Of a stretch of DNA of 64,000 bases, positions 1-64,000 are shown piece after piece. The DNA lies in the NCBI RefSeq assembly GCF_004210375.1, contig NW_027467782.1:20997276-21061275 (forward strand). The letters run 5' to 3'. The notes under the pieces are model-generated. The model saw nothing but the letters and a program-made list of their open reading frames with translations, was not told the origin of the DNA and did not search any database. Both the position numbers and the translations under genes were made by a program. The DNA comes from Tachypleus tridentatus. Its lineage: Eukaryota; Arthropoda; Merostomata; Xiphosura; Limulidae. Positions within the stretch are counted from its first letter, which is position 1; each line of letters begins with the position of its first letter.

Positions 1-77
1 GCTGTATCCACCTAGGAGAAATCGAGTCCATAATTTTAGGGTTGTAAATCCATATACTTATCGCTGTTTCACCGATG
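1..77 (-). mobile_element. SINE family B, truncated by window edge
   Basis: Matches the family B repeat seen about ten more times here. Read on the minus strand that repeat has a conserved core 'tatgtctccagatttacaac' region followed by a gene-like B box 'ggttcaattc'. Here the plus strand carries the complements ('gaaatcgagtcc', 'gttgtaaatccatatactta'). The window edge cuts it, so its tail is not visible. Confidence 0.55.
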
Positions 78-423
78 GACCATTAATTTGTAACAACGGG
101 CTTTGCCTTGTGGTATGTCTACTGTCACAAATTATGATATTTCAGTTGTTCTGGTTTCTTTGTTTTTAATAAAAACGTTTGTTTGAAATAGTATTTAGCC
201 TAATGCTATGTTATCGATTTAACTATTTCTGAGTTTTGTTGGTTTACCCTGCGTTTTCTCGTAAAAGAACGGGCAGTCTTTTTTTTCTTGTGCGTGATTA
301 AAATATTATTATAGCAGAGTACAAACAACTGAAACTGTTAATTGAAATAAATGAATCTAGTTTCTAATAGTTCACAAAACTCGTATTTACAGATTCATCG
401 CAGATATCTTTTGTTTCATATTT
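78..423. other. no gene seen
   Basis: AT-rich DNA with no open frame of interest, no recognised repeat and no splice-bounded exon that I could support. Confidence 0.5.
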
Positions 424-516
424 ACCAAGCCATTGTAACTCATAAGAATAACAAGACACTTCCCAAACAAACAAACAAAACCAAGTCATTTTAACTCATA
501 AGAATAACAAGACACT
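424..516 (+). mobile_element. SINE reduced to its tail, with flanking direct repeats
   Basis: Two 37-base direct repeats (424-460 and 480-516, two mismatches) flank 19 bases, tcccaaacaaacaaacaaa. The same string forms the 3' tail of the complete SINE ending near 8,479. The simplest reading is a SINE insertion so severely 5'-truncated that only the tail was copied, with the direct repeats as target-site duplication. They are longer than the 10-12 bases around the other SINEs here. Alternatively a local duplication happened to span a CAAA run. Confidence 0.55.
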
Positions 517-3500
517 GTAAACGTTTTTTATTATACACACTGAGACCCTCTCTTTTCTTTAAGCAAGTAATTTCGAACATATAAATAGTAACACCAATTG
601 TAAAACGCCCAACACAAATATTCAGAGATGCATTTTACAAGTAAAGCTTACAACATTCAACAGAACTTTTTTAACTACCTCAGCAGCATAACTTGATCTT
701 ATAATACCAAAAATCAGGTTTGTGTTCTATAATATCTATGGGCATAATGTAGATATTCCATTGTTTAATTTTTCGATTAAACAGAATTAGATATAGTGTT
801 GTTCAATGAAGCTGCAGTCAGAAATTTGCATATAGAAACAAAAAATTCACAGCAGACGACAAAAACTGTGTGAACACATTTCAAAGTTAGTCACTCATAT
901 AAATGAATGAAAACAATGCGCTAAAAGTTTACACTAAAGTTTAATTGTAAACATAATATTGAAATACCAGTGCGTTCAATTCATACTTATTAAGTGTTAG
1001 ATACCTTACCAAGGTAAATTTTTGACATAAACATCTAAAACTAAAACTTAACGTGTATTAATTTTCAACATACTTTAAGAAAATAAAACTAATATATACA
1101 TCGTAAAGCACTAGTTGAATGGATATACATAAAAAACAACAAATAAATAAAAGGCACTAACGCTTTCGTTAGTCAAAATATATACATATCGAAAAAATAG
1201 CACCACTATAGACTACCTCAACAAAATAGTACCTCATATAAAGGCGAAATAAAATGTAATGCGTATTTGATCGTTTCAGAATTATCTTATTAGCATAATG
1301 ACATTGGGTAGGAATATGGGTTTTATAAGTTCAGAGTTACTAATTGAGTAATTATCAGAAGTAATGAAACGACGCATATAAGATTTAAACACACAAATTT
1401 TTAATGTTTCATCTGATATAAAATTTGTATAACACTTTCGTTTGTATCTGAATACGCATTTAAATTGATGTTTTTTATATTCTGGTGATTACACGGACGG
1501 AATAATTTCCTTATGTATATTCTTGATAACAACTTACGGGAGTCTTAACTTGAATACTTGGTTATAAAGATGCCGAGCAACGCCCTCAAGCGTTAATCCA
1601 GGTGCTATCACATTCCTTATCTCGTTTGGGAAAATAACTTTATAAAAAACTTCAAAATATATCACTATAAATTTTACCATAAACGTTTATAACTATGTAA
1701 TATTTTATATATATTGTACTAGTCTCAGAAGAAAACATTTACTTCAATTTAGCATAATCTGTTCGTTATACCTAAAACAACAACAGCAAAACAATTACAG
1801 TTTTGTCTTTCATAAATTTCAATTAACAGTTATTTTACCAACATTTGTGGAGACCATTGAGTGATAAACTTGTATCAGAAGCAGCTATTGCCCGTAAACG
1901 CATGAGTTACAGCTGAGTCAAAGCAATGGTGAATTCGTATATACATATTTATTGCATTATTTTCTATAAGGCTCATACGATGTTCTTTTATTTCATTACG
2001 AGATCTTTAAGTTATGTGCAAATGCTAAAGAAACTACACATTGTTGTTAAAACTAGTAAGCATGGAAAATTAATTTATAATATCTCAGAAAATTACAATT
2101 TTATGTTTGAAAGTTTATTTACTCGATCATTGTCACATGTAGTCAGTAATGTAAACTAATTATTCTTACACGTAACAATAAGCTATGTATCCACTACACT
2201 TTCTCGAACAAATATATTCAAATTATGTTTCTATTCCCATAAGTTGATCATCTTGATTTTAAAAAACGTAATTGGTGGTACCATGGGTTACCACTTGCTG
2301 AAACTATGGTTATCGATAACATCGAACATGTTCGCCTTTTCATTCTTGGTGGGGTTTTAACAGTACAAAAGTAACACAAAATTTGGTAGTGAGTGTCGTT
2401 TGCTAGCTGCTTTAAGTCTAGTTTATCATTGTTAAATTAGGGACACTAAACTTAAATTGAACAAAATTTAAAACAAACCAAATACTTCATTTTATTGAAT
2501 GCGTGCATGTGTTGCCTGTGTATTTACGCATTTTAAAATAAAACATAAAAATGTTTATAATTAAGGGTTATAGTAATAAGCCTCTTCTAAGACTTGTGTC
2601 GAAAAGCATAATCTCATGTCTTAGTTGCCAGATATATATTCATACGTTCCAAAATATCTGAAAAAGTAGTAAGATAGCCTAGCATGGTTAAATGCATTGA
2701 AAAACTAGCAAAATATCTGAAAAAAGAGAATAGTAATCAATGTCGACATTAACGAGCAACTTTGGTGGTATTTTCTATTTTTTATATAAAAACTTATAAG
2801 TCAGATAGAGGAATATAATATTGAAAATAAACTCTACAGAACTCCTTTCATGATATTCTTAGGCTTAAAAAATAAAAGCGATGTGATATAAAGTGCCTGA
2901 AGCAGAACAACAAGATCAATGTACTTAATAAAGTAAGAGATGCAACAGAAGATCATTCGTGACATCACAATCAGTGAAATACAGACATCTTTATACAAAA
3001 ATAAAATTGACACAAAAAAGTACTCAGTATTAAGGACAATGAAAGATGCACTAAAAGCATAGCTACCATTATACATTATGATGTACATAGATCTGAAGAA
3101 AGAAGTGAAACTGACATAATGTATCATTCTCTAGACATAGATCTATTATCATAACTTCACATGGTGTCAACAAATAGTGTGAAAAATATCCAATATTATT
3201 TCTGTCTTAGTACCTGAACAATAGAAGAAACCATATAAAATTCCATTGCTAATGTTAGTTATTTTAAACAATGAATGATGTAACGTGGCTTAAGTGAAAA
3301 GAATATTATTGACTACAAACAATTATGTTAAGATTCAAGTGCGATTTTACCCAACTTTTATAGTAAACATAATAGAAATAAGTTATGCAATTTTCCTTCT
3401 TTTCTTTACATAAAACAACGAAAAGGAATTTAACTATTTAAATCAAATAGCCAGTAATATGGTTAAAACAATTCCTGAATACTAAATATATATGTACATT

Positions 3501-4360
3501 GATCAATCGCGAAAACTCATTTTAAGGAGATAAAATCCTTAAACTTTATGTTCAATTAACGGCAAGTATGTCACCGTTTCCATCAAAGAATTAAAAATAC
3601 TTGGTTTATAGTTAGAGAAGATGCAAGTACATTGACAAAGGCTTGTAATAAACATAACACTGGCTACAAAAATATAAGCTCAGTCAATGCTTGTTACCGT
3701 TCGAGTCGTTTAATGTTATCATAGATTCCTTTTTTATAAACAAAATGTAAAGTGTTGTACTCATACACTCTCTGGAAACTCTGTTCACATCGTTTTTTTC
3801 ATTTTTTTAACTGTAAATGTTATGACTGTAGTGGAACAACAAAAGGAAAAGGAACACACGACTCTAAAGAACATGGCATGTTGTTCACAGTTGAATTTGA
3901 TTTTACAGCTTAAGAAAACAATAATATTTTTTCTAACTTAAATTTCAGTACACAAAGTATACAGAACTTTAATGTTAAGTGTTTAGGAATGTTAAGTCGT
4001 AGTACATTCACTGTACAGGGTCACACAGTTAGGCTTAGAAAGACAGAGAGGCAACATATCGCACTAACGCTGTCAGGGAAGGAAACAAATAAATATTGGT
4101 GTACTTTTTTGCAAACTTAGTCATAAAGAATCTGGTCCAAGCCCACCGTAAATTCTCTGTCTATTTAGTTCAAAATTCGAATAGAAACACTACAAAACAT
4201 TTAGTCACTAGCAACTATTGGTCTACTGATATACATAATTTATATATGGCTTTTAATGTTTAGTGTTTTGTGACATTAAGTCATAATACAACAGTGTAGT
4301 ATAAAATTTATAGAACTTTTAATTTTGAATATGTGAGAAACATCGTATAAAACAGTCCGT
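517..4360. other. AT-rich stretch, no gene supported
   Basis: Open frames at 1,926-2,159 (+) and 2,834-3,127 (-) encode low-complexity, AT-driven residues (many F, I, Y, S), with no recognised domain or credible splice context. I see no transposon ends or RNA genes. There is no evidence of a functional element apart from scattered simple sequence. Confidence 0.5.
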
Positions 4361-4510
4361 AATGACGAGAAAACCCACTTGTAGAGAAAATTATATATTT
4401 AAAAACGGCTGGTATGAGTAGAGAAAGCAAGATGGCCGAAGAAGGTCGATACGTTGTTCGCTCCTCTACTTGTGTTTTCTCTATCCATACCAGCCGTTAT
4501 TAAATATATA
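4361..4510 (+). mobile_element. Penelope-like element end with foldback
   Basis: The stretch 'tgacgagaaaacccacttg' followed by 'aacggctggtatg' recurs at 6,688-6,735 and, inverted, at 61,185-61,250. The three are copies of one repeat. Here arms 4,392-4,426 and 4,476-4,510 (35 bases, about three mismatches) form a foldback around a 49-base loop that holds a hammerhead-like core. Penelope-like retroelements are known to carry hammerhead ribozymes in their LTR-like ends. Assignment rests on that motif and not on a reverse transcriptase, none of which is visible nearby. Confidence 0.5.
4428..4452 (+). ncRNA. hammerhead-ribozyme-like core (degraded)
   Basis: Reads CAAGA, then tGGCC-gaagaa-GGTC (stem II, pairing with one G-U), then GATAC. 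The hammerhead consensus is CUGANGA, stem II, GAAA. Both conserved boxes carry changes (CTGAAGA to GCAAGA, GAAAC to GATAC), so activity is unlikely. The sequence after it, 'gttgttc', matches the other copies here. It sits in the loop of the foldback at 4,392-4,510. Confidence 0.4.
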
Positions 4511-4699
4511 GTCATATAAAACAGTGTAGGACTTGCAGCACTTAATGTTTAAAGACACTAAGTGATTTGGACTCCCTATATGCATAAATATTATAAATAC
4601 AACTTTTAATTTTCTTATTTGGAAAATTGATGTTTTCAGTTTCAAATTTTTATATGCATTTTAATTAATGCTTTATGCTTAGGCTATATGTATTCTTAC

Positions 4700-4800
4700 T
4701 GTGTGTGTTTTCTTATAGCAAAGCCACATCGAGCTGAGTCCACCGAGGGGAATTGAACCAGTGATGTTAGTGTTGTAAATTGAACACATTAATTGTGTTA
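4700..4800 (-). mobile_element. SINE family B fragment
   Basis: Contains 'cttatagcaaagccacatcg', then 'gagtccaccgaggggaattg' and 'gttgtaaattgaac'. This is the minus-strand form of the short family B repeat, tail first. It is diverged and has no clear target-site duplication. Confidence 0.5.
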
Positions 4801-4919
4801 TTCAATGAACTATGTTAACCAAAAAAAATTGTTTCATGACAGCAGCTGACAATCTGGGGAGACGATAAACCGCTAATATTTCATTAAGCAAACCCAAACT
4901 ATATTCTATTCTCATATGG

Positions 4920-5180
4920 TTCGAATTTTGCGTAAAGTTATTCAAAGACTATCTGCGCTAGCTGTCCCTAATTTAGCAGTGTAAGACTAGAGAGAACGCA
5001 GCTAGTCATTATCACCCAATGCCAACTTTTGGGCTACTCTTTCACCAACGAATACTGGGATTGACCGTCACTTTATAACGCCCCCACGGTTGAAAGGGCG
5101 AGCATGTTTCCTGTGACGGGGATTCGAACCCGCGACACTCGGATAAGTCGAGTGCTTTTACCCACCTGGCCGTGCCGGGT
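4920..5180 (-). mobile_element. tRNA-derived SINE family A, near full length
   Basis: On the minus strand it starts ccggcacggccaggtgggta (A-box region), has a B box in 'gggttcgaatccccgtc', then the body 'catgctcgcc', 'cccaaaagttggcattgg' and 'ctaaattagggacagctagc', and ends in the 'gcaaaattcgaa' tail. Such heads come from a tRNA gene, and the internal pol III promoter drives transcription while a partner LINE supplies the machinery. It is diverged from the 8.2 kb copy. Confidence 0.8.
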
Positions 5181-5904
5181 TGTATTTTCACATCGATGGG
5201 ACACGTTTACATTCTCCATGTGAAAGTTTTAATTAAGAAAGTGCTTTTACAGAAATGCCAACCATTACGATTTGAACGTAATGATTACGATTTTGGTGTA
5301 TACATTACAACTATACTCTCATACAAACAAATATTATGACTTGTTGCAACTCCCAAATTATTATATATTATATAGACCTATATAAAAAAGTGATAAATTG
5401 TTCCGACAGGGCTTGAAAGGGATGAAAAGAAAATTTCTAGTGAGATACAAATAAATTTTGATAATAAATAAAAGACATAGTCCAAATGGCTAATTGCGAT
5501 AATCATGTTTGTGCTTGAAATAATAAAAAAAATATTTGTATGCCCGACGTCTACCAATAGTTTGAGTGCGGTGCTTCTTCATACTGGATACGTGGGGGAA
5601 TCCATAGTTACGTCATCAATGGTTGTCAGCCAATCAGCGCTCGCGTAGATGGGTATTTCTCGTTTTCTAAGCGGCATAGAAACACCAATGCGATTGTTCA
5701 CAAGTGGAAAAGAAAGAGGCTTCGTTCACCAAATTGTCTTGTTTCTGGCAAATCTAAATATCATGACATGATGGTAATACATTCATCCAAAGGATGTTTA
5801 AATAATGCAACAAGTTGTCAAGATATCTGTGTATGCCTTATAAGTGTAACATTGTTTGCATTGTATTAATTGAAACAAGGCAATACCAGTACTCTCTTAA
5901 ACTT

Positions 5905-5943
5905 CTGAAAGAAAAAAAAAAGGTTCTTTCAGGTAACCGAAAC
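5905..5943 (+). ncRNA. hammerhead-like motif, weak
   Basis: CTGAAAGA is followed by an A run, then GGTT-ctttcaggt-AACC (a possible 4-bp stem II) and GAAACGTCGTTGTTTC. The GAAAC-GTYGTTGTT part matches the motifs at 6.77 kb and 61.14 kb. The first box is separated from stem II by extra A residues, so this is at best a decayed copy. It lies between two other Penelope-like ends. Confidence 0.3.
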
Positions 5944-6389
5944 GTCGTTGTTTCTCGTTTTTCTTATGTTAACCAAAAGAAGCTGATTTTATTTTTAAAA
6001 ATTTCCCTCCCAACTTTAACCGACATTTTCTTTCTTAAGAAACGAAGTTTGGGAAAGTGATAAAAAATAAAAACGAGTTTGTTTAGCCAACCACTTTCCT
6101 GATTATTACAAAGAACAACAGAACAATAATCCATAGATTTCGTAGCTGGTATTTAGCTAAAAGGTATTTTCGATAAATTTGCAGCTCTTAAGCCACAAAC
6201 GTAGTCGTAGATCAACAAATGAAAAGAAAAATGCACATCTGTTGGTTGTATACTTCGCCATTTAACTACAATAGGATATTTCAACCAAGTTTTTAAAGTC
6301 TCGCTAATTCTCACTAGTTTGTGTCAAAACGAGAACCAAGTTCAGATACGTGCATTCTATTCAGAAAACATGATATGTTTGTTTGTGTG

Positions 6390-6505
6390 AAGTTAAACAC
6401 AAAAACTACACAATGAGCTGTCTTTGTGCTCCAACTACCATGGTATCTAAACCTGGATTTTAGAATAGTAAGTCCGCAAATCTATCACTGTACCACTGAG
6501 GGGAG
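6390..6505 (-). mobile_element. SINE family B fragment
   Basis: Has 'gtgaagttaaacacaaaaac' (tail), 'gagctgtctttgtgctccaa', 'catggtatctaaacctggat' and 'ccactgagggg', in the order expected for the minus-strand form of family B. Considerably diverged. Confidence 0.45.
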
Positions 6506-6684
6506 TTCAAAAAGTAATATCTTCACTCTATCAATATTGAGACCATCTTTATTAACATCAGAAAAATATGGATGTTGTTTGTGTGTGTGTGTGAGAGAGC
6601 CTCTAAAAACTTTTAAATTCGTAACTGATAGCCAAAAGATTAATTTTACTTAAAAACTGAATGCATTTAACATATGGTTTTCTT

Positions 6685-6950
6685 GATGACGAGAAACCCA
6701 CTTGAAATACAAATGTATCTCAAAAAGGCTGGAACGTGTATTAACACTTTTATTGATAAACAGAAAACAACGTTTCGACGTTCCTAGGTCATCTTCAGGT
6801 TAACAAAGAGGGAGTTTCAATGTAACCGTTGCCAGGCATATGTCTTAGGGTCGAGAGTATAAACGGGTACGGGATAGTATGGGGCATTGTGGTGGGATGT
6901 CAGGTATTAATTAGTATATTAATTAATTAGATCGTCGCTTTGAATGCTTT
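6685..6950 (-). mobile_element. Penelope-like element end
   Basis: Opens with 'tgatgacgagaaacccac' and 'aaaaaggctggaacgtgtat', matching the repeats at 4.36 kb and (inverted) 61.2 kb. A hammerhead-like motif on the minus strand follows. The rest (6,800-6,950) is unassigned. No reverse transcriptase or GIY-YIG domain is visible, so only an end remains. A hAT transposase tail begins just downstream. Confidence 0.5.
6772..6798 (-). ncRNA. hammerhead-ribozyme-like motif
   Basis: On the minus strand: CTGAAGA, then tGAC-ctaggaac-GTC (short stem II), then GAAAC, followed by gttgttttctg. CUGANGA and GAAA are the conserved core boxes of a hammerhead ribozyme and both are intact. Penelope-like elements are known carriers. 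Whether stems I and III form and a cleavage triplet is present needs folding. Confidence 0.5.
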
Positions 6951-6989
6951 AACGACATTTATCTGGCCGTGAAGCAGCTGAAATAACCT

Positions 6990-7285
6990 CAAAGATGCCT
7001 AATCTCGGAAGTGATAATTCTAGTCAAACTCCTGCTTGTTAACCCATCAACTAATGCTGTAGGAGAAAGGAGCTTCTCGACGGCCAGAAGGCTCTAGACA
7101 TGGCTACGATCAACAATGAACTAATCTCGTTTTAATAGTTTAGCAGTTCTCCACATCCACAAGGAACGCACAGCATCGTTAGACCTCGTTTCTATTGCCA
7201 ATGACTTTGTACAAAAGAATGACAGAAGGAAGGTGAAGCTCGGTGTATTCACGGAACACGACTTTGTTGATGTTGTTCCCATCAT
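6990..7285 (+). pseudogene. hAT transposase C-terminal dimerisation domain, broken
   Basis: One frame reads LLLVNPSTNAVGERSFSTAR..., continuing ...FNSLAVLHIHKERTASLDLV. This is the hATC dimerisation block (hydrophobic L, then E/S-R-S-F-S) of a ZMYM/THAP-associated type hAT transposase. Two in-frame stops interrupt it, a TAG after ARRL and a TAA before SRFNS. Only the last ~100 residues remain; the catalytic RNase H-like core is absent. No terminal inverted repeats or 8-bp duplications were found. It abuts the Penelope-like end upstream. Confidence 0.75.
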
Positions 7286-7289
7286 TAGA

Positions 7290-8190
7290 TCACATACGGT
7301 AATTTTACTCTTCCTTGGTAAAAGTGATTTGTATTTCTATCCATCGACGTACATCAGTTTATACTTTTGCGATATGATAATGAGGTCAGTAAAATTATGA
7401 TATCAGTTTTCATATGAGATTTGATATATAAAGGTGAATAGGCCAGTAGAGTAACTGTGGCATTATTCATTTATATTTCCATTTTAAAAGATCATTAATA
7501 TAGCTATGCATTGATGAAGTAACGTGTCATCCATGTATATAATTTTACTGAGATACTAAAGCTAGCTCTATTTCGATTTTTTCTTCAGTCCTAAGTTTGT
7601 AAGCAACCTAAATGCATATTCATATTCAGTCCCCTCCCTCCTCCCCGCAAACACAGTCTGAAACGTCCCTAGTCCCTTGACAACAAACCTTGCGTCATCG
7701 CATCGAAACACATTTTACTTAATTAAATTTAGGTTAGCATCAGCATCAGAATATCTCAATGACATTTGTTAAGTCTGTATTTAGAAAATTTCCTTGTAAG
7801 GACCTGCTAATGATAGTTGATGTTGCAGAATTGAAAGTAGCAAAGTTAAACACAGTAATTTAAGATTAATTTAAGTCATACCGGAAGGCACAGAAAGAGA
7901 AAATCGATTTGTTTATTTTTTTTTATAGTCCCCACTAGAAGAAGAACTGCTAACAGGGCCTCAGAATGGGTTATCAGTATGATTAAAATCGGGGAGCTTC
8001 AGGAGACTCCGCCCCTGAACCCCTGCCAGGGGCTTTACCCCTGAACCCTACCAGGGGCCATACGGCCAGGGTTGCCTATATATATACATATATATTGCCC
8101 AACGGAGGCTTAGAACTTTCTACAAACTACGAGATTTTATAAAATTAAAATATTCACTTAAATTAAGAGAAAAATTCAAAAGGTTTGAAT
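7290..8190. other. no gene seen; small GC-rich repeat inside
   Basis: AT-rich, apart from a GC-rich patch at 8,005-8,060 in which cccctgaacccctgccagg and a near copy (cccctgaaccctaccagg) lie at 8,012-8,033 and 8,038-8,058. Each contains a CCCCT..AGGGG hairpin. No coding signal. Confidence 0.5.
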
Positions 8191-8202
8191 ACTTGACGTC
8201 AG

Positions 8203-8479
8203 AAGGCCCGGCATGGCCTAGCGCGTAAGGCGTGCGACTCGTCATCCGAGGGTCGCGGGTTCGCGCCCGCGTCGCGCTAAACATGCTCGCCCTCCCAGCC
8301 GTGGGGGTGTATAATGTGACGGTCAATCCCACTATTCGTTGGTAAAGAGTAGCCCAAGAGTTGGCGGTAGGTGGTGATGACTAGCTGTCTTCCCTCTAGT
8401 CTTACACTGCTAAATTAGGGACGGCTAGCACAGATAGCCCTCGAGTAGCTTTGTGCGAAATTCCCAAACAAACAAACAA
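8203..8479 (+). mobile_element. tRNA-derived SINE family A, well preserved
   Basis: The best full-length copy here. The tRNA-like head ggcccggcatggcctagcgc has an A box and 'gggttcgcgcccgc' serves as B box. The body 'aacatgctcgccctcccagc', 'gtgacggtcaatcccactat', 'agcccaagagttggcgg' and 'ctaaattagggacggctagc' precedes a (CAAA)n tail. Target-site duplication acttgacgtcag at 8,191-8,202 and 8,480-8,491 is exact, suggesting a fairly recent insertion. The head resembles a tRNA gene but continues into the SINE body, so I do not call a tRNA. Confidence 0.9.
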
Positions 8480-8491
8480 ACTTGACGTCAG

Positions 8492-10786
8492 TTCACAAGA
8501 ATTGAACTATGCAAACAGCTACGTAATAAAATTTCCCATAACTATTTTTTAAAAATAAGTTACTTTAAAGCTTGCACAATACAAACTAAATAATACTATC
8601 ATATTATACTTCAAATTGACAGTCATGTATATCTAACAGTAAAACAATCAGTGGTAGGAAAAGCAACTTCCTTGTTTTATATCTTGCACATTTCAAATTA
8701 TTGTAAAGAAACAGTAGTGTCTTAGAAAAACTTGCAGCCACTAATAAGAAACATAATGTATTGAATTTCCTATGCCTGGAGCAAGAAGTAGCTTGCTCCT
8801 TTATATGAAAGTGTTTGGATACAAAATTATTCTTTTGTATACGAAGGTCTAATTTTATAGTAAAGAAGTAAAAATAGAATAGAATACACAACTTTTTAGC
8901 TGTGTATCCTCTCTGTTTCCCTCCTGTTTGTGCAATGTTAAGTATACAGACTTATAGTGCCAAAGTCTGATTTCAATACCTGTATTGAGTACACCACAAA
9001 CAGTCCATTATGTAGCTTTGTGTTTGACTACACTTAAACAGATTCTTACTGTTCACTTTTCAGAATGGAATTATTTTCTACATGTTCCTTTTTCAGTCTG
9101 CATGCTGATGCAGCTTCCTACTCTAACTTGTTTGTGTTTATATTTTACATTTCTTTTTCCTACATTGAATATTGTTAATAAATATTAATTGTTATGGTAG
9201 TTTTTAAAACTTTATTTTTAAATCTGTACCTTCAGATATTTGAATGATTAATTACTATCACTTAACAAAAGTGAAAAAAAGCCTTGCAAGAATTTGGTTT
9301 GTGTGAATGTTCTGAGAAAATTGCAAAAACATCTTTCTCAAACATGTGATCGATTGGACATAAGGTGATTCTCATTCTAATATTTTTGGAGGGCTACTGA
9401 GTGAAACCAAGTTTTATCACATAGATCTCAGGACCATTTCATCTTGGAATTAAGTTTATTGTTTTGTGATAGATTCAGCTCTGAAAATTTTCAAGTCTGT
9501 GATGGTCTCATGGCTCAACAAAAATTTCACCAACAACTCCAAAGCCACAGTAAACACAAATGTTGTGATGTGAATTCCATCACAATTCTCTGTTGAATAA
9601 CATAGCTTCCCAGGCTCAATTACCATGGCTGTATCACAAAAACACAACAAATTCCCTTAAGAAGATGTCGATAGCATGAAGGATGAATACTGTTTCTACT
9701 TGGACTTTCCAGGTCACTGAATTTCTAATAGCCTCTGTAAAAAAACAACAACGACAAATTTTGAACACAACTTCTGCATCAAGGGCTGAAGAAATTCCAA
9801 ATGTTTTAAACAAGTAGATTCTGAGTTGAGTTTAGCCACTAGCTCATGTAGATTGAGTTGTCAAGATGCATTCGTAGGTATGATGTCTAGTTCAACTAAT
9901 ACTGGGCTTAGATTGCATAAAATGCCATTAGTGATGAAATTGAGCTTCAAGTGTTCTCTGGGTGAGTCAGGAGCTTCCTCATCTTTGCTCTGTATCAGAC
10001 AATAGTTTCTAATAGTTCAAATTGTTTATATAGAATGGTTACAAGCAATATTTGAGTGAAGAGCAACATCTCAGATTTCAGTTTGACACTATTATTTATT
10101 CACTGAGCAATCAAATCTATTTGAATATCATGTATTGCTATTTTAAAGGTGAACTTATAATGGAAGTTGCCAACCAGTTTTTTTTAACAAAATGTGAACT
10201 AATCTCTGCAGAAATACCACCCACTGTTGAGCCTGAAACCAATGAATGAATATATGTTCAAGAGGTTGTATAGCTCACAAATGTGCAAGTGATGTTCTTT
10301 GGTGTGTTATAGTTGCTTCTTGAACGTCTGAGCTTGCTATTTGAGTATTCTGCTAATAATTTTAACTCATCACAGAAGCAGAAACTAAGTGAAGCATTCA
10401 TAAATACAAATGATGAGCATTCCATAAAACAACTAATGTTAAACTTCTTTGGAGTACAACAAATGTTGCCAATGCTGAAAATTAATGGATATAAAAGGAC
10501 AAAATAATATAAGCTTTGGAGATTGTTTAACTGTCTCCAGAAGAAGAAAGAGACATTAAGTAGGTGATACATGATAACACACTTTTTTACATCATAAATG
10601 GATTCATAATGAAAGTAGATGTCTTATGTTTCATGGTTCTATGTAAATTTATAAAAAATTAGAAATGAATAAGTTTCTTTGATAATGAAAATCTGTAGTG
10701 TAAAGATATTTGAATTGAAAGGAGTGGGCTAGTAACATGATGAGAGTGATAAAATTGTGATTTTTGTTGGAATTTATCTTATTTAG
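8492..10786. other. no gene supported
   Basis: Open frames such as 8,604-8,891 (-), 10,052-10,249 (+) and 10,313-10,507 (+) have no recognised domain. Since an SLC4-like exon starts at 10,787, upstream exons of that pseudogene could lie here, but I found no sequence resembling the SLC4 cytoplasmic domain. The 10,313-10,507 frame has a soluble, K/Q/N-rich composition that might be coding, but I cannot place it. Confidence 0.4.
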
Positions 10787-10890
10787 GAGGGAAGAAAAAA
10801 GTGTATAAAAACAGATAAAGAATCTTCTATTGAACCAGAAGAGGAAGAAGAAAAATTACATGAAGAAAGTGGACTAAAAAGAGCAGGAAG
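10787..10890 (+). pseudogene. SLC4 pseudogene exon: acidic linker
   Basis: Acceptor 'cttatttag' ends at 10,786 and donor 'gtgaga' begins at 10,891. It is open for 34 codons and ends with two bases of a split codon. The product ends HEESGLKRAGR; in SLC4 proteins the equivalent 'L-R-TGR' precedes 'LFGG' at the start of the membrane domain. The rest is K/E-rich, as the linker usually is. This exon has no lesion. Confidence 0.75.
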
Positions 10891-11629
10891 GTGAGATATT
10901 CCAGCAACCTTTATTTTTAAACTGTAAAAGCTGTAGGTTTCATGTATAAATGTAAGCTTTATTTTACCTTTCTCTTTTATAAGGAGAGAAAGAATGCTGT
11001 ACCAATATGAGGTATTCTTTTTGGTTAATGTAATTAACTTCATCCAGTTGTATAGTTTGGAGATGGTAATTTATTCTGCAGGTGAAGACCTTTTCTTGTC
11101 ACTGTTGGAAGGTCATGAGAGAGATGTTAATGGAAAAACTGATGTAGCTGTAAGAGCTGAGGAATGTGGAAACCTGGAATATGTAGTGTTGCATGTTGAT
11201 GGGAATACCACATATTAAGAAATAATTATTCCACCATTTTAGATCTCTGTTTTTCAGCTGCTTCTCTCTCTTTCTCACAGTTATGTCAATAAACATTTCA
11301 CTCAGTGATCATTTTGTGACCTCCTTATGCTTATCATTAAAATATCATTTGAACAAAAATCAAAGTAATGTAATGTTGAAATGTTGAAATTGTTTCCGTA
11401 TCAAACTTTTATTGGATGAAAAAAAGAAAGACAGATAAGAACCTTGAACACTGTTTTCAGAAAAATTACTCTTAAAAAATGAACTATGAATAAAAAGTTT
11501 TTGTTAGAATGCTAGCCATGAGGAGGTAATAATTTTACCATCTTGTGTAATAAAAATCCAGCAGTTATTTTAAGGATTTTTTTAAATAATAAAAGGTAAA
11601 AGGAATAAATTTATTTTTCCTTCCATAAG

Positions 11630-11892
11630 GTTGGAAGGGCTCATGGTTAAGGGTCTGGCATGGGGTTGAAACACTTTACCAAATATGCTCGCCTTTTTTT
11701 TGGCCATAGGGGCTTTATAATGTGATAGTCAATCCTCTTATTCATTGGGAAAGAATATCCTGAGAGTTCGTGATGGGTGATGTTTAAATAGCTGTTTCCA
11801 CTCTAGAAATTATCACTTTAAAATCAGGAATGGTCACTGTGAATAGCCTGCAAATATATTTGTACAAAATTTAGTGACAAATCAAACAACTT
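11630..11892 (+). mobile_element. SINE family A, heavily diverged
   Basis: 'gctcatggttaagg', 'aatatgctcgcc', 'taatgtgatagtcaatcctc', 'cctgagagttcgtgatgggtg' and 'aaatttagtgacaaatcaaac' follow the family A order with many changes. An old copy in the SLC4 pseudogene intron. The B-box region is lost. Confidence 0.6.
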
Positions 11893-12008
11893 TTTATCAA
11901 AAGAAAGTATATCAAAGAGCTTAATATAACCATTATATACCATAAGAATCAATTATTTTTTTTACATTTTGTTTACCATTAAAATATTTTCTCATTAATT
12001 CTTTTCAG

Positions 12009-12183
12009 GTTATTTGGTGACTTGATCAACAACATTAACTGAAAGAAATTCTGGTATTTGAGTGATTTCAAGGATGCTCTAGCTCTTCAGACTGTAGCTT
12101 CTGTTTTCTTTCTGTACTTTGCTTGTATTGCTCCAATTATCATTTTTGGTGGCTTATTGGGAGAAGCAACAGATTCCCATCTG
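12009..12183 (+). pseudogene. SLC4 pseudogene exon: first transmembrane block
   Basis: Acceptor 'cttttcag' before 12,009 and donor 'gtgaga' after 12,183. The first base completes the Arg codon from the previous exon, then LFGDLINNIN, a TGA stop where the family has Arg (probably CGA to TGA), then KKFWYLSDFKDALALQ, a hydrophobic helix and FGGLLGEATDS. The SDFKDAL and FGGLLGEAT motifs are diagnostic. One in-frame stop and otherwise excellent conservation indicate fairly recent decay. Confidence 0.85.
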
Positions 12184-12189
12184 GTGAGA

Positions 12190-12990
12190 TACACCAAATT
12201 ATTTGATAGCTTTATCACCCTATGAAATAGTTTATTTGAGATGTATGACAACTCAATTGTGTTATGAACAAGGTCAATTTATCTGATACTTTTATTGAAT
12301 AGCAACACAAGCTGTCTTAACTTGAATTTTTACATAACACAAGTATAGTTCTTTTATGAAATAGCTTATGTTTTCAAATAGTAGTATTATATAATAGCTC
12401 AACTGTGTGATATTTCTGTTTTGTAATTGCTCAAGGTGCTTGGTAGTTGTTAATAAAATAGTGAAGCTGTCAAATAGGTTCATTATGAAATAGCTTATAT
12501 TGTTCTGAGAGTTATGAAACATGTAAGATATGGTGTGAAACACTTTAAATTATGAGATGGATTAACTGAGTTATGGAACATTTTAAATAATCTGATAGTT
12601 GTGTTACAAGATAGATCACACTGATATTTTCACTGCAAAATAGTGTAAGTTGCATAATGAACGACTGTAAGATGTAGGATAGTTGTCTAGTGTTACAAAA
12701 TAGTCACACTCAAATTGCTCTGACTGTTTGATACTTTAGTTGTGCCATGAAATAGGTTAAGTTGTTTGTTCAGTTATTTGTATAATGAACAATTTCAAGC
12801 TGTCTATTAGTTTAAATGTGTGAATAAACAGTTTGTACTGTAGGTTAGTTCAACTACTTCATAAACTTAAATCTTTCATTTAATTTTTCTGTTACTAAAT
12901 GCTGCAGGAAGTTGTTATTCAGTTAGTACAATCTATAGAGTTCTGTAGTTGTGTTGCAAAATTGCTCATGTTGTGGGCATGGCTGATTGT
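12190..12990. repeat. degenerate tandem-like repeat in SLC4 intron
   Basis: Variants of 'tatgaaatagctta', 'gatagttgtgtta' and 'caaaatagt' recur at uneven spacing throughout this intron (for example near 12,219, 12,355, 12,484, 12,635, 12,697 and 12,746). It looks like an old minisatellite that has lost its period. No coding signal. Confidence 0.35.
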
Positions 12991-13470
12991 TTATGGAATT
13001 ATTTAAGCTTGCTTTCAAACTAAAGTTTTAGAGAAATTAATGTAATTAAATGTGTTTGTGACAAAACTTTTACATGTATTTATAAAGACTGAAGGGATAC
13101 TTACAAAAATTATTTATTTGTGTCAGTGTGCAACTGTTTGGTTTTTAGTTTGTATGTTTATGATTAACTTGCTCCGAGAATGTTTAGTTTCATAAAGAAA
13201 TAATTAGAATTGTATTAAAATGAAATTGTGTGTATGCATCATCTTATTGTTTGGATTATATGGAACATTTATTTCTGAATTTATCATTTATTTGAAAGAT
13301 ATTTTTTTCATTTATCTAATCTAGACAATATTTGATTAAACAAAACACCAACTAACATAAGGAATATTTCATTTTTACCTTCCTCAAAGTTTATTGAAAA
13401 CTATCTTGTGGTACTTGTGATTTATATAAGTTGTTTGTCTTAAACATAGCAATACTTTTTCTTTCTCAAG

Positions 13471-13605
13471 CTGCCATGGAGAGTTTGCTGTCTGGAGCTA
13501 TCAATGGGCTATTGTATGGGTTATTTATTGGGAAGCCATTGAACATTCTTGAAAGTACAAGACCAGTGTGGTATTTGAAAAAATAGTTTTTTTTTAATTT
13601 TGTAG
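13471..13605 (+). pseudogene. SLC4 pseudogene exon: second transmembrane block
   Basis: Acceptor 'tttctcaag' before 13,471 and donor 'gtatgt' after 13,605. It reads AMESLLSGAINGLLYGLFIG, then KPLNILESTRPV, matching the SLC4 'ME/IESL...G.PL.ILGSTGPVLVFE' block. The frame then slips by one base near 13,569, after which VFEKIVFF continues in another frame and meets a TAA at 13,593-13,595 in a T-rich run. Its phase does not join the previous exon cleanly, another sign of decay. Confidence 0.8.
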
Positions 13606-13859
13606 GTATGTTTTGTACTTTTTGTGTGTGTGTGTTTTGAATTGATATTTGTTGTTTCTTTGTTGTAAGTTTTGTAAATAATTTAGATTATGCAAGATTT
13701 TTTCATTATGGTTAAAAAGTTGTACAGTTCATTTATGTGTGTATGGTATAATAAAAGTATTTTTATACTGTCAAGTTAAACTTTAATGGTTGTGTAATAG
13801 TTTGGTTTCCAAAACATACTTACTTCAACAGGCACTTTACTGTCAGGGTTTCTCTTTGC

Positions 13860-16480
13860 TCATCAAAGCATTAGTTTGATTTTTCTCACTTTCTTATACG
13901 TCACTCAGTTGCCCATGGTGATATTTCTCTGTAATACACTTCATCTACCTAAGCAATCAATGGATCTTGTACTACAACCATTAATATCATCCCAGATCTT
14001 GAGTGGTATTTAGACTAGACCAACACTGCTGTTGGTGTTCCTGTACCACCCTGCTCATCCCGATATTTATCTTTTCACAGATACCTCCTTTCGGGAATTG
14101 AGTGTGTATATTGGTAGTTAAAAATTCCAGATATTATGGATGGAAATAAATCTTCCTTCAATCTCAATATTCTGTAACTTTTTGCTGTTCAACAAGCAAT
14201 GGTTCAAGGTCTTGATCTGTTGAAAGGGAAAGTTACTGTGATTCATTCTGACATTTATACAGTGGTCTTGTAGATTTGTTGATGTTTTGAACTTTGGGTA
14301 TTCTCCACTGAGCTCACTTCTATTCAGTCAGACTCCTGGTTTGCCATATTCCAGGGACGATGAATTTAATAGCAGGTCAACTTTCTTAGCCCAGTTGAAT
14401 GGATGCTCCATTGTGAGATTTTCTGGTGGACTTTCTCTCAGTTTGAGACTTTGATTATTAACTCATTTGCCACTCAATAGAACTCTCAACTACAGGCATT
14501 TTGGTTTCCAGTACTTCATCCTCGGGCTTTTTTTGATAGATGGATTTAGTCGAAATTGAGCAGCATTGCATCTCTATGCCTTTTTCCCCAGGTTATCTGT
14601 TACCCAGAGTTCTGGCTATAATTTGATCCACTACTTATTGAGTACTGTTGGTAGCACCAGGTTGGCTGACCCAAACGTGGTTCCTTCTTCTACAAGAATC
14701 TTCAAGAATGTCTGGCTCTGTCACTTCCTCTATGGCTGTGTCTGTTGAGGCAGCCCTTATCTGGCATTACTAAGCTCAAACTTCATGCATGGAAATTATG
14801 CTGTCCTTTGCATCAGGGTTTAAAATGTAAAGTTGCTTTGTATTTGTCTCAATCTATCTGTGGATCTACAATGGCTATTTATCAATGAAAATGGCACACT
14901 TACTGCCAATGTTATCTCATAAGGAAATTGAACTTGCTCTGCCCAAATGTATTCACTATGTCTCAATTTTAAACCTGGCTCTTTGAGAAAGGTCTAGCTT
15001 CATCTAGTATCACTTTATCTAAGGCAGCTTTATTGACTACTCTTTTATATACTAAACCTTAGAAAGTATTTAAACGTCCAGTATTATCTGGCCTTTTCGG
15101 ATCATTGAGAGCTCTTTATCCCAAACACCCTTTTTCATTACCAAACTGAGATATTAAGGTGATATTACATGCTTTATCTCAACATCTATTCAAATCTTTA
15201 GCCTCATGTACAATGTACAAATCTTCCCTAACAGTAATTGTTGTTGCTGCTAGCATGTAGGCATCAGTGATTGGAGTAGTGGACACTTTTGTCCAGCTAT
15301 TTCCTGACAGGTATTTTCTTCCAATGGCTCTTGGTACTCAAGGAAGCAGACAAATCCGTTTTTGCAAATTCATTTGCTAGCTATTTTTCATGTATAAACC
15401 TAATTCAGACTCAGATCATTTGTTTTGTCCTGTCAGAGCCTTGAGGTGTTATGTGGATCACACTAACTTCTTTAGAAGCACGAGAAATCAACACTTAATT
15501 TTGTAGTTTTCAGTTTCCCAAGATTTATCCTCAATTACTTTGAGAAGGTGGCTTCAAATTTTATCCATATTGCTTATTCTAGACTTTCTTTACAGGCAAG
15601 AAAACTTCTGCAAGTCACATCTCATTAGATTCATCACATTTTTTTAGCCGTCTGATTTTAGTTTTCAGTTTCCCAAGATTTATCCTCAATTACTTTGAGA
15701 AGGTGGCTTCAAATTTTATCTATATTGCTTATTCTAGACTTTCTTTACAGGCAAGAAAACTTCTGCAAGTCACATCTCATTAGATTCATCACATTTTTTT
15801 AGCCATCTGATTAAACGTCTTTTAGAGGACATCATGTAGACTGGTATGTGGATTTCTCTCAATACTTTTATCTTGCATTATTTACATGATTTGGAATTTT
15901 TGACAGTTTTGCCTACCCCTTACAGCCGTTTTGACTACACTTGCTAGATTATAAGGATGGGTGAATGATATTTTTTCTCTTCCTTTTGCTTCTTTAACTT
16001 CCTGGGTCCATTACCTATTTTTTTCACTCTAGCTCACTTTGTGGCAACTGTTGCTCAGACAGGTGTATTTTCATCCATCAACTTCTATACAAATAACCAA
16101 GTTAACTGTACTTATTAATTCTTATTGCAGCAGGCTCTGTACAAATGAGATGTTCCATTAGATCATCTAGGAGCTTTCCAGATAGTATTAGCACTTTATG
16201 CTGGACTACCACTTGGGGACTATCATGGGCAATGCCAAAAAGAATTCTCTCCATACCTGCTGATCATCATAATAAATGAATCGAGGTTGATTTGCTTTTA
16301 AAAATTTAGCAAAAGTGGTTCACATATTGCACTGTTTCTCTGGACTTCACAGTGCACATTATCCCTGTATTCTACTAGTGGAGCTTGGGAGTCCCTACCA
16401 CACCTGGTTTCCAGCCACAGGGGTGGTGGGCAGAGTCTCTTCCTACAGAGCATTTGAGTAAATTACTGCAATGTTATAGA
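13860..16480 (+). mobile_element. DIRS-like retrotransposon fossil, copy 1
   Basis: Contains on the plus strand recognisable pieces of an RNase H-like segment (about 14,060-14,560) and of a tyrosine recombinase (about 15,000-15,930), with the C-terminal block shared with the copy at 44-48 kb. Tyrosine recombinases mark DIRS elements among retrotransposons. It is broken, with many breaks, and looks old. It lies within the SLC4 pseudogene. A 155-base tandem duplication lies inside it. I did not find its terminal repeats. Confidence 0.6.
15502..15811 (+). repeat. 155-base tandem duplication inside DIRS copy 1
   Basis: The stretch beginning 'ttttcagtttcccaagattt' at about 15,505 and ending 'tttttttagccgtctgat' is repeated almost exactly from about 15,660 to 15,811. 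High identity between units, in an otherwise decayed element, shows that the duplication is younger than the element or that it is an assembly artefact. Confidence 0.8.
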
Positions 16481-16883
16481 AGAGGGTAATGAGATTTTTC
16501 TAATTTTTCTTTGTAAAGATACTGTTATTATGTCAACATAATGATAGTAACATATGGTACTACTTTATGAAGTAACATTCACATCAGATTTTAACATAGA
16601 ACAAAGTTATTAATGCAGTGATGGTGTTTATTTCAAAATAAGATTATTCTATAAAATTAATGAACTTTGTTTTTTATATTAGTTACTATTCTTCAAAATG
16701 AAGTATTTGTTTTTACCAAACTTGTATTATTCTTTTAACAACATTGGACTTCTTCTTTTCCCTTTCTCCTTGTTTTTTTGTAGAAATTACATCAGCCAAA
16801 AGATTTCATGCTTTAAAGATAAATACTGTTTTATTTAACTTTGTGAAAAAAAGCTTATATTCTCTTTATTAGAATTTTTACAG

Positions 16884-16996
16884 ATAAGAGCAGTCATCAG
16901 TGACTTTGCTGTTGTTATTGCTATCATATTGTTACTGATACGTGTCTTAATGCTCCAAAACTTGAAGTTCCTCATACGTTTGAGATGGGTTCAGTT
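16884..16996 (+). pseudogene. SLC4 pseudogene exon: later membrane block
   Basis: Acceptor 'tttttacag' before 16,884. It reads IRAVISDFAVVIAIILLL, then shifts one frame near 16,938 into a stretch reading APKLEVPHTFEMGS. The family pattern is 'VR..ISDF.V......D.......PKL.VP..F.PT', the loop and helix ahead of the last third of the membrane domain. Its end is uncertain; no strong donor is visible. One frameshift and a shortened helix confirm decay. Confidence 0.75.
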
Positions 16997-17693
16997 ACAG
17001 TCACATTCTTATATATTTTGTGTAAGACGGAAATGAAAGAGTTTCGTACAAGTAGTTACCCAGTTAGTAACTGTCCATTGACTGTTTTCAAGATGTTTCA
17101 TTGAAGATCACAAATTACAGATTTACCATTCTTAACACATATCATAGTCCATTTTAAAATGTTAGATTATGGCCAAACTGTCTTTGAAATCTATTTCTCT
17201 AATTTTAGACTACAGTTTTACTGTTTCCATAATATTTTCTTCAAATATTAAACAACAGCTTTATTCATTCCAAAATATATTTTCAAAATGGTAGAAAATA
17301 TCATATTATTTATAGATTATTTTCTTGTTTTTAATCCATAGTTTTTACTCTTCTAATGTTATTTTTCCTCTTTTGAACCTTTTATTATTTCTAACTTTAT
17401 TATTTTCTTGTTTTTTAAACTTGTTACTCTTCTTAGATTGTTTTACAGTTTGTAATATTTAGTTATTTTGCTGTTAGGTTTTGGATTATATTTACATTTT
17501 AATCCAGGTCAGTATATAACCATTAAAATACTGGCTGCATATGTTTTGAAGTTGCAATGCCATTTTAAACCTGTACATAGATATGATATATTTATCTGGA
17601 AGAAAACAAACAATAATCTTTTTTCTTTTTAGATTTATTATTCTCTGGTTTACTTTCCTTATCTTTAGCTTTAGTTCTTGGCTTTCTTTCGGA
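16997..17693. other. no gene seen
   Basis: T-rich DNA with repeated 'attattttcttgttttt' phrases near 17,310-17,420. No further SLC4 exons recognised. Confidence 0.4.
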
Positions 17694-17951
17694 AGACCTG
17701 GTACAGGTATTTGTGTATGGCACTCATCTTGTAAGTGAGGGTTGTACATTGGAACCCTGTCACACCAACCATGCTCGCCCTATCAGCTGTGGAGGCATTA
17801 TAATGTGACAATTGATCCGACTATTAATTGGTAAAAGAGTAGCCCAAGAGTTGGCAGTTAGTGGTGATGACTAGCTGCCTTCCCTATTTGTCTTATAGTG
17901 CTAAATTGGGGACTCTCGTGTAGCTTTGCATAACATTAAAAATAAACAAAT
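17694..17951 (+). mobile_element. SINE family A, diverged
   Basis: The head is changed ('agacctggtacagg'), but 'aaccatgctcgccctatcag', 'agcccaagagttggcag', 'gtgatgactagctgccttcc' and 'gctaaattggggact' with an 'aataaacaaa' tail identify the family. About 260 bases, near full length. Confidence 0.75.
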
Positions 17952-18750
17952 TCTTTAGGAAATCATCTGTAAGTTTTGAGAGAGATATGGGTTTTATGCC
18001 ATATATACCTTTCTTATTTTCCAGTTAGCTATGTATTATGTTCATTAGGAAATTCAGCTTCACTGTTCAGTTATGGAATGAGAAGATATAGCACAAATAG
18101 AAGTGGAAATGTTACTGTGGTTTAGTTCAAGAAATTTGTCATATGAAGATGTATTAATGTGACACTAGATTCACTCATGTAAAATATTATACACACAACT
18201 AAATCACACTTTGTACTGATGCAGGATAATTTGTTATTACGCTAAACCACAGTAAACCTTTTCTTAATATTTGTTGGTTACTTTAATTTTCTCTAAGTCA
18301 TAACTTAATGCTTTTCAACCAAGAATACAGAAAACACAGTATTATACTCTTTTGAAGCTGTAAATGTACTTTTATCACAAGATTACACATAATACAGAAA
18401 ACTGTTTGTTAGAATCATGCAAACGAAAAATTTTTTATTTACAAAATATTCTTACATAATAAATTAGTTATTTTGAAATCCTTAAAACATTATCACAGTA
18501 CAATTTGTGCCTAAATCACCAATCTCTAGGAAAAATTTTGATTAACAAGAATATTTGAAAAATAATTTTAAACTCATATATAAACAGCATAACAATAATT
18601 CACAAAAATACATAAACTTTAATTTTGTAATTAATGATGAGTCTGTAGCACGTGAAAATGACACACACACTACAGTGACCAGGGATTTGGATTCTTCAAC
18701 TTATTTTCGGATAAACCAAACCAAACTGTTATTGAAGTGTTCCTGAAGAA
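17952..18750. other. no gene seen
   Basis: AT-rich. The 18,555-18,746 (+) open frame is short and shows no domain. It lies opposite the 3' side of a possible minus-strand terminal exon. Confidence 0.35.
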
Positions 18751-18811
18751 CTAGTTAATAGTTTGTACAACATACAAGTGGTTGGTTGGATCTTCAGGAT
18801 CAAAGGAAATA
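18751..18811 (-). CDS. possible terminal exon, unknown protein
   Basis: On the minus strand a good acceptor ('gttctctttttag') is followed by one base and then 20 codons, SISFDPEDPTNHLYVVQTIN, ending in TAG. The hydrophilic composition looks coding, and a C-terminal position would fit the minus-strand exons at 24.0 and 24.6 kb. I do not recognise the protein. It is short, so chance is not excluded. Confidence 0.25.
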
Positions 18812-19254
18812 CTAAAAAGAGAACATATCAAAACATAAGATTTTTATATGAATTACTTACATTTTCATATAAGTTCAACCATTTGTTAACAGTAAACTTC
18901 AAATATCATATCATAAGTACTTGAATCAATATATCACTTACATATCCCTTTGTTTCACACTAATACATACATCTCACATACCATATCTCTGCTAACAGAT
19001 CCACATATTTTCAAATCTCTAACATACTTGGTCAATACAGCTATAACTCTCCTATCAACAAAAAAACTTATTTTTATGTGGTTTTAAAAAACAATTTAGT
19101 ACTATAATGAAATGTCTATAGTCAGTGTAGTAGTGAAAAATATTCATTGTTTATATGTTTTTATCTTTACATTAACAGTATTTACAAATAATCAAGAATC
19201 ACAGATCACTTACTTCCATGTGAGATAACAACCACATGTTCTAAAATTATACAC

Positions 19255-19296
19255 GTTTTCTTATAGCAAAGCCACATTGGGCAATTTGCTGAAAAT
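19255..19296 (-). mobile_element. SINE family B, short tail fragment
   Basis: 'ttttcttatagcaaagccac' followed by 'attgggcaatttgctgaa' matches the last ~40 bases of family B on the minus strand; the head is missing. Confidence 0.5.
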
Positions 19297-20419
19297 TATA
19301 CATTCTTAAATACCATGCACTAAGAGAACAACCAAACCCTGATGATGATGTTAATACATATTTCCAAGTATTAGTTGCAGTGTGCAAGGATTACATTGCA
19401 TTTAGAATTCTTCAGTTGTTCAGCAACTCTAAATACATACAAAATAAACATGAAGACACAGTAGTAGCATCAAGTTTACAAAGACATAATACAATTTTCA
19501 TACTGAAATAAACCTCTACACTTATTAAAGAGTTCTTTAAAAGATTTATATAGTTATGCCAAATTATGCATAAAAGTATACATATTTAAATACTTTAAAA
19601 TTAGGAAAGAAACAAAAGAGTGTATGTATATCTACGTACACATAATTTTAAACAGAAACATTAGATTAAGAAATTTGTTTTAAGCTACATAATCTTTTAC
19701 TTACCAGGATAAAAACCGGCAATATTATTTTCTTTTCAGTAAAATGGCCAAAATCATCTACTGCTAGACAGATAAATACACAAAACTACTTCTTTTGTAC
19801 AACTTTGAAGTCAAAAATCTTCAAGTTTTTTTTAGAGGTGAAAGGAAAAATGGGATGACAGATTTTTCTACTACTTGATTTCAAATAAACTAGTCCGTGA
19901 TACTCTGTTATTCTTATGTACTGATGACATGTGGGAACTGAGGTAATAAAAGTTTATCCAATCATGATTAGATTTGTTATATTTGTTTACAAAAGATATT
20001 GTATAATTAACTCTACAATAAGTCTAAATAAATATCTATAAACAGGAATCAAGTAATGACAATTCAGTATATTCAGATATGTTTTATAAACAAGACAAAG
20101 ATTATAATTCCCTGATATTATTGTTGAACACCAATGGCATTTGGAAACTAAGTAATGACATTTCAGATACTGTCATTTAGTCATGATTAGATTTGTTTCA
20201 TGAAACAGGTAAATTGTATTTTATTCAAATTAACACTTGCTTTTAAATATAATCAGTCCATAATTTAAAACACTACAGGTATTTTTTAAACCTCTAATCA
20301 AATCAGTCTAAATCTAAAAATAATGTCTCAGACTATTGCATGCGAAAGAAGCTATACATTTCCCTTTAACATAATGTCTTATTCATTCATATTATTGTTT
20401 TCATAGTTTTTAGCATGAG

Positions 20420-20960
20420 CTAACACTTGCCTCTAACTAGGAACTACTGTCATTACAACTGATTTATAACATGAAACATTAATATTCCACTGACCTTTAA
20501 CCTGAAACTATGAATATACTACAGATATTATGACTGATCTATTCGCTGAAATTACTGATATACTATTCTCATTACAACTGACCTCTGACTTTAAACTCTT
20601 GTTATCCTAATGACTTTACAACTGAATTAACCTGAGACAACTGATATCCTAGAGACTTTACAAATGAACAAACCTAAAACTAATGGTATTTTAATGACAT
20701 TACAATTAACCTAACCGAAAACTATTGATATTTTACCAATATTATAACTGGCACCTAATCTGAAACTACTAATATGCTACTGACATTACAACTAATCTTT
20801 AGCCAGAAACTAATGGTATTGTGACTGATATTCTTTAACCTGAAACTTGAAATATTACCAACTTCATGATTTATATTTAATTTGAAACTAGTGTTAATCT
20901 GTATTTATACACATTTTAACTGGCCTTTTTTTCTGAAAATACTGATATTCTATGAACAGC
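20420..20960. repeat. degenerate 43-base minisatellite
   Basis: The phrase 'tgacattacaactgacc' and variants recur near 20,451, 20,568, 20,611, 20,654, 20,696, 20,737 and 20,782, mostly 42-44 bases apart, each preceded by 'cctgaaactactgatat'-like sequence. About a dozen units are discernible, strongly diverged. The period is not a multiple of three and no frame stays open, so it is not a coding repeat. Confidence 0.65.
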
Positions 20961-21067
20961 AAGAATGACCTCTGACCAAGAAGTAATGTTTTCATACTCA
21001 CAGTGCATTTAGGTTGGGGAGTGAATAAAGTAAATTATAAATTAATTAAAAATATATTTCTTTAAGT

Positions 21068-21068
<1 letters not shown>

Positions 21069-21099
<31 letters not shown>

Positions 21100-21100
21100 C
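21069..21100. repeat. TA/CA microsatellite
   Basis: (TA)n switching to (CA)n. Confidence 0.9.
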
Positions 21101-21564
21101 AAAAGCATTTAATAAAATATACTGTTTTATACAGCACTTTGTAACATGAAACCTAATTACCTTTATTGAAAGATTCACCCAACGAGGCAGCACAGTGTAT
21201 TTAGATGGAAAAATAATAGCTGGTTATTAAAATACTTGTAGAAAAACAGTACACAGCAATAAAATTCTCTCAATATTTTGGTGTTTCTCAAAGATATTAT
21301 GCTGATGTTTGAGTAGAGCAATCTGAAATAATCACAAAAACATAACCTTTAAAATTAAACACTAAAGTATCTGTGTTAACACAACATTTCATTCAGATCT
21401 GCTAAAGGACACTAAGCCAATAATTTAAATGTAATTAACACAGAGTGTCACCACACACTTTTCTACACCTTGACTGAAACAGTTATAAATGTTAGCATTT
21501 AATAAATGCAAAAAAAAGTACCTGAGAGTATTTCTTACCAAGTCAGTTGGTGACCACTTGCTTT

Positions 21565-21955
21565 ATTTGTTTGTGAATTTTCAATAAAGCTAATCAAAGG
21601 CTACCTGTGCTAGGCATCTCTAATTTATAGGTAGTAAATTAGAGAGATGGTAGCTTTGTTTGAAATTCAGCACAAAGTAACACTTTGGGCTGTCTGTGCT
21701 CTGCCAACCACAGGTATCAAAACTCAGATTCTAGCATTTTAAGTTCAAAGATATACTGCTCTGCCACTAGGAAGCGAGAAAGCAAATAGTCAATACAACC
21801 CACTGCTAACTATCGAGCTACAAGCTACACTTTTATCAATAAATAACAAGACTGACCATCACTTATAATACCTCCATCGTTGAAAGAATGAACATGCCTG
21901 ATGACAGAAATTTGAATCAGAAGAAGGCAAGTCATGTGCTAAATATAGGTTTTTT
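21565..21955 (-). mobile_element. SINE family A split by a family B SINE
   Basis: Minus-strand family A: the tail and 'aaggctacctgtgctaggca' lie at 21,565-21,660, and the middle and head ('caacccactgctaactatcg', 'aagactgaccatcacttata', 'gaacatgcctgatgacag') at 21,790-21,930. Between them a family B copy (21,665-21,778) fills the gap. Both are diverged, so nesting is inferred from order, and there may also be a small duplication around 'taaattagagaga'. Confidence 0.6.
21665..21778 (-). mobile_element. SINE family B, nested in family A
   Basis: 'gggctgtctgtgctctgcca', 'aggtatcaaaactcagattc' and 'atatactgctctgccactag' are the minus-strand family B sequence. Nested in the SINE at 21,565-21,955. 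Confidence 0.55.
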
Positions 21956-21958
21956 AAT

Positions 21959-22158
21959 ACCAACATTTTTTGAGATTTTAAGAGAATATCCTCAATATTG
22001 TTTTGTATTGCCAACATATCTGGTATTCTAAGAGAATTTCTTCAGTACTGTTTTGTGCTGTAAACATTTCTGAGGTTTTAAAGGACATCCTTAATATTGT
22101 TTTATATTGCAAACGTTTCTGAAATGTTAAGAGGATATCTTTGGCATTGTTTTGCCTG
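21959..22158. repeat. four-unit tandem repeat of about 50 bases
   Basis: Units begin at 21,959 (ccaacattttttgag), 22,011 (ccaacatatctggta), 22,061 (taaacatttctgagg) and 22,110 (caaacgtttctgaaa); each ends in 'attgttttgtattg'-like sequence. Units differ by roughly a fifth. Non-coding (period 49-52). Confidence 0.8.
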
Positions 22159-22975
22159 CCACTTCAGTGGTTGTCAAATGAAGGAGGAGGCAAGAGGCAT
22201 AAAATTCTAGTAGCATTTGTAAACATCATTGAAGAGTTAAAATATTGGTGCAGCACCTGTCAATTATACATAAACTATTTTTATATGTCTGCTGATTAGA
22301 CTGTACTTTTCTAGAATGAAGGAACCAATTACGCTAACTGCTTCAGTCAGGTGCCATTTCTGAAAAGAACCCTATCAAACAGAATCTGACAATAAGATGT
22401 TTAATTATTTTTTACAGTAAGTCTCCTGTAAAAAGCCTGTGAAGTAATCCAGACTTTCCATTCATCAAACAGTTATTATATAATAATGGTACAGAATAGT
22501 TCTTCAAAAATAAATGCTTGTTTAAATGCACATTTTCAAAAATATTTCATGTTGGTATTTATGTAGTAATTATATTATAAATTACAAGTTTGTATGTAAA
22601 GATGAACATAGCTGTGATTAAAAAAAATTTTCATGACTTCACACTTGACCAAAGTGATGCCAAAGCAAAACAGAAACTGAGTACAATGAAGAAAAATAAG
22701 TTCAACCATAAGAGAGACAATCAATTAAACATACCATGCATGAACAATATTGTTTTTTCCATTAACCAATAAAAACATTTTTATTGAAAATTGACAGGTA
22801 AAGATGGTAAAGTTTGATGAAGATAAAATCAGTTTCTTTTGAGATTCACTGACCAGCAAGTAAATGGAGGTAACTGGCTGAAGCATCCACCCATTTTACT
22901 TTCACAAATGCAAAACATGTCAAAGCATAATATTATGAATGGAGTGGTACAAATGGTTTAGGATTAACCTTCTTG

Positions 22976-22995
22976 CAATGGGCTCAGGCCCATTG
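22976..22995. repeat. short hairpin in AT-rich DNA
   Basis: CAATGGGC-tcag-GCCCATTG, perfect 8-base arms, with weaker pairing outward (cttcttg / aacaag). It follows TTAACC. No coding context. Confidence 0.7.
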
Positions 22996-23220
22996 AACAA
23001 GCCTGTGACTCCTAACTGATCTTTTCTATCCATTCTATAACTTTTTCTGTACCTTAACAAAATATAAATTTTCAATAACCATTACAAGTCCTTTGTTGAC
23101 AAATTTTTTTTGACCATGAGAATAAAGTTTGAACTTAAAGCTAATGAGACAATTTTCTGAATGGGAAATAACACAATATTGCATTTTATTGGTGATAAAT
23201 AGCATAGTGTAAAATGTCAT

Positions 23221-24008
23221 TAAGAACCACTAGCAATTTGTTAAAGAGAATATGTGGCAGGCAGGAAGATTCTGATTTTATAGTTTATGGCTCTGTAACC
23301 AAATAACATAGAAGGGTATAAAAAACTATGCTATGCCTGACTAATAATAATATTTTATACATAATTTATGTCAAATTCCTTACTTCTCATAAGGACTGCA
23401 CAATACCGTGAAATGCTTACACAACCAGCATGATTCTCCCATTCTGCAGCAACATATGTGACACTACAATTTTCATGCAGATGGTGCCCCTCTGGTGAAC
23501 ACATGAAACACATTTTGGAGGAGTACTTACACAAACTAAATCATTCACACACCACTTTCTGTGTCAATGGCTACCTCATTTACCAGACATTATATGAGTT
23601 TTGGGAGTATCTTGAGTTGCTGAAAACTTGGCTTAGAAACGAGAGTATAAACAAATACAGGATTGTAGGGAGCCTTGAAGTTGGATGTTACTTTTTTCCT
23701 GTACAAATTAATAACCTATTCCTTTACATTGGTTTAATTATGGCTTTAGTTCTTGTATAAGTAAGGCTTCTTTAATTTTGCATTTGTTTACATGTAAACA
23801 AAGAAGCTCTACTCCCTTTTGTCCCTAAGAATTTTAAAGAGAATGCACCAGTCCCTGGAGAAAAAAAAGATTTTAATGATCAAATGTGTTTTTCGTAGTT
23901 AACACCATTGAAGTGGAAAAGAAAATTTTTAAGCATGAAAATAACCTGTAAATTTGCTGTACATTTTTCAAAAGCAAAGTGAGAAGCCAGTATTAATAAG
24001 GTACTTAC
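23221..24008. other. no gene recognised
   Basis: A 100-codon plus-strand frame at 23,458-23,760 starts with Cys/His-containing residues but matches nothing I know and has no splice or promoter support. The rest is AT-rich. Confidence 0.35.
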
Positions 24009-24113
24009 CTCTTTGTGTACTGCTTTCATCCTGCCTTCTATGAGACAGTCTACTGTGTCTGCCAACCTGCTTGCTGTGTTGTTACATTCACTGGGAGAAT
24101 CTAGCTCTGTGGA
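24009..24113 (-). CDS. possible internal exon, unknown protein
   Basis: On the minus strand this is 105 bases (35 codons, phase 0 at both ends), ending at a strong donor gtaagt. It reads TELDSPSECNNTASRLADTV, then DCLIEGRMKAVHKE; the composition is that of a helical, acidic/polar protein. The proposed acceptor (after 'ttgaattgaag') has a poor pyrimidine tract. The exon at 24,562-24,621 is also phase 0, so the two could be joined. I do not recognise the family. Confidence 0.4.
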
Positions 24114-24561
24114 CTTCAATTCAAGTAAACACATTTTTTTTTTTTTTTTCAGTTCTTTACCTATAAGCTGTATTTATGAAGTTTAATATATTCAATAAGA
24201 AATATTTTATACTAAATTATGTTCTAGTGCATATTGAATATTATGATGCCAACTATAGAAACTGTTTAATGAAACCTTTTTTGTTTTTAGTATCATTCAA
24301 AACTAAATATCTTATTCATGTACTGCCATTTTTGAAAACATAATAGATATTCTGTGATGTAATACAAATCTTTCCAGGGTTTAACAGTTATTCTTCAACC
24401 AAGTAGTTTCATATATACATTTACAATAATTTTTTCAAACAACTGATGTAAATTAAAACAAGTGATGGTTCTTCTATTTAAAATGAATGATTAAAATAAT
24501 CTTCCATATCAGATTGTAATTTTATTTAAAACTTGTATTTTTCGAAATTTTTAAAATTTAC

Positions 24562-24621
24562 CTGCTCAAGGCTGATGTTTTCATCTGATTCTGGAATTTC
24601 AAGTTCCTCAGAGAAATGAAA
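24562..24621 (-). CDS. possible internal exon, unknown protein
   Basis: Exactly 60 bases between acceptor 'gttttgaatttcag' and donor 'gtaaat' on the minus strand, reading FHFSEELEIPESDENISLEQ with no stop. An exon of whole codons with both splice sites in AT-rich DNA is unlikely by chance, but the length is small. It pairs in phase with the exon at 24,009-24,113. Confidence 0.4.
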
Positions 24622-25150
24622 CTGAAATTCAAAACACGTTAAACACCTTCATTGGAAAACAGTGCATTCAAGTTCACTTTTCAAGACGTATAACAGGTTG
24701 TGTAGCTATCACACTATACCAATTTCTCTAACAAGTTAAGCTAATGTTTACAAATACAATAGTTTGAAAAAACAACAACAATCAAAATAAAATAAAGATC
24801 TAACTTAATACTTCTACTCCAACAATATGTTCAGAGAAAAGTATTTCCCAAAACAATTTATTTTCAAGTTGATTTGAAAACATTTTTAAACAAAAATACT
24901 TCTCATACAAAATAAACCAATAAAAATGACTTATATCTACCCATTCTTCCAACATTAATAATTCCACATGTGGTTTGGAAATTTATCAATGTCTGTATAT
25001 ATTCTCAATCCATAGTAAAATCGATAACATTTCTATTTCCTCTCCAAACGAAACTTCGTATCAATAAGTGTAATTTAGAACAACTCATGATAATGTTTGA
25101 AAAAACAAAAAAACAATGAGAATGTAAATAGTCAATAAACTTATAAGAGT
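24622..25150. other. no gene seen
   Basis: AT-rich, A-run-rich sequence without credible exons. Upstream exons of the possible minus-strand gene were not found. Confidence 0.4.
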
Positions 25151-27588
25151 GTGTATATACAAGAGATTTAATACTCTCTTATTGTGCTGCCCTCTATACA
25201 TAAACTGTTTGCTTACTCATGTCACAAACCTTCTGCTCTCCCCTGCTGGAATTACTATATTCCAACATGTCTCTCAAATAATTCATCTCTTAACTAATAG
25301 CGGCATGATATGCTCATAAGATGTATGTGGCTCCCTCTACACTCCTCTATCACACCTTCACTTCAAAGTTTGACAGAAGGTATCAGCTCCATAGTAGTGG
25401 GGAGGGAGTGTGATGAAGGAAAGTACTTACCAGAAATACATTTTTTTTCAGTACAGGAAATTTATAACTTCTGATATGGTATTTACCTCCTCTTACAAGA
25501 TTTACTTGAATCCGACACTGAGTATGAGGGTCTGGGTTGAGGGAACAAAAAAGGTAGCCCTGAAATTGTCGAAAGGGCCCCCTGATAATGAGATACAGAT
25601 CTGCACATCTTCTCTTCATACACAAGTGCAATGTTAAGACAATAGTGCGAAAATTGAAAGGTGCACTTCCAAGTGGGGTGAGAGTATGATAGGAAAGTGG
25701 TCCTAACCAGAGTAAGCAAAGGTAACTCAGTCTCACAAGAGTAAAGTGGGTAAACAAGGATGTGTCCCTGAGTTTAAAGTTGTTAAGGCAAAGCAGACCA
25801 TACTTGGTAAGTAAATCACATCTAAAACCTTCTTATGGGACACTATCATCTATTATAGGGTAAGATTAGAACTATACTGTCTTCACTTCAAATCCAAGAA
25901 TCCACCAATCAAGAAATTAACAACTAATATTGAACAGATGTCTATCATATGGAATCAACTCCCCAAATGTGGCACTGACCAGCACCATCCAAAGGCAATA
26001 ACATCCCCATAACAAGAGAAGGAGGGATAGTCAGAGATATAACTGTAACAATGCCACATACTACTACTATGATCTACAACACAGATACAGTAATCAGGAG
26101 AGAACGACAGACAACCCAAACGTACGGAGTACTTATGATGATTGGTTCGTTCTGGTTCCAAACCTCCTTGTGGGTACTGACATATATGTGAGGGTAGGAT
26201 GACAGTTTCCAATCAAGGAGATGAACTGCAATTTTGACAGCTCAACTCCAGTGTTAACGTAAATGGTATCAGGAGGCCATTTTATATAGTAAGATGATGG
26301 GTTCAAATCCAGTGGCCATGTAAAATGGAAATAGAATGCCACATCTCATCTACATGAGCAGAACAGTGCTGCCCTAATAAAGAGTGAATGGTTACAGCCA
26401 TCTTCTTTTGTGAAACCCCTTCAAGTGAGTGACCTTCAGAGTCAACCACCCCCAGAAGCTTGACACTGGAAATTGGTAAGAACACCTATACTCCACTTGA
26501 GGAAAAGAGAGTGACAATACATTTCAGAGTCTGAAGAAATGACACCATTTAAGACAGTTAAATGGGCGATTATGAAATTTTGTCTTGAAAAGAAGACCAC
26601 ATTAAATGGTTCACATCAGGCATGGCAGAGATGAGCAACAATTCCTTTCTGGTTTACCTATGCAGTCCATGGATGGGACAGTCCAGAAAAGGCCTGTTTG
26701 TGAAACAAAATATCACCATGTTATTCACCGTCAAGCAACCTTGTGGAACACCCCATCTGAATTTTGACTGTGTGAAGCCATGGAAGATAAAATGGAGATT
26801 TACAGTTAAATAATACCTTGTCAGATACTACTCACCCTTGATGAGATTCATGAGAAAAAGTGGTAAAATATGGAAAAAAATATAAATAAAAAATTTCTAG
26901 TTACAATCACACTGAAGTCTGAAAAATTACCATTGGTGGTTGTTGAAGTGGGAATCGTCATATGATGAAGATAGGAGTGGTCTGCATCCAAGGGAGTAGA
27001 ATCTCCTCCATTGGATGAAGAAGACAAGAAGCAAGGAAAGTAAGGTGTTGATTATGATGAAAGGAAACATCGAACAAGGAAGAACGTAGGAAAGAATAGA
27101 CCAATTGAACTAAAAGGTAGTTACAACTAGTAAGGGTAGAAGGTGAAAGATCATGATGGGAGGTGGGCTGCCATGGAATATAAAGTCACGAAAATGTACT
27201 CTGTAAGCTATATAAAAATGAAGAACCTTGACCAGACACAGATCCAGTCTATCCACATTCAGTAGAGGGTAAAGGTCTGATATAGAAGGAAGGGAAATAG
27301 TTGAAAAAGAGGAACAACCCTCCCAAGCTGCTATAGTATTCAGAAAAAAGAAATAATTCAGTTAAACGAGGAGATACATGGGATGGAAAAGGGTACATAA
27401 AACATCAGTAGCAAAGAAATTAAAATGTCGATGCTCACAGACTTATAGAAGAAGAAAATATGGTTTAAAGGGCAGATGACACAAGGAAAGTGCTTCAAGC
27501 AGAGGTGAAAAAAATGCATTAGCTTGATAAAAACAGAAGTAAAACGTCTGTATTTAAAAATTAAAAGGTTTTTGATAAGGCCACTTGA
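25150..27588. other. repeat-like DNA, perhaps a DIRS end, unassigned
   Basis: Less AT-rich than its surroundings, with many small open frames and no conserved domain. At 25,455-25,485 'acttctgatatggtatttac' resembles the inverted terminal repeat of the DIRS copy at 34.3-39.3 kb, so this may be the end of a further, broken DIRS-like copy. The 25,500-27,588 part could not be matched to anything. It runs into the assembly gap. Confidence 0.35.
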
Positions 27589-28088
27589 NNNNNNNNNNNN
27601 NNNNNNNNNNNNNNNNNNNNNNNNNNNNNNNNNNNNNNNNNNNNNNNNNNNNNNNNNNNNNNNNNNNNNNNNNNNNNNNNNNNNNNNNNNNNNNNNNNNN
27701 NNNNNNNNNNNNNNNNNNNNNNNNNNNNNNNNNNNNNNNNNNNNNNNNNNNNNNNNNNNNNNNNNNNNNNNNNNNNNNNNNNNNNNNNNNNNNNNNNNNN
27801 NNNNNNNNNNNNNNNNNNNNNNNNNNNNNNNNNNNNNNNNNNNNNNNNNNNNNNNNNNNNNNNNNNNNNNNNNNNNNNNNNNNNNNNNNNNNNNNNNNNN
27901 NNNNNNNNNNNNNNNNNNNNNNNNNNNNNNNNNNNNNNNNNNNNNNNNNNNNNNNNNNNNNNNNNNNNNNNNNNNNNNNNNNNNNNNNNNNNNNNNNNNN
28001 NNNNNNNNNNNNNNNNNNNNNNNNNNNNNNNNNNNNNNNNNNNNNNNNNNNNNNNNNNNNNNNNNNNNNNNNNNNNNNNNNNNNNNNN
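27589..28088. other. assembly gap of 500 N
   Basis: Exactly 500 N, a conventional placeholder for a scaffold gap of unknown size. Open frames crossing it are artefacts. The repeat on its right side (28,089-28,423) may be why assembly failed. Confidence 0.98.
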
Positions 28089-28423
28089 ATGTAAAATATA
28101 AGAAAATGAGTTCTTTAAGAAAGCAAGTTTTATATCCTCAGTTTCAGAAAATGTGGGAAGACTAGGACATTTCTTAAAATTCTGTTTATAAAATATAGAT
28201 TTGTAAATCCTTTTTCCTTGTTATTATAATAACAACAGGAAAACTGAGAAATATAATATTATGTAGAATATAAGATAATGAGTTCTTTAAGAAAGCAAGT
28301 TTTTATATCCTCAGTTATAGAAAATGTGGGAAGATCAGAACATTTCTTAAAATTCTGTTTATAAAATACAGATTTGTAAATCCTTTTTTGCTTGTTAGTA
28401 TAATAACAATAGGTAAACTGAAA
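28089..28423. repeat. 172-base tandem repeat, two units
   Basis: Unit 1 starts at the first base after the gap ('atgtaaaatataagaaaatg') and unit 2 at 28,261 ('atgtagaatataagataatg'). They are near identical until about 28,422. More units may be hidden in the gap. Confidence 0.9.
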
Positions 28424-28482
28424 AGCATCAACTCAGATTGTGATGTTTACAACGTATTAATAAGTAGGTTTTCTTCTTTCAG

Positions 28483-28666
28483 GTGGTTTACAGCTGTACA
28501 AAACATAATTCATCATGGTATCAAGCAGAAGCATGTTCCGTCTCCCACTATTCAGCTTCATCTACAGTCTTTCTTTGACAATGCAGCAATGCTAATGACT
28601 CTGCAACTCCAATCTCTCTGCAAGGTGTTTATGGAAAAATACACTGAATTTTTATGCAGATCTAAG
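28483..28666 (+). pseudogene. dynein pseudogene exon 1 (stem)
   Basis: Acceptor 'ttttcttctttcag', donor 'gtagtt'. One base plus 61 codons, all open, including RWFTAVQNIIHHGIKQ and SFFDNAAMLMTLQLQSL, with 'FLCRSK' at the end. Phase 0 exit. The pattern 'FF...A.LM..QL..L' is typical of the heavy-chain stem ahead of the linker. No lesion. Earlier exons would lie in or before the gap. Confidence 0.65.
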
Positions 28667-29352
28667 GTAGTTATGCCAATATTTGCCTGACATTTTAAAG
28701 AAAGATGTTTAATTTATCTTTAGAATAACATGGGTTGCCCTATTTCCTATTTGTAAATGCATAAACTTTACTACATTTTGTCTGTTATAAATACATAATT
28801 AATTTTTACCAAAAGAATTGATTATCTGTAAAAGAAAGTTACCAGTAATACAAAAAATGTTTAAAAAAACGTGTAACTATAGATTAAATGTTTTATTGAC
28901 ATCTCATTGAACTGAATGTGTTAAATACTGGACCTGGAGCATATAAAGTTGAATAACTCTGGAATTTACAATAATCTAAACTAAGACTGAAGTGAGAAAC
29001 TGAGCAGTGGACACTTCAGAATAAAAGACTCATTGAATGATGAATGGATGCAAAGAAAATACAAAACACTCCTCATTTATGATCAACAATTTAAGCTGAA
29101 CAATCAACCAACTACATCACTGCATCTCAAACTATGATTAACTGATTTTGCCCGAGATGGAAAAATGTGAAAATTTCATTCAGCAAATAAATGAAGTGGA
29201 AGAGTGAATAGTGCTCATAAGATAAATGAAAAACAGAAACTAAACCTGTTAGGAGTAAACCAACTTTCATAGCTCATTAAAGAGAATCTTCACATATGCA
29301 AAGCCACATGAAATTATTTCATAACAATAATTTGTACACAAATACTCCAGAG

Positions 29353-29377
29353 CTGATGAAGTGCTGTTGCCCAAAAC
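29353..29377 (+). ncRNA. hammerhead-ribozyme-like motif
   Basis: CTGATGA, then agtgc-tgtt-gccc (partial stem II), then AAAAC (consensus GAAAC), then 'atggtattcatgttttatcaataaag' split over the next bases. The trailing 'tttatcaataaa' phrase is shared with the motif at 6.75 kb. It is one change from a consensus core. Located just downstream, in plus coordinates, of a minus-strand LINE, but on the opposite strand. Confidence 0.4.
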
Positions 29378-29479
29378 ATGGTATTCATGTTTTATCAATA
29401 AAGTTATTTTAAATTGTTGACTCTTTCAACATTACTTTATAATCTATTTTGCATTTGTTATTTTCTCACCTATACAATT

Positions 29480-30600
29480 ATTTTATTATTAGAACTAATT
29501 GTTCCTTTATTATGTCATTGATGTAAATCAAAAAATGAGCAAAGGTTCTAAACCTGACTCTCACTTGTGATATTAATAGTGTGACTGAATTGTATTTACA
29601 GTAACAATCTTCCATTCAGCTGCTCTTCTATCCAGTTAGGTAATTGTTTTCTAATACCTACAGAGATAATTCCTTTTAAATGTTTTATTTAGCACCTTGT
29701 CAAATGCTTTCTGAAGGTCAATATACCAAATCTACACTGTTATCCTCATCTACATAATCAGTAACCCTTTGAAATGACTTTGTAAAGCCTCTATTATCAG
29801 ACTTTCTTAAATTTTTTTCACAACTGATGTAAGATTAATACACTTATAATCACTGGGAGAATTATTATCTCTCATGAAAAGAGGAGTGAAATATTAGCTA
29901 ACTTACAATCCTTTGGCACCTGCCCACTATTCAAGAACTAACAAAAATAGTAGCAAGCAGCTTATATATCTAATCCTTAACCTCCTTCAAATTTCTTGGT
30001 AAATATCTAGCCCAGTAGCCTTATCGTTCTTTAAACTGCTCAATGTTTTCTAAACAAGCTCAGAATTAATGAAATCATCTTTTTCAACCTGTTCAAGATT
30101 AGGAATACCTTTTAAATATTCATTAATTAAAACTGAAGAAAAACAAATTTAATAACCCAGCCTTCTCATAATCATTAAATATAGGCCGATCTCTATCAGT
30201 CCTAAAGGGTTTTACCTTATCTGAAGACTTTGTTATATTTCTTGAATATACAATGCTTTTCTTTAATTTTATCTCTTATACCCTTTGTGAACCAACCTGA
30301 TTTTGTATTTGGAGCTACCCTTTTCTTTCTAAAGGAATACATTTGTTTAATTATTTTCTCTGTATTTACCCCACAGACAATCCTATTCACATACTTTGTC
30401 AAGGAATCACCCATAACTACAATCTTCTTAGGTTATCATCCACATCCTTCTCTGTTTCTTTTGTTGACTTTCTCTCTAGTAGTTCCTTGTATATACAATT
30501 CAATGAATAAAATATTTTGTTCAATAGAACAGGCTCGTTACAGTTACCTCCACTGTATAATACTCTTCCTAACTTTCTGAAAATCATTGTTAGTTGATGT
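29480..30600 (-). mobile_element. LINE (CR1/Jockey-like) fragment
   Basis: On the minus strand, from right to left: GWFTKGIRDKIKEKHCIFKK (the segment between endonuclease and reverse transcriptase); SSLKNDKATGLD (RT entry); SPSDYKCINLTSVVKKI (block 'NYRPISLTS'); VDLVY then DLQKAFDKV (catalytic block A region); and FLIYINDI. The order is right for one RT but frames change several times and stops occur (for example after VDLVY), so it is dead. The YADD box was not found. A GDSL motif ('VVMGDSLTKYVNRIVCGVN', 30,340-30,420) directly precedes the linker segment. Inserted in the dynein pseudogene's first visible intron. Confidence 0.8.
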
Positions 30601-32146
30601 ACCCTTTCTTATAAAAGCTTAAGCCCTTGCTGCCATCTCCCACAGTTTACACATCTCTTTATTTATAATAGTGATAGGCATAAGCCTCTTGTGTCTTTCT
30701 ATTTTTTTTTAATCTTTTGAAATTCTTTTTGAAGTGGTTAGCCTTAGCCAGTGGAAAGTTGCTACACAACATTTACCAACCCATTTACAATGTTTTGGAG
30801 GTAAAACATCTGAATTATAAAATTCAAGTTATCGTTGTAGTCATCTTTGAATATCAAAGTTAATGTTAACTGACACTATCATACAACTCACATAAGATTT
30901 GCATTAAGAATAAAAGTAGAAAAACTTTAATTTACACAAAAGAGAAACAGTCCTAAAACATTTTTTCTGCATTTTCAAAAAAGGTTTACAAAGAAGTATA
31001 CAAGTGCAAGAACCACAACACACTGCTGAGTATATATTCTTCAACATTAAAAAAAAGTTAAACTACAGTGATACAAACTAACAGCTTTCAGAGAAGAAGG
31101 AAAAACAATTTTGGTTACTTTCCCAAAACATTTTGTGTATACATGTATTATGATTGTTTCTCTTGTGTGTTTTAATTCACATTTAAATTTTGTAAGCAGA
31201 TTAGCTTATAATTAGTATGATTCATTTCTTTTTTTTTTTATTACTTTACCTAAAATAGCATAATTCTATGTATATTATGTAATTTCAATGACCAAGCTTG
31301 ATTGCCTTGTAAAAGAACTTGTACCTTTAATACATCCCATGTTATTTTCTAAAGTTTACCACAGAAAAGATATTTTCATTGTTTACAAAAAACCAATGGA
31401 AAATTTCTTTAAAATTACTTTAAACATTGGTTTTGTTGTTTATTTAGCATTGTAGAAAATTTACTTCCAAATATGGGCTAAATATACTTTTCTTTCTTCT
31501 TTGTGGATAAAAGTTAGTCAACTAATCTGAGTATAATGTTTATGAGTTTTAGACATACACCTTAAATTACTGTCTTGCAAATCATTTTGTACTGTTTGTG
31601 TTCATATGTGATGTTCATTACAGTATCAGAACTTTGTTTACATTTTTTCTTAAGACTTTGATTATTACTTCAGATAAGATAAAAATTTAAACTTTGATTA
31701 TTACTCCACATAAGATAAAAATTAAAACCTATTAACTGTAAAAATAATGCTTTTCATCACCACACATACATAAGTAGAAAATGAACCCAGCCATTTACTT
31801 GTACAGTTCAAATCCTTGGCTGTACAAAAATATATTTTATACAAATTGAGAGTTAAGTATGGTGAGCAGTTAGTTTTAGTTGATAAGTTCTGTATAACAG
31901 AGGACTGCATTTTAAAATACATGTTTGCATACCTATACAACCTTCATGCAGTTGTTTACTTGCTTGTCACAAAAAGAAAAAAAATGTTACAGATTAGTTA
32001 GAAAACATTAAAATATTTTCTAAACTTTTACAAATGTGTTTTTAGGCTTTGTAGAGTAGATAAGATGCAACCATCCAGTATGTTGCACAAAAATATCTAT
32101 TTCTCTTTAGAGTAAAATTTGTATACATGTCTTTTTTTTGTTTCAG
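30600..32146. other. intronic, AT-rich; 36-base duplication inside
   Basis: No exon recognised. At 31,655-31,726 a 36-base unit ('actttgattattacttcag...') is tandemly duplicated with three or so mismatches. Confidence 0.5.
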
Positions 32147-32424
32147 GAAAATCACATGTTTATTATAAAATTGGTTGCAGTTGGACAGCAGATCAAACTT
32201 GAACCAACTCACCATGATTTTGAAACATTTTTGCTGGATATCTTGGATTCTTTGCTTCATTCTGTCAGAATAATTCCTCGAGTTGAAAATCATCTGAATA
32301 CAGTATGTTTTGGCTCTCAAGTATTATCAAGACACAGATATTAACTGTTGTCAAAGAACAATTCCAGCATCTTCAGAAATACATGAACAACTTTAATAAG
32401 TATCTTTACATTTTAGATGGTGAG
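32147..32424 (+). pseudogene. dynein pseudogene exon 2 (stem)
   Basis: Acceptor 'ttttttttgtttcag', donor 'gtatgt' at 32,425. The first 52 codons read HDFETFLLDILDSLLHSVRI, then IPRVENHLNT. Just there the frame shifts and stays open in another frame (KEQFQHLQKYMNNFNKYLYI, then LDGE) to the donor. The only in-frame alternative, a donor at 32,303, would need an intron of about 35 bases, too short to be credible. So a one-base lesion is likely. Phase 0 entry and exit fit the neighbours. Confidence 0.65.
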
Positions 32425-32559
32425 GTATGTTTTCAAGTTATTAAAGTAGGAAATTTATTTGCATCATTTGATCAGTGATCATGTTAAAATATAAAGAATT
32501 AACAGTTTTTTCTATTATATTTAATCATTTTATATTTGATTATGATGGCTAACTATGGG

Positions 32560-33180
32560 ATAATAGAAAAACTGCTTATGTTTGTGCTGCCTAACATGTT
32601 ACTTCTAGTGGAGCAGCAAGTACAAAATTCAGTATGGACCCACAGCAATATTGTGCACAGGATGTACACTGTCCTTTTGAGACAAATTACAGATTAAAAA
32701 CAAAAACTCTACATATGACTTATTTAGACATGGGAATAATCATGCAGTCTCTAACTGAGTAGGCTTGAGTAATGTGCAGAATGGTTACAGTCATGCCAAA
32801 GCCATCCCATGCTTATGATATTCAAATATCTGATATATCTACTCAGCACACGGGAGAAGACACAGTAGTCCTTAGAAAGTAACATACAGCGATTAGATCC
32901 AAATGCAAGCCCACCAATATCACTCCTAGGAGGGTGCTAAGAGTACTTTCAGAGTTAAATAGATATCAGTAAAATAGTAGGTAAAATACATAGTGGCCAA
33001 GGGGGATAACATAGAGAACTAAGTTTATGTGCTGATCCATCAAGACTTTCTGTAGAGGCCCTGAAGGTGCATGCCAAGTGTAGGTGAGAAGTGTATATGC
33101 ACAAACAGCATTTCTGCTTGATATATATATGTATGATAGATGTAGTAAACATTTAAGAGCATTTGTAAAATGGATAAGTT
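32560..33180. other. less AT-rich stretch, unassigned repeat?
   Basis: More balanced composition than the surrounding intron, with no open frame and no similarity I can name. Possibly an old, non-autonomous repeat. Confidence 0.25.
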
Positions 33181-33239
33181 ATTCTAAATATATTTATAAT
33201 TACAAAAACAAACCTCAGCAAAACTGACTGAATTCTAAC

Positions 33240-33352
33240 TTTTTAGCAGTCCCCAAACCCAGTGGGTCAGCAGTAACTTTATGGATTTAAATCTCTAAAT
33301 TCATGAGTTCAATTCACTACAGTGGACAGAAAACACAGTCCAATGTGTAGGA
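33240..33352 (+). mobile_element. SINE family B, diverged
   Basis: 'cagcagtaactttatggatt', 'catgagttcaattcactaca' and 'gtccaatgtgtaggatttta' follow the family B order. Lies just before another, better copy. Confidence 0.5.
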
Positions 33353-33404
33353 TTTTACTAAAACAACAATAAATTTTTTACTACATTTCTTCATTAAAGC
33401 TTTT

Positions 33405-33528
33405 CTCCCCCCGCTAGTACAGCGGTATGTCTCCAGATTTACAAAGCTAAAATCAGGGGTTCAATTCCTCTCAGTGGGCTCATCAGATAGCCCAATGTGA
33501 CTTTGCTGTATAAAAACACGCACACGCA
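33405..33528 (+). mobile_element. SINE family B, well preserved
   Basis: 'cccgctagtacagcggtatg', 'tctccagatttacaaagcta', the B-box-like 'ggggttcaattcctctcag', then 'gcccaatgtgactttgctgt' and an 'aaaaacacgcacacgc' tail. The best copy of this short family. The head again has tRNA-like spacing. Confidence 0.75.
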
Positions 33529-34289
33529 AACTTTTTTATGTATTCTCTTCAGAGGCTATTATTATCAGATATTTTTTTGCTATAATGTGTTTTTCTAGTT
33601 TAAGAATTTACTGAAGGCCTTTGTAAATAGAACATTGTGGAGACTTCAGGACCAATTAAATAATACTAAACATTTGCTAGATGTAAAGAAATATATGTTA
33701 ATGAATCTCACAAGACAAATTAACAAGAATAATTAAATATTGTGTAAATGACAGCAATATAGCAGGTTAATGAAAAACAATATGAAGTTCTGCATTGGAC
33801 TATGTTAGAAGACTATATTCTGAGAGTAAAAATTTTAAATACTTTTGTTACTTGATTTATTAAGTGGAATATTTAGTGTCTGATATTTGTGTCTGTGTTA
33901 CTTAAGTGTTTTAAAACCAAAAAAATCATAATGTCATTTTGTTCATTAACACTACAATGTGATTGTGTTAGTAAACAATGCTCTGTGTCTTTAGAGAGTT
34001 TATTATGTAACTGTGTTGGTAAACTCTTGGTTACATAGTAATATTTGTATTATTTGATAATTGAGTTTAAAGCAGACAGTGTGATTGTATTAATAAACTG
34101 TACTTTAGCAATAAATAAGTGTTATTATATTATTAACATATTGTATTATATGTGTTGCATTGTTTTAATAATAATTATTCCAGTATGATCTCAAACACAG
34201 CTATATCACATTTCTTTTGCTCTTTGAGCATTGTTAAAAACTTTTCTCAATCAGTGCACCAGTCTATATACCCCTATCAATTTTGCACC

Positions 34290-34475
34290 ATTTCTGAACA
34301 TGTACATATCATGTGACTACTTTCCACCAACAGTATTGTGCTACCTATATTGAAGCAGCTTAGCTCTTTCTGCCATTCTCACTCAATCCTCACTTTTAAG
34401 AATTGGCAGATTCTGAAAGAAATACACAAGAAAAATGTTAACTTCTGATATGGTCTTACCTCCTTTCACACCTTC
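34290..34475 (+). repeat. left inverted terminal repeat of DIRS copy 2
   Basis: Complementary to 39,045-39,275; the shared cores are 'acatgtacatatcatgtga' and 'atggtcttacctcctttc'. Confidence 0.75.
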
Positions 34476-34999
34476 TCTATTGGTACAGCATTGTTTAGTT
34501 ATGTTTTTTTGCATGCTACTGAAATATAAGAGATCTCATGAATTGCAAACATTGTGTCAACTATGCATTTCCTGTTACAGTTGAAAATGTTACTGTTAAA
34601 CAGCTTCTCAGGAATCAGGTTAGACTTCATCTGTAAAGAAAGTTTGTCTTAATTTGCAGGAAGCTACGTTTGTATGTTCAACAGTTATTTCTTCTTATTT
34701 TTCATGTGGCATTGTTTCTGAGAAAGATACAATTAATGAGAAAATAATTTGGACTCTTTTTCTCCAGTAGCTTATTTTAATCTATTACACTGTACACTTC
34801 TTAAAGAGTTTTCACCTTCCACCCATTCCTGTACTGCAATGTCATTCACTTTGGTGGTGAATTGTTCTTCCTGTCCTTTATCCTGTTGCTTCCAGCTCTA
34901 TCAGGGAATCCATGATAAGTATTTCAACATGAATGCTTCACACTTGGTTAATACACTTGTAGCTTGGCTCCAATACTTTTTGTGTGGCTTTGTCCTTAT

Positions 35000-36110
35000 C
35001 TAAAAAATGGAAGAATTAAGTATTTTGTGTCATCTCTGTTTGGACTTTGCTATGTTGGAAATTTATGTGTCATTTGTCATCTAAGTGTCTTTAGAGGCAT
35101 TGCAAATGAGATATTGATTATTACTTTGTTGTTTTTCTTTGCATATTCATTAATATTAAATACTGTGTAGACTTAACAAATTTCAAGGGCTTGTTAGGTT
35201 ATTTTTACTAAGTTCTTTAACTAAGTATGTTTAAATTGATTGCAAGTTACACATGATTACTACTTGTAACATCTTATTTGTTATTCCAGCTCTCAAATGG
35301 TGCAACAGTATGTCTGTGGATTTACAATATCAGAAACTGGGTTTCAATACTCATGGTGGACAGAGCATAGATAACCCATTGTGAAACTTTGTGCTTAACT
35401 TCAGACAAACAATTCTTATTATCTTTTAATAATTTTCTTCATCAATCTTAACTGTGTGCTTTATCATCTTAATTTTTGTTAGTGTAGGACTTAAATGTGT
35501 CCTTTTTTCTTTAGGTTAATTTAGAGGATTTGTGAATTAATATTGATTCTTAATGTGTTTTCTAGGTAATTTTATTGGTTTGCACATTTTTTTATTATTT
35601 TGTGGACTATGCCGATTTAGATGGTTTGTCTGATATTTATCAGTACTTTTAAGCTATATATGTTTAAATAGCTTGTATGTCACATATCTTTACTAGTAAC
35701 ATGTAATTCACTAATCTATAAGAATGATATTTTTCATTGTTTTTATCTCCATGCTTTATTCTCATAATTTTCTTCAGTGTTTGATGTAATTATGTGTCCT
35801 TTGTCATCTAGATTACTTCAGATGAATTGTAAGTTAGATGTGGATTATTAATGTGTTTTCTAGGTAATCTTAATCATTTTGCACAGTTATTATTATTACA
35901 TATTTTGTGGGCTAGATACACTTAGATGGTTGTCTATTTGATACTTATAAGTACTTTGCTAATTAGGTAGATTTAGATAATTTCTAGATTACATACCAGA
36001 AATAGGTACTTGATTGTTCTATTTGAATAAATGCTGTTGTTTTTTTGTAATTCTTCACTATGTGCCTTATCATACTAATTTTGTAAACTTAGAACTTAAA
36101 TGTTTGTTTT
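35000..36110 (+). repeat. roughly 300-base internal repeats in DIRS copy 2
   Basis: 'taatgtgttttctaggtaat' occurs at 35,551 and 35,849 (298 apart). 'tatgtttaaat.g.ttg.aagt' and 'tgtgtcctttgtcatctag' phrases recur in the same spacing, giving about three to four units. A family B SINE (35,288-35,412) separates the first two. Confidence 0.6.
35288..35412 (+). mobile_element. SINE family B inserted in DIRS copy 2
   Basis: 'gcaacagtatgtctgtggat', 'aaactgggtttcaatactca', 'ggtggacagagcatagataa' and 'gtgcttaacttcagacaaac'. Younger than the DIRS insertion. Confidence 0.65.
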
Positions 36111-38710
36111 GTTCCATCACTGACATGTTTTATTCTTTCCTGGTTACAGAGCTGAGCTTTGCTTTGGTTTCTTTTCTTATGTTCATGACACTAGTAATGT
36201 CATTTTATCCTTGTAATCTACAGCTTGAGTTCTTCTTTCCATATCACCATTCTCAAGTTTTTGGCAGTTCATCAAGCTTTATCCTACTTTCTTCCTCTCT
36301 CTATCATGGAGTGGGTGGTAATGTTACATTCTGACATCTTCACTGTAGTAACTCGTATCACAGAGCCAGGAAGTAACAGTTCAAGGTCTCTGTGTTTTCA
36401 GATCCTAAATCTCTTTTCTGGGCCCACAATTACCACTTTGTGGTCTTCACTTGCCTTTTCTCCTAAATCTGGTAGTGGATTTTATCTCCTCCCAACAAGA
36501 TTCTACATGTGGAATAGTCTCTTAATCTACAGGCCTGTAGGTGGATATGTTTTCAGTTGGAGATATCTCATTTATGCCTTTCTCCACTGGATCACCAAAT
36601 TTCCTTTTCTTTCTTCTTCTGTTTATTATCCACTAACTTTGGGGGTAGTCGTGTTCAGTCAAGTTTGGAGAATTCTTCACAATTATGCTTAATATCTTAT
36701 TTGATATTCTTTCAAGAGTTCTATTTTTATTCCAAACCACACTATGTCTTGTTTTACTAGTGGTTCTGTCTTGGCCAATATAACCATCATTCTCACTGCT
36801 CCAGCCTTTACTTGTGTAACCTTTGTCTACCCTTAAATCTGTATTCTGTTGATTTCAGTTATATATTGTTCGTCCAGATGTCACCACACTCTGCCTTCAC
36901 ACATGGCTTTTGTCAGGTGCATTGTTTCAGCCCAGGGATTGACTCCATGTGTTACATCTTTTTTTTTTTGTACTTGTACCCTTTCATGTCCATTTACCAC
37001 ATAGGTGAGAGTATACCTTAATACTTTGATCTATTTGTTGTGAGTTTTTTCCTTTCTACCCTTCTGTTCATTCTCTTTCATTGTTCTTCACCTGGTTGTT
37101 TGACAAAGGGTTCTCCACGTTGGTCATTTCTAGATATCTGATAGACTTGTCAAACACATTCCTTTTCTGCAGGTTTTGTCTTTCCCTTTCATTTCTCTCC
37201 ATTTTTATTATTTCAAGTCATGCATCCTCTATGTTCCTATAATATGGATGATTGGGATCTTTGTGTGATTCTTTACATCTTTACCATCCTTCCTTTGAAC
37301 TTTCATTTTCATGTTCCATCATCCTCTTCCCCTCAAGATTTTATTTTCTTCTCCTCATTGCTTATGGAAATCACAAATTAGATATTTCTGTTTTCAATGT
37401 TACCTGCTTCTTCTACCATTTCTCTTATGTCATACTGCTTAACTGGTCTTTCATCCCTAAGATTTGTGCTGCTCATGGATGCTGTTTGACTATCACTTTC
37501 ATCTTTCACTGGTGCTGATGCTGATTAACTTTTGTCTAGTTCTCTCCTTATGATTTTATGTGGTATTTCCTGACTACTTTTGAGGTTCAATTTCCCAACT
37601 TTTATACCCTGGAAACCTTTCATTTTCATAATAACTCATTAGGCTGGTGTATTCTAACTCCTCCATGGAAGGCCCCCACCTCCACAATGTGTTTTCTCAC
37701 CTTATTCATCATTTTGTCATATCTTTTTGCCTGGTCAGATATGCACTATTGACGTCATGATTACATTATAACACTCACTGTAGGAATGGGATGTTTCAAC
37801 AAGACCACTTGTAGCATACCCTGTGGTATGTATATGTATATATCATTTGGAGACCATCACTCATGGACTTCCTGAGTAAAGCAGAAGGGGATTATCACCC
37901 ATGCTTGCTGACCTTTTGATTGCATTAATTGGGAGTGATATGCTTTTAAAAGTAGGAATTAAAGATACCCATTGTACTTTCTCTAGTGTGATGGTCCTCT
38001 GGACTCCCCACCACATGTAATTCCCCCTTTTTTCTTTCAGTGTAACATGGGAGTTCTTACCCATTTCTTAGTTTCTGAAAAGATTGATCATGAGTGAGAC
38101 TAGAAATTTACTTTACCAGTTAGAAGAGGGCAAGGCTGATCTGCCTTCTTCCATTTCCTCTGGATGCTTTTTATCAGGTGGACTCCTGTCAAAATAAAGT
38201 AACAAATAGGTTAGAGCAGGCCCAGCCTATACAGAATCCTCCTCTTAAAACTAGGTGCAGGATGACACTCTCCTATTCTTATAGCTGTTTATGGTAGAGA
38301 CTCCTATTCTCATTAATTCTGGTTGCAGGAGGTTCTTTTCCAGCTCCTACAATTGAGTTTGGGGGACTTCACCTGCTTCTCAGTGACAGATACAGGACAT
38401 AAGTGCACTGTTCCTATGGTTGAGTAAGTGTTACAAATCTTCCTAATAATTCCAGATGCTGGATATCTCTTTCCTGTATTTATGACTGGGTAATGAACGA
38501 TTTCTGTTCGTGACACTGGTTACAGATATTGCTTTGTTCATGAGGTTGATTTGAGGCAACCCTGTAATGCTAGTTTTGATGTATTATACTTCTTGTTCCT
38601 AATGTGGTTTTGGGAGTTTGTCCAGTTTCAGCCAGAAGCTAACTTCCACTTCTTAATTCCTGTATACTTATGATTAGGCTTGTTACGTATATATATAGAT
38701 AACACAGTCC

Positions 38711-38727
38711 ACGTGGCTTAGCCACGT
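38711..38727. repeat. short hairpin in DIRS copy 2
   Basis: ACGTGGC-tta-GCCACGT, perfect seven-base arms. Confidence 0.7.
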
Positions 38728-39044
38728 TTATGTTTATGTCATAATTTATCTTTTTTTCATCATCAACCTTCTAATGCCAAGGACAAGTCATGAAATCTCA
38801 TTTGTCTGGTTGAGATTGCACGTGTATGTAGCTAATTCTGTTTATATTTTACTGTGGATTACACCTATGACAGATTCATTTCCTACATCATGAGCAAAGA
38901 GCATACCTGTTCCAGAAGTCAGTATGGTACCTCATAAGTGTGTTTCATTTTCATCTCAAAGCACATACATTCATTCAGGGGAGTCACTTTCCACTTGGTT
39001 CCCACATTGTATGCTAAAACTTTGCACTGTTGAATTCAAGTTTT

Positions 39045-39275
39045 ATATGAAAGGAGGTAAGACCATATTGGAAGTTAACATATTTCATGCACTGAAAATG
39101 CATTTCTGATAGCTGCTTACTTCCTCTACCCTTGGCTGGTGTTCTTCTTTTATAACCTGCCATGAAAGTGAGGATTGAATAACAATAGCAGAGGGAGGTA
39201 GCTGCACAAATGTAGGTGATGCAAAAAATTAGTGGAGAGTATTCACATGATATGTACATGTTGAGGTATCATGTG
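39045..39275 (-). repeat. right inverted terminal repeat of DIRS copy 2
   Basis: Reverse complement of the left repeat at 34,290-34,475; somewhat longer because of small insertions around 39,100-39,230. Confidence 0.75.
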
Positions 39276-40010
39276 AAATTGGTGAAGTATATTAACTGGC
39301 AGGCTGATCATGAAAATGTTTTACAATGCTTAGAGGGCAGAAAAAGGTTGAGATAGCTTTATGTAAGACGAAGTAAGTACCTATTTATAATACATTTTCA
39401 GTGTATGAAAAATGTCAACTTCTGAACTTTAAAAAAATAATTTTTTTGCATTTTGAATTTATAATTCTGTGTCTAAGGTTTACCAAACTCACTTGTATTA
39501 TTGATTCAAAAAACTATTTTTCTTTCTTTGATATAGTAAAACTTTTGCAATAAGTCATATTCATGCTTTTTTTTGCAAAGTTTTCCTGTAAAGATAAATT
39601 CTCTTCATTTACATTATTAGACGTATATAAATACTTTTAATTTGATATTTTATTAAGTTTATTAGATATTAAATTTTTCCATCGAAACCTTCTAGTTCTT
39701 TTTCCACTGAAATTTCAAGAACCTTGTTATGTGATATGCAGGTCTTTGATTTGCACTACCTAACACTGTTTGAACTTATTTTTAAGAACTTCATTCATTG
39801 AAGTGTTCAGTTAGAGATGTTAGTAAAGAAAAGAAGGAGGTCCTAATTCTAAAATAGTTTTTGCTATCCTAAAATATGTTTTAAATCTGTAAATTTTGTT
39901 CAAATACAGTTTTATGATAACATTTTTTATGTATTTTTTAGTTTATTATTTTTTTATTTCCCAATAATGCATCTTCATTAGACTGAAAAAATCACTGTTT
40001 AATATGTTAG

Positions 40011-40222
40011 AGTGAGAGCAGCTTTGTAGTATGGAGAAAACAGGTTTATGAGTATAAATCATGGATCAACAAATTTATGTACACTGCAGACAAAATTGTT
40101 GATCTTGGAATGTTCCAGTTGGATTTTCGGGAACATTATGAGTCTTTAGCTAGTCAAACAGAGATCCTTTTGGAAAAGTTATTGAATAACATCTCAAATG
40201 AGCACCAGGAAGAAAGTAAAAG
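40011..40222 (+). pseudogene. dynein pseudogene exon 3 (stem/linker border)
   Basis: Acceptor 'gtttaatatgttag', donor 'gtaaca'. 70 codons plus two bases, fully open: VYEYKSWINKFMYTADKIVD, then LGMFQLDFREHYESLASQTE and ILLEKLLNN. Heavy chains have 'G.F.ID......L......LL..LL' here. No lesion. The DIRS copy 2 fossil lies in the intron before it. Confidence 0.7.
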
Positions 40223-41330
40223 GTAACACCATAAAAAATTTAAGCACAGACTTTTTTAATGTTATAAATTCTAATCTAATCAGTTTATCAACAAAAAGCA
40301 TAAAATGAGAGGGTATTAGATACATACTGTTAATTTAAAAAGTGTGTAGCATTTTTTTATTGCACAGTAAATATTAATTTACACTAATAAGTACCTTCAC
40401 AGTTATGTCATCTAATATATTATCTTATCTACTTGATAATAGTCATTTTATAAATTTATTAAAATATTTTAAAGTTGATAACCTATCCTGACATAAAAAA
40501 GATAACAAATAAAAAATGATGCATAAGTTGTTAAGTTGTATTTTTGTAAAATCTATTAAACAGAAGGAAGTATATATAGAAGGAAGTAGGAATCTATTGT
40601 TTATTGGGTTATTATTCTCTACAAATATTCAAAAGAGCTAAAAGGTAACACTGATAATTTGTGAAAGACAATTTTAAAACATATCTGACCCTTACAAAAA
40701 TTATGTATGTTATAGTCAAAAGCCAACTAGTTTAGAACTACATCAGTTATTACAGATCATAATTAAAATAAAATGCCTTAATGAAAGTCAACCAGTATAA
40801 AAAAATTGTAAAATTTACTTACTGTTGTAAATCAATGAACTAGAAAATGAAATCCTAAAATCATTAGATTGTATTGAGTCATTTGTAGTACTCTTGCTAT
40901 TTATGATTTTTGTTGATATAGAACTGAAACTTCTTTTAACTAATAAAGTCTTATTTCCTAGTAATAACTATAACCATTTTCGTTTGTTTATTTATATCAC
41001 TTCTATTCTTCACCTTCAGGTTTTCACCCTAATAAACAAAATATTAGACTTACACGATGACTGGAAATTCTGTACAATTGAGAAAAGCCTTACTATTATT
41101 GTTGGATTAACATGTTCATCACCAATGAAGTACTAATGAGTCATTTCTATTAATCAGGCACTAATGATGTGTTAACACATCAATCAGCAAAGATGCTATA
41201 ACTGTGTGTAAGCAAACAGATAAACAGTCCTTTAGTATTGTACAATGATCATGCATGTGTGTTTCCCTCTTTCAATTAGTAGAAAGTATTTTTTTACTAA
41301 AATTTCAGTTCACATGACCTGAGATTTCTG
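40223..41330. other. intronic, no feature
   Basis: AT-rich intron. The 80-codon frame at 40,894-41,136 has no family resemblance and no splice support. Confidence 0.4.
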
Positions 41331-41830
41331 CAGTGCCTTGTTTTGATTACTATTATGGCAACAAGATAGCAAAGTTGTTTAGAGTTTTACTCTGAATGAA
41401 ACTGCAAGTAATTTACAAAATTCCAATGCACAGTCATTTGAAGAGGATGAAGTAGGTAGTAATTATGAACCTTGTGAGCCTGATGATTCAAGAGGACTGG
41501 AGTGTAAATACTAGGTTTTTTTCCAAACTGCTTCATTCATGGCAGATACAATAACCCAGACACTGACAGTGCACTGGAATACTGGTATAAACTGACAGGT
41601 GGCTGATTGTTCGAGCTAAATGTATCAGTCCAACTAATATTTATTTTATTGCATAGCCTCAACTGGTTACAGGTTTGCTACAAGAGGCTGTTCCAGTTGG
41701 AATATTCAAACTGCTTATTGTGGAGGATTTTTTGAATAGGATGGTTGCTGAAAGGAATAAGTTTGCTGAACAGCTATTGGAATTGAACTTCCTGTTTTTA
41801 ATGCCTCTTTGACACAAGTAAGAAATAGGA
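41330..41830 (+). pseudogene. piggyBac-like transposase N-terminal scrap
   Basis: Two segments suggest a piggyBac transposase: an acidic stretch FEEDEVGSNYEPCEPDDSRG (about 41,435-41,500), like the acidic N-termini of these proteins, and VPVGIFKLLIVEDFLNRMVA, then ERNKFAEQLLELN (about 41,685-41,795), like 'P..YF..FF.D..I..IV..TN.YA.Q'. Stops and frame changes separate them. No catalytic Asp region and no TTAA-flanked ends. It lies in a dynein pseudogene intron. Confidence 0.5.
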
Positions 41831-42162
41831 GTCACTGTACATTATTGGCTTAGTGTATGAGATATAATTACTGTAGCAGTAAGTGTATGAAACCACGTTA
41901 CACTGTGTACACTGTATTCACTAAAGGTTAAAATACCTGTGTTTGCACATATGATTGACACACAAGAACACCAAGAAGTAATGATTTATTGTTAAAGAAA
42001 ATACACTTTAATTATACAGATGTGAAAAAACTAAACACTTAAGAGAAATTGTTTGATTGCTCTATATATTTAACATGCAGTTTTTGAGTTTTCTTCATAA
42101 ATGCCTACTTTTATTTAATTTTAACTAACATGGCATTACATGTATAAGTTTTTATCTTGTAG

Positions 42163-42242
42163 GATTTGTGACGAGTACAAACACATTGTAGATAAAGCTT
42201 TAACCATTCCAAAAAAGCACTCAGGAGTTGATGAACTCTAAG
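42163..42242 (+). pseudogene. dynein pseudogene exon 4 (start of linker)
   Basis: Acceptor 'ttttatcttgtag', donor 'gtaaga'. The first base completes Arg from exon 3; it then reads ICDEYKHIVDKALTIPKKHS and GVDEL followed by TAA. The family pattern is 'ICEEF..I...AL..P..T.EL..LK'. The stop lies four bases before the donor. Confidence 0.75.
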
Positions 42243-43128
42243 GTAAGAAATGAAAATAATATTGACATTTATTACATATGTTACATATTATACTTTATCT
42301 ATTAGTCTACAACTAATTACGTTACATACATTACATATTACGATTTCAAATAACTAGACATTTTAATTTTAATTTAGAAGATAATTAAATGTCACAATGT
42401 ATTAAATTTACAATATTTGCCAACAGGATTAATACACACAAGTTTCTTAACACAAACCAATTTTGACATACAAAAAAACAATACAATTTATAATAACAGT
42501 TATTAAAAATAATTATGAGAAATAATTATTTATATACTAAAATTTTACAAACTCACAAACAATATTCAGTCTTCTTTCTTGTCTGAAACTGGATATTTCA
42601 TTAATAGTCCAGGCCCACAACGAATAAATTAGTTTTATGTTGATACACATGCATTTCATTTGAGAGGAATGCTAGCTAACTCTATTTGTGGTTAAAGTAA
42701 GCTGCAAAAAATTAATTTTTTTTTGTAACATAGTTGATGGTCGTTCTCAATTTTTTTTAAGTACAGATATAATCATATACATGTGTATGTGTGTGTATTG
42801 TTTTCTTAAAGACAAATACACATAAAGATAGATATATACATGAAAAAAATCTAAAAAGGACTTTGTTTGAAATGATAGTGTAAAAGAAACGTGTTATACT
42901 AAGGAGTAATGTTTACTGTGTTTTTAGAAAAACTTAAAGGTAATGTTTCACAAATGTAAAAAAAGGTTTGATAAAATATTTTTATCAAATTAATTATATT
43001 CTAATAATTTTTTCTTTGTTAAATATTACTTTTATTTTATGATAAACACTATATATACCTTTATATTTCATATACTATATATTTCAAATTGTGAAGTATT
43101 TTCACTTTTTTATTTTTCATTTTTACAG

Positions 43129-43260
43129 AGAGTGGGAACACAAGTTGTTGATGTTAGGAGAGATAATTGATGAGTGGTTAAAAGTTCAAGCTACATGGCT
43201 ATATTTAGAGCCAATCTTTAGTTCCCCTGATATTATGGCTCAAATGCCAGAGGAGGGAAG
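43129..43260 (+). pseudogene. dynein pseudogene exon 5 (linker core)
   Basis: Acceptor 'tttttacag', donor 'gtatgc'. One base, 43 codons and two bases, all open: [20 protein letters not shown], then [20 protein letters not shown]. This is the most conserved linker segment of axonemal heavy chains and the firmest evidence for the family. No lesion. Confidence 0.9.
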
Positions 43261-43722
43261 GTATGCACTACAACTATTTTAATATTTCCTCAATGTTTTT
43301 AGAATTTGTATAAGTAGTATTTTATTGCTTGTGTGAAGACAATTTATATATTATTGTTTTATCTCTGATTTTTTTTATTCTCTTTATATACATATTTATG
43401 TATATAGCTTAGTATTTTAAACATCAAATATAATTATTAGTGCTTTGTGTAATTCAATTATCTTCTTATACTTATTAGTTGAAATAGAAAAATGTAGTTG
43501 TGATAAAAATAAAATGCAGTTATTAAAAACGTTCCATACAGGAAAGAAATACAAATAGAAAACATATTTTTATTTGTTTAAATCTATTGTTACAGGTAGC
43601 ACCACCTTTTAAATAATTTTGTGGTACATTTAAACTTTAAATGTGTTCCAACATCTTAGATGTTTTTTTAAATAATTGTTTGAATAATTACATCATCTTA
43701 ATACTCTTATCATACAATACAG

Positions 43723-43863
43723 ATGATTCACAACTGTAGACAAGAACTGGAGAGACACCATGAAAGCTGCTGTTTTAGACAGACATGTACTGGCAGTTCT
43801 CCAGGTTGAAAAAATTTAGAGAAACTAAAGAAATCCAGTGAGTTGTTGGAACTGATTCAAAAG
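43723..43863 (+). pseudogene. dynein pseudogene exon 6 (linker)
   Basis: Acceptor 'catacaatacag', donor 'gtaaaa'. After the split Arg codon comes TGA (family: R or K, so perhaps CGA to TGA), then FTTVDKNWRDTMKAAVLDRH and VLAVLQVE. A one-base loss in an A run near 43,808-43,813 moves the rest to another frame, KLKKSSELLELIQK. Two lesions in 141 bases. Confidence 0.85.
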
Positions 43864-44300
43864 GTAAAATTGCAGTCCTTTTGTTGAAACTGTTTAATCT
43901 CATTCAGAAGATAACTTTAGTATACTCAATGGCAGTTTTCACCTCTGGGATGTTCCCCATCATAAATTTAAAAAAGTATCTATAAAAATATTCAAGAAAA
44001 CAAAATGGTCATAAATTTTCACTACCTAACTTAAATAAAGATATATACACATATAAATCAAATAAACAAAATAGGGAATTGTTTTTTTGATTTGTTTATA
44101 TTTTAACGTTAATATGTCCTGCTAAGCACTCAGCTGTTGTCACCTTCACTTCACCACTGATATATAATTTTTATAGAAGTCTGGCCAACTGTTAGAATAC
44201 CTCTCCTTACATTCACTTCATTGCTAACTTTTACTCCAACTTTCACACTTCACATCTCTAAGCAAATTGCTAACATAAATGCACATGCCACTCATGTGCT
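43864..44300. other. no feature seen
   Basis: AT-rich; the next dynein exon, expected downstream, was not found before the DIRS copy 3 region. Confidence 0.4.
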
Positions 44301-47300
44301 AGATGCCATTTGTGGACCACTCCACTTTTTCATGTGTAATTGCTTAGTTTTATATTTTGCTTTCCACAACATTTCAGTTAATGACATAATTGTTTTGCTA
44401 TTATCAATGTGTTTTAAGTAAAGTTTTGTGTATATTTTACTTTTAAAATCAACAAAGTGGATTGCATATTTCCAAATAAGCTCAGTAAATTCACATTATT
44501 ATTGCACTTGTGTTTAATTAAACCATCATTTTCTGAACTGTATTATATTAACCCTGATAAATATTTTAGATAGATCACACTGTTCACAATAATACATTCA
44601 TTAATATAAAAATGTCTTACTTCTGAGACCATACCTACCTTCTCACACAGAAAGCAATCTTTCTTGTGCATCTGCCTGAGAGATTTGCATTCCACAATTC
44701 TTTAAACAACTTCAACCAACACTCACTAGATTTCTCATGATTTTCACCATTACATAATGATGTTATTATGTAATAAAAGCCCTCCACTAATATGAGCATG
44801 ACATAATCTTCCTGTGCACTGAGATTTTCCACTGAGATTCTTCATTAATCTTCCTTAGCACTGTGTGTATTTGATGTATTTTGTTGTATTCATAACTTAC
44901 AGAGGTTTGCAATCTAATAAAGGAACTTTGTTTTCTTTAGTTTATCAAACTATGAACTTTCAAGTTCATGCAACTTTGGCATCTGCTGAGATGAGGAATA
45001 ACCTTGCAATTGTCAATTTCTTAATTTGGCTACTGAAAACATGTTAAACATAAATGGCATGATAGCCATTGTGCATAGGGTAGTAGGTTTTATTATGCAG
45101 CCATGAATTATTTCCCCTCATTTTGAGAAGGAATATGATGAGAAAGACAACTTTTACTGTTTGTCTCCCCCCTTCTGGTTATGCTCTCTTGTCGTTGAGG
45201 AGAATTTTTTAGACATCCTCATGCTATTTGGACCTTATCACTCTATCTCTCATTCCATTGTCTTACTATATTTCCCATTCTCTACATCACAACTCCCAAC
45301 TTAAATAATTTTGATTCTTTTTCTATCTTCTGAAAATTATGTTAATAATATTGCTTCCTTTATAGATCTACCCCATGTCAGTGATCTTATTTCTTGTCCT
45401 TGCTTTCTAATTCCTTTATCATGGCCTACAGTTAACTGAACTTCCTCCTTCTAGAGTCATAGACCTTGAAATCTTTTTTGCCTGTTTGGGAGCAAGCCCA
45501 CTGAGGTCGATTTCACTCTCCAGTGCTTAGTTCTCTTGTCTTTGCTTAATACTACTTTCTGTGTTTTATTACCTTTCCTCTCTTCACTTCATGTAAGAGA
45601 CAATTCATCGAGCCCTACTTGAATTTTCTGGCAATTCCTGTTCCCTTCTCCTTTCTGCCATAGACTGTACTACTACTCTTTCCCTGTTTACTTGGATCAT
45701 TATACTCCTCCCACTTCCTATATTTTTACCCCTTTTCCTATTTTATCCTTTTGCTCAATACTCTTCAGCCCAGTGTCAGACTTTCTGGATTCATCAATGA
45801 CAATGGAGCAGATTCAGTTGTAATGGGGGCTGGTCTTTGATATGCACATCTTTGTTAACAACTATCTGCAGTTAGATGGGTCATACTTGTTAGTTTTCAT
45901 GGACTGTCCTTTCAATTCTTCTCTCAGTTAATAGCTGGTTAACTTCACTTCTCTCTCAAATTACATCTATCTTCAATATCTGGAAGTCACTGTGCCAGAT
46001 CTGTTGCACAAACAAGTCATAGAGAGGGTCTTACTTTCACCTGTTTGTGGTCCCCAATAAAACTGGGGACTGGAGGCTGGTAATCTACCTTTCCACTTTC
46101 ATCTGCTAGGTGGTCATCCCTCATTTTTGCATGGAAAATTTCTTTACTCTTTGTTGGTTCTTTTTCCTTGGACTTTGGATGAGCAAGAGTGACATCTCAG
46201 ATATGTTTCTTCATATTCCCAATGCTGAGTCTTAAAAATATTTCAAATTTGTTTCTTGAAATCATTCCTTCCAGTTCAGCGATCCTTTTTTCTTTTTAGC
46301 ATTGCATTGACCTCCTATGTCTTTAACAGAACAGTCAAGGCTTTTGTGTACCATCTGAAAGAACTTGCTCCATGATTGGCTTCTTCTGTCCCATTAACAG
46401 GAGAAGTCTTACCTTCATACTTTCCTTCTGTAGGAAACTGTCTTTGTAGGATGGCTTGCCAAGACTTCTAAATGCTTTCTTATCCCATCAAATACCTTGT
46501 TTTTCTGGGAGTATTTTTTCAACTTCTTTCTCAGCTGGGCTGAATCTTACCCTGTCTATCTGCAAATGATGGAACATTCTCTCACTGGGATGTGAGTCTG
46601 TCCTACTCGTGTTGCCTGAGAGACTCTATTGTCTTTAGTAACTATAGCTTTCCTGAAACTGTTTATTCTACTGGGCCATGCTCATATCAACCATCTCTGA
46701 ATGCCCTTGTGCAACCAGTGTAATGAATCACAGGAACCTTTGGGCCTACTGTTTCTCTTCTCACAGACATTTTTGAGTGGCTGTCTACCACTTCGATACC
46801 ACTATAAATGTGCACCTACTTCCACCCAAATTTTTCTTATGCCTTTTTTCACCAATATATTCTTACTAGGAAGAGAGGCATCTCTGAATGACAACCTTAT
46901 GTTGAACACTCTGATCAAGGATGTATCTTGACTTCAGCTTAATGTACTCAAACTTTTGGCAGTACTTTGGGCAAGTTCCCATTTCTACCCCTCCTGTTGG
47001 ATCATTTAGTTATGGTTCACTCTTTAAACTTCACAGTCGTATCTTATATCAAGTGTCAGAAAAGTATCAGATTCAGGACTCTTTGTTTTCAAACCCTGTA
47101 CCTTCTTTTTCTTGTGTCACTTCTCAATACATTTGCCTTATTGTCTGTCATGTACTATATGTTGTAAACCTCAATGTAGGCCATATATCTTGACCAGACT
47201 TTGTTCTGCCCCATGGAATAGTTTATTGACTTTGGGTTTTCAGATGAGCGAGCTCTCTCCTGGGGAGTCTATGCATCTGTGCTTTTGCCACACCTCCATG

Positions 47301-48670
47301 ATTTTTATTATGGGCCCTTGTGGCACCTCTTTGACTGACTCATCACTGGTTTTCTTTTTTGCCTTCTGTCTTGCTATTTCCCTCTTTTCCTTCCTCTCAC
47401 ACCTTCTTTCTTGCTGCAACATGTTGCTATTTGATTTCATACTTGGGATTTATCCAATCCATTACCTGTCAAACCAGCCATTCTTATATGGTGATCTTTT
47501 TCCTGTCTTATTCTTGTTGCTTATCTACCCTGTCTATCTACCAGTGTAATAGTGTTTTTTCATTCTGACCTATTCATCACCATCTTCATCCTGACTGTCT
47601 CATTGTTGGCTATCTCTCTTTTTTTACAATATTTTTCAACAAAGGGTTGGCTCTCTCTACCATTGTTGGTCATTAGGCTGCCTTGTCTACCACCCATTAT
47701 CTTTCCTGATTTTGCAAGGTACTGTCTTCCCCAGTTCTATCCATATTTTTCCTCTCCTTCCATAGATATCCCTGCCCTGTTCCCTTGCTCAGTTTGGACT
47801 TTATAATCGTGCATACTCTTACCCAGTTTCTCTGAGCCAATGGTCGCCTACTCCTGATATTAAATTTCCCTACAGTTCTATTTCCTCTTACTCCTTCCCT
47901 TAGGTCACCACCTCTCAGACTTCTATGCTTTGAACTCTTTCCATACCCTTTTCTATCCTCCATATCTTTTACTTTATCGTGTCTGGTCTCTTTTCTTTCT
48001 AAGACTTCAGCATTTGGGAAGGTGATTCCTCCTTCTCCCATACTTCCCTTCCATTTCACAACTCCATGCTCAATCTGACTTGTGTCTTCTGTCGCATTCT
48101 GTTTATGCTGTATCTTGCTACCTAGCTTACATCTCATAATTTCCTGGCTCCCTTCTTCACTTCTTTCTTCCCTGGGATTTTCTTCTTTGAGGGACTTATC
48201 ACTATCTAAACTTACAGGCTTAGTTTGTCAACTGCTGTTGTTGGTCTACTTTTCATTGGATGTCAATACCTGCAGGCTGTTCCATATTTCTTCTCATCAA
48301 ATCTCCCATCTCACCCATTCTTTTGCCTCTTGTTTTTGATGGCTACTTGATGACATTTTACAGACTGGCATGTGGACTACATCTTCCACTTTCATCACAC
48401 ACTATCTTCATCACCTGGCTGTCTCATCTCATGTGAGTTACTGCCTATTCCAGTCTGTTATCTTCCAATCTACTTACCATCCTTAGTCAGATGAATACAT
48501 TTTCTCTATTTTACAGGATTCTGTAAAGTGGCTCACGGTGCCACTCAGAGTACTTTTATTTCTCAAAATTTTGCACAAGTAGTATCCCACAAGTATATCC
48601 ATGTGAAGCTCCTGCTATTGGGTGTCACACTCCATGAGTTTCTTTGGGTGCTCTCTGAATGGAGCTGAAA
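44300..48670 (+). mobile_element. DIRS-like retrotransposon fossil, copy 3
   Basis: On the plus strand, in DIRS order: reverse transcriptase (about 46,010-46,330, with the pattern 'VPNKTGDWRLVI'), RNase H-like (about 46,930-47,130), a following segment (about 47,130-47,300) and tyrosine recombinase C-terminal block (about 48,340-48,480, 'GMWTTSSTFITHYL'). Near 44,600-44,660 'aaaatgtcttacttctgaga' with 'cctaccttctcacac' resembles the copy 2 terminal repeat, so the left end is probably close. The right end was not defined. Broken, with many breaks; old. Open frames on the opposite strand here are shadows. Confidence 0.7.
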
Positions 48671-48929
48671 TAGGTAAATCTTGCACCAGTCCCTTCACTA
48701 TATTAATGTGGGATTTTAGTTTTTGTGTGATTAAATGTATATCATCTTGAAAGTTACCATAGTGGTTAAAAAAGTCCAGATGAAAATGTATTTGTTATTG
48801 CAATAATAGCAACAATTTGACTTTGTAATAATTAATATAATTAATTTTTTGCATCATTCAAATCATTAAGTTATGAGACTAATTATATCACCTGTCAGCT
48901 GGAATTAATGTGTATATATACATATACAC

Positions 48930-49049
48930 GCTCCCCCGCTAGTCCAGCAGTATGTCTCCAGATTTACACCGCTAACATCAGGGGTTCGATTCCACTCAGT
49001 GGACCGAGAAATTGTCCTCCTGGTTGGGGGTTGTGCAGTAGGCTAACAA
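48930..49049 (+). mobile_element. SINE family B
   Basis: 'cccccgctagtccagcagta', 'tgtctccagatttacaccgc' and B-box-like 'ggggttcgattccactcagt'. Its 3' part is followed by the insertion of a family A SINE, and the 'gtaggctaacaa' that follows belongs to the target duplication. Confidence 0.75.
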
Positions 49050-49334
49050 TTGTTGTTGTTGTTGTTTTTGAATTTCGCACAAAGTTACTTGAGGGTTATC
49101 TGTGCTAGTCGTCCCTAATTTAGCAGTGTAAGATTAGAGTGAAGGCAGCAAGTCATCACCACCCACCGCCCAGTCTTGGGTTCTCTGTTACCAACGGATA
49201 GTGGGATTGACCGTCACATTATAAAGCCCCCCACGGCTGAAAGGGCGAGCATGTTTGGCACGACGGGGATGCGAACCCGCGACCCTCAGATTACGAAGTC
49301 GCGCGCTTTAACGCTTGCTTGGCCATGCCGGGCC
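49050..49334 (-). mobile_element. tRNA-derived SINE family A with 12-base duplication
   Basis: Minus-strand family A: (TTG)n tail, 'gtccctaatttagcagtgta', 'gggattgaccgtcacattat', 'gggcgagcatgtttggcac' and head 'ggccatgccgggcc'. Flanked by exact gtaggctaacaa at 49,038-49,049 and 49,335-49,346. It inserted into or next to the family B SINE just upstream. Confidence 0.9.
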
Positions 49335-49346
49335 GTAGGCTAACAA

Positions 49347-52300
49347 CCTACTCACTAAAAAACCAAGTCTGTTTTGAAACCGCAGAGTTTGCGGCCCTCT
49401 GTTCCTTACGGAATTTAGGGGCACTATTATTATTATTATATATACATACATATATGAGAAGCTTAACAAATAACAGTTTCGGGTATATATGTGATGTTTT
49501 GTTTTGATAAATTCGAGAATACAACGAAAAAAAAAGTCAGAATAGTTTGTTATGAGACATGTACACCGTGTTATATACATTGTCTGTTGATCAACAATGT
49601 AGTCAACAATTATACAAGAAAATACAATATTTTTACTATGTGTGACAAGAGAATATATTGTTCTTTTACCATAAAACACCAGCACTTTATTAAAGGGTGG
49701 TGATAATCTGAAATTTCATGGTTTAATGAGAGCCACAAACACAGGTCTAATGAGCCCTGTTGTAAAATCGAGGCTCAGACTAAAGGGAGCGGAGGGGGGT
49801 GATGTAGGACACGTCTGGATTAGAGAAAGGTCCGAACCTGTTGTTAACTGTACACTAAACGTACACTATGGTCATCGGCTTAAGCTGCTAAGGTGAATAA
49901 GGTAAGGCGTTCGACAATAAAACCGGCTAAACATGCATAACAACATAGACATGCACAATATACACATTAGATTGATTCAGCTACAAGCAACAAATTGCTT
50001 ACCAGATCTAAATAACAGGAGTTTATGATTGGGAGTGATATTTTTGAATTTCATGCTCTGTTCAGTCTGTTGTGATGAAAATGTTACTTAATCTTACACT
50101 ACGTACAAGACGTAGGTAGATTCTGTGATAGTGCTTGCAAGCCTTGCATCTATACTTAGGCCTACTGACTGATACTTACAAACTATCACCTAAATCGAAA
50201 AAGCTTAGAAGCACGCCTATATTAAAGATGTATATTTTGGCTACTGAAAAAGCCTACGTCTAGGCCTAATTATGTATTTTAATTGGTAAGAACATGAGAA
50301 TCACAAGAATAAACAATTTGTAAGCCTGTGATGCAATAAAACAATTCAACAGACCAAACTGTAGGGGGGGGGATGATTGTATGCACCATACCCCCACCTA
50401 AAATGAAGGAGGTGTATCCCACTCATCCACCCCAGGATCTATGCCCCTACTTTAGATGACTGGGTGAAAATCACTTGAATTTTACATGCGGAGAGAAAAA
50501 TGGAGTTACCAGTTCTTATGTTGCTAGGACCCTGATGAGATGTTTGTTGGCATTATAAGCATAACATCAAAGCTTAAAGTGGTATGTTTTGTTTTTTATA
50601 GGAACTATAGAACAACTCTGCTGTCTCTAAACTATCTTCGGTCTACACCAAATATCTTACTCTCTTTCTTTTCCCTTTCATTCAAGTACAAGTGGTAAGA
50701 TACAACACAAAGTAACAGTGAAACAAAGTGCATTGAACAGATGCATACAGGTTTTCAGTAAGGAGTCTAATTAGTATATCCACTGCTGTGAATAGTAGTT
50801 AACAACTGTTGGCTTCTTGGAAGGGTAAGGTTCAGTAGCCAGTGCAATAAATACTTACTGGATAGAGGAACTACATTTCTTTTCTTAAAATGTCATGTAA
50901 GAGTGGGATAAGAACAAAAGAAATGAACCCTTTCATTACAGAGTGTGTCTGTGTGACTTTGTTTATAATCATCAGTTTCCACACTGTAACTTTTAAAATG
51001 ATATGTGTATCTTCACAAAATCTGACTAGCTTTCTGTAAATATTACAAGTTTTTTGTATACAAAAAATTCAAAGTTTTTGATCAAGTATTTCACTAAAAT
51101 TAAGTTATCTTTTGAAATTCAAGAATTGTTCAAACTGGTCCACTTTCTCTTCCTCCTCTTCAAAAACTGCATTACAACAAACTTTAAGTGTTTTCAATCA
51201 ATGGCAAGTAGTGTAGTGACTAAAATATAAGTTCAGTGTTATAAGATAGAATACACTGTTTAATGTAGGTGGTGGTAATTTATTTTGTGAGTTAATATTT
51301 CTTGACTGTTTTGTTTCACAGTAAGAAAGTTGAAAGCAGAAGGTTATTGAAAGTTGTGTAATTGATATTAAGGCTACAGAGATTTCTAGAATGCCTCAAT
51401 ACTCTGCAATACTTCCAGAGTAGGAAGTGAGCCAAAAGTAAAACCGAGGAAAAGAGACTTTCAGTCAGAGAGAAGTTAGAAAATGTGAAATGAATCATTT
51501 AAAATAGAGAAAAATAGTTTGGCTTGTCAACTGCATTTTAAACTAATTGAATTTGGCCAAAATGGATTTTTGTGAAGAAGAGAACCATACAGTATTTAGA
51601 TCCAGTTGTGATACATATATTGTGAAGAATTTGTCATGTTTCACTTGTTTTGAACATATTTTAAAATAAGTGGAATGCATGCTGTTCATTTATTTTGAAT
51701 TTATCTCCAAAATGTGGCAAACACCCACTGTAAAAGAATCCTTAGTCCAACACACCAATTTAAATGATTATATATACTATTTAAAAGTAAGTTTCTAACT
51801 GGAATGAAATCAGAACATTGGAATAATTGTGGTTCTTTAAAAAGCTGTGGGAGTGGGTGTGCTTTTAGGTCTAATACACCAGTGTCCAAATGTATTTCAT
51901 AGTCACCAAAACTGTTTAAAATGTGTTTACATTTTCACCATTTGGAAAAACTGCATTTTATAGTCACCAAAACTGTTTAAAATGTGTTAAAAGTTTTGCT
52001 ATGTGACAAAAAAATTAACTGTGTTTTTACAGATGGGTAAAAATACATAGTAATGTTTTCAATTATTTATTAATAGAATTAATTATACTGAAAAATAGGT
52101 GGTAGAAGTAAAGCACCAGTTCACCACAGGTCAATAGCTGTTTTGGCATGTGGCAAGTGGTGACCATGTTGAACACCATAGGTCTGAGAGATCTAGAGCA
52201 GGTGAAAACAATACTCTTTTCTCTCTTCTCATGTCTGGTGGTAATGAATGTGTTTGATTGTCAAACATAATGAATCTAATAATTACATGTTCTTATTCTG

Positions 52301-55245
52301 TTTGAAAAGAAGAAAGTGGTGTTTGTGTTTATTATTTCCAAAACAAATCTGATTGATAAAATGTTTTAAAATGAATTTATTGCAAATAGAAACAGTTAAC
52401 TGCTTTATAAGCTTTAATACTTTTAAAGACAAACATATTTATCAATGCATTTGATGCACAAGTAAAGCATTCACATGCTGAACTGGAAACAAGTGTTGAT
52501 AAGTGGATATTTCTAGGCATCTGTTAAAAAAACCTTGCAAGAATTTTTTAAAATTATTTTCCTGATTCAGTAAAGTGAAACTTCAATTACTCAGGAGCCT
52601 CTTGTTGGGAAAGTTTTGTTTACGTATTTCGGCATACATGCTGTTTTGCCTATCTTCATGAAAAGTATTTAAAGGTTGTTTAATCAAATTATAGATGATA
52701 ACAACCAGAGTAACCAAACAATAATAAAGCTGTATTGTACTTAATTTTACCCTTCTTTCATAAATCAACAAACATGGCAGTGGACTTGAAGTACTATTGA
52801 CACCCACCTGGAAAATAGAATAACAACTGTTCTCAGTGTTCTGGAAATGAAACTAGTATTTATGTCTGAGAAAAGAAGGAAAATAGCTAAATTTTGTCTT
52901 GATTTGTTGAAAGTAGAATTAGTTGGTATACTGATACCATAAACCTCATTGCTATATCGTGTATATATATATATAAAACACAAATATCTGTCTTTCTCTT
53001 GTTACATTATCTTCACTGGACCAATCTTAACCAAACTGTGTGAAATGTTTTTAAAGAAGACCAAAAACAGCACTGCTTTCAATAGATGACTATCCTTCTT
53101 CATGAGAGTAAATGTGAAGATAATTTGGAAAAGGGGACATATTAATGTAGGGTTCGTAACTCCTCCACCCCCATTATTGCTGTTATTGAACACTTTAATA
53201 AAGTTAACATTAATTATATTTGTAGATGGTGTCTTGATCTTAAACTAAAAAGTAAGACACGTTTATAATTTTTCTAATATGCATGCATACAGTGTGCCTA
53301 AAGCAGACAAACATTTAATATATACATCTCAGAGACTGTGCTGGGCTCTCTTTGGAGGAATTAAATGAACAAAGATGACTGCCTTTGTTACAATAATACA
53401 TAAACTGAGATGAAGTTTCTATTTCAACAGCCACCATAAGGCTGGTATGAAAAGCTGTTGTTTGAGTTGTAATAATTTCTTACTTTGACCTATCTGTAAG
53501 ACACTTCTGTAGCCATTGGTTTTCTATTAAATAATCATGTGAAACACTGCAGAAAGATGTGATGAGCTGGGTGTTGAAAGCAGGTAACAGAATGCACCCC
53601 TACTGACATTACAATTGATACTACCTCTTTCTACAGGGTCATAATAACCATTATACAGTCTAGTAAATGAATGTTCTAAATGAATTGTATGAAAATCAAG
53701 ATTTTTCTAATTTATCATATCTTCCAGCCCCAGGTTTTGTTTAAGTTCATGTACAAATAAAGGACAGGTACCTCGGCTTGATAAATATGAAACATAAAAT
53801 TTGGAGTTATTTTTATGATTCTAGCTCAGAACTTCTTACTAGGGCATGTGCTAGTTGACTTCTAGGTGTTGCTGTACCTAATATGAGTCATGACAGCTGG
53901 TACCTGCTGCTTCGTGGGATAGTTCACCTGGTATCAACTTGAGTGTGAATTTGTATCATTAATGGCACAAAAGTAATATGTTCTTCTGGATTATTGCCAT
54001 CTAAGTTGATTGGCCAGCTACAAGGAGAACATAAATCATGTAATTAGTTTCTGTTTCGAAAGAATTGTGACCTGTAAAGTGCAGAATTTTTATCTAGGTA
54101 TGTGTTGAGTCTGCAGTGCATTTTTTAATATTTTTTTCCTTTTGAGTCTGTTTTAATTTTCATTCCTCATGTCAATTTTATTTTGCAAAGTGGTAAACAT
54201 CTGAACTAATTATAGATTATCAAAAAGTTAGAACTTGTGTTTGGTAAACCCCATGTTCTTTATAATGTAATATTTTCTCACACTAATCTTCCATCTCAAT
54301 AAATCACCAAGTGTGTCAGTATGCAGGGTGTGGATTACATGAATGCCTCTATTTTTGTAAACTATAATAATTAATCACATCAGTACTTCCAAAGTTTATT
54401 TTTCATTGTATGGATCTCTGGTAAATCTGTTTTAAGTTTATTTTATATTGTCTTGACAGAACTAATGGGGGCATCTAGTCAACTGTGAAAGTATTATCAA
54501 AGTAGCCATTATTCTAAACCAAAACATATATGGTTAAGAATAGAATAGCTCTTCATCCCTACCATGCCTTGTATTGAGTGAATCATTACGGTCTGCATTT
54601 GAAAATAGATCTTTGTGGTCATCCATTGCACTGTTTCAAGTGTTGTTGTTCCTTCAGACTCTCCACTGTATTTTATGCCCTCACTTTTCTTCTAATGAAG
54701 ATTGATAGCCCTCATTACATTCCAGTTTTCCCATAAGTACCACATCTTTCTTATCTGGGTGAAATGTATACCTGGCTCAGTCTCCCACATCAGTTTTCCA
54801 AATTTGACTTTCTTGTCTTCAGGTGTGTCCTCTGGATGGCTTTGGAGGATGCTTCTTTCCTTCCCTAAAACTGTTTCTTCCACCTATTCAATGTAAGATT
54901 CTTGCTATATGTTGATATGACATAATGCACTGTATTGGAAGTTGTAATTCACCTAAACTGTAAATGTATTTCTGGAAGGTTCTTACCAAATTTCACACTT
55001 CCCATCTTACCTTTTCATTAAAACCTGATGCTTCCAGATTCTAAGAGAACTTAAAGTGATATCTGGTAGAATTGAACAGAGGAAGTCATAAGCGTAATGA
55101 GAATACCTTGCACTATTACTGATGGAGGGTTGTCACATGATAATTTTAATGAATAATTTGCAATCAAGAGGAGGCAGTAACTCAGGACATGCTTGAAAAC
55201 AAGTTTCACAAATAGATGCCAGCATTGAATGAGAATATCTATTGA
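49347..55245. other. long stretch without a recognised gene
   Basis: AT-rich DNA with scattered short frames, none with a domain I recognise. Includes a G run (50,363-50,371), a 28-base direct repeat (51,900 and 51,961) and a minus-strand frame at 54,692-54,883 of charged composition that could be a decayed exon or transposon piece but is unassigned. I see no RNA genes. Confidence 0.4.
51900..51988. repeat. 28-base direct repeat, 61 apart
   Basis: 'tagtcaccaaaactgttta' plus nine more bases is identical at 51,900-51,927 and 51,961-51,988. The intervening 33 bases are unrelated. Confidence 0.85.
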
Positions 55246-55255
55246 TGTAAAAGGA

Positions 55256-55530
55256 TTGTTTGTTTGTTTTATAATTTCGTGAAAGCTACATGAGGTCTAT
55301 CTCCACTAGCCATCCTTAATTTAGCAGTGTAAGACTAGAGGGAAGACAGCTAGTCATCACCACTCGCTGCCAACTCTTGGGCTACTTCTCTACCAATGAA
55401 TGTTGGGATTGACCGTAACATTAGAAGTCCCCTACAGCCAAAGGGTGAGCATGTTTGGTGTGATGGGGATTGGAACTAGCAACTTTCAAATTACGAGTTG
55501 AGGGTCTTAACTGCCTGGTTATTTCAGACC
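55256..55530 (-). mobile_element. tRNA-derived SINE family A with 10-base duplication
   Basis: Minus strand: 'tgtttgttttataatttcgt' tail, 'cttaatttagcagtgtaaga', 'caactcttgggctacttctc', 'gggattgaccgtaacattag', 'ggtgagcatgtttggtgtga'; the head is decayed. tgtaaaagga lies on both sides (55,246-55,255 and 55,533-55,542). Confidence 0.85.
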
Positions 55531-55542
55531 TGTGTAAAAGGA

Positions 55543-56946
55543 GATAAGTACTTATTGGAATTACATTTTAGTACAAAAAATTATAAATATCACAACAATT
55601 TTATAGAATACGTGATGTAGATTAAAAATAAGTATGCAGATTAATCAGTCTGTAGAATGGTATTCTTGAAGTATTGAAAATATGATTCAATTTATAAAAT
55701 TTAGTAATTTTAAATATTAAAAACATCTAATACTTTTATGACCTGCCAAGGAAAGAAAAAAAAAATGTAGTGTTGGTAATTTGATTCATCCAAAAACAGC
55801 TTACATCAATAAGGGTTTGTATTCAGTTGTAATTATTTCAGTCCCAGTAAAAATAGTTGCATAACTCAGTGTTAAAAATGTGTAACTGAATAACTGTACA
55901 TTTTGATTTAAAGGGGAGATTCGACAAATTCTGAAGAGTTAAAATAACAGTTTTAGAAATATATTATTTCCAAGGAACTTTCAAAGTGTGATCACAGTAA
56001 TGGTTAGAAGGTTTATAGATCAAAATAATCCATTGTGTTATTAATATTGTAAGGATTAAAACCATACATTTACTAAAATAGATTAATTTCTGCATATAAT
56101 CTAAGCAGAACTGTTGTATTACATATTCAAAACTAACATCATATTATTAGGACATTGCGAATGTTACAGCTACATACACTTCTAAAAGGTTATTAATATA
56201 ACTTGGAGAAATGGTGCTTACTTGTGTGAATATAATACACCACTTACTTAGTAAAATTCATATAATTAAATAGTAATTGTGCACAATTTTCTAACTGCTG
56301 CATAATAAACTTACAAGGAAAGTATACAGTTTTATCACCTCACAAAAATATAAGACTAGAAACATATTAATCCATTACTTTTTAAAAGGTACAATAATTT
56401 TATAAATAGCATGTGGTAATATGTTCACGTACCAGCACATTACAAATTATTAGTATACATAATGAATAATGGACTATTTTTAAAAAGGGTCGATAATGAG
56501 TCTGAAAACGTCTCGTGGTCGTCGTTTTTCGAAGATTGTTTTTTCTTTGTAGGAGTAAAAATGTTGAGAACACGAGACAGTAATAGAAGATTCTGTCGAA
56601 CACAGCATCAGTTCCATATCTGTGATGAGACTGACTCGATAATGAGTGTCGAAATCTTCAAAAGTCGCTAACAGGTTGTTTGTCTGTCTTAGTTCTCCAG
56701 GCTATCTTGGAAATACATATCTAGGTTTCAACATGCTTGTTTGGAAGAAATCAGTTGATGTTTAAAAGTGCGTTTGTGATGATTGAGTTTTCATTATATC
56801 CTTCTTTGTATGGAGTGTCTGTGTAAATTTGTCTATTGACTTAAATAGCTTCTCGACTTGTGTATTCTGCATGAACATGTCTTTGAAATTTGTTTCTAGT
56901 TGTGGATGCTTTTTTGGTAAGAATGGCTTGGATGAAGGTGGCGGAT
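55543..56946. other. no gene recognised
   Basis: AT-rich until 56,450. 56,460-56,680 has more CpG and a 69-codon plus-strand frame (56,462-56,671), without a recognised domain. It could be a promoter-proximal region but nothing else supports that. Confidence 0.3.
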
Positions 56947-56958
56947 GTCCAATGTTTC

Positions 56959-57230
56959 GGGGCCCAGCATGGCCAGGTGGTTAAAGCGCTCGAATCGTAA
57001 TCTGAGACTTGCGGGTTCGAATACCCGTCGCACCAAACATGCTCGCCATTTTAGTCGTGGGAGCGTTATAATGTCATGGTCAATCACACTATTTGTTGAT
57101 AAAAGAGTAGCCCAAGAGTTGGTGGTGATGACTAGCTGTCTTCCTTTTAGTTTTACACTGCTAAATTAGGGACGGCTAGAACAAATAGCCCTCGTGTAGC
57201 TGTGCATGAAATTCAAAAACTAAACAAAAA
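56959..57230 (+). mobile_element. tRNA-derived SINE family A, first of a pair
   Basis: Head 'gcccagcatggccaggtggt', B box 'gcgggttcgaatacccgtc', 'aaacatgctcgcc', 'gagtagcccaagagttgg' and 'ctaaattagggacggctaga'. Lacks about ten bases in the middle ('ggtggtgatg' follows 'gttg' directly). Possible short duplication ccaatgtttc / ccaatatttc at its ends. Confidence 0.85.
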
Positions 57231-57262
57231 ACCAATATTTCCTTGAAGTTTACTATTCTTCT

Positions 57263-57540
57263 GGCGCTGCATGGCCAGGTGGTTAAGGCGCTTAACTTGT
57301 AATGCGAGGATCGCGGGTTCGAATTTCCGTCTCACCAAACATGCTCGTCCTTTCAGCCGTAGGGCCATTATAGTGTCCCGATCAAACCCACAATTCGTTG
57401 GTAAAAGAGTAGCCCAAGAGTTGGCGGTCAGTGGTGAAAACAAACTGCCTTCCTTCTATTCTTACATTGCTAAATTAGGGACGGCTAATACAGTTAGCCC
57501 TCGTGTAAATGTGCGCGAAATTCGAAAAAGAAAACAAAAA
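57263..57540 (+). mobile_element. tRNA-derived SINE family A, second of a pair
   Basis: Same family, head 'ggcgctgcatggccaggtgg' and B box 'cgggttcgaatttccgtc'. A 32-base direct repeat (57,231-57,262 and 57,540-57,571, three mismatches) flanks it, either a long target duplication or the trace of a SINE-plus-flank duplication. Confidence 0.85.
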
Positions 57541-57997
57541 CCAATATTTCGTTGAAGTTTTCTATTTTTCTACCTAAAAGTTAAAGCTTAACGTCAAGGC
57601 CACTTATTAACGAGTGTTTTATATCTTGAATATTATGAAGTGTTTGTTTATTATGATTTATATGTTTATTGTAGAGCATATTCAGCGGGGGTATCAACCG
57701 TGTTGAAAATCGATACACTTATTTCTGTCCCACTGTGGAACTTTTTTATAAAGTGAATGGAGTAAGTTGTTTGTTTGTTGTTAAACGCGATGTTTCGTGA
57801 AGGGCTATTTGTATGCTGTCGAAGGTTTTTAAAATTCGAATTTTACCTTATATGTGCTATCAGAATTGTTATCACTTGCAGCATTGAAATCAATAAAAGA
57901 TACATTATACTTAAGTTGATTACTTTTGTTGTGTTTGAGAAACGAGCTTTTGCTGAAAACGTGCTAAGTGTCTTAGTTTTGTTTCTCTTTACACGTC

Positions 57998-58110
57998 CCT
58001 CCCAGTGCCACACAGGTATGTCTGCGGACTTGCACCGCTACAAACCGGGTTTCGATACCCATTGTGTAGCTTTGTGTTTAATTCCAAACAAGCAAGCAAT
58101 TAAATCTTTA
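57998..58110 (+). mobile_element. SINE family B
   Basis: 'cctcccagtgccacacaggt', 'atgtctgcggacttgcaccg', 'ccgggtttcgatacccattg' and 'agctttgtgtttaattccaa' with a (CAAG)n-like tail. Confidence 0.65.
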
Positions 58111-58159
58111 GACGTAATATGTGAAAAAAAACAAAAGTAATTTATCACGTGACTGACTG

Positions 58160-58375
58160 GACAGTGAGTGGTCAGCGTTCTGGACTGTGAATCGGAGGTC
58201 TTACACGTTGCCTTAAAATCGCGCCTCGCACTTTGGGTCTGTGTCAAAAGAGCGACATTGAAATGACATTATTAGAGTGGCTCAAGGGCTGGATGTCAGC
58301 GCTGTTGTAGCCACTTTAAAATTAGGGACTACTAACCCAGATAGCCCTTGTAAATATCCGAAACAAACAAAATTA
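58160..58375 (+). mobile_element. tRNA-derived SINE, third type
   Basis: Head 'ggacagtgagtggtcagcgt' with 'tctggactgtgaatcggagg' is tRNA-like, the body includes 'gtggctcaagggctggatgt', and the end 'aaattagggactactaaccc' with 'aacaaacaaaatt' resembles the family A tail. So it may be a family A relative with a different tRNA-derived head. Confidence 0.5.
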
Positions 58376-60655
58376 TTTCTCTTAGTGGCCGTTCCCTACA
58401 CAGCTTTGACCCTCACTGAGCTGAGACTCCGTCGCCTTTTGACTATGAGATTTCACTGACCCTTATGCCCTTGGGTTAAGTCTTGATGGGAGATAAATCG
58501 CTTGTACTTGTCGGATTTTAAAAGACTTTCATAAAAGCAGTCTTCACGTGTCAAATTGTTCAGATAGTTTTCAATAGCATCTGTTTGTACAAGTGTGCAC
58601 GAAATATTTCTATTACCTAAATTGCTGAGACAAAACTAGTACAGTTTAACTGTTGTCTCCTGGCGACATATATTTCATAATAGTTTTTACTTTTATGAGA
58701 CTTTTTATTTGTTTTAAGTTCAAATTTCTTTAGTAACAAGTTTCCCCAGTATAGCTGTTTACATGGAACACCAATCAAATATTACTTTGTTATTATATGG
58801 TTACAAGTCTTATTTTACATTGTAGGTTATTAGTAGCGTGTTAACAGTAGTCAGGATTTTTGAGATTGGAAGAAATATTTTTACCCTGGCATTGATTACG
58901 TAAAACAAACCGTAAAAAAGTTATAACATAATCGTTTAAAATTTATGGATTAAAATCAATCAAGCATGACTACATTCATTGATTATTATTATTATTTTTT
59001 TTGTCGTACTTTGGTCTCCAAGCGTTTCGGACTCGTTCAGGCCATTCTAGAGGTTGTACAAAGTAAATATAGGCAGCGATTATGTGTTAACTGTACTTTT
59101 CAGTTTCTACATTTTGTTATCTTGGGTTAAAAATCGTACACTTAGCTCCTGTTAGTAAAGTTTTTAAAGATGGCATCTATAAGGGCTGAAACATTGCTAA
59201 AGAATGCAGGTTACACTGTCAAACTTGATGCTTCGCGTGAAGGGCCCTTTAAAAGAAATTCAAAATACTTCCGCTAGTTTTAGGCAGAAATATATAATTG
59301 CTCAATATGATAAAATTAGTTGGACTAACGGTTGTGCTCACTTGTCTCTTGTTAAATGCAAAGCTACATAACGGACTATATTTGACTGTGCCCACCGCTT
59401 ATCGAACTCTCATTTTTATCTTGATGAGCCTGAAAGATTACTTCTGTGTTAGTGAGAGCCCCCCACGCTAGTGGACAGTATAAGAACATGAAGACTTACG
59501 CTAATATAAGCCTTCACTTCGTGCAACTAACTATTCACGTTATATGATATACATTTTAGAGAGAATTTTGTAAACTTGGCTGGGAGCTGTAAATTCGAAT
59601 AGACCTTCAATGTCATGCAATCAAGGTATTTAAGTTGTACCTGTGAAAAAAATAAGGGCTGGCGGAATAAGGAGTAAGTAACTGAACAAGAACATTAAAC
59701 AAATATTTGGAAGTACATGCTTGGATTGGAAACGTTGTTTCCGTCTTATTTGGTAATACGACGTGAACTGGAAGATAGGTGTTAACCCTAAAGTTGATTT
59801 GGCTCTAATAACGTTAAAAAACTCGTTGAACGTTTGAAACCTGTCTCGCACGTACACCGCTATTGTGAAAGATTCGAATCTTCGTTCCAAACTTTTCTCT
59901 AAAACTAGTAGTTAACGTGAATTATTTTTCGTGTTTAATCAGCGATAACAGGAATAATTATCTGGATACAGATAATTAAGATTTATTTCCCTTTTGCTCT
60001 TTAACCTTTTGTTTAAAATCGTAATACTATTTTCTGATATCTTTGTACCGATATCGCCTTGAAAACATACTGTTTATCAGTATTGTAGGGTCAATACTAA
60101 CTAGCTCTTACTGTTATTTTTAGCCGCGGCATAGCGGTTCGTAGTACACCTCTAAGTTGTTGTTTTTTAAAAGCACAAACGTTTAGCTCACAGCTTCGTC
60201 ATTTCTTGATGGATTTGAGATTTAATTGCAGTTTTGAACTCGGAAGGTCAAACCCTTTCGACTGACGTATTTGATCACGTCCAAAGTCTCATAGATGAAT
60301 CTACTCTAATCGTGCCTAAAAGAATTTCTATTTGAGGGTAGGCGAGTAGATAACGTGCTGAGTAATAAAGTTGAATCGGGTTGTATGCTTGATATTGCCT
60401 ATACATAAAAATATAGCTAATAAATCGACTAGTAGATTATCCATGCCTAAAAGTGGTCCAAGTGTTGTAGATATTAAGGATTCCTTGTTATTTATTTTAG
60501 TAACCTTTAATTTTTCGGAGCAATTCAATAACGTAATAAGTTATTAGTAGCGTACTAGGTTAATACTGTATTTCTGGAAACGGATTCCTTCTTATCCTAG
60601 AATTTCCAGTTCATCAATTCGAAAATAAATGTTGGGTTATTACAAAGGGTTGCCA
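58376..60655. other. no gene supported
   Basis: More CpG than the rest of the window but no recognised coding block. The 86-codon minus-strand frame at 59,630-59,890 has no recognised domain. A scrap 'cccccacgctagtggacagt' at 59,461 may be the start of a family B SINE. Confidence 0.35.
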
Positions 60656-60659
60656 TTGT

Positions 60660-60780
60660 TGTTTGTTATTAAACACAAAAATTCACAAAGGGTTATCTGT
60701 GTTCTGCCCACCATGGGTATCAAAGCCCGATTTCTTGTGGTATAAGTCCGCCGACATTCCACTGTGCTACTGGGGGAATC
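60660..60780 (-). mobile_element. SINE family B
   Basis: 'gttattaaacacaaaaattc', 'gggttatctgtgttctgccc', 'accatgggtatcaaagcccg' and 'gtgctactgggggaa' on the plus strand are the complement of family B. Confidence 0.65.
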
Positions 60781-61099
60781 ACAGAGGGTTCTTGCCTTCA
60801 TAATATTTATCTTTTGCCATTACTGAAAAAACCTACAATAACTTCAGAATATATTTCACGGTATCACTGACCATTAGATACCACTTTGGAGAGCTAATTA
60901 TTAGAATATTTTAGAATAGGCCTTTGCAGTTATAACTCTGAGTGTAAGTTGTAGAACAGTCTTTCATTGCAGTTATAACTTTGAAAATGAGTTATCAGTT
61001 CGAGAATGATACCTGTAATATTACCCCACCTTTAAATAATCTAAAAACGTCATTTTTGTATAAACATTTATTTACAATAAAAGGAATACAACATTAAAA

Positions 61100-61260
61100 T
61101 CATTGCAACTTCTCTTTGTTGACATGAAAATGACATAAGAATGTCGAAATGTTGTTCTTCACTTTACTTTACTTAAAGTTTCAATACTCGTACCAGCCAT
61201 CTTGATAATACATTTTTACTTCAAGTGGATTTTTCGTTATCACGGACAATAAATAGTTAT
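61100..61260 (+). mobile_element. Penelope-like element end
   Basis: A hammerhead-like motif (61,123-61,150) is followed by 'ttcaatactcgtaccagcca', 'atacatttttacttcaagtg' and 'gatttttcgttatcac', the reverse complement of the repeat at 6,685-6,750 and 4,361-4,415. No reverse transcriptase nearby. Confidence 0.5.
61123..61150 (+). ncRNA. hammerhead-ribozyme-like motif
   Basis: ATGAAAA, then tGACAT-aaga-ATGTC (perfect 5-bp stem II), then GAAATGTTGTTC. The GAAA box is intact and the first box has changed from CUGANGA to AUGAAAA. The perfect stem II suggests that this copy or its parent was once under selection to fold. Confidence 0.45.
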
Positions 61261-61860
61261 TAAAAACAGGACTAGCCATAAAAAGATTTCACATATGTTT
61301 CGGTATCTGTGTAAAGTGTTGTAACATTGTATTCATTTCAATCGTAAATACTCTATTTTATTACAGACATTAGAGTAGCCTATTTTTCGGAAAGTCAGTG
61401 TTAAAATTCCGTAGTTTTTAATGTCGATAATGATTTCAGAGATATAACATGAAATAATTCAGAAATGAAATAAATTTTATAATATTGTTCAGATTGTTGG
61501 TACAAAATAAATTTCTGTTTAAAATTAACTTTACTAGAGTGTTGCTTCATACAAGTTCACATAAACCTCGTTCATGCGAATGTATATAAATAATTTGTGT
61601 ATCTAGTAAAAATAGAAATAAAATTTATTAACTGAGCGTTTTCTATTATTTACAGGGAGAAAAAACAATCTTGTATTATTTGGTGGTTATGTCACAAGTT
61701 CATGAAGAAATCTACCACACGAAGTATTATACAGATATTAAGGTATACACTCAATGTCTTTCAAGGTTTTTGTGTAAAATATTTGATTTTTATAGAAGGA
61801 TCTCTACCTTTCATAGTTTGGACCAACAGAAAGAATTAATTCATTAAATATTCATAAAGG
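61261..61860. other. no firm feature
   Basis: AT-rich. At 61,657-61,740 an acceptor-like 'ctattatttacag' precedes an open stretch reading VVMSQVHEEIYHTKYYTDIK followed by gtatac, a possible small exon upstream of the WH1/CRIB pseudogene. Not enough to call. Confidence 0.25.
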
Positions 61861-61889
61861 AAAAAAAGATTTCAAATAATGGCATAAAC

Positions 61890-62769
61890 ATGGAAATGTC
61901 TGATCATGTGTCAAATATTCAACATACTTCTTGTGAAAAAGATGACTTTGTGGAATCGTGTTCAGAAAATAGAACTTTCAATATTCCAGATACGAACTAT
62001 TCAGATAATATCATCTACTCAGAAGCTTCACACGAACCATCTTCCAAAGAAAAGGTAGCCGGACAAAACTGACAGAAAAATATGATACCCTGGGCCGAAT
62101 TAATGTAGAGGACACAGATAAAAGTATCAGTTGCGGTTCTTTCGACGATGCGGATTTTCGACAAGATTTAGAAGATGAATGAAATAACATATGCAGCGAA
62201 TTGACATAGCCCAAGTCGAAACGGTTTTTCGTAGCCACAAAACATTTGTGTTTGTGTTCCAGTGTCTGGCCAATCTGTTTTTCAGAAAGCCAGAGGAAGA
62301 ATGGCAGTTAGCCCTGACAGGTATCCCTGTCCTGCTGTTTGATAAAGGAGAAACGAGAGCACGAACTAAAGGAAGACTAAAACTGGTCCTCGCCGAAAAA
62401 GGCACAGGTTTCATTCTTTGACATGATATCATTGACAGTTTGACGAACTACGAGGCCCAAGATAATACTTTTCACACCATGTTCCTTTCCACCGATCACA
62501 GCCAAATGGGTGGTTTCAGTTTCGAAAACAAAACAGCTGCCAGACAGTTTCACGAACAAGTCGACCTACTGACGTCGGATCCTCTCAATATTTCTTTATC
62601 CGTTCCTAAAGCTAAAGGGAAAAATTCCAGGAAGTTGGAAAAAATAAAAGTTACCTTAAAATGTGATATTTCTCTTCCTTGCTGTTTCGAACACGTCACA
62701 AGTATTGATATTAGAGACAAAGAGCAATTCTATACGCTGACGAATTTAGTTAGTGCAAGGGAAATCTAA
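61890..62769 (+). pseudogene. WH1/CRIB-like (WASP-like fold) protein, broken
   Basis: Collinear pieces on the plus strand: an acidic N-terminal part from ATG 61,890; then FVFVFQCLANLFFRKPEEEW, LALTGIPVLLFDKGETRART, LVLAEKGTGFI, then TFHTMFLSTDHSQMGGFSFE, NKTAARQFHEQV, which together look like a WH1/PH-type domain; and KVTLKCDISLPCCFEHVTSI, resembling a CRIB motif (ISxPxxFxH). WASP-type proteins join WH1 and CRIB to link Cdc42/Rac to actin, so a cytoskeletal role is inferred. Lesions: frameshifts near 62,060 and 62,203, TGA at 62,180-62,182 and at 62,419-62,421, beyond which the same frame continues. About 880 bases without an intron: a retrocopy or one long exon. No poly-A tail seen. Confidence 0.65.
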
Positions 62770-63048
62770 AAAGGTATTAGAGCAATCTGTTCATGAGTAG
62801 ACGTCCATTGGGACCAATAGTCCCTTTCCTCATGGAGACCAAATTAATGTAGAATGCCCGTACTTAATTATTATTAGACTAAAATGTTTTGATGTTTCGC
62901 CGATATCGTAAAAAGGATTTCTGAACAGTATTAGCACTAGTGTGACGCTCGTATGATGACAATTTTTATATTAAATGTGCAAAGTGGAGAATGGTAATTC
63001 GAACAGTATGTACAAGTCCGTTAAGAATCGCTGTGTATTTGTGATTTC
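62770..63048. other. no feature seen
   Basis: Nothing recognised between the pseudogene and the SINE. Confidence 0.4.
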
Positions 63049-63058
63049 TTTCTTTCAG

Positions 63059-63321
63059 GGCCTGGCATGGCCTAGCGCTTTAAGGCGTGCGCTTCGTAAT
63101 CTGAGGGTCGCGGGTTCGCGCCAAACATCCTCGCCCTCCCAGCCGTGGGGGGCGTTATAATGTGACGGTCAATCCCACTTTTCGTTGATAAAAGAGTAGC
63201 CCAAGAGTTGGCGGTGGGTGGTGATGACTAGCTGCCTTCCCTCTAGTCTTACACTGCTAAATTAGGGACGGCTAGCACAGATAGTCCTCGAGTAGCTTTG
63301 TGCGAAATTCCAAAACAACAA
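63059..63321 (+). mobile_element. tRNA-derived SINE family A with 11-base duplication
   Basis: Head 'gggcctggcatggcctagcg', 'gtcgcgggttcgcgcc' (slightly shortened B-box flank), then the full body and 'tgcgaaattccaaaacaaca' tail. Duplication ctttctttcag at 63,048-63,058 and 63,322-63,332. Close in sequence to the 8.2 kb copy, so young. Confidence 0.9.
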
Positions 63322-63340
63322 CTTTCTTTCAGAACATGTG

Positions 63341-63407
63341 GGCCCGACATGGCCAAGCGCGTAAGGCGCGCGACTCGTAATTCGAGGGTCGCGGGTTCGC
63401 GCCCGCC
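63341..63407 (+). mobile_element. SINE family A, tRNA head only
   Basis: 'gggcccgacatggccaagcg' to 'gggttcgcgcccgcc', then the sequence switches directly to a hAT transposase fragment. The head keeps A and B boxes, but the SINE body is absent. The opposite of the tail-only copy at 461. Confidence 0.75.
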
Positions 63408-63838
63408 AAACAATGATTGCTTACGCTGGCACAATGACTGATTCGGCCTCCGTATGCGCTTTCTTGCATTTTGCCAACAATTGAACAACAACTTGCAATC
63501 AATTCTTTTTCGGGCAGCTTCATCTGTTTCACAAGCTTCCTTGATCGCTCATGTTGTTGAGCCGCGAGATTCTTGAAGTAATCTTTTGGTTTATCCTTCA
63601 CAGATTAATGCTTTGTTTCCAAGTGTCTCTTCAGTTTGCCAGGAACAAACACCTCGTTCGATAAAGCTGCATTGGAGAGTAGGCAAAATGGTAATTGAGA
63701 ATGTTCCGATTCCAAAGCGTTTTTGTACTTTCGTTTGATTTCTTGCTTTTGATTCAACAAATTCTCCTTTGCAGCACCAGATTTACTTAAAATTTTTTTC
63801 ATGGATAAATGATAAGCTAATTCATACACGATAAGCAC
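63408..63838 (-). pseudogene. hAT transposase N-terminal fragment (ZBED5/FAM200-like), broken
   Basis: On the minus strand: QLPFCLLSNAALSNEVFVPG, then KLKRHLETKH, the degenerate BED-type zinc finger (F/C..C...LSNE...P.KLKRHLETKHP), a TAA at 63,605-63,607 in place of the usual P/L, then VKDKPKDYFKNLAAQQHERS and LPEKELIASCCSIVGKM. After about 63,465 the frame shifts, and 'AHTEAESVIVPA' follows in another frame. This is the start of ZBED5/ZBED8/FAM200-like hAT transposases. The first finger Cys is also uncertain. It is cut off at 63,408 by the SINE head. Confidence 0.8.
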
Positions 63839-64000
63839 GAATTTCTGCAGTTGATATAAAATTCCTACCTACAGAGAAGTAGCTGTAGCTTACCGCAGAA
63901 TGAGAACGTGTTCCAGAAAGCAGTTTGATTGTTTGATGCATCATTTATAACGTACGAAGCGCTTTTTATGCATAATAAAAATTCACTGTTAATTCATACC

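Follow-up and report, generated by a model that had tools for sequence, protein, structure and literature searches.

Hammerhead-like motifs at worn 3' ends of Penelope-like elements in Tachypleus tridentatus and the structure of double-ended insertions

We analyzed hammerhead-ribozyme-like motifs in a 64,000-nucleotide stretch of the Tachypleus tridentatus genome (the window). Judged by sequence comparison, the motifs at 4,428 (+), 6,772 (-) and 61,123 (+) are worn 3' ends of very abundant Penelope-like elements (PLEs) that carry a small hammerhead fold. It is quite probable that the motifs represent PLE 3' ends inserted by a staggered target cut and priming at internal sites, with priming on both strands where two ends are joined. 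The features of the window are collected in Table 1.

Table 1. Element-derived features of the window
Feature	Position	Strand	Evidence
Left target-site duplication, tataaaacagt	4346..4356		identical to 4515-4525
Inverted arm (tailed 3' end, PLE family B)	4357..4429	-	92-97% identity to L088, L102, L116; 84-86% to L117, L125
Forward arm (tailless 3' end, PLE family B)	4430..4514	+	86-88% identity to L102, L116 over 4431-4510
Putative hammerhead remnant in forward arm	about 4431-4465	+	R1 28 bits over 4,419-4,465; arm starts inside hammerhead
Right target-site duplication	4515..4525		identical to 4346-4356
Target-site duplication tgaatgcatttaac	6658..6671		one-base indel from 6941-6953
5'-truncated, tailed 3' end of PLE family A	6672..6940	-	82-97% identity to genome copies, 100% segmental copies excluded
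Putative minimal hammerhead	6759..6806	-	R1 65.4 bits (training-set member); CUGAAGA and GAAA intact
Target-site duplication tgaatgctttaac	6941..6953		pairs with 6658-6671
PLE remnant, last ORF codons and 3' UTR, stops short of hammerhead	23616..23793	-	blastn E down to 2e-28
26-codon ORF remnant, one internal stop	23,714-23,791	-	tblastn 69% over 26 aa, E 8e-6
Decayed 3' end, third PLE family (C)	29345..29450	+	alignment with L058-L066
5'-truncated PLE 3' end with tail	61101..61244	+	74-79% identity to family A copies
Putative hammerhead of the 61,123 copy	61116-61163	+	R1 54.4 bits (training-set member)

Genome-wide searches covered the 2.17-Gb genome. The core CTGANGA-N10-22-GAAACGTTGTT gave 19,269 exact matches compared with 6 for the reversed control, and the tail of PLE 3' ends gave 10,550 matches. 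Alignment of 30 loci showed a 3' end common to the copies, variable 5' truncation and different flanks. The three homologous window motifs all adjoin the 3' end of one element, which bears out the first-pass annotation where it placed three of five motifs beside one repeat; its repeat phrase 'cgagaaacccacttg' is the reverse complement of the last bases of this end. R1, a covariance model trained on 23 copies (6,772 and 61,123 among them, 4,428 not), returned exactly these three window matches at E<0.01. The next-best window match was 59,726, with an E of 0.6.

Among the five hammerhead-like motifs originally proposed, only the one at 6,772 has retained an intact core; those at 61,123 and 4,428 are homologous with broken cores, the core at 29,353 is also broken, and 5,905 is unrelated. 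For the 6,772 copy, homology to the element spans 6672-6918 and the outer limits were taken from the duplications. Its stem II reads GACC/CGUC with three of four pairs formed, and this copy folded alone was no better than shuffles (z +0.57). The presumed cleavage point is GUU^GUU, and the recurring 'gttgttyt' phrase, which follows this site, turns out to be the 3' strand of stem I. The core at 61,123 reads ATGAAAA, and its hammerhead is very probably dead through the replacement of C3 and G8. At 4,428, the CUGA box is missing (GCAAGA) because the insertion junction cuts it, while GAAA reads GATA. The 29,353 motif has a CUGAUGA box and a GAAA box broken by loss of its G; its family yielded 14 divergent genome matches (75-86% identical to the query over part of its length), and the motif was not found in an R1 search at E<=10. 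The same search did not find 5,905, whose core is CTGAAAGA plus a poly-A run. This motif was rejected as a family member since its genome matches, 5 in all, lie next to copies of the 6,772 insertion within a single duplicated segment and do not form a repeat family.

By its core, covarying stems, reduced stem III and NUH triplet, the motif appears to be a minimal, PLE-type hammerhead. Its position, covariation and copy number and a relative bearing a reverse transcriptase (RT) are observed, while self-cleavage is presumed. In family B, stem I is GUGAAC/GUUCGC and stem II is GACC/GGUC. All that is left of stem III is the palindrome ACGU, and the cleavage triplet that the first-pass annotation named as a check can be read directly in copies as GUU, which fits NUH. 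The tailed 3' end of the element is reached about 90 nt after the presumed cleavage site. When a family B copy was folded alone, a z of -3.6 was obtained, with stems I and II kept and part of the core paired. Stems I and II covary in a set of 23 hand-chosen sequences, with 84.5% of cells paired versus 80.3% after shuffling, 12 cells changed on both sides versus 3.9 in shuffles, and double changes in 6 of 10 pairs (equalled in 8 of 500 shuffles), a signal that comes largely from four related families and thus represents few independent events. Within this limit, the expected compensatory changes are present among genome copies.

The absence of covariance-model hits had been named beforehand as an outcome that would speak against the hammerhead reading, and Rfam indeed found 0 hammerheads in the window at the gathering score and none at E<=10. 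There were also no matches at E<=10 in six further loci (L014, L062, L064, L102, L119, L207). This null result is not decisive because Rfam misses L119, which represents the commonest motif type, and because minimal PLE hammerheads lack helix III, as described in PMC6155905. The Rfam scan of the genome gave a single RF00163 match, located elsewhere (L001). The Rfam result would suit the view that the resemblance to hammerhead folds is due to chance or low complexity, as would the frequency of CGAAACGTTGTT with at most 3 mismatches, which in the window does not exceed that in shuffles (50 vs a mean of 53.7), and the 5,905 motif, which may be such a case. The excess of exact genome matches over the reversed control, the shared 3' end and the covariation refute this view for three of the five motifs and leave it highly improbable as a general explanation.

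We then turn to the identity of the elements, which points to PLEs with coding relatives. Longer genome copies carry RT-like frames upstream of the motif, seen by eye in L008, L013, L025 and L027. A stretch of L022 matched RVT_1 with an E of 2.6e-6 (27.7 bits, under the Pfam cut-off of 29.6) and NCBIfam RT models with E down to 2.4e-7, far below their cut-offs; the other four of the five PLE stretches scanned with RT profiles gave no match. Longer copies also contain an IIY...YIGE motif resembling a GIY-YIG endonuclease by eye, for which Pfam, NCBIfam and PDB searches gave no match. As in Penelope-like elements, an optional 3' tail and target-site duplications are present. By a hand count in which the reference rows are trimmed at this end, about 114 nt separate the AUG beside stem II from the tailed end, compared with a reverse-transcription start 111-118 nt into the ORF in Anolis (PMC11167929). 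On this evidence, the family has RT-bearing relatives and is not purely non-autonomous, contrary to one suggestion of the first-pass annotation. The proposed Penelope link and the idea of solo ends fit the three homologous motifs and, in decayed form, 29,353, leaving out 5,905. That the window holds no RT was nearly right, the exception being the short ORF remnant of Table 1.

The 4,428 copy is, as read from its sequence, a "double 3' end" insertion, consisting of an inverted end with a tail of about 35 nt and a forward end without tail between 11-bp duplications. To count such structures, samples 1 and 2 (40 each) were taken from 100 tail matches listed, using the one-mismatch C1 rows in order and then 4 of 19 exact rows. 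Skipped C1 one-mismatch rows were 32,055,645, 46,247,535 and 48,103,917 (near a taken site), 61,858,420 (already included as L072) and 65,298,392 (other pattern variant). Sample 3 comprised 80 of 100 places listed out of 107 matches in total, the 20 left out being already taken, near a taken site or the last three listed. In addition, 20 hammerhead copies were chosen from the first 37 of the core matches listed, leaving out neighbours and look-alikes. L106 and L107 were merged as one locus, and duplicated loci were merged before counting. Twenty loci picked by similarity to 4,428 (L067-L086) were excluded from all junction statistics; their near-constant total length was dismissed as a selection effect of the similarity search.

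Double-ended structures were found for 62 of 134 unique tail-bearing ends (two of which, one from sample 1 and one from sample 3, could not be aligned in their arms and were scored as not double-ended). These were 54 tail/no-tail, 6 tail/tail and 2 intermediate insertions. A duplication score of at least 9 was observed in 35/54 tail/no-tail insertions versus 0.6% of 2,000 mispaired flanks, with scores below 9 in 19/54. The 20 hammerhead copies included 8 with tail, 11 without and 1 unscored. Given this tail frequency (42%, based on 19 copies including L252 and L253, seemingly one duplicated insertion), tail/tail pairs (6/60) lie far below random pairing, with P about 5e-8, or 7e-7 if the 2 intermediates are counted as tailed, and P 0.03-0.09 if the true tail frequency were 20%. 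Predictions made ahead of sample 3 had mixed outcomes. At least 90% tail/no-tail insertions were predicted and 18/23 found in that sample, so this prediction failed; tail/tail pairs were predicted to be without duplications and L179 has a 7-bp one; and inverted arms in range in sample 3 stopped at -21 to -14 in 8/45 and at -40 to -36 in 6/45 cases, so that the prediction held in part.

Two alternatives for the palindromic copies can be weighed against the arm geometry. Self-priming (snap-back) on an antisense template, with one arm serving as template for the other, has been proposed for bdelloid Penelope elements, where palindromes occur at inverted junctions (PMC3846280), and would account for arms that usually share a subfamily and for the 10/56 insertions with arm ends at most 10 nt apart. 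Arm limits, which are accurate to a few nt, are however uncorrelated (r -0.12), and arm lengths differ by more than 10 nt in 46/56. Either arm can extend further 5' (30 and 16 of 56), which is impossible for a copy of the other arm, and most insertions carry a tail on one arm only. L187 joins two subfamilies, clearly by eye, and 5/31 classified pairs (L118, L143, L155, L159, L188) differ by narrow margins. We therefore regard self-priming as improbable. Still less likely is a single foldback (MITE-like) element moved whole by a DNA transposase: many copies do have inverted ends and show duplications of about 9-17 bp, but once duplicated loci were merged no two of the 56 junction pairs (arm limits as aligned) were alike, as independent events would lead one to expect. 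The independence of the arm limits together with the differing junction pairs favours two-strand priming over self-priming. Both arms belonged to the same subfamily in 26/31 classified pairs versus 12.2 by shuffling, which one RNA molecule could explain too.

Inserted ends show no trace of ribozyme cleavage. Clustering at the cleavage site was not found for the inverted arm (3/132) or the forward arm (7/56, pooled). In samples 1 and 2, forward arms at the cleavage site had numbered 8/39 by eye and, by script, 3/10 and 4/21 in-range ends; with 0/19 in-range forward ends in sample 3, the idea that insertion ends stop there, which had been set down ahead of that sample, was dropped. The missing clustering would be expected if the motif were no longer a ribozyme in this genome and had been kept for another role, such as a protein-binding or copy-start site. 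Anolis hammerhead mutants similarly left in vitro insertion unaffected, with no RNA-seq ends at the cleavage site (PMC11167929). On the other hand, the core nucleotides are unchanged across thousands of copies, and the hammerhead of Anolis does cleave in the presence of its protein (PMC11167929), so that we consider another role rather unlikely, albeit the most serious of the alternatives.

The observed insertion structures and statistics suggest the following order of priming and joining. The element protein would make a staggered target cut and prime reverse transcription at internal start sites, one of which would lead to ends with a tail of about 35 nt and the other to ends without tail. 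If element sequence came from one strand only, a simple 5'-truncated copy such as 6,772 or 61,123 would result. If both target strands primed, each on its own RNA or RNA stretch, two inverted 3' ends would be joined, as at 4,428, with unrelated lengths, inside duplicated target DNA and mostly with one tailed and one tailless end. Completion of the palindromic stem III would need a second copy or protein. More tentatively, PLE insertion could be a paired-end reaction in which start sites are split between the ends and short double ends are common, possibly with template RNAs paired via stem III. We speculate that the stem III palindromes hold two template RNAs side by side, giving the ribozyme a structural role.

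Such insertions bear on how PLEs integrate and on why they keep a hammerhead. Short insertions with two readable ends and a readable target duplication probably number in the thousands in this genome, and for this reason self-priming, one-strand and two-strand models give different, countable predictions; the counts favour two-strand priming. Inverted, tail-asymmetric PLE ends are already in print, and the counts presented here are the addition.

With regard to known systems, the minimal PLE hammerhead variants of Lunse et al. 2017 reportedly cleave as dimers. They resemble the present motif, known here from sequence alone, in their conserved core and reduced stem III. Metazoan retrozymes likewise place hammerheads, of type I, in non-coding repeats; they are described as non-autonomous tandem repeats of about 300 bp (PMC7229834), unlike the dispersed 5'-truncated PLE ends here, whose flanks differed among the 30 aligned loci. 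The Poseidon PLE of Anolis carolinensis (PAc) shares an RT ORF, a hammerhead whose stem II opens with an AUG, an optional tail of 30-40 nt and 3' ends about 114 nt past the hammerhead AUG, with the start of reverse transcription 111-118 nt into the ORF (PMC11167929). In the present genome, stem III reads ACGU and the cleavage triplet GUU. In vitro, the PAc protein cuts and extends both strands with a start site reported as equal between strands (PMC11167929), whereas the two ends of one insertion here mostly use different start sites. Penelope elements of Adineta vaga, according to PMC3846280, show similar inverted pLTRs, one of which bears a 31-bp tail and of which the inverted copy is shorter by 37 bp, together with 8-10 bp duplications. 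There, long elements are flanked and self-priming is invoked, whereas here we find many very short solo 3' ends with independent arms.

The repeat family that carries the hammerhead-like motif at 6,772 (-), family A, has a common 3' end, '...CAAGTGGGTTTCTCGTCATCA', and variable 5' truncation points, as judged from sequence reading and alignment of genome copies, a pattern which fits a retroelement. Read in reverse complement, the dispersed 'cgagaaacccacttg' repeat corresponds to this 3' end. At least 43 genome matches to the 6,772 stretch were obtained, with 40 of 1,920 candidates scored and copy numbers thus being lower bounds. In the 2.17-Gb genome (205 contigs; window at C19:20,997,276-21,061,275), CTGANGA-N10-22-GAAACGTTGTT had 19,269 exact matches compared with 6 for the reversed pattern as control, and the 3' tail pattern, allowing up to two mismatches, had 10,550 compared with 0 for its control. 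Broken frames with Penelope-like element (PLE)-like sequences were found upstream of the motif in the longest family A copies, including YRYVDDT (L008, L013) and NIIYKIQCNNCHDFYIGE (L008). One of five scanned stretches, L022, matched RVT_1 (E 2.6e-6, 27.7 bits, below the cut-off of 29.6) and NCBIfam reverse transcriptase models (E down to 2.4e-7, also far under their cut-offs); its top PDB match was a retron reverse transcriptase (E 0.22). The endonuclease part gave no convincing Pfam, NCBIfam or PDB match and by eye resembles GIY-YIG. The first-pass annotation had seen no reverse transcriptase in the window, which stands but for a single coding trace returned by tblastn with five PLE stretches: 26 codons at 23,714-23,791 (-), 69% identical (E 8e-6), with one internal stop.

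Window stretches 61,100-61,260 (97-100% identity) and 29,280-29,450 (95-100%) recur mostly on their own contig, C19. Counting the window, this contig accounts for 28 of the 40 matches listed for the first stretch and for 15 of the 21 near-identical matches to the second. Three such recurring stretches near C19:30.09-30.11 Mb are spaced by ca. 9.17 kb, and parts of C19 appear to have been amplified recently. The window also contains a dispersed SINE-like family, some copies of which have sub-threshold Rfam scores; together with the PLEs, it makes an animal source likely. By eye, a stretch at 7,000-7,300 (+) resembles a degenerate C-terminal hAT transposase fragment.

Hammerhead copies share the layout AAC-CUGANGA-N-stem II-GAAACGUU-GUU. 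Stem I reads GUGAAC/GUUCGC in family B and GGAAAC/GUUUUC in family C (L064), while for stem II families A and B both have GACC/GGUC, the 61,123 copy GACA/UGUC and L062 of family C GGGC/GCCC. A further hammerhead-like motif in L207 (ca. 77-121; stem II GAAAG/CUUUC, and GAAACAUC-GUC) perhaps represents a fourth PLE family. Covariation was assessed on 23 sequences hand-picked to span families A to D. Paired stem cells amounted to 84.5% compared with 80.3% after shuffling, and the compensatory stem changes anticipated from the window were borne out, with 12 double-change cells compared with 3.9 in shuffles; as these sequences represent few families, this is support rather than a tally of independent events. 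Pairing fell to 19-57% once the partner was slid by 1-3 columns. For families C and D, stem II was partly misaligned by MAFFT, those cells counting as gaps or mispairs, and RNAalifold recovered stem II only. Folded singly, a family B copy reached z -3.6 with stems I and II kept and part of the core paired, a family C composite z -2.1, the 4,428 stretch z -1.8 and the 6,772 copy z +0.57 with neither stem properly formed.

An Rfam hammerhead search, proposed together with the motifs, returned nothing in the window, either at gathering score or at E<=10, and six representative loci likewise gave no match at E<=10. According to PMC6155905, the hammerheads of PLEs are minimal forms that lack helix III. 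R1, a covariance model built from 23 hammerhead copies, found three window copies at E<0.01 (next match E 0.6), with 6,772 and 61,123 being training sequences. Elsewhere, L001 (G000:C13:126,883,561-126,883,605, -) scored 34.1 bits against Hammerhead_1, just above cut-off, as the only such genome match among those listed (73 of 227,747 candidates scored). The CUGA and GAAA boxes originally read in all five window motifs were only partly confirmed: the core is intact at 6,772 alone, where one stem II pair is broken, CUGA is absent at 4,428 and GAAA lacks its G at 29,353. The Anolis hammerhead no longer works once C3 or G8 is lost (PMC11167929); both are replaced at 61,123, and the hammerhead there is therefore very probably dead.

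The copy at 4,428 is double-ended, with an inverted PLE 3' end that has the optional tail of ca. 35 nt joined to a forward end that does not, between identical 11-bp duplications. We drew two samples of 40 tail-bearing loci each from the listed tail-pattern matches with up to two mismatches, and a third comprising 80 of 100 listed matches of a different tail variant. Merging duplicated loci by flank identity left 31, 40 and 63 unique ends, of which 14, 25 and 23 were double-ended, or 62 of 134 in total; with sequence spans of ca. 780 bp (sample 1) and ca. 330-350 bp (samples 2 and 3), longer double-ended insertions escape this count. Tail/no-tail pairs made up 54 of the 62, besides 2 intermediate and 6 tail/tail cases. 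In 46 of the 54, the no-tail end lay 54-63 nt past the presumed cleavage site (GUU^GUU), compared with 87-90 nt for tailed forward ends, and 35 of the 54 had a duplication score of at least 9, compared with 0.6% of 2,000 mispaired flanks.

Features of the window and loci of particular end classes
Feature	Position or locus	Remark
Tailed inverted 3' end	4,357-4,429	arm of 4,428 copy
Tailless forward 3' end	4,430-4,514	arm of 4,428 copy
Dispersed SINE-like repeat family	4,934-5,144; 8,205-8,511; 17,759-17,885; 49,081-49,291; 55,282-55,491; 57,027-57,571; 63,081-63,446	
Intermediate double ends	L227, L236	
Tail/tail double ends	L101, L120, L146, L179, L206, L240	L146 flanks are inverted, not direct, repeats
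Ends at -40 to -37	L111, L112, L123, L182, L211 and others	outer boundary of stem I
Ends at -20 to -17	L087, L092, L142, L187, L233 and others	loop II

Twenty hammerhead copies picked irrespective of tail comprised 8 tailed, 11 tailless and 1 assigned to neither, L252 and L253 apparently being one duplicated insertion. All three fully resolved double ends among them (L249, L255, L264) were tail/no-tail; L259, L261 and L265 contain inverted pieces whose end limits were not resolved. Tail/tail pairs (6 of 60) are far below random pairing at a tail frequency of 42% (P ca. 5e-8); at an assumed 20%, P is 0.03, or 0.09 with intermediates counted as tailed (on 61 and 63 before merging). Family A behaves likewise: L012 and L014-L016 (of which L014-L016 are probably one duplicated locus) have a second, inverted end that starts at window-equivalent 6,715-6,716, a point ca. 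36 nt before the tailed end would be reached. Inverted pieces in L019 and L023 reach no 3' end.

We favour priming on both target strands, whereby each end would take one of two start sites. Snap-back self-priming, proposed for bdelloid Penelope elements in PMC3846280, and a fixed foldback element moving as a unit are both contradicted by the 56 double-ended insertions compared, in which arm limits, good to a few nt, are uncorrelated (r -0.12) and all 56 junction pairs are distinct. Against snap-back it further counts that either arm may be longer, the forward arm extending more than 10 nt further 5' in 30 of 56 and the inverted arm in 16. Of 31 pairs that could be classified, 26 had both arms in the same subfamily (12.2 in shuffles; maximum of 10,000 shuffles, 23), so the arms usually come from one source. 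For the five pairs that differ (L118, L143, L155, L159, L188), the assignment of one arm or both depends on just one or two letters. Outside the classified pairs, L187 by eye joins two subfamilies.

If hammerhead-cut RNA served as template, forward arms would be expected to begin at the cleavage site. Pooled, 7 of 56 did so (-3 to +4), and in the test sample none of 19 in-range forward arms did. Inverted arms ended there in 3 of 132 cases and instead piled up just beyond stem I (-40 to -37), in 10, and at the 5' border of loop II (-20 to -17), in 12, the last with P 1.5e-4 compared with a uniform spread of 102 in-range ends, for an interval picked post hoc.

Earlier papers already describe hammerheads in PLEs, the tail, inverted pLTRs of which one is tailed, and the duplications (PMC6155905, PMC11167929, PMC3846280). 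No comparable count was found in literature on double-ended or two-strand PLE insertion, with subscription literature partly covered, or, for related terms, in passages of PMC12910113, which is no proof that none exists. The Anolis PLE protein primes on both strands in vitro, and two start sites set its optional tail of 30-40 nt (PMC11167929). Here, the presumed cleavage site follows the AUG formed by the core end and stem II at a distance of 24 nt, and the family B tailed end comes ca. 90 nt after the site (reference rows ended four bases beyond the tail motif, at 90-95 nt). The resulting distance of ca. 114 nt from AUG to tailed end resembles that of the Anolis PLE, whose reverse transcription starts 111-118 nt into an ORF beginning at stem II (PMC11167929).
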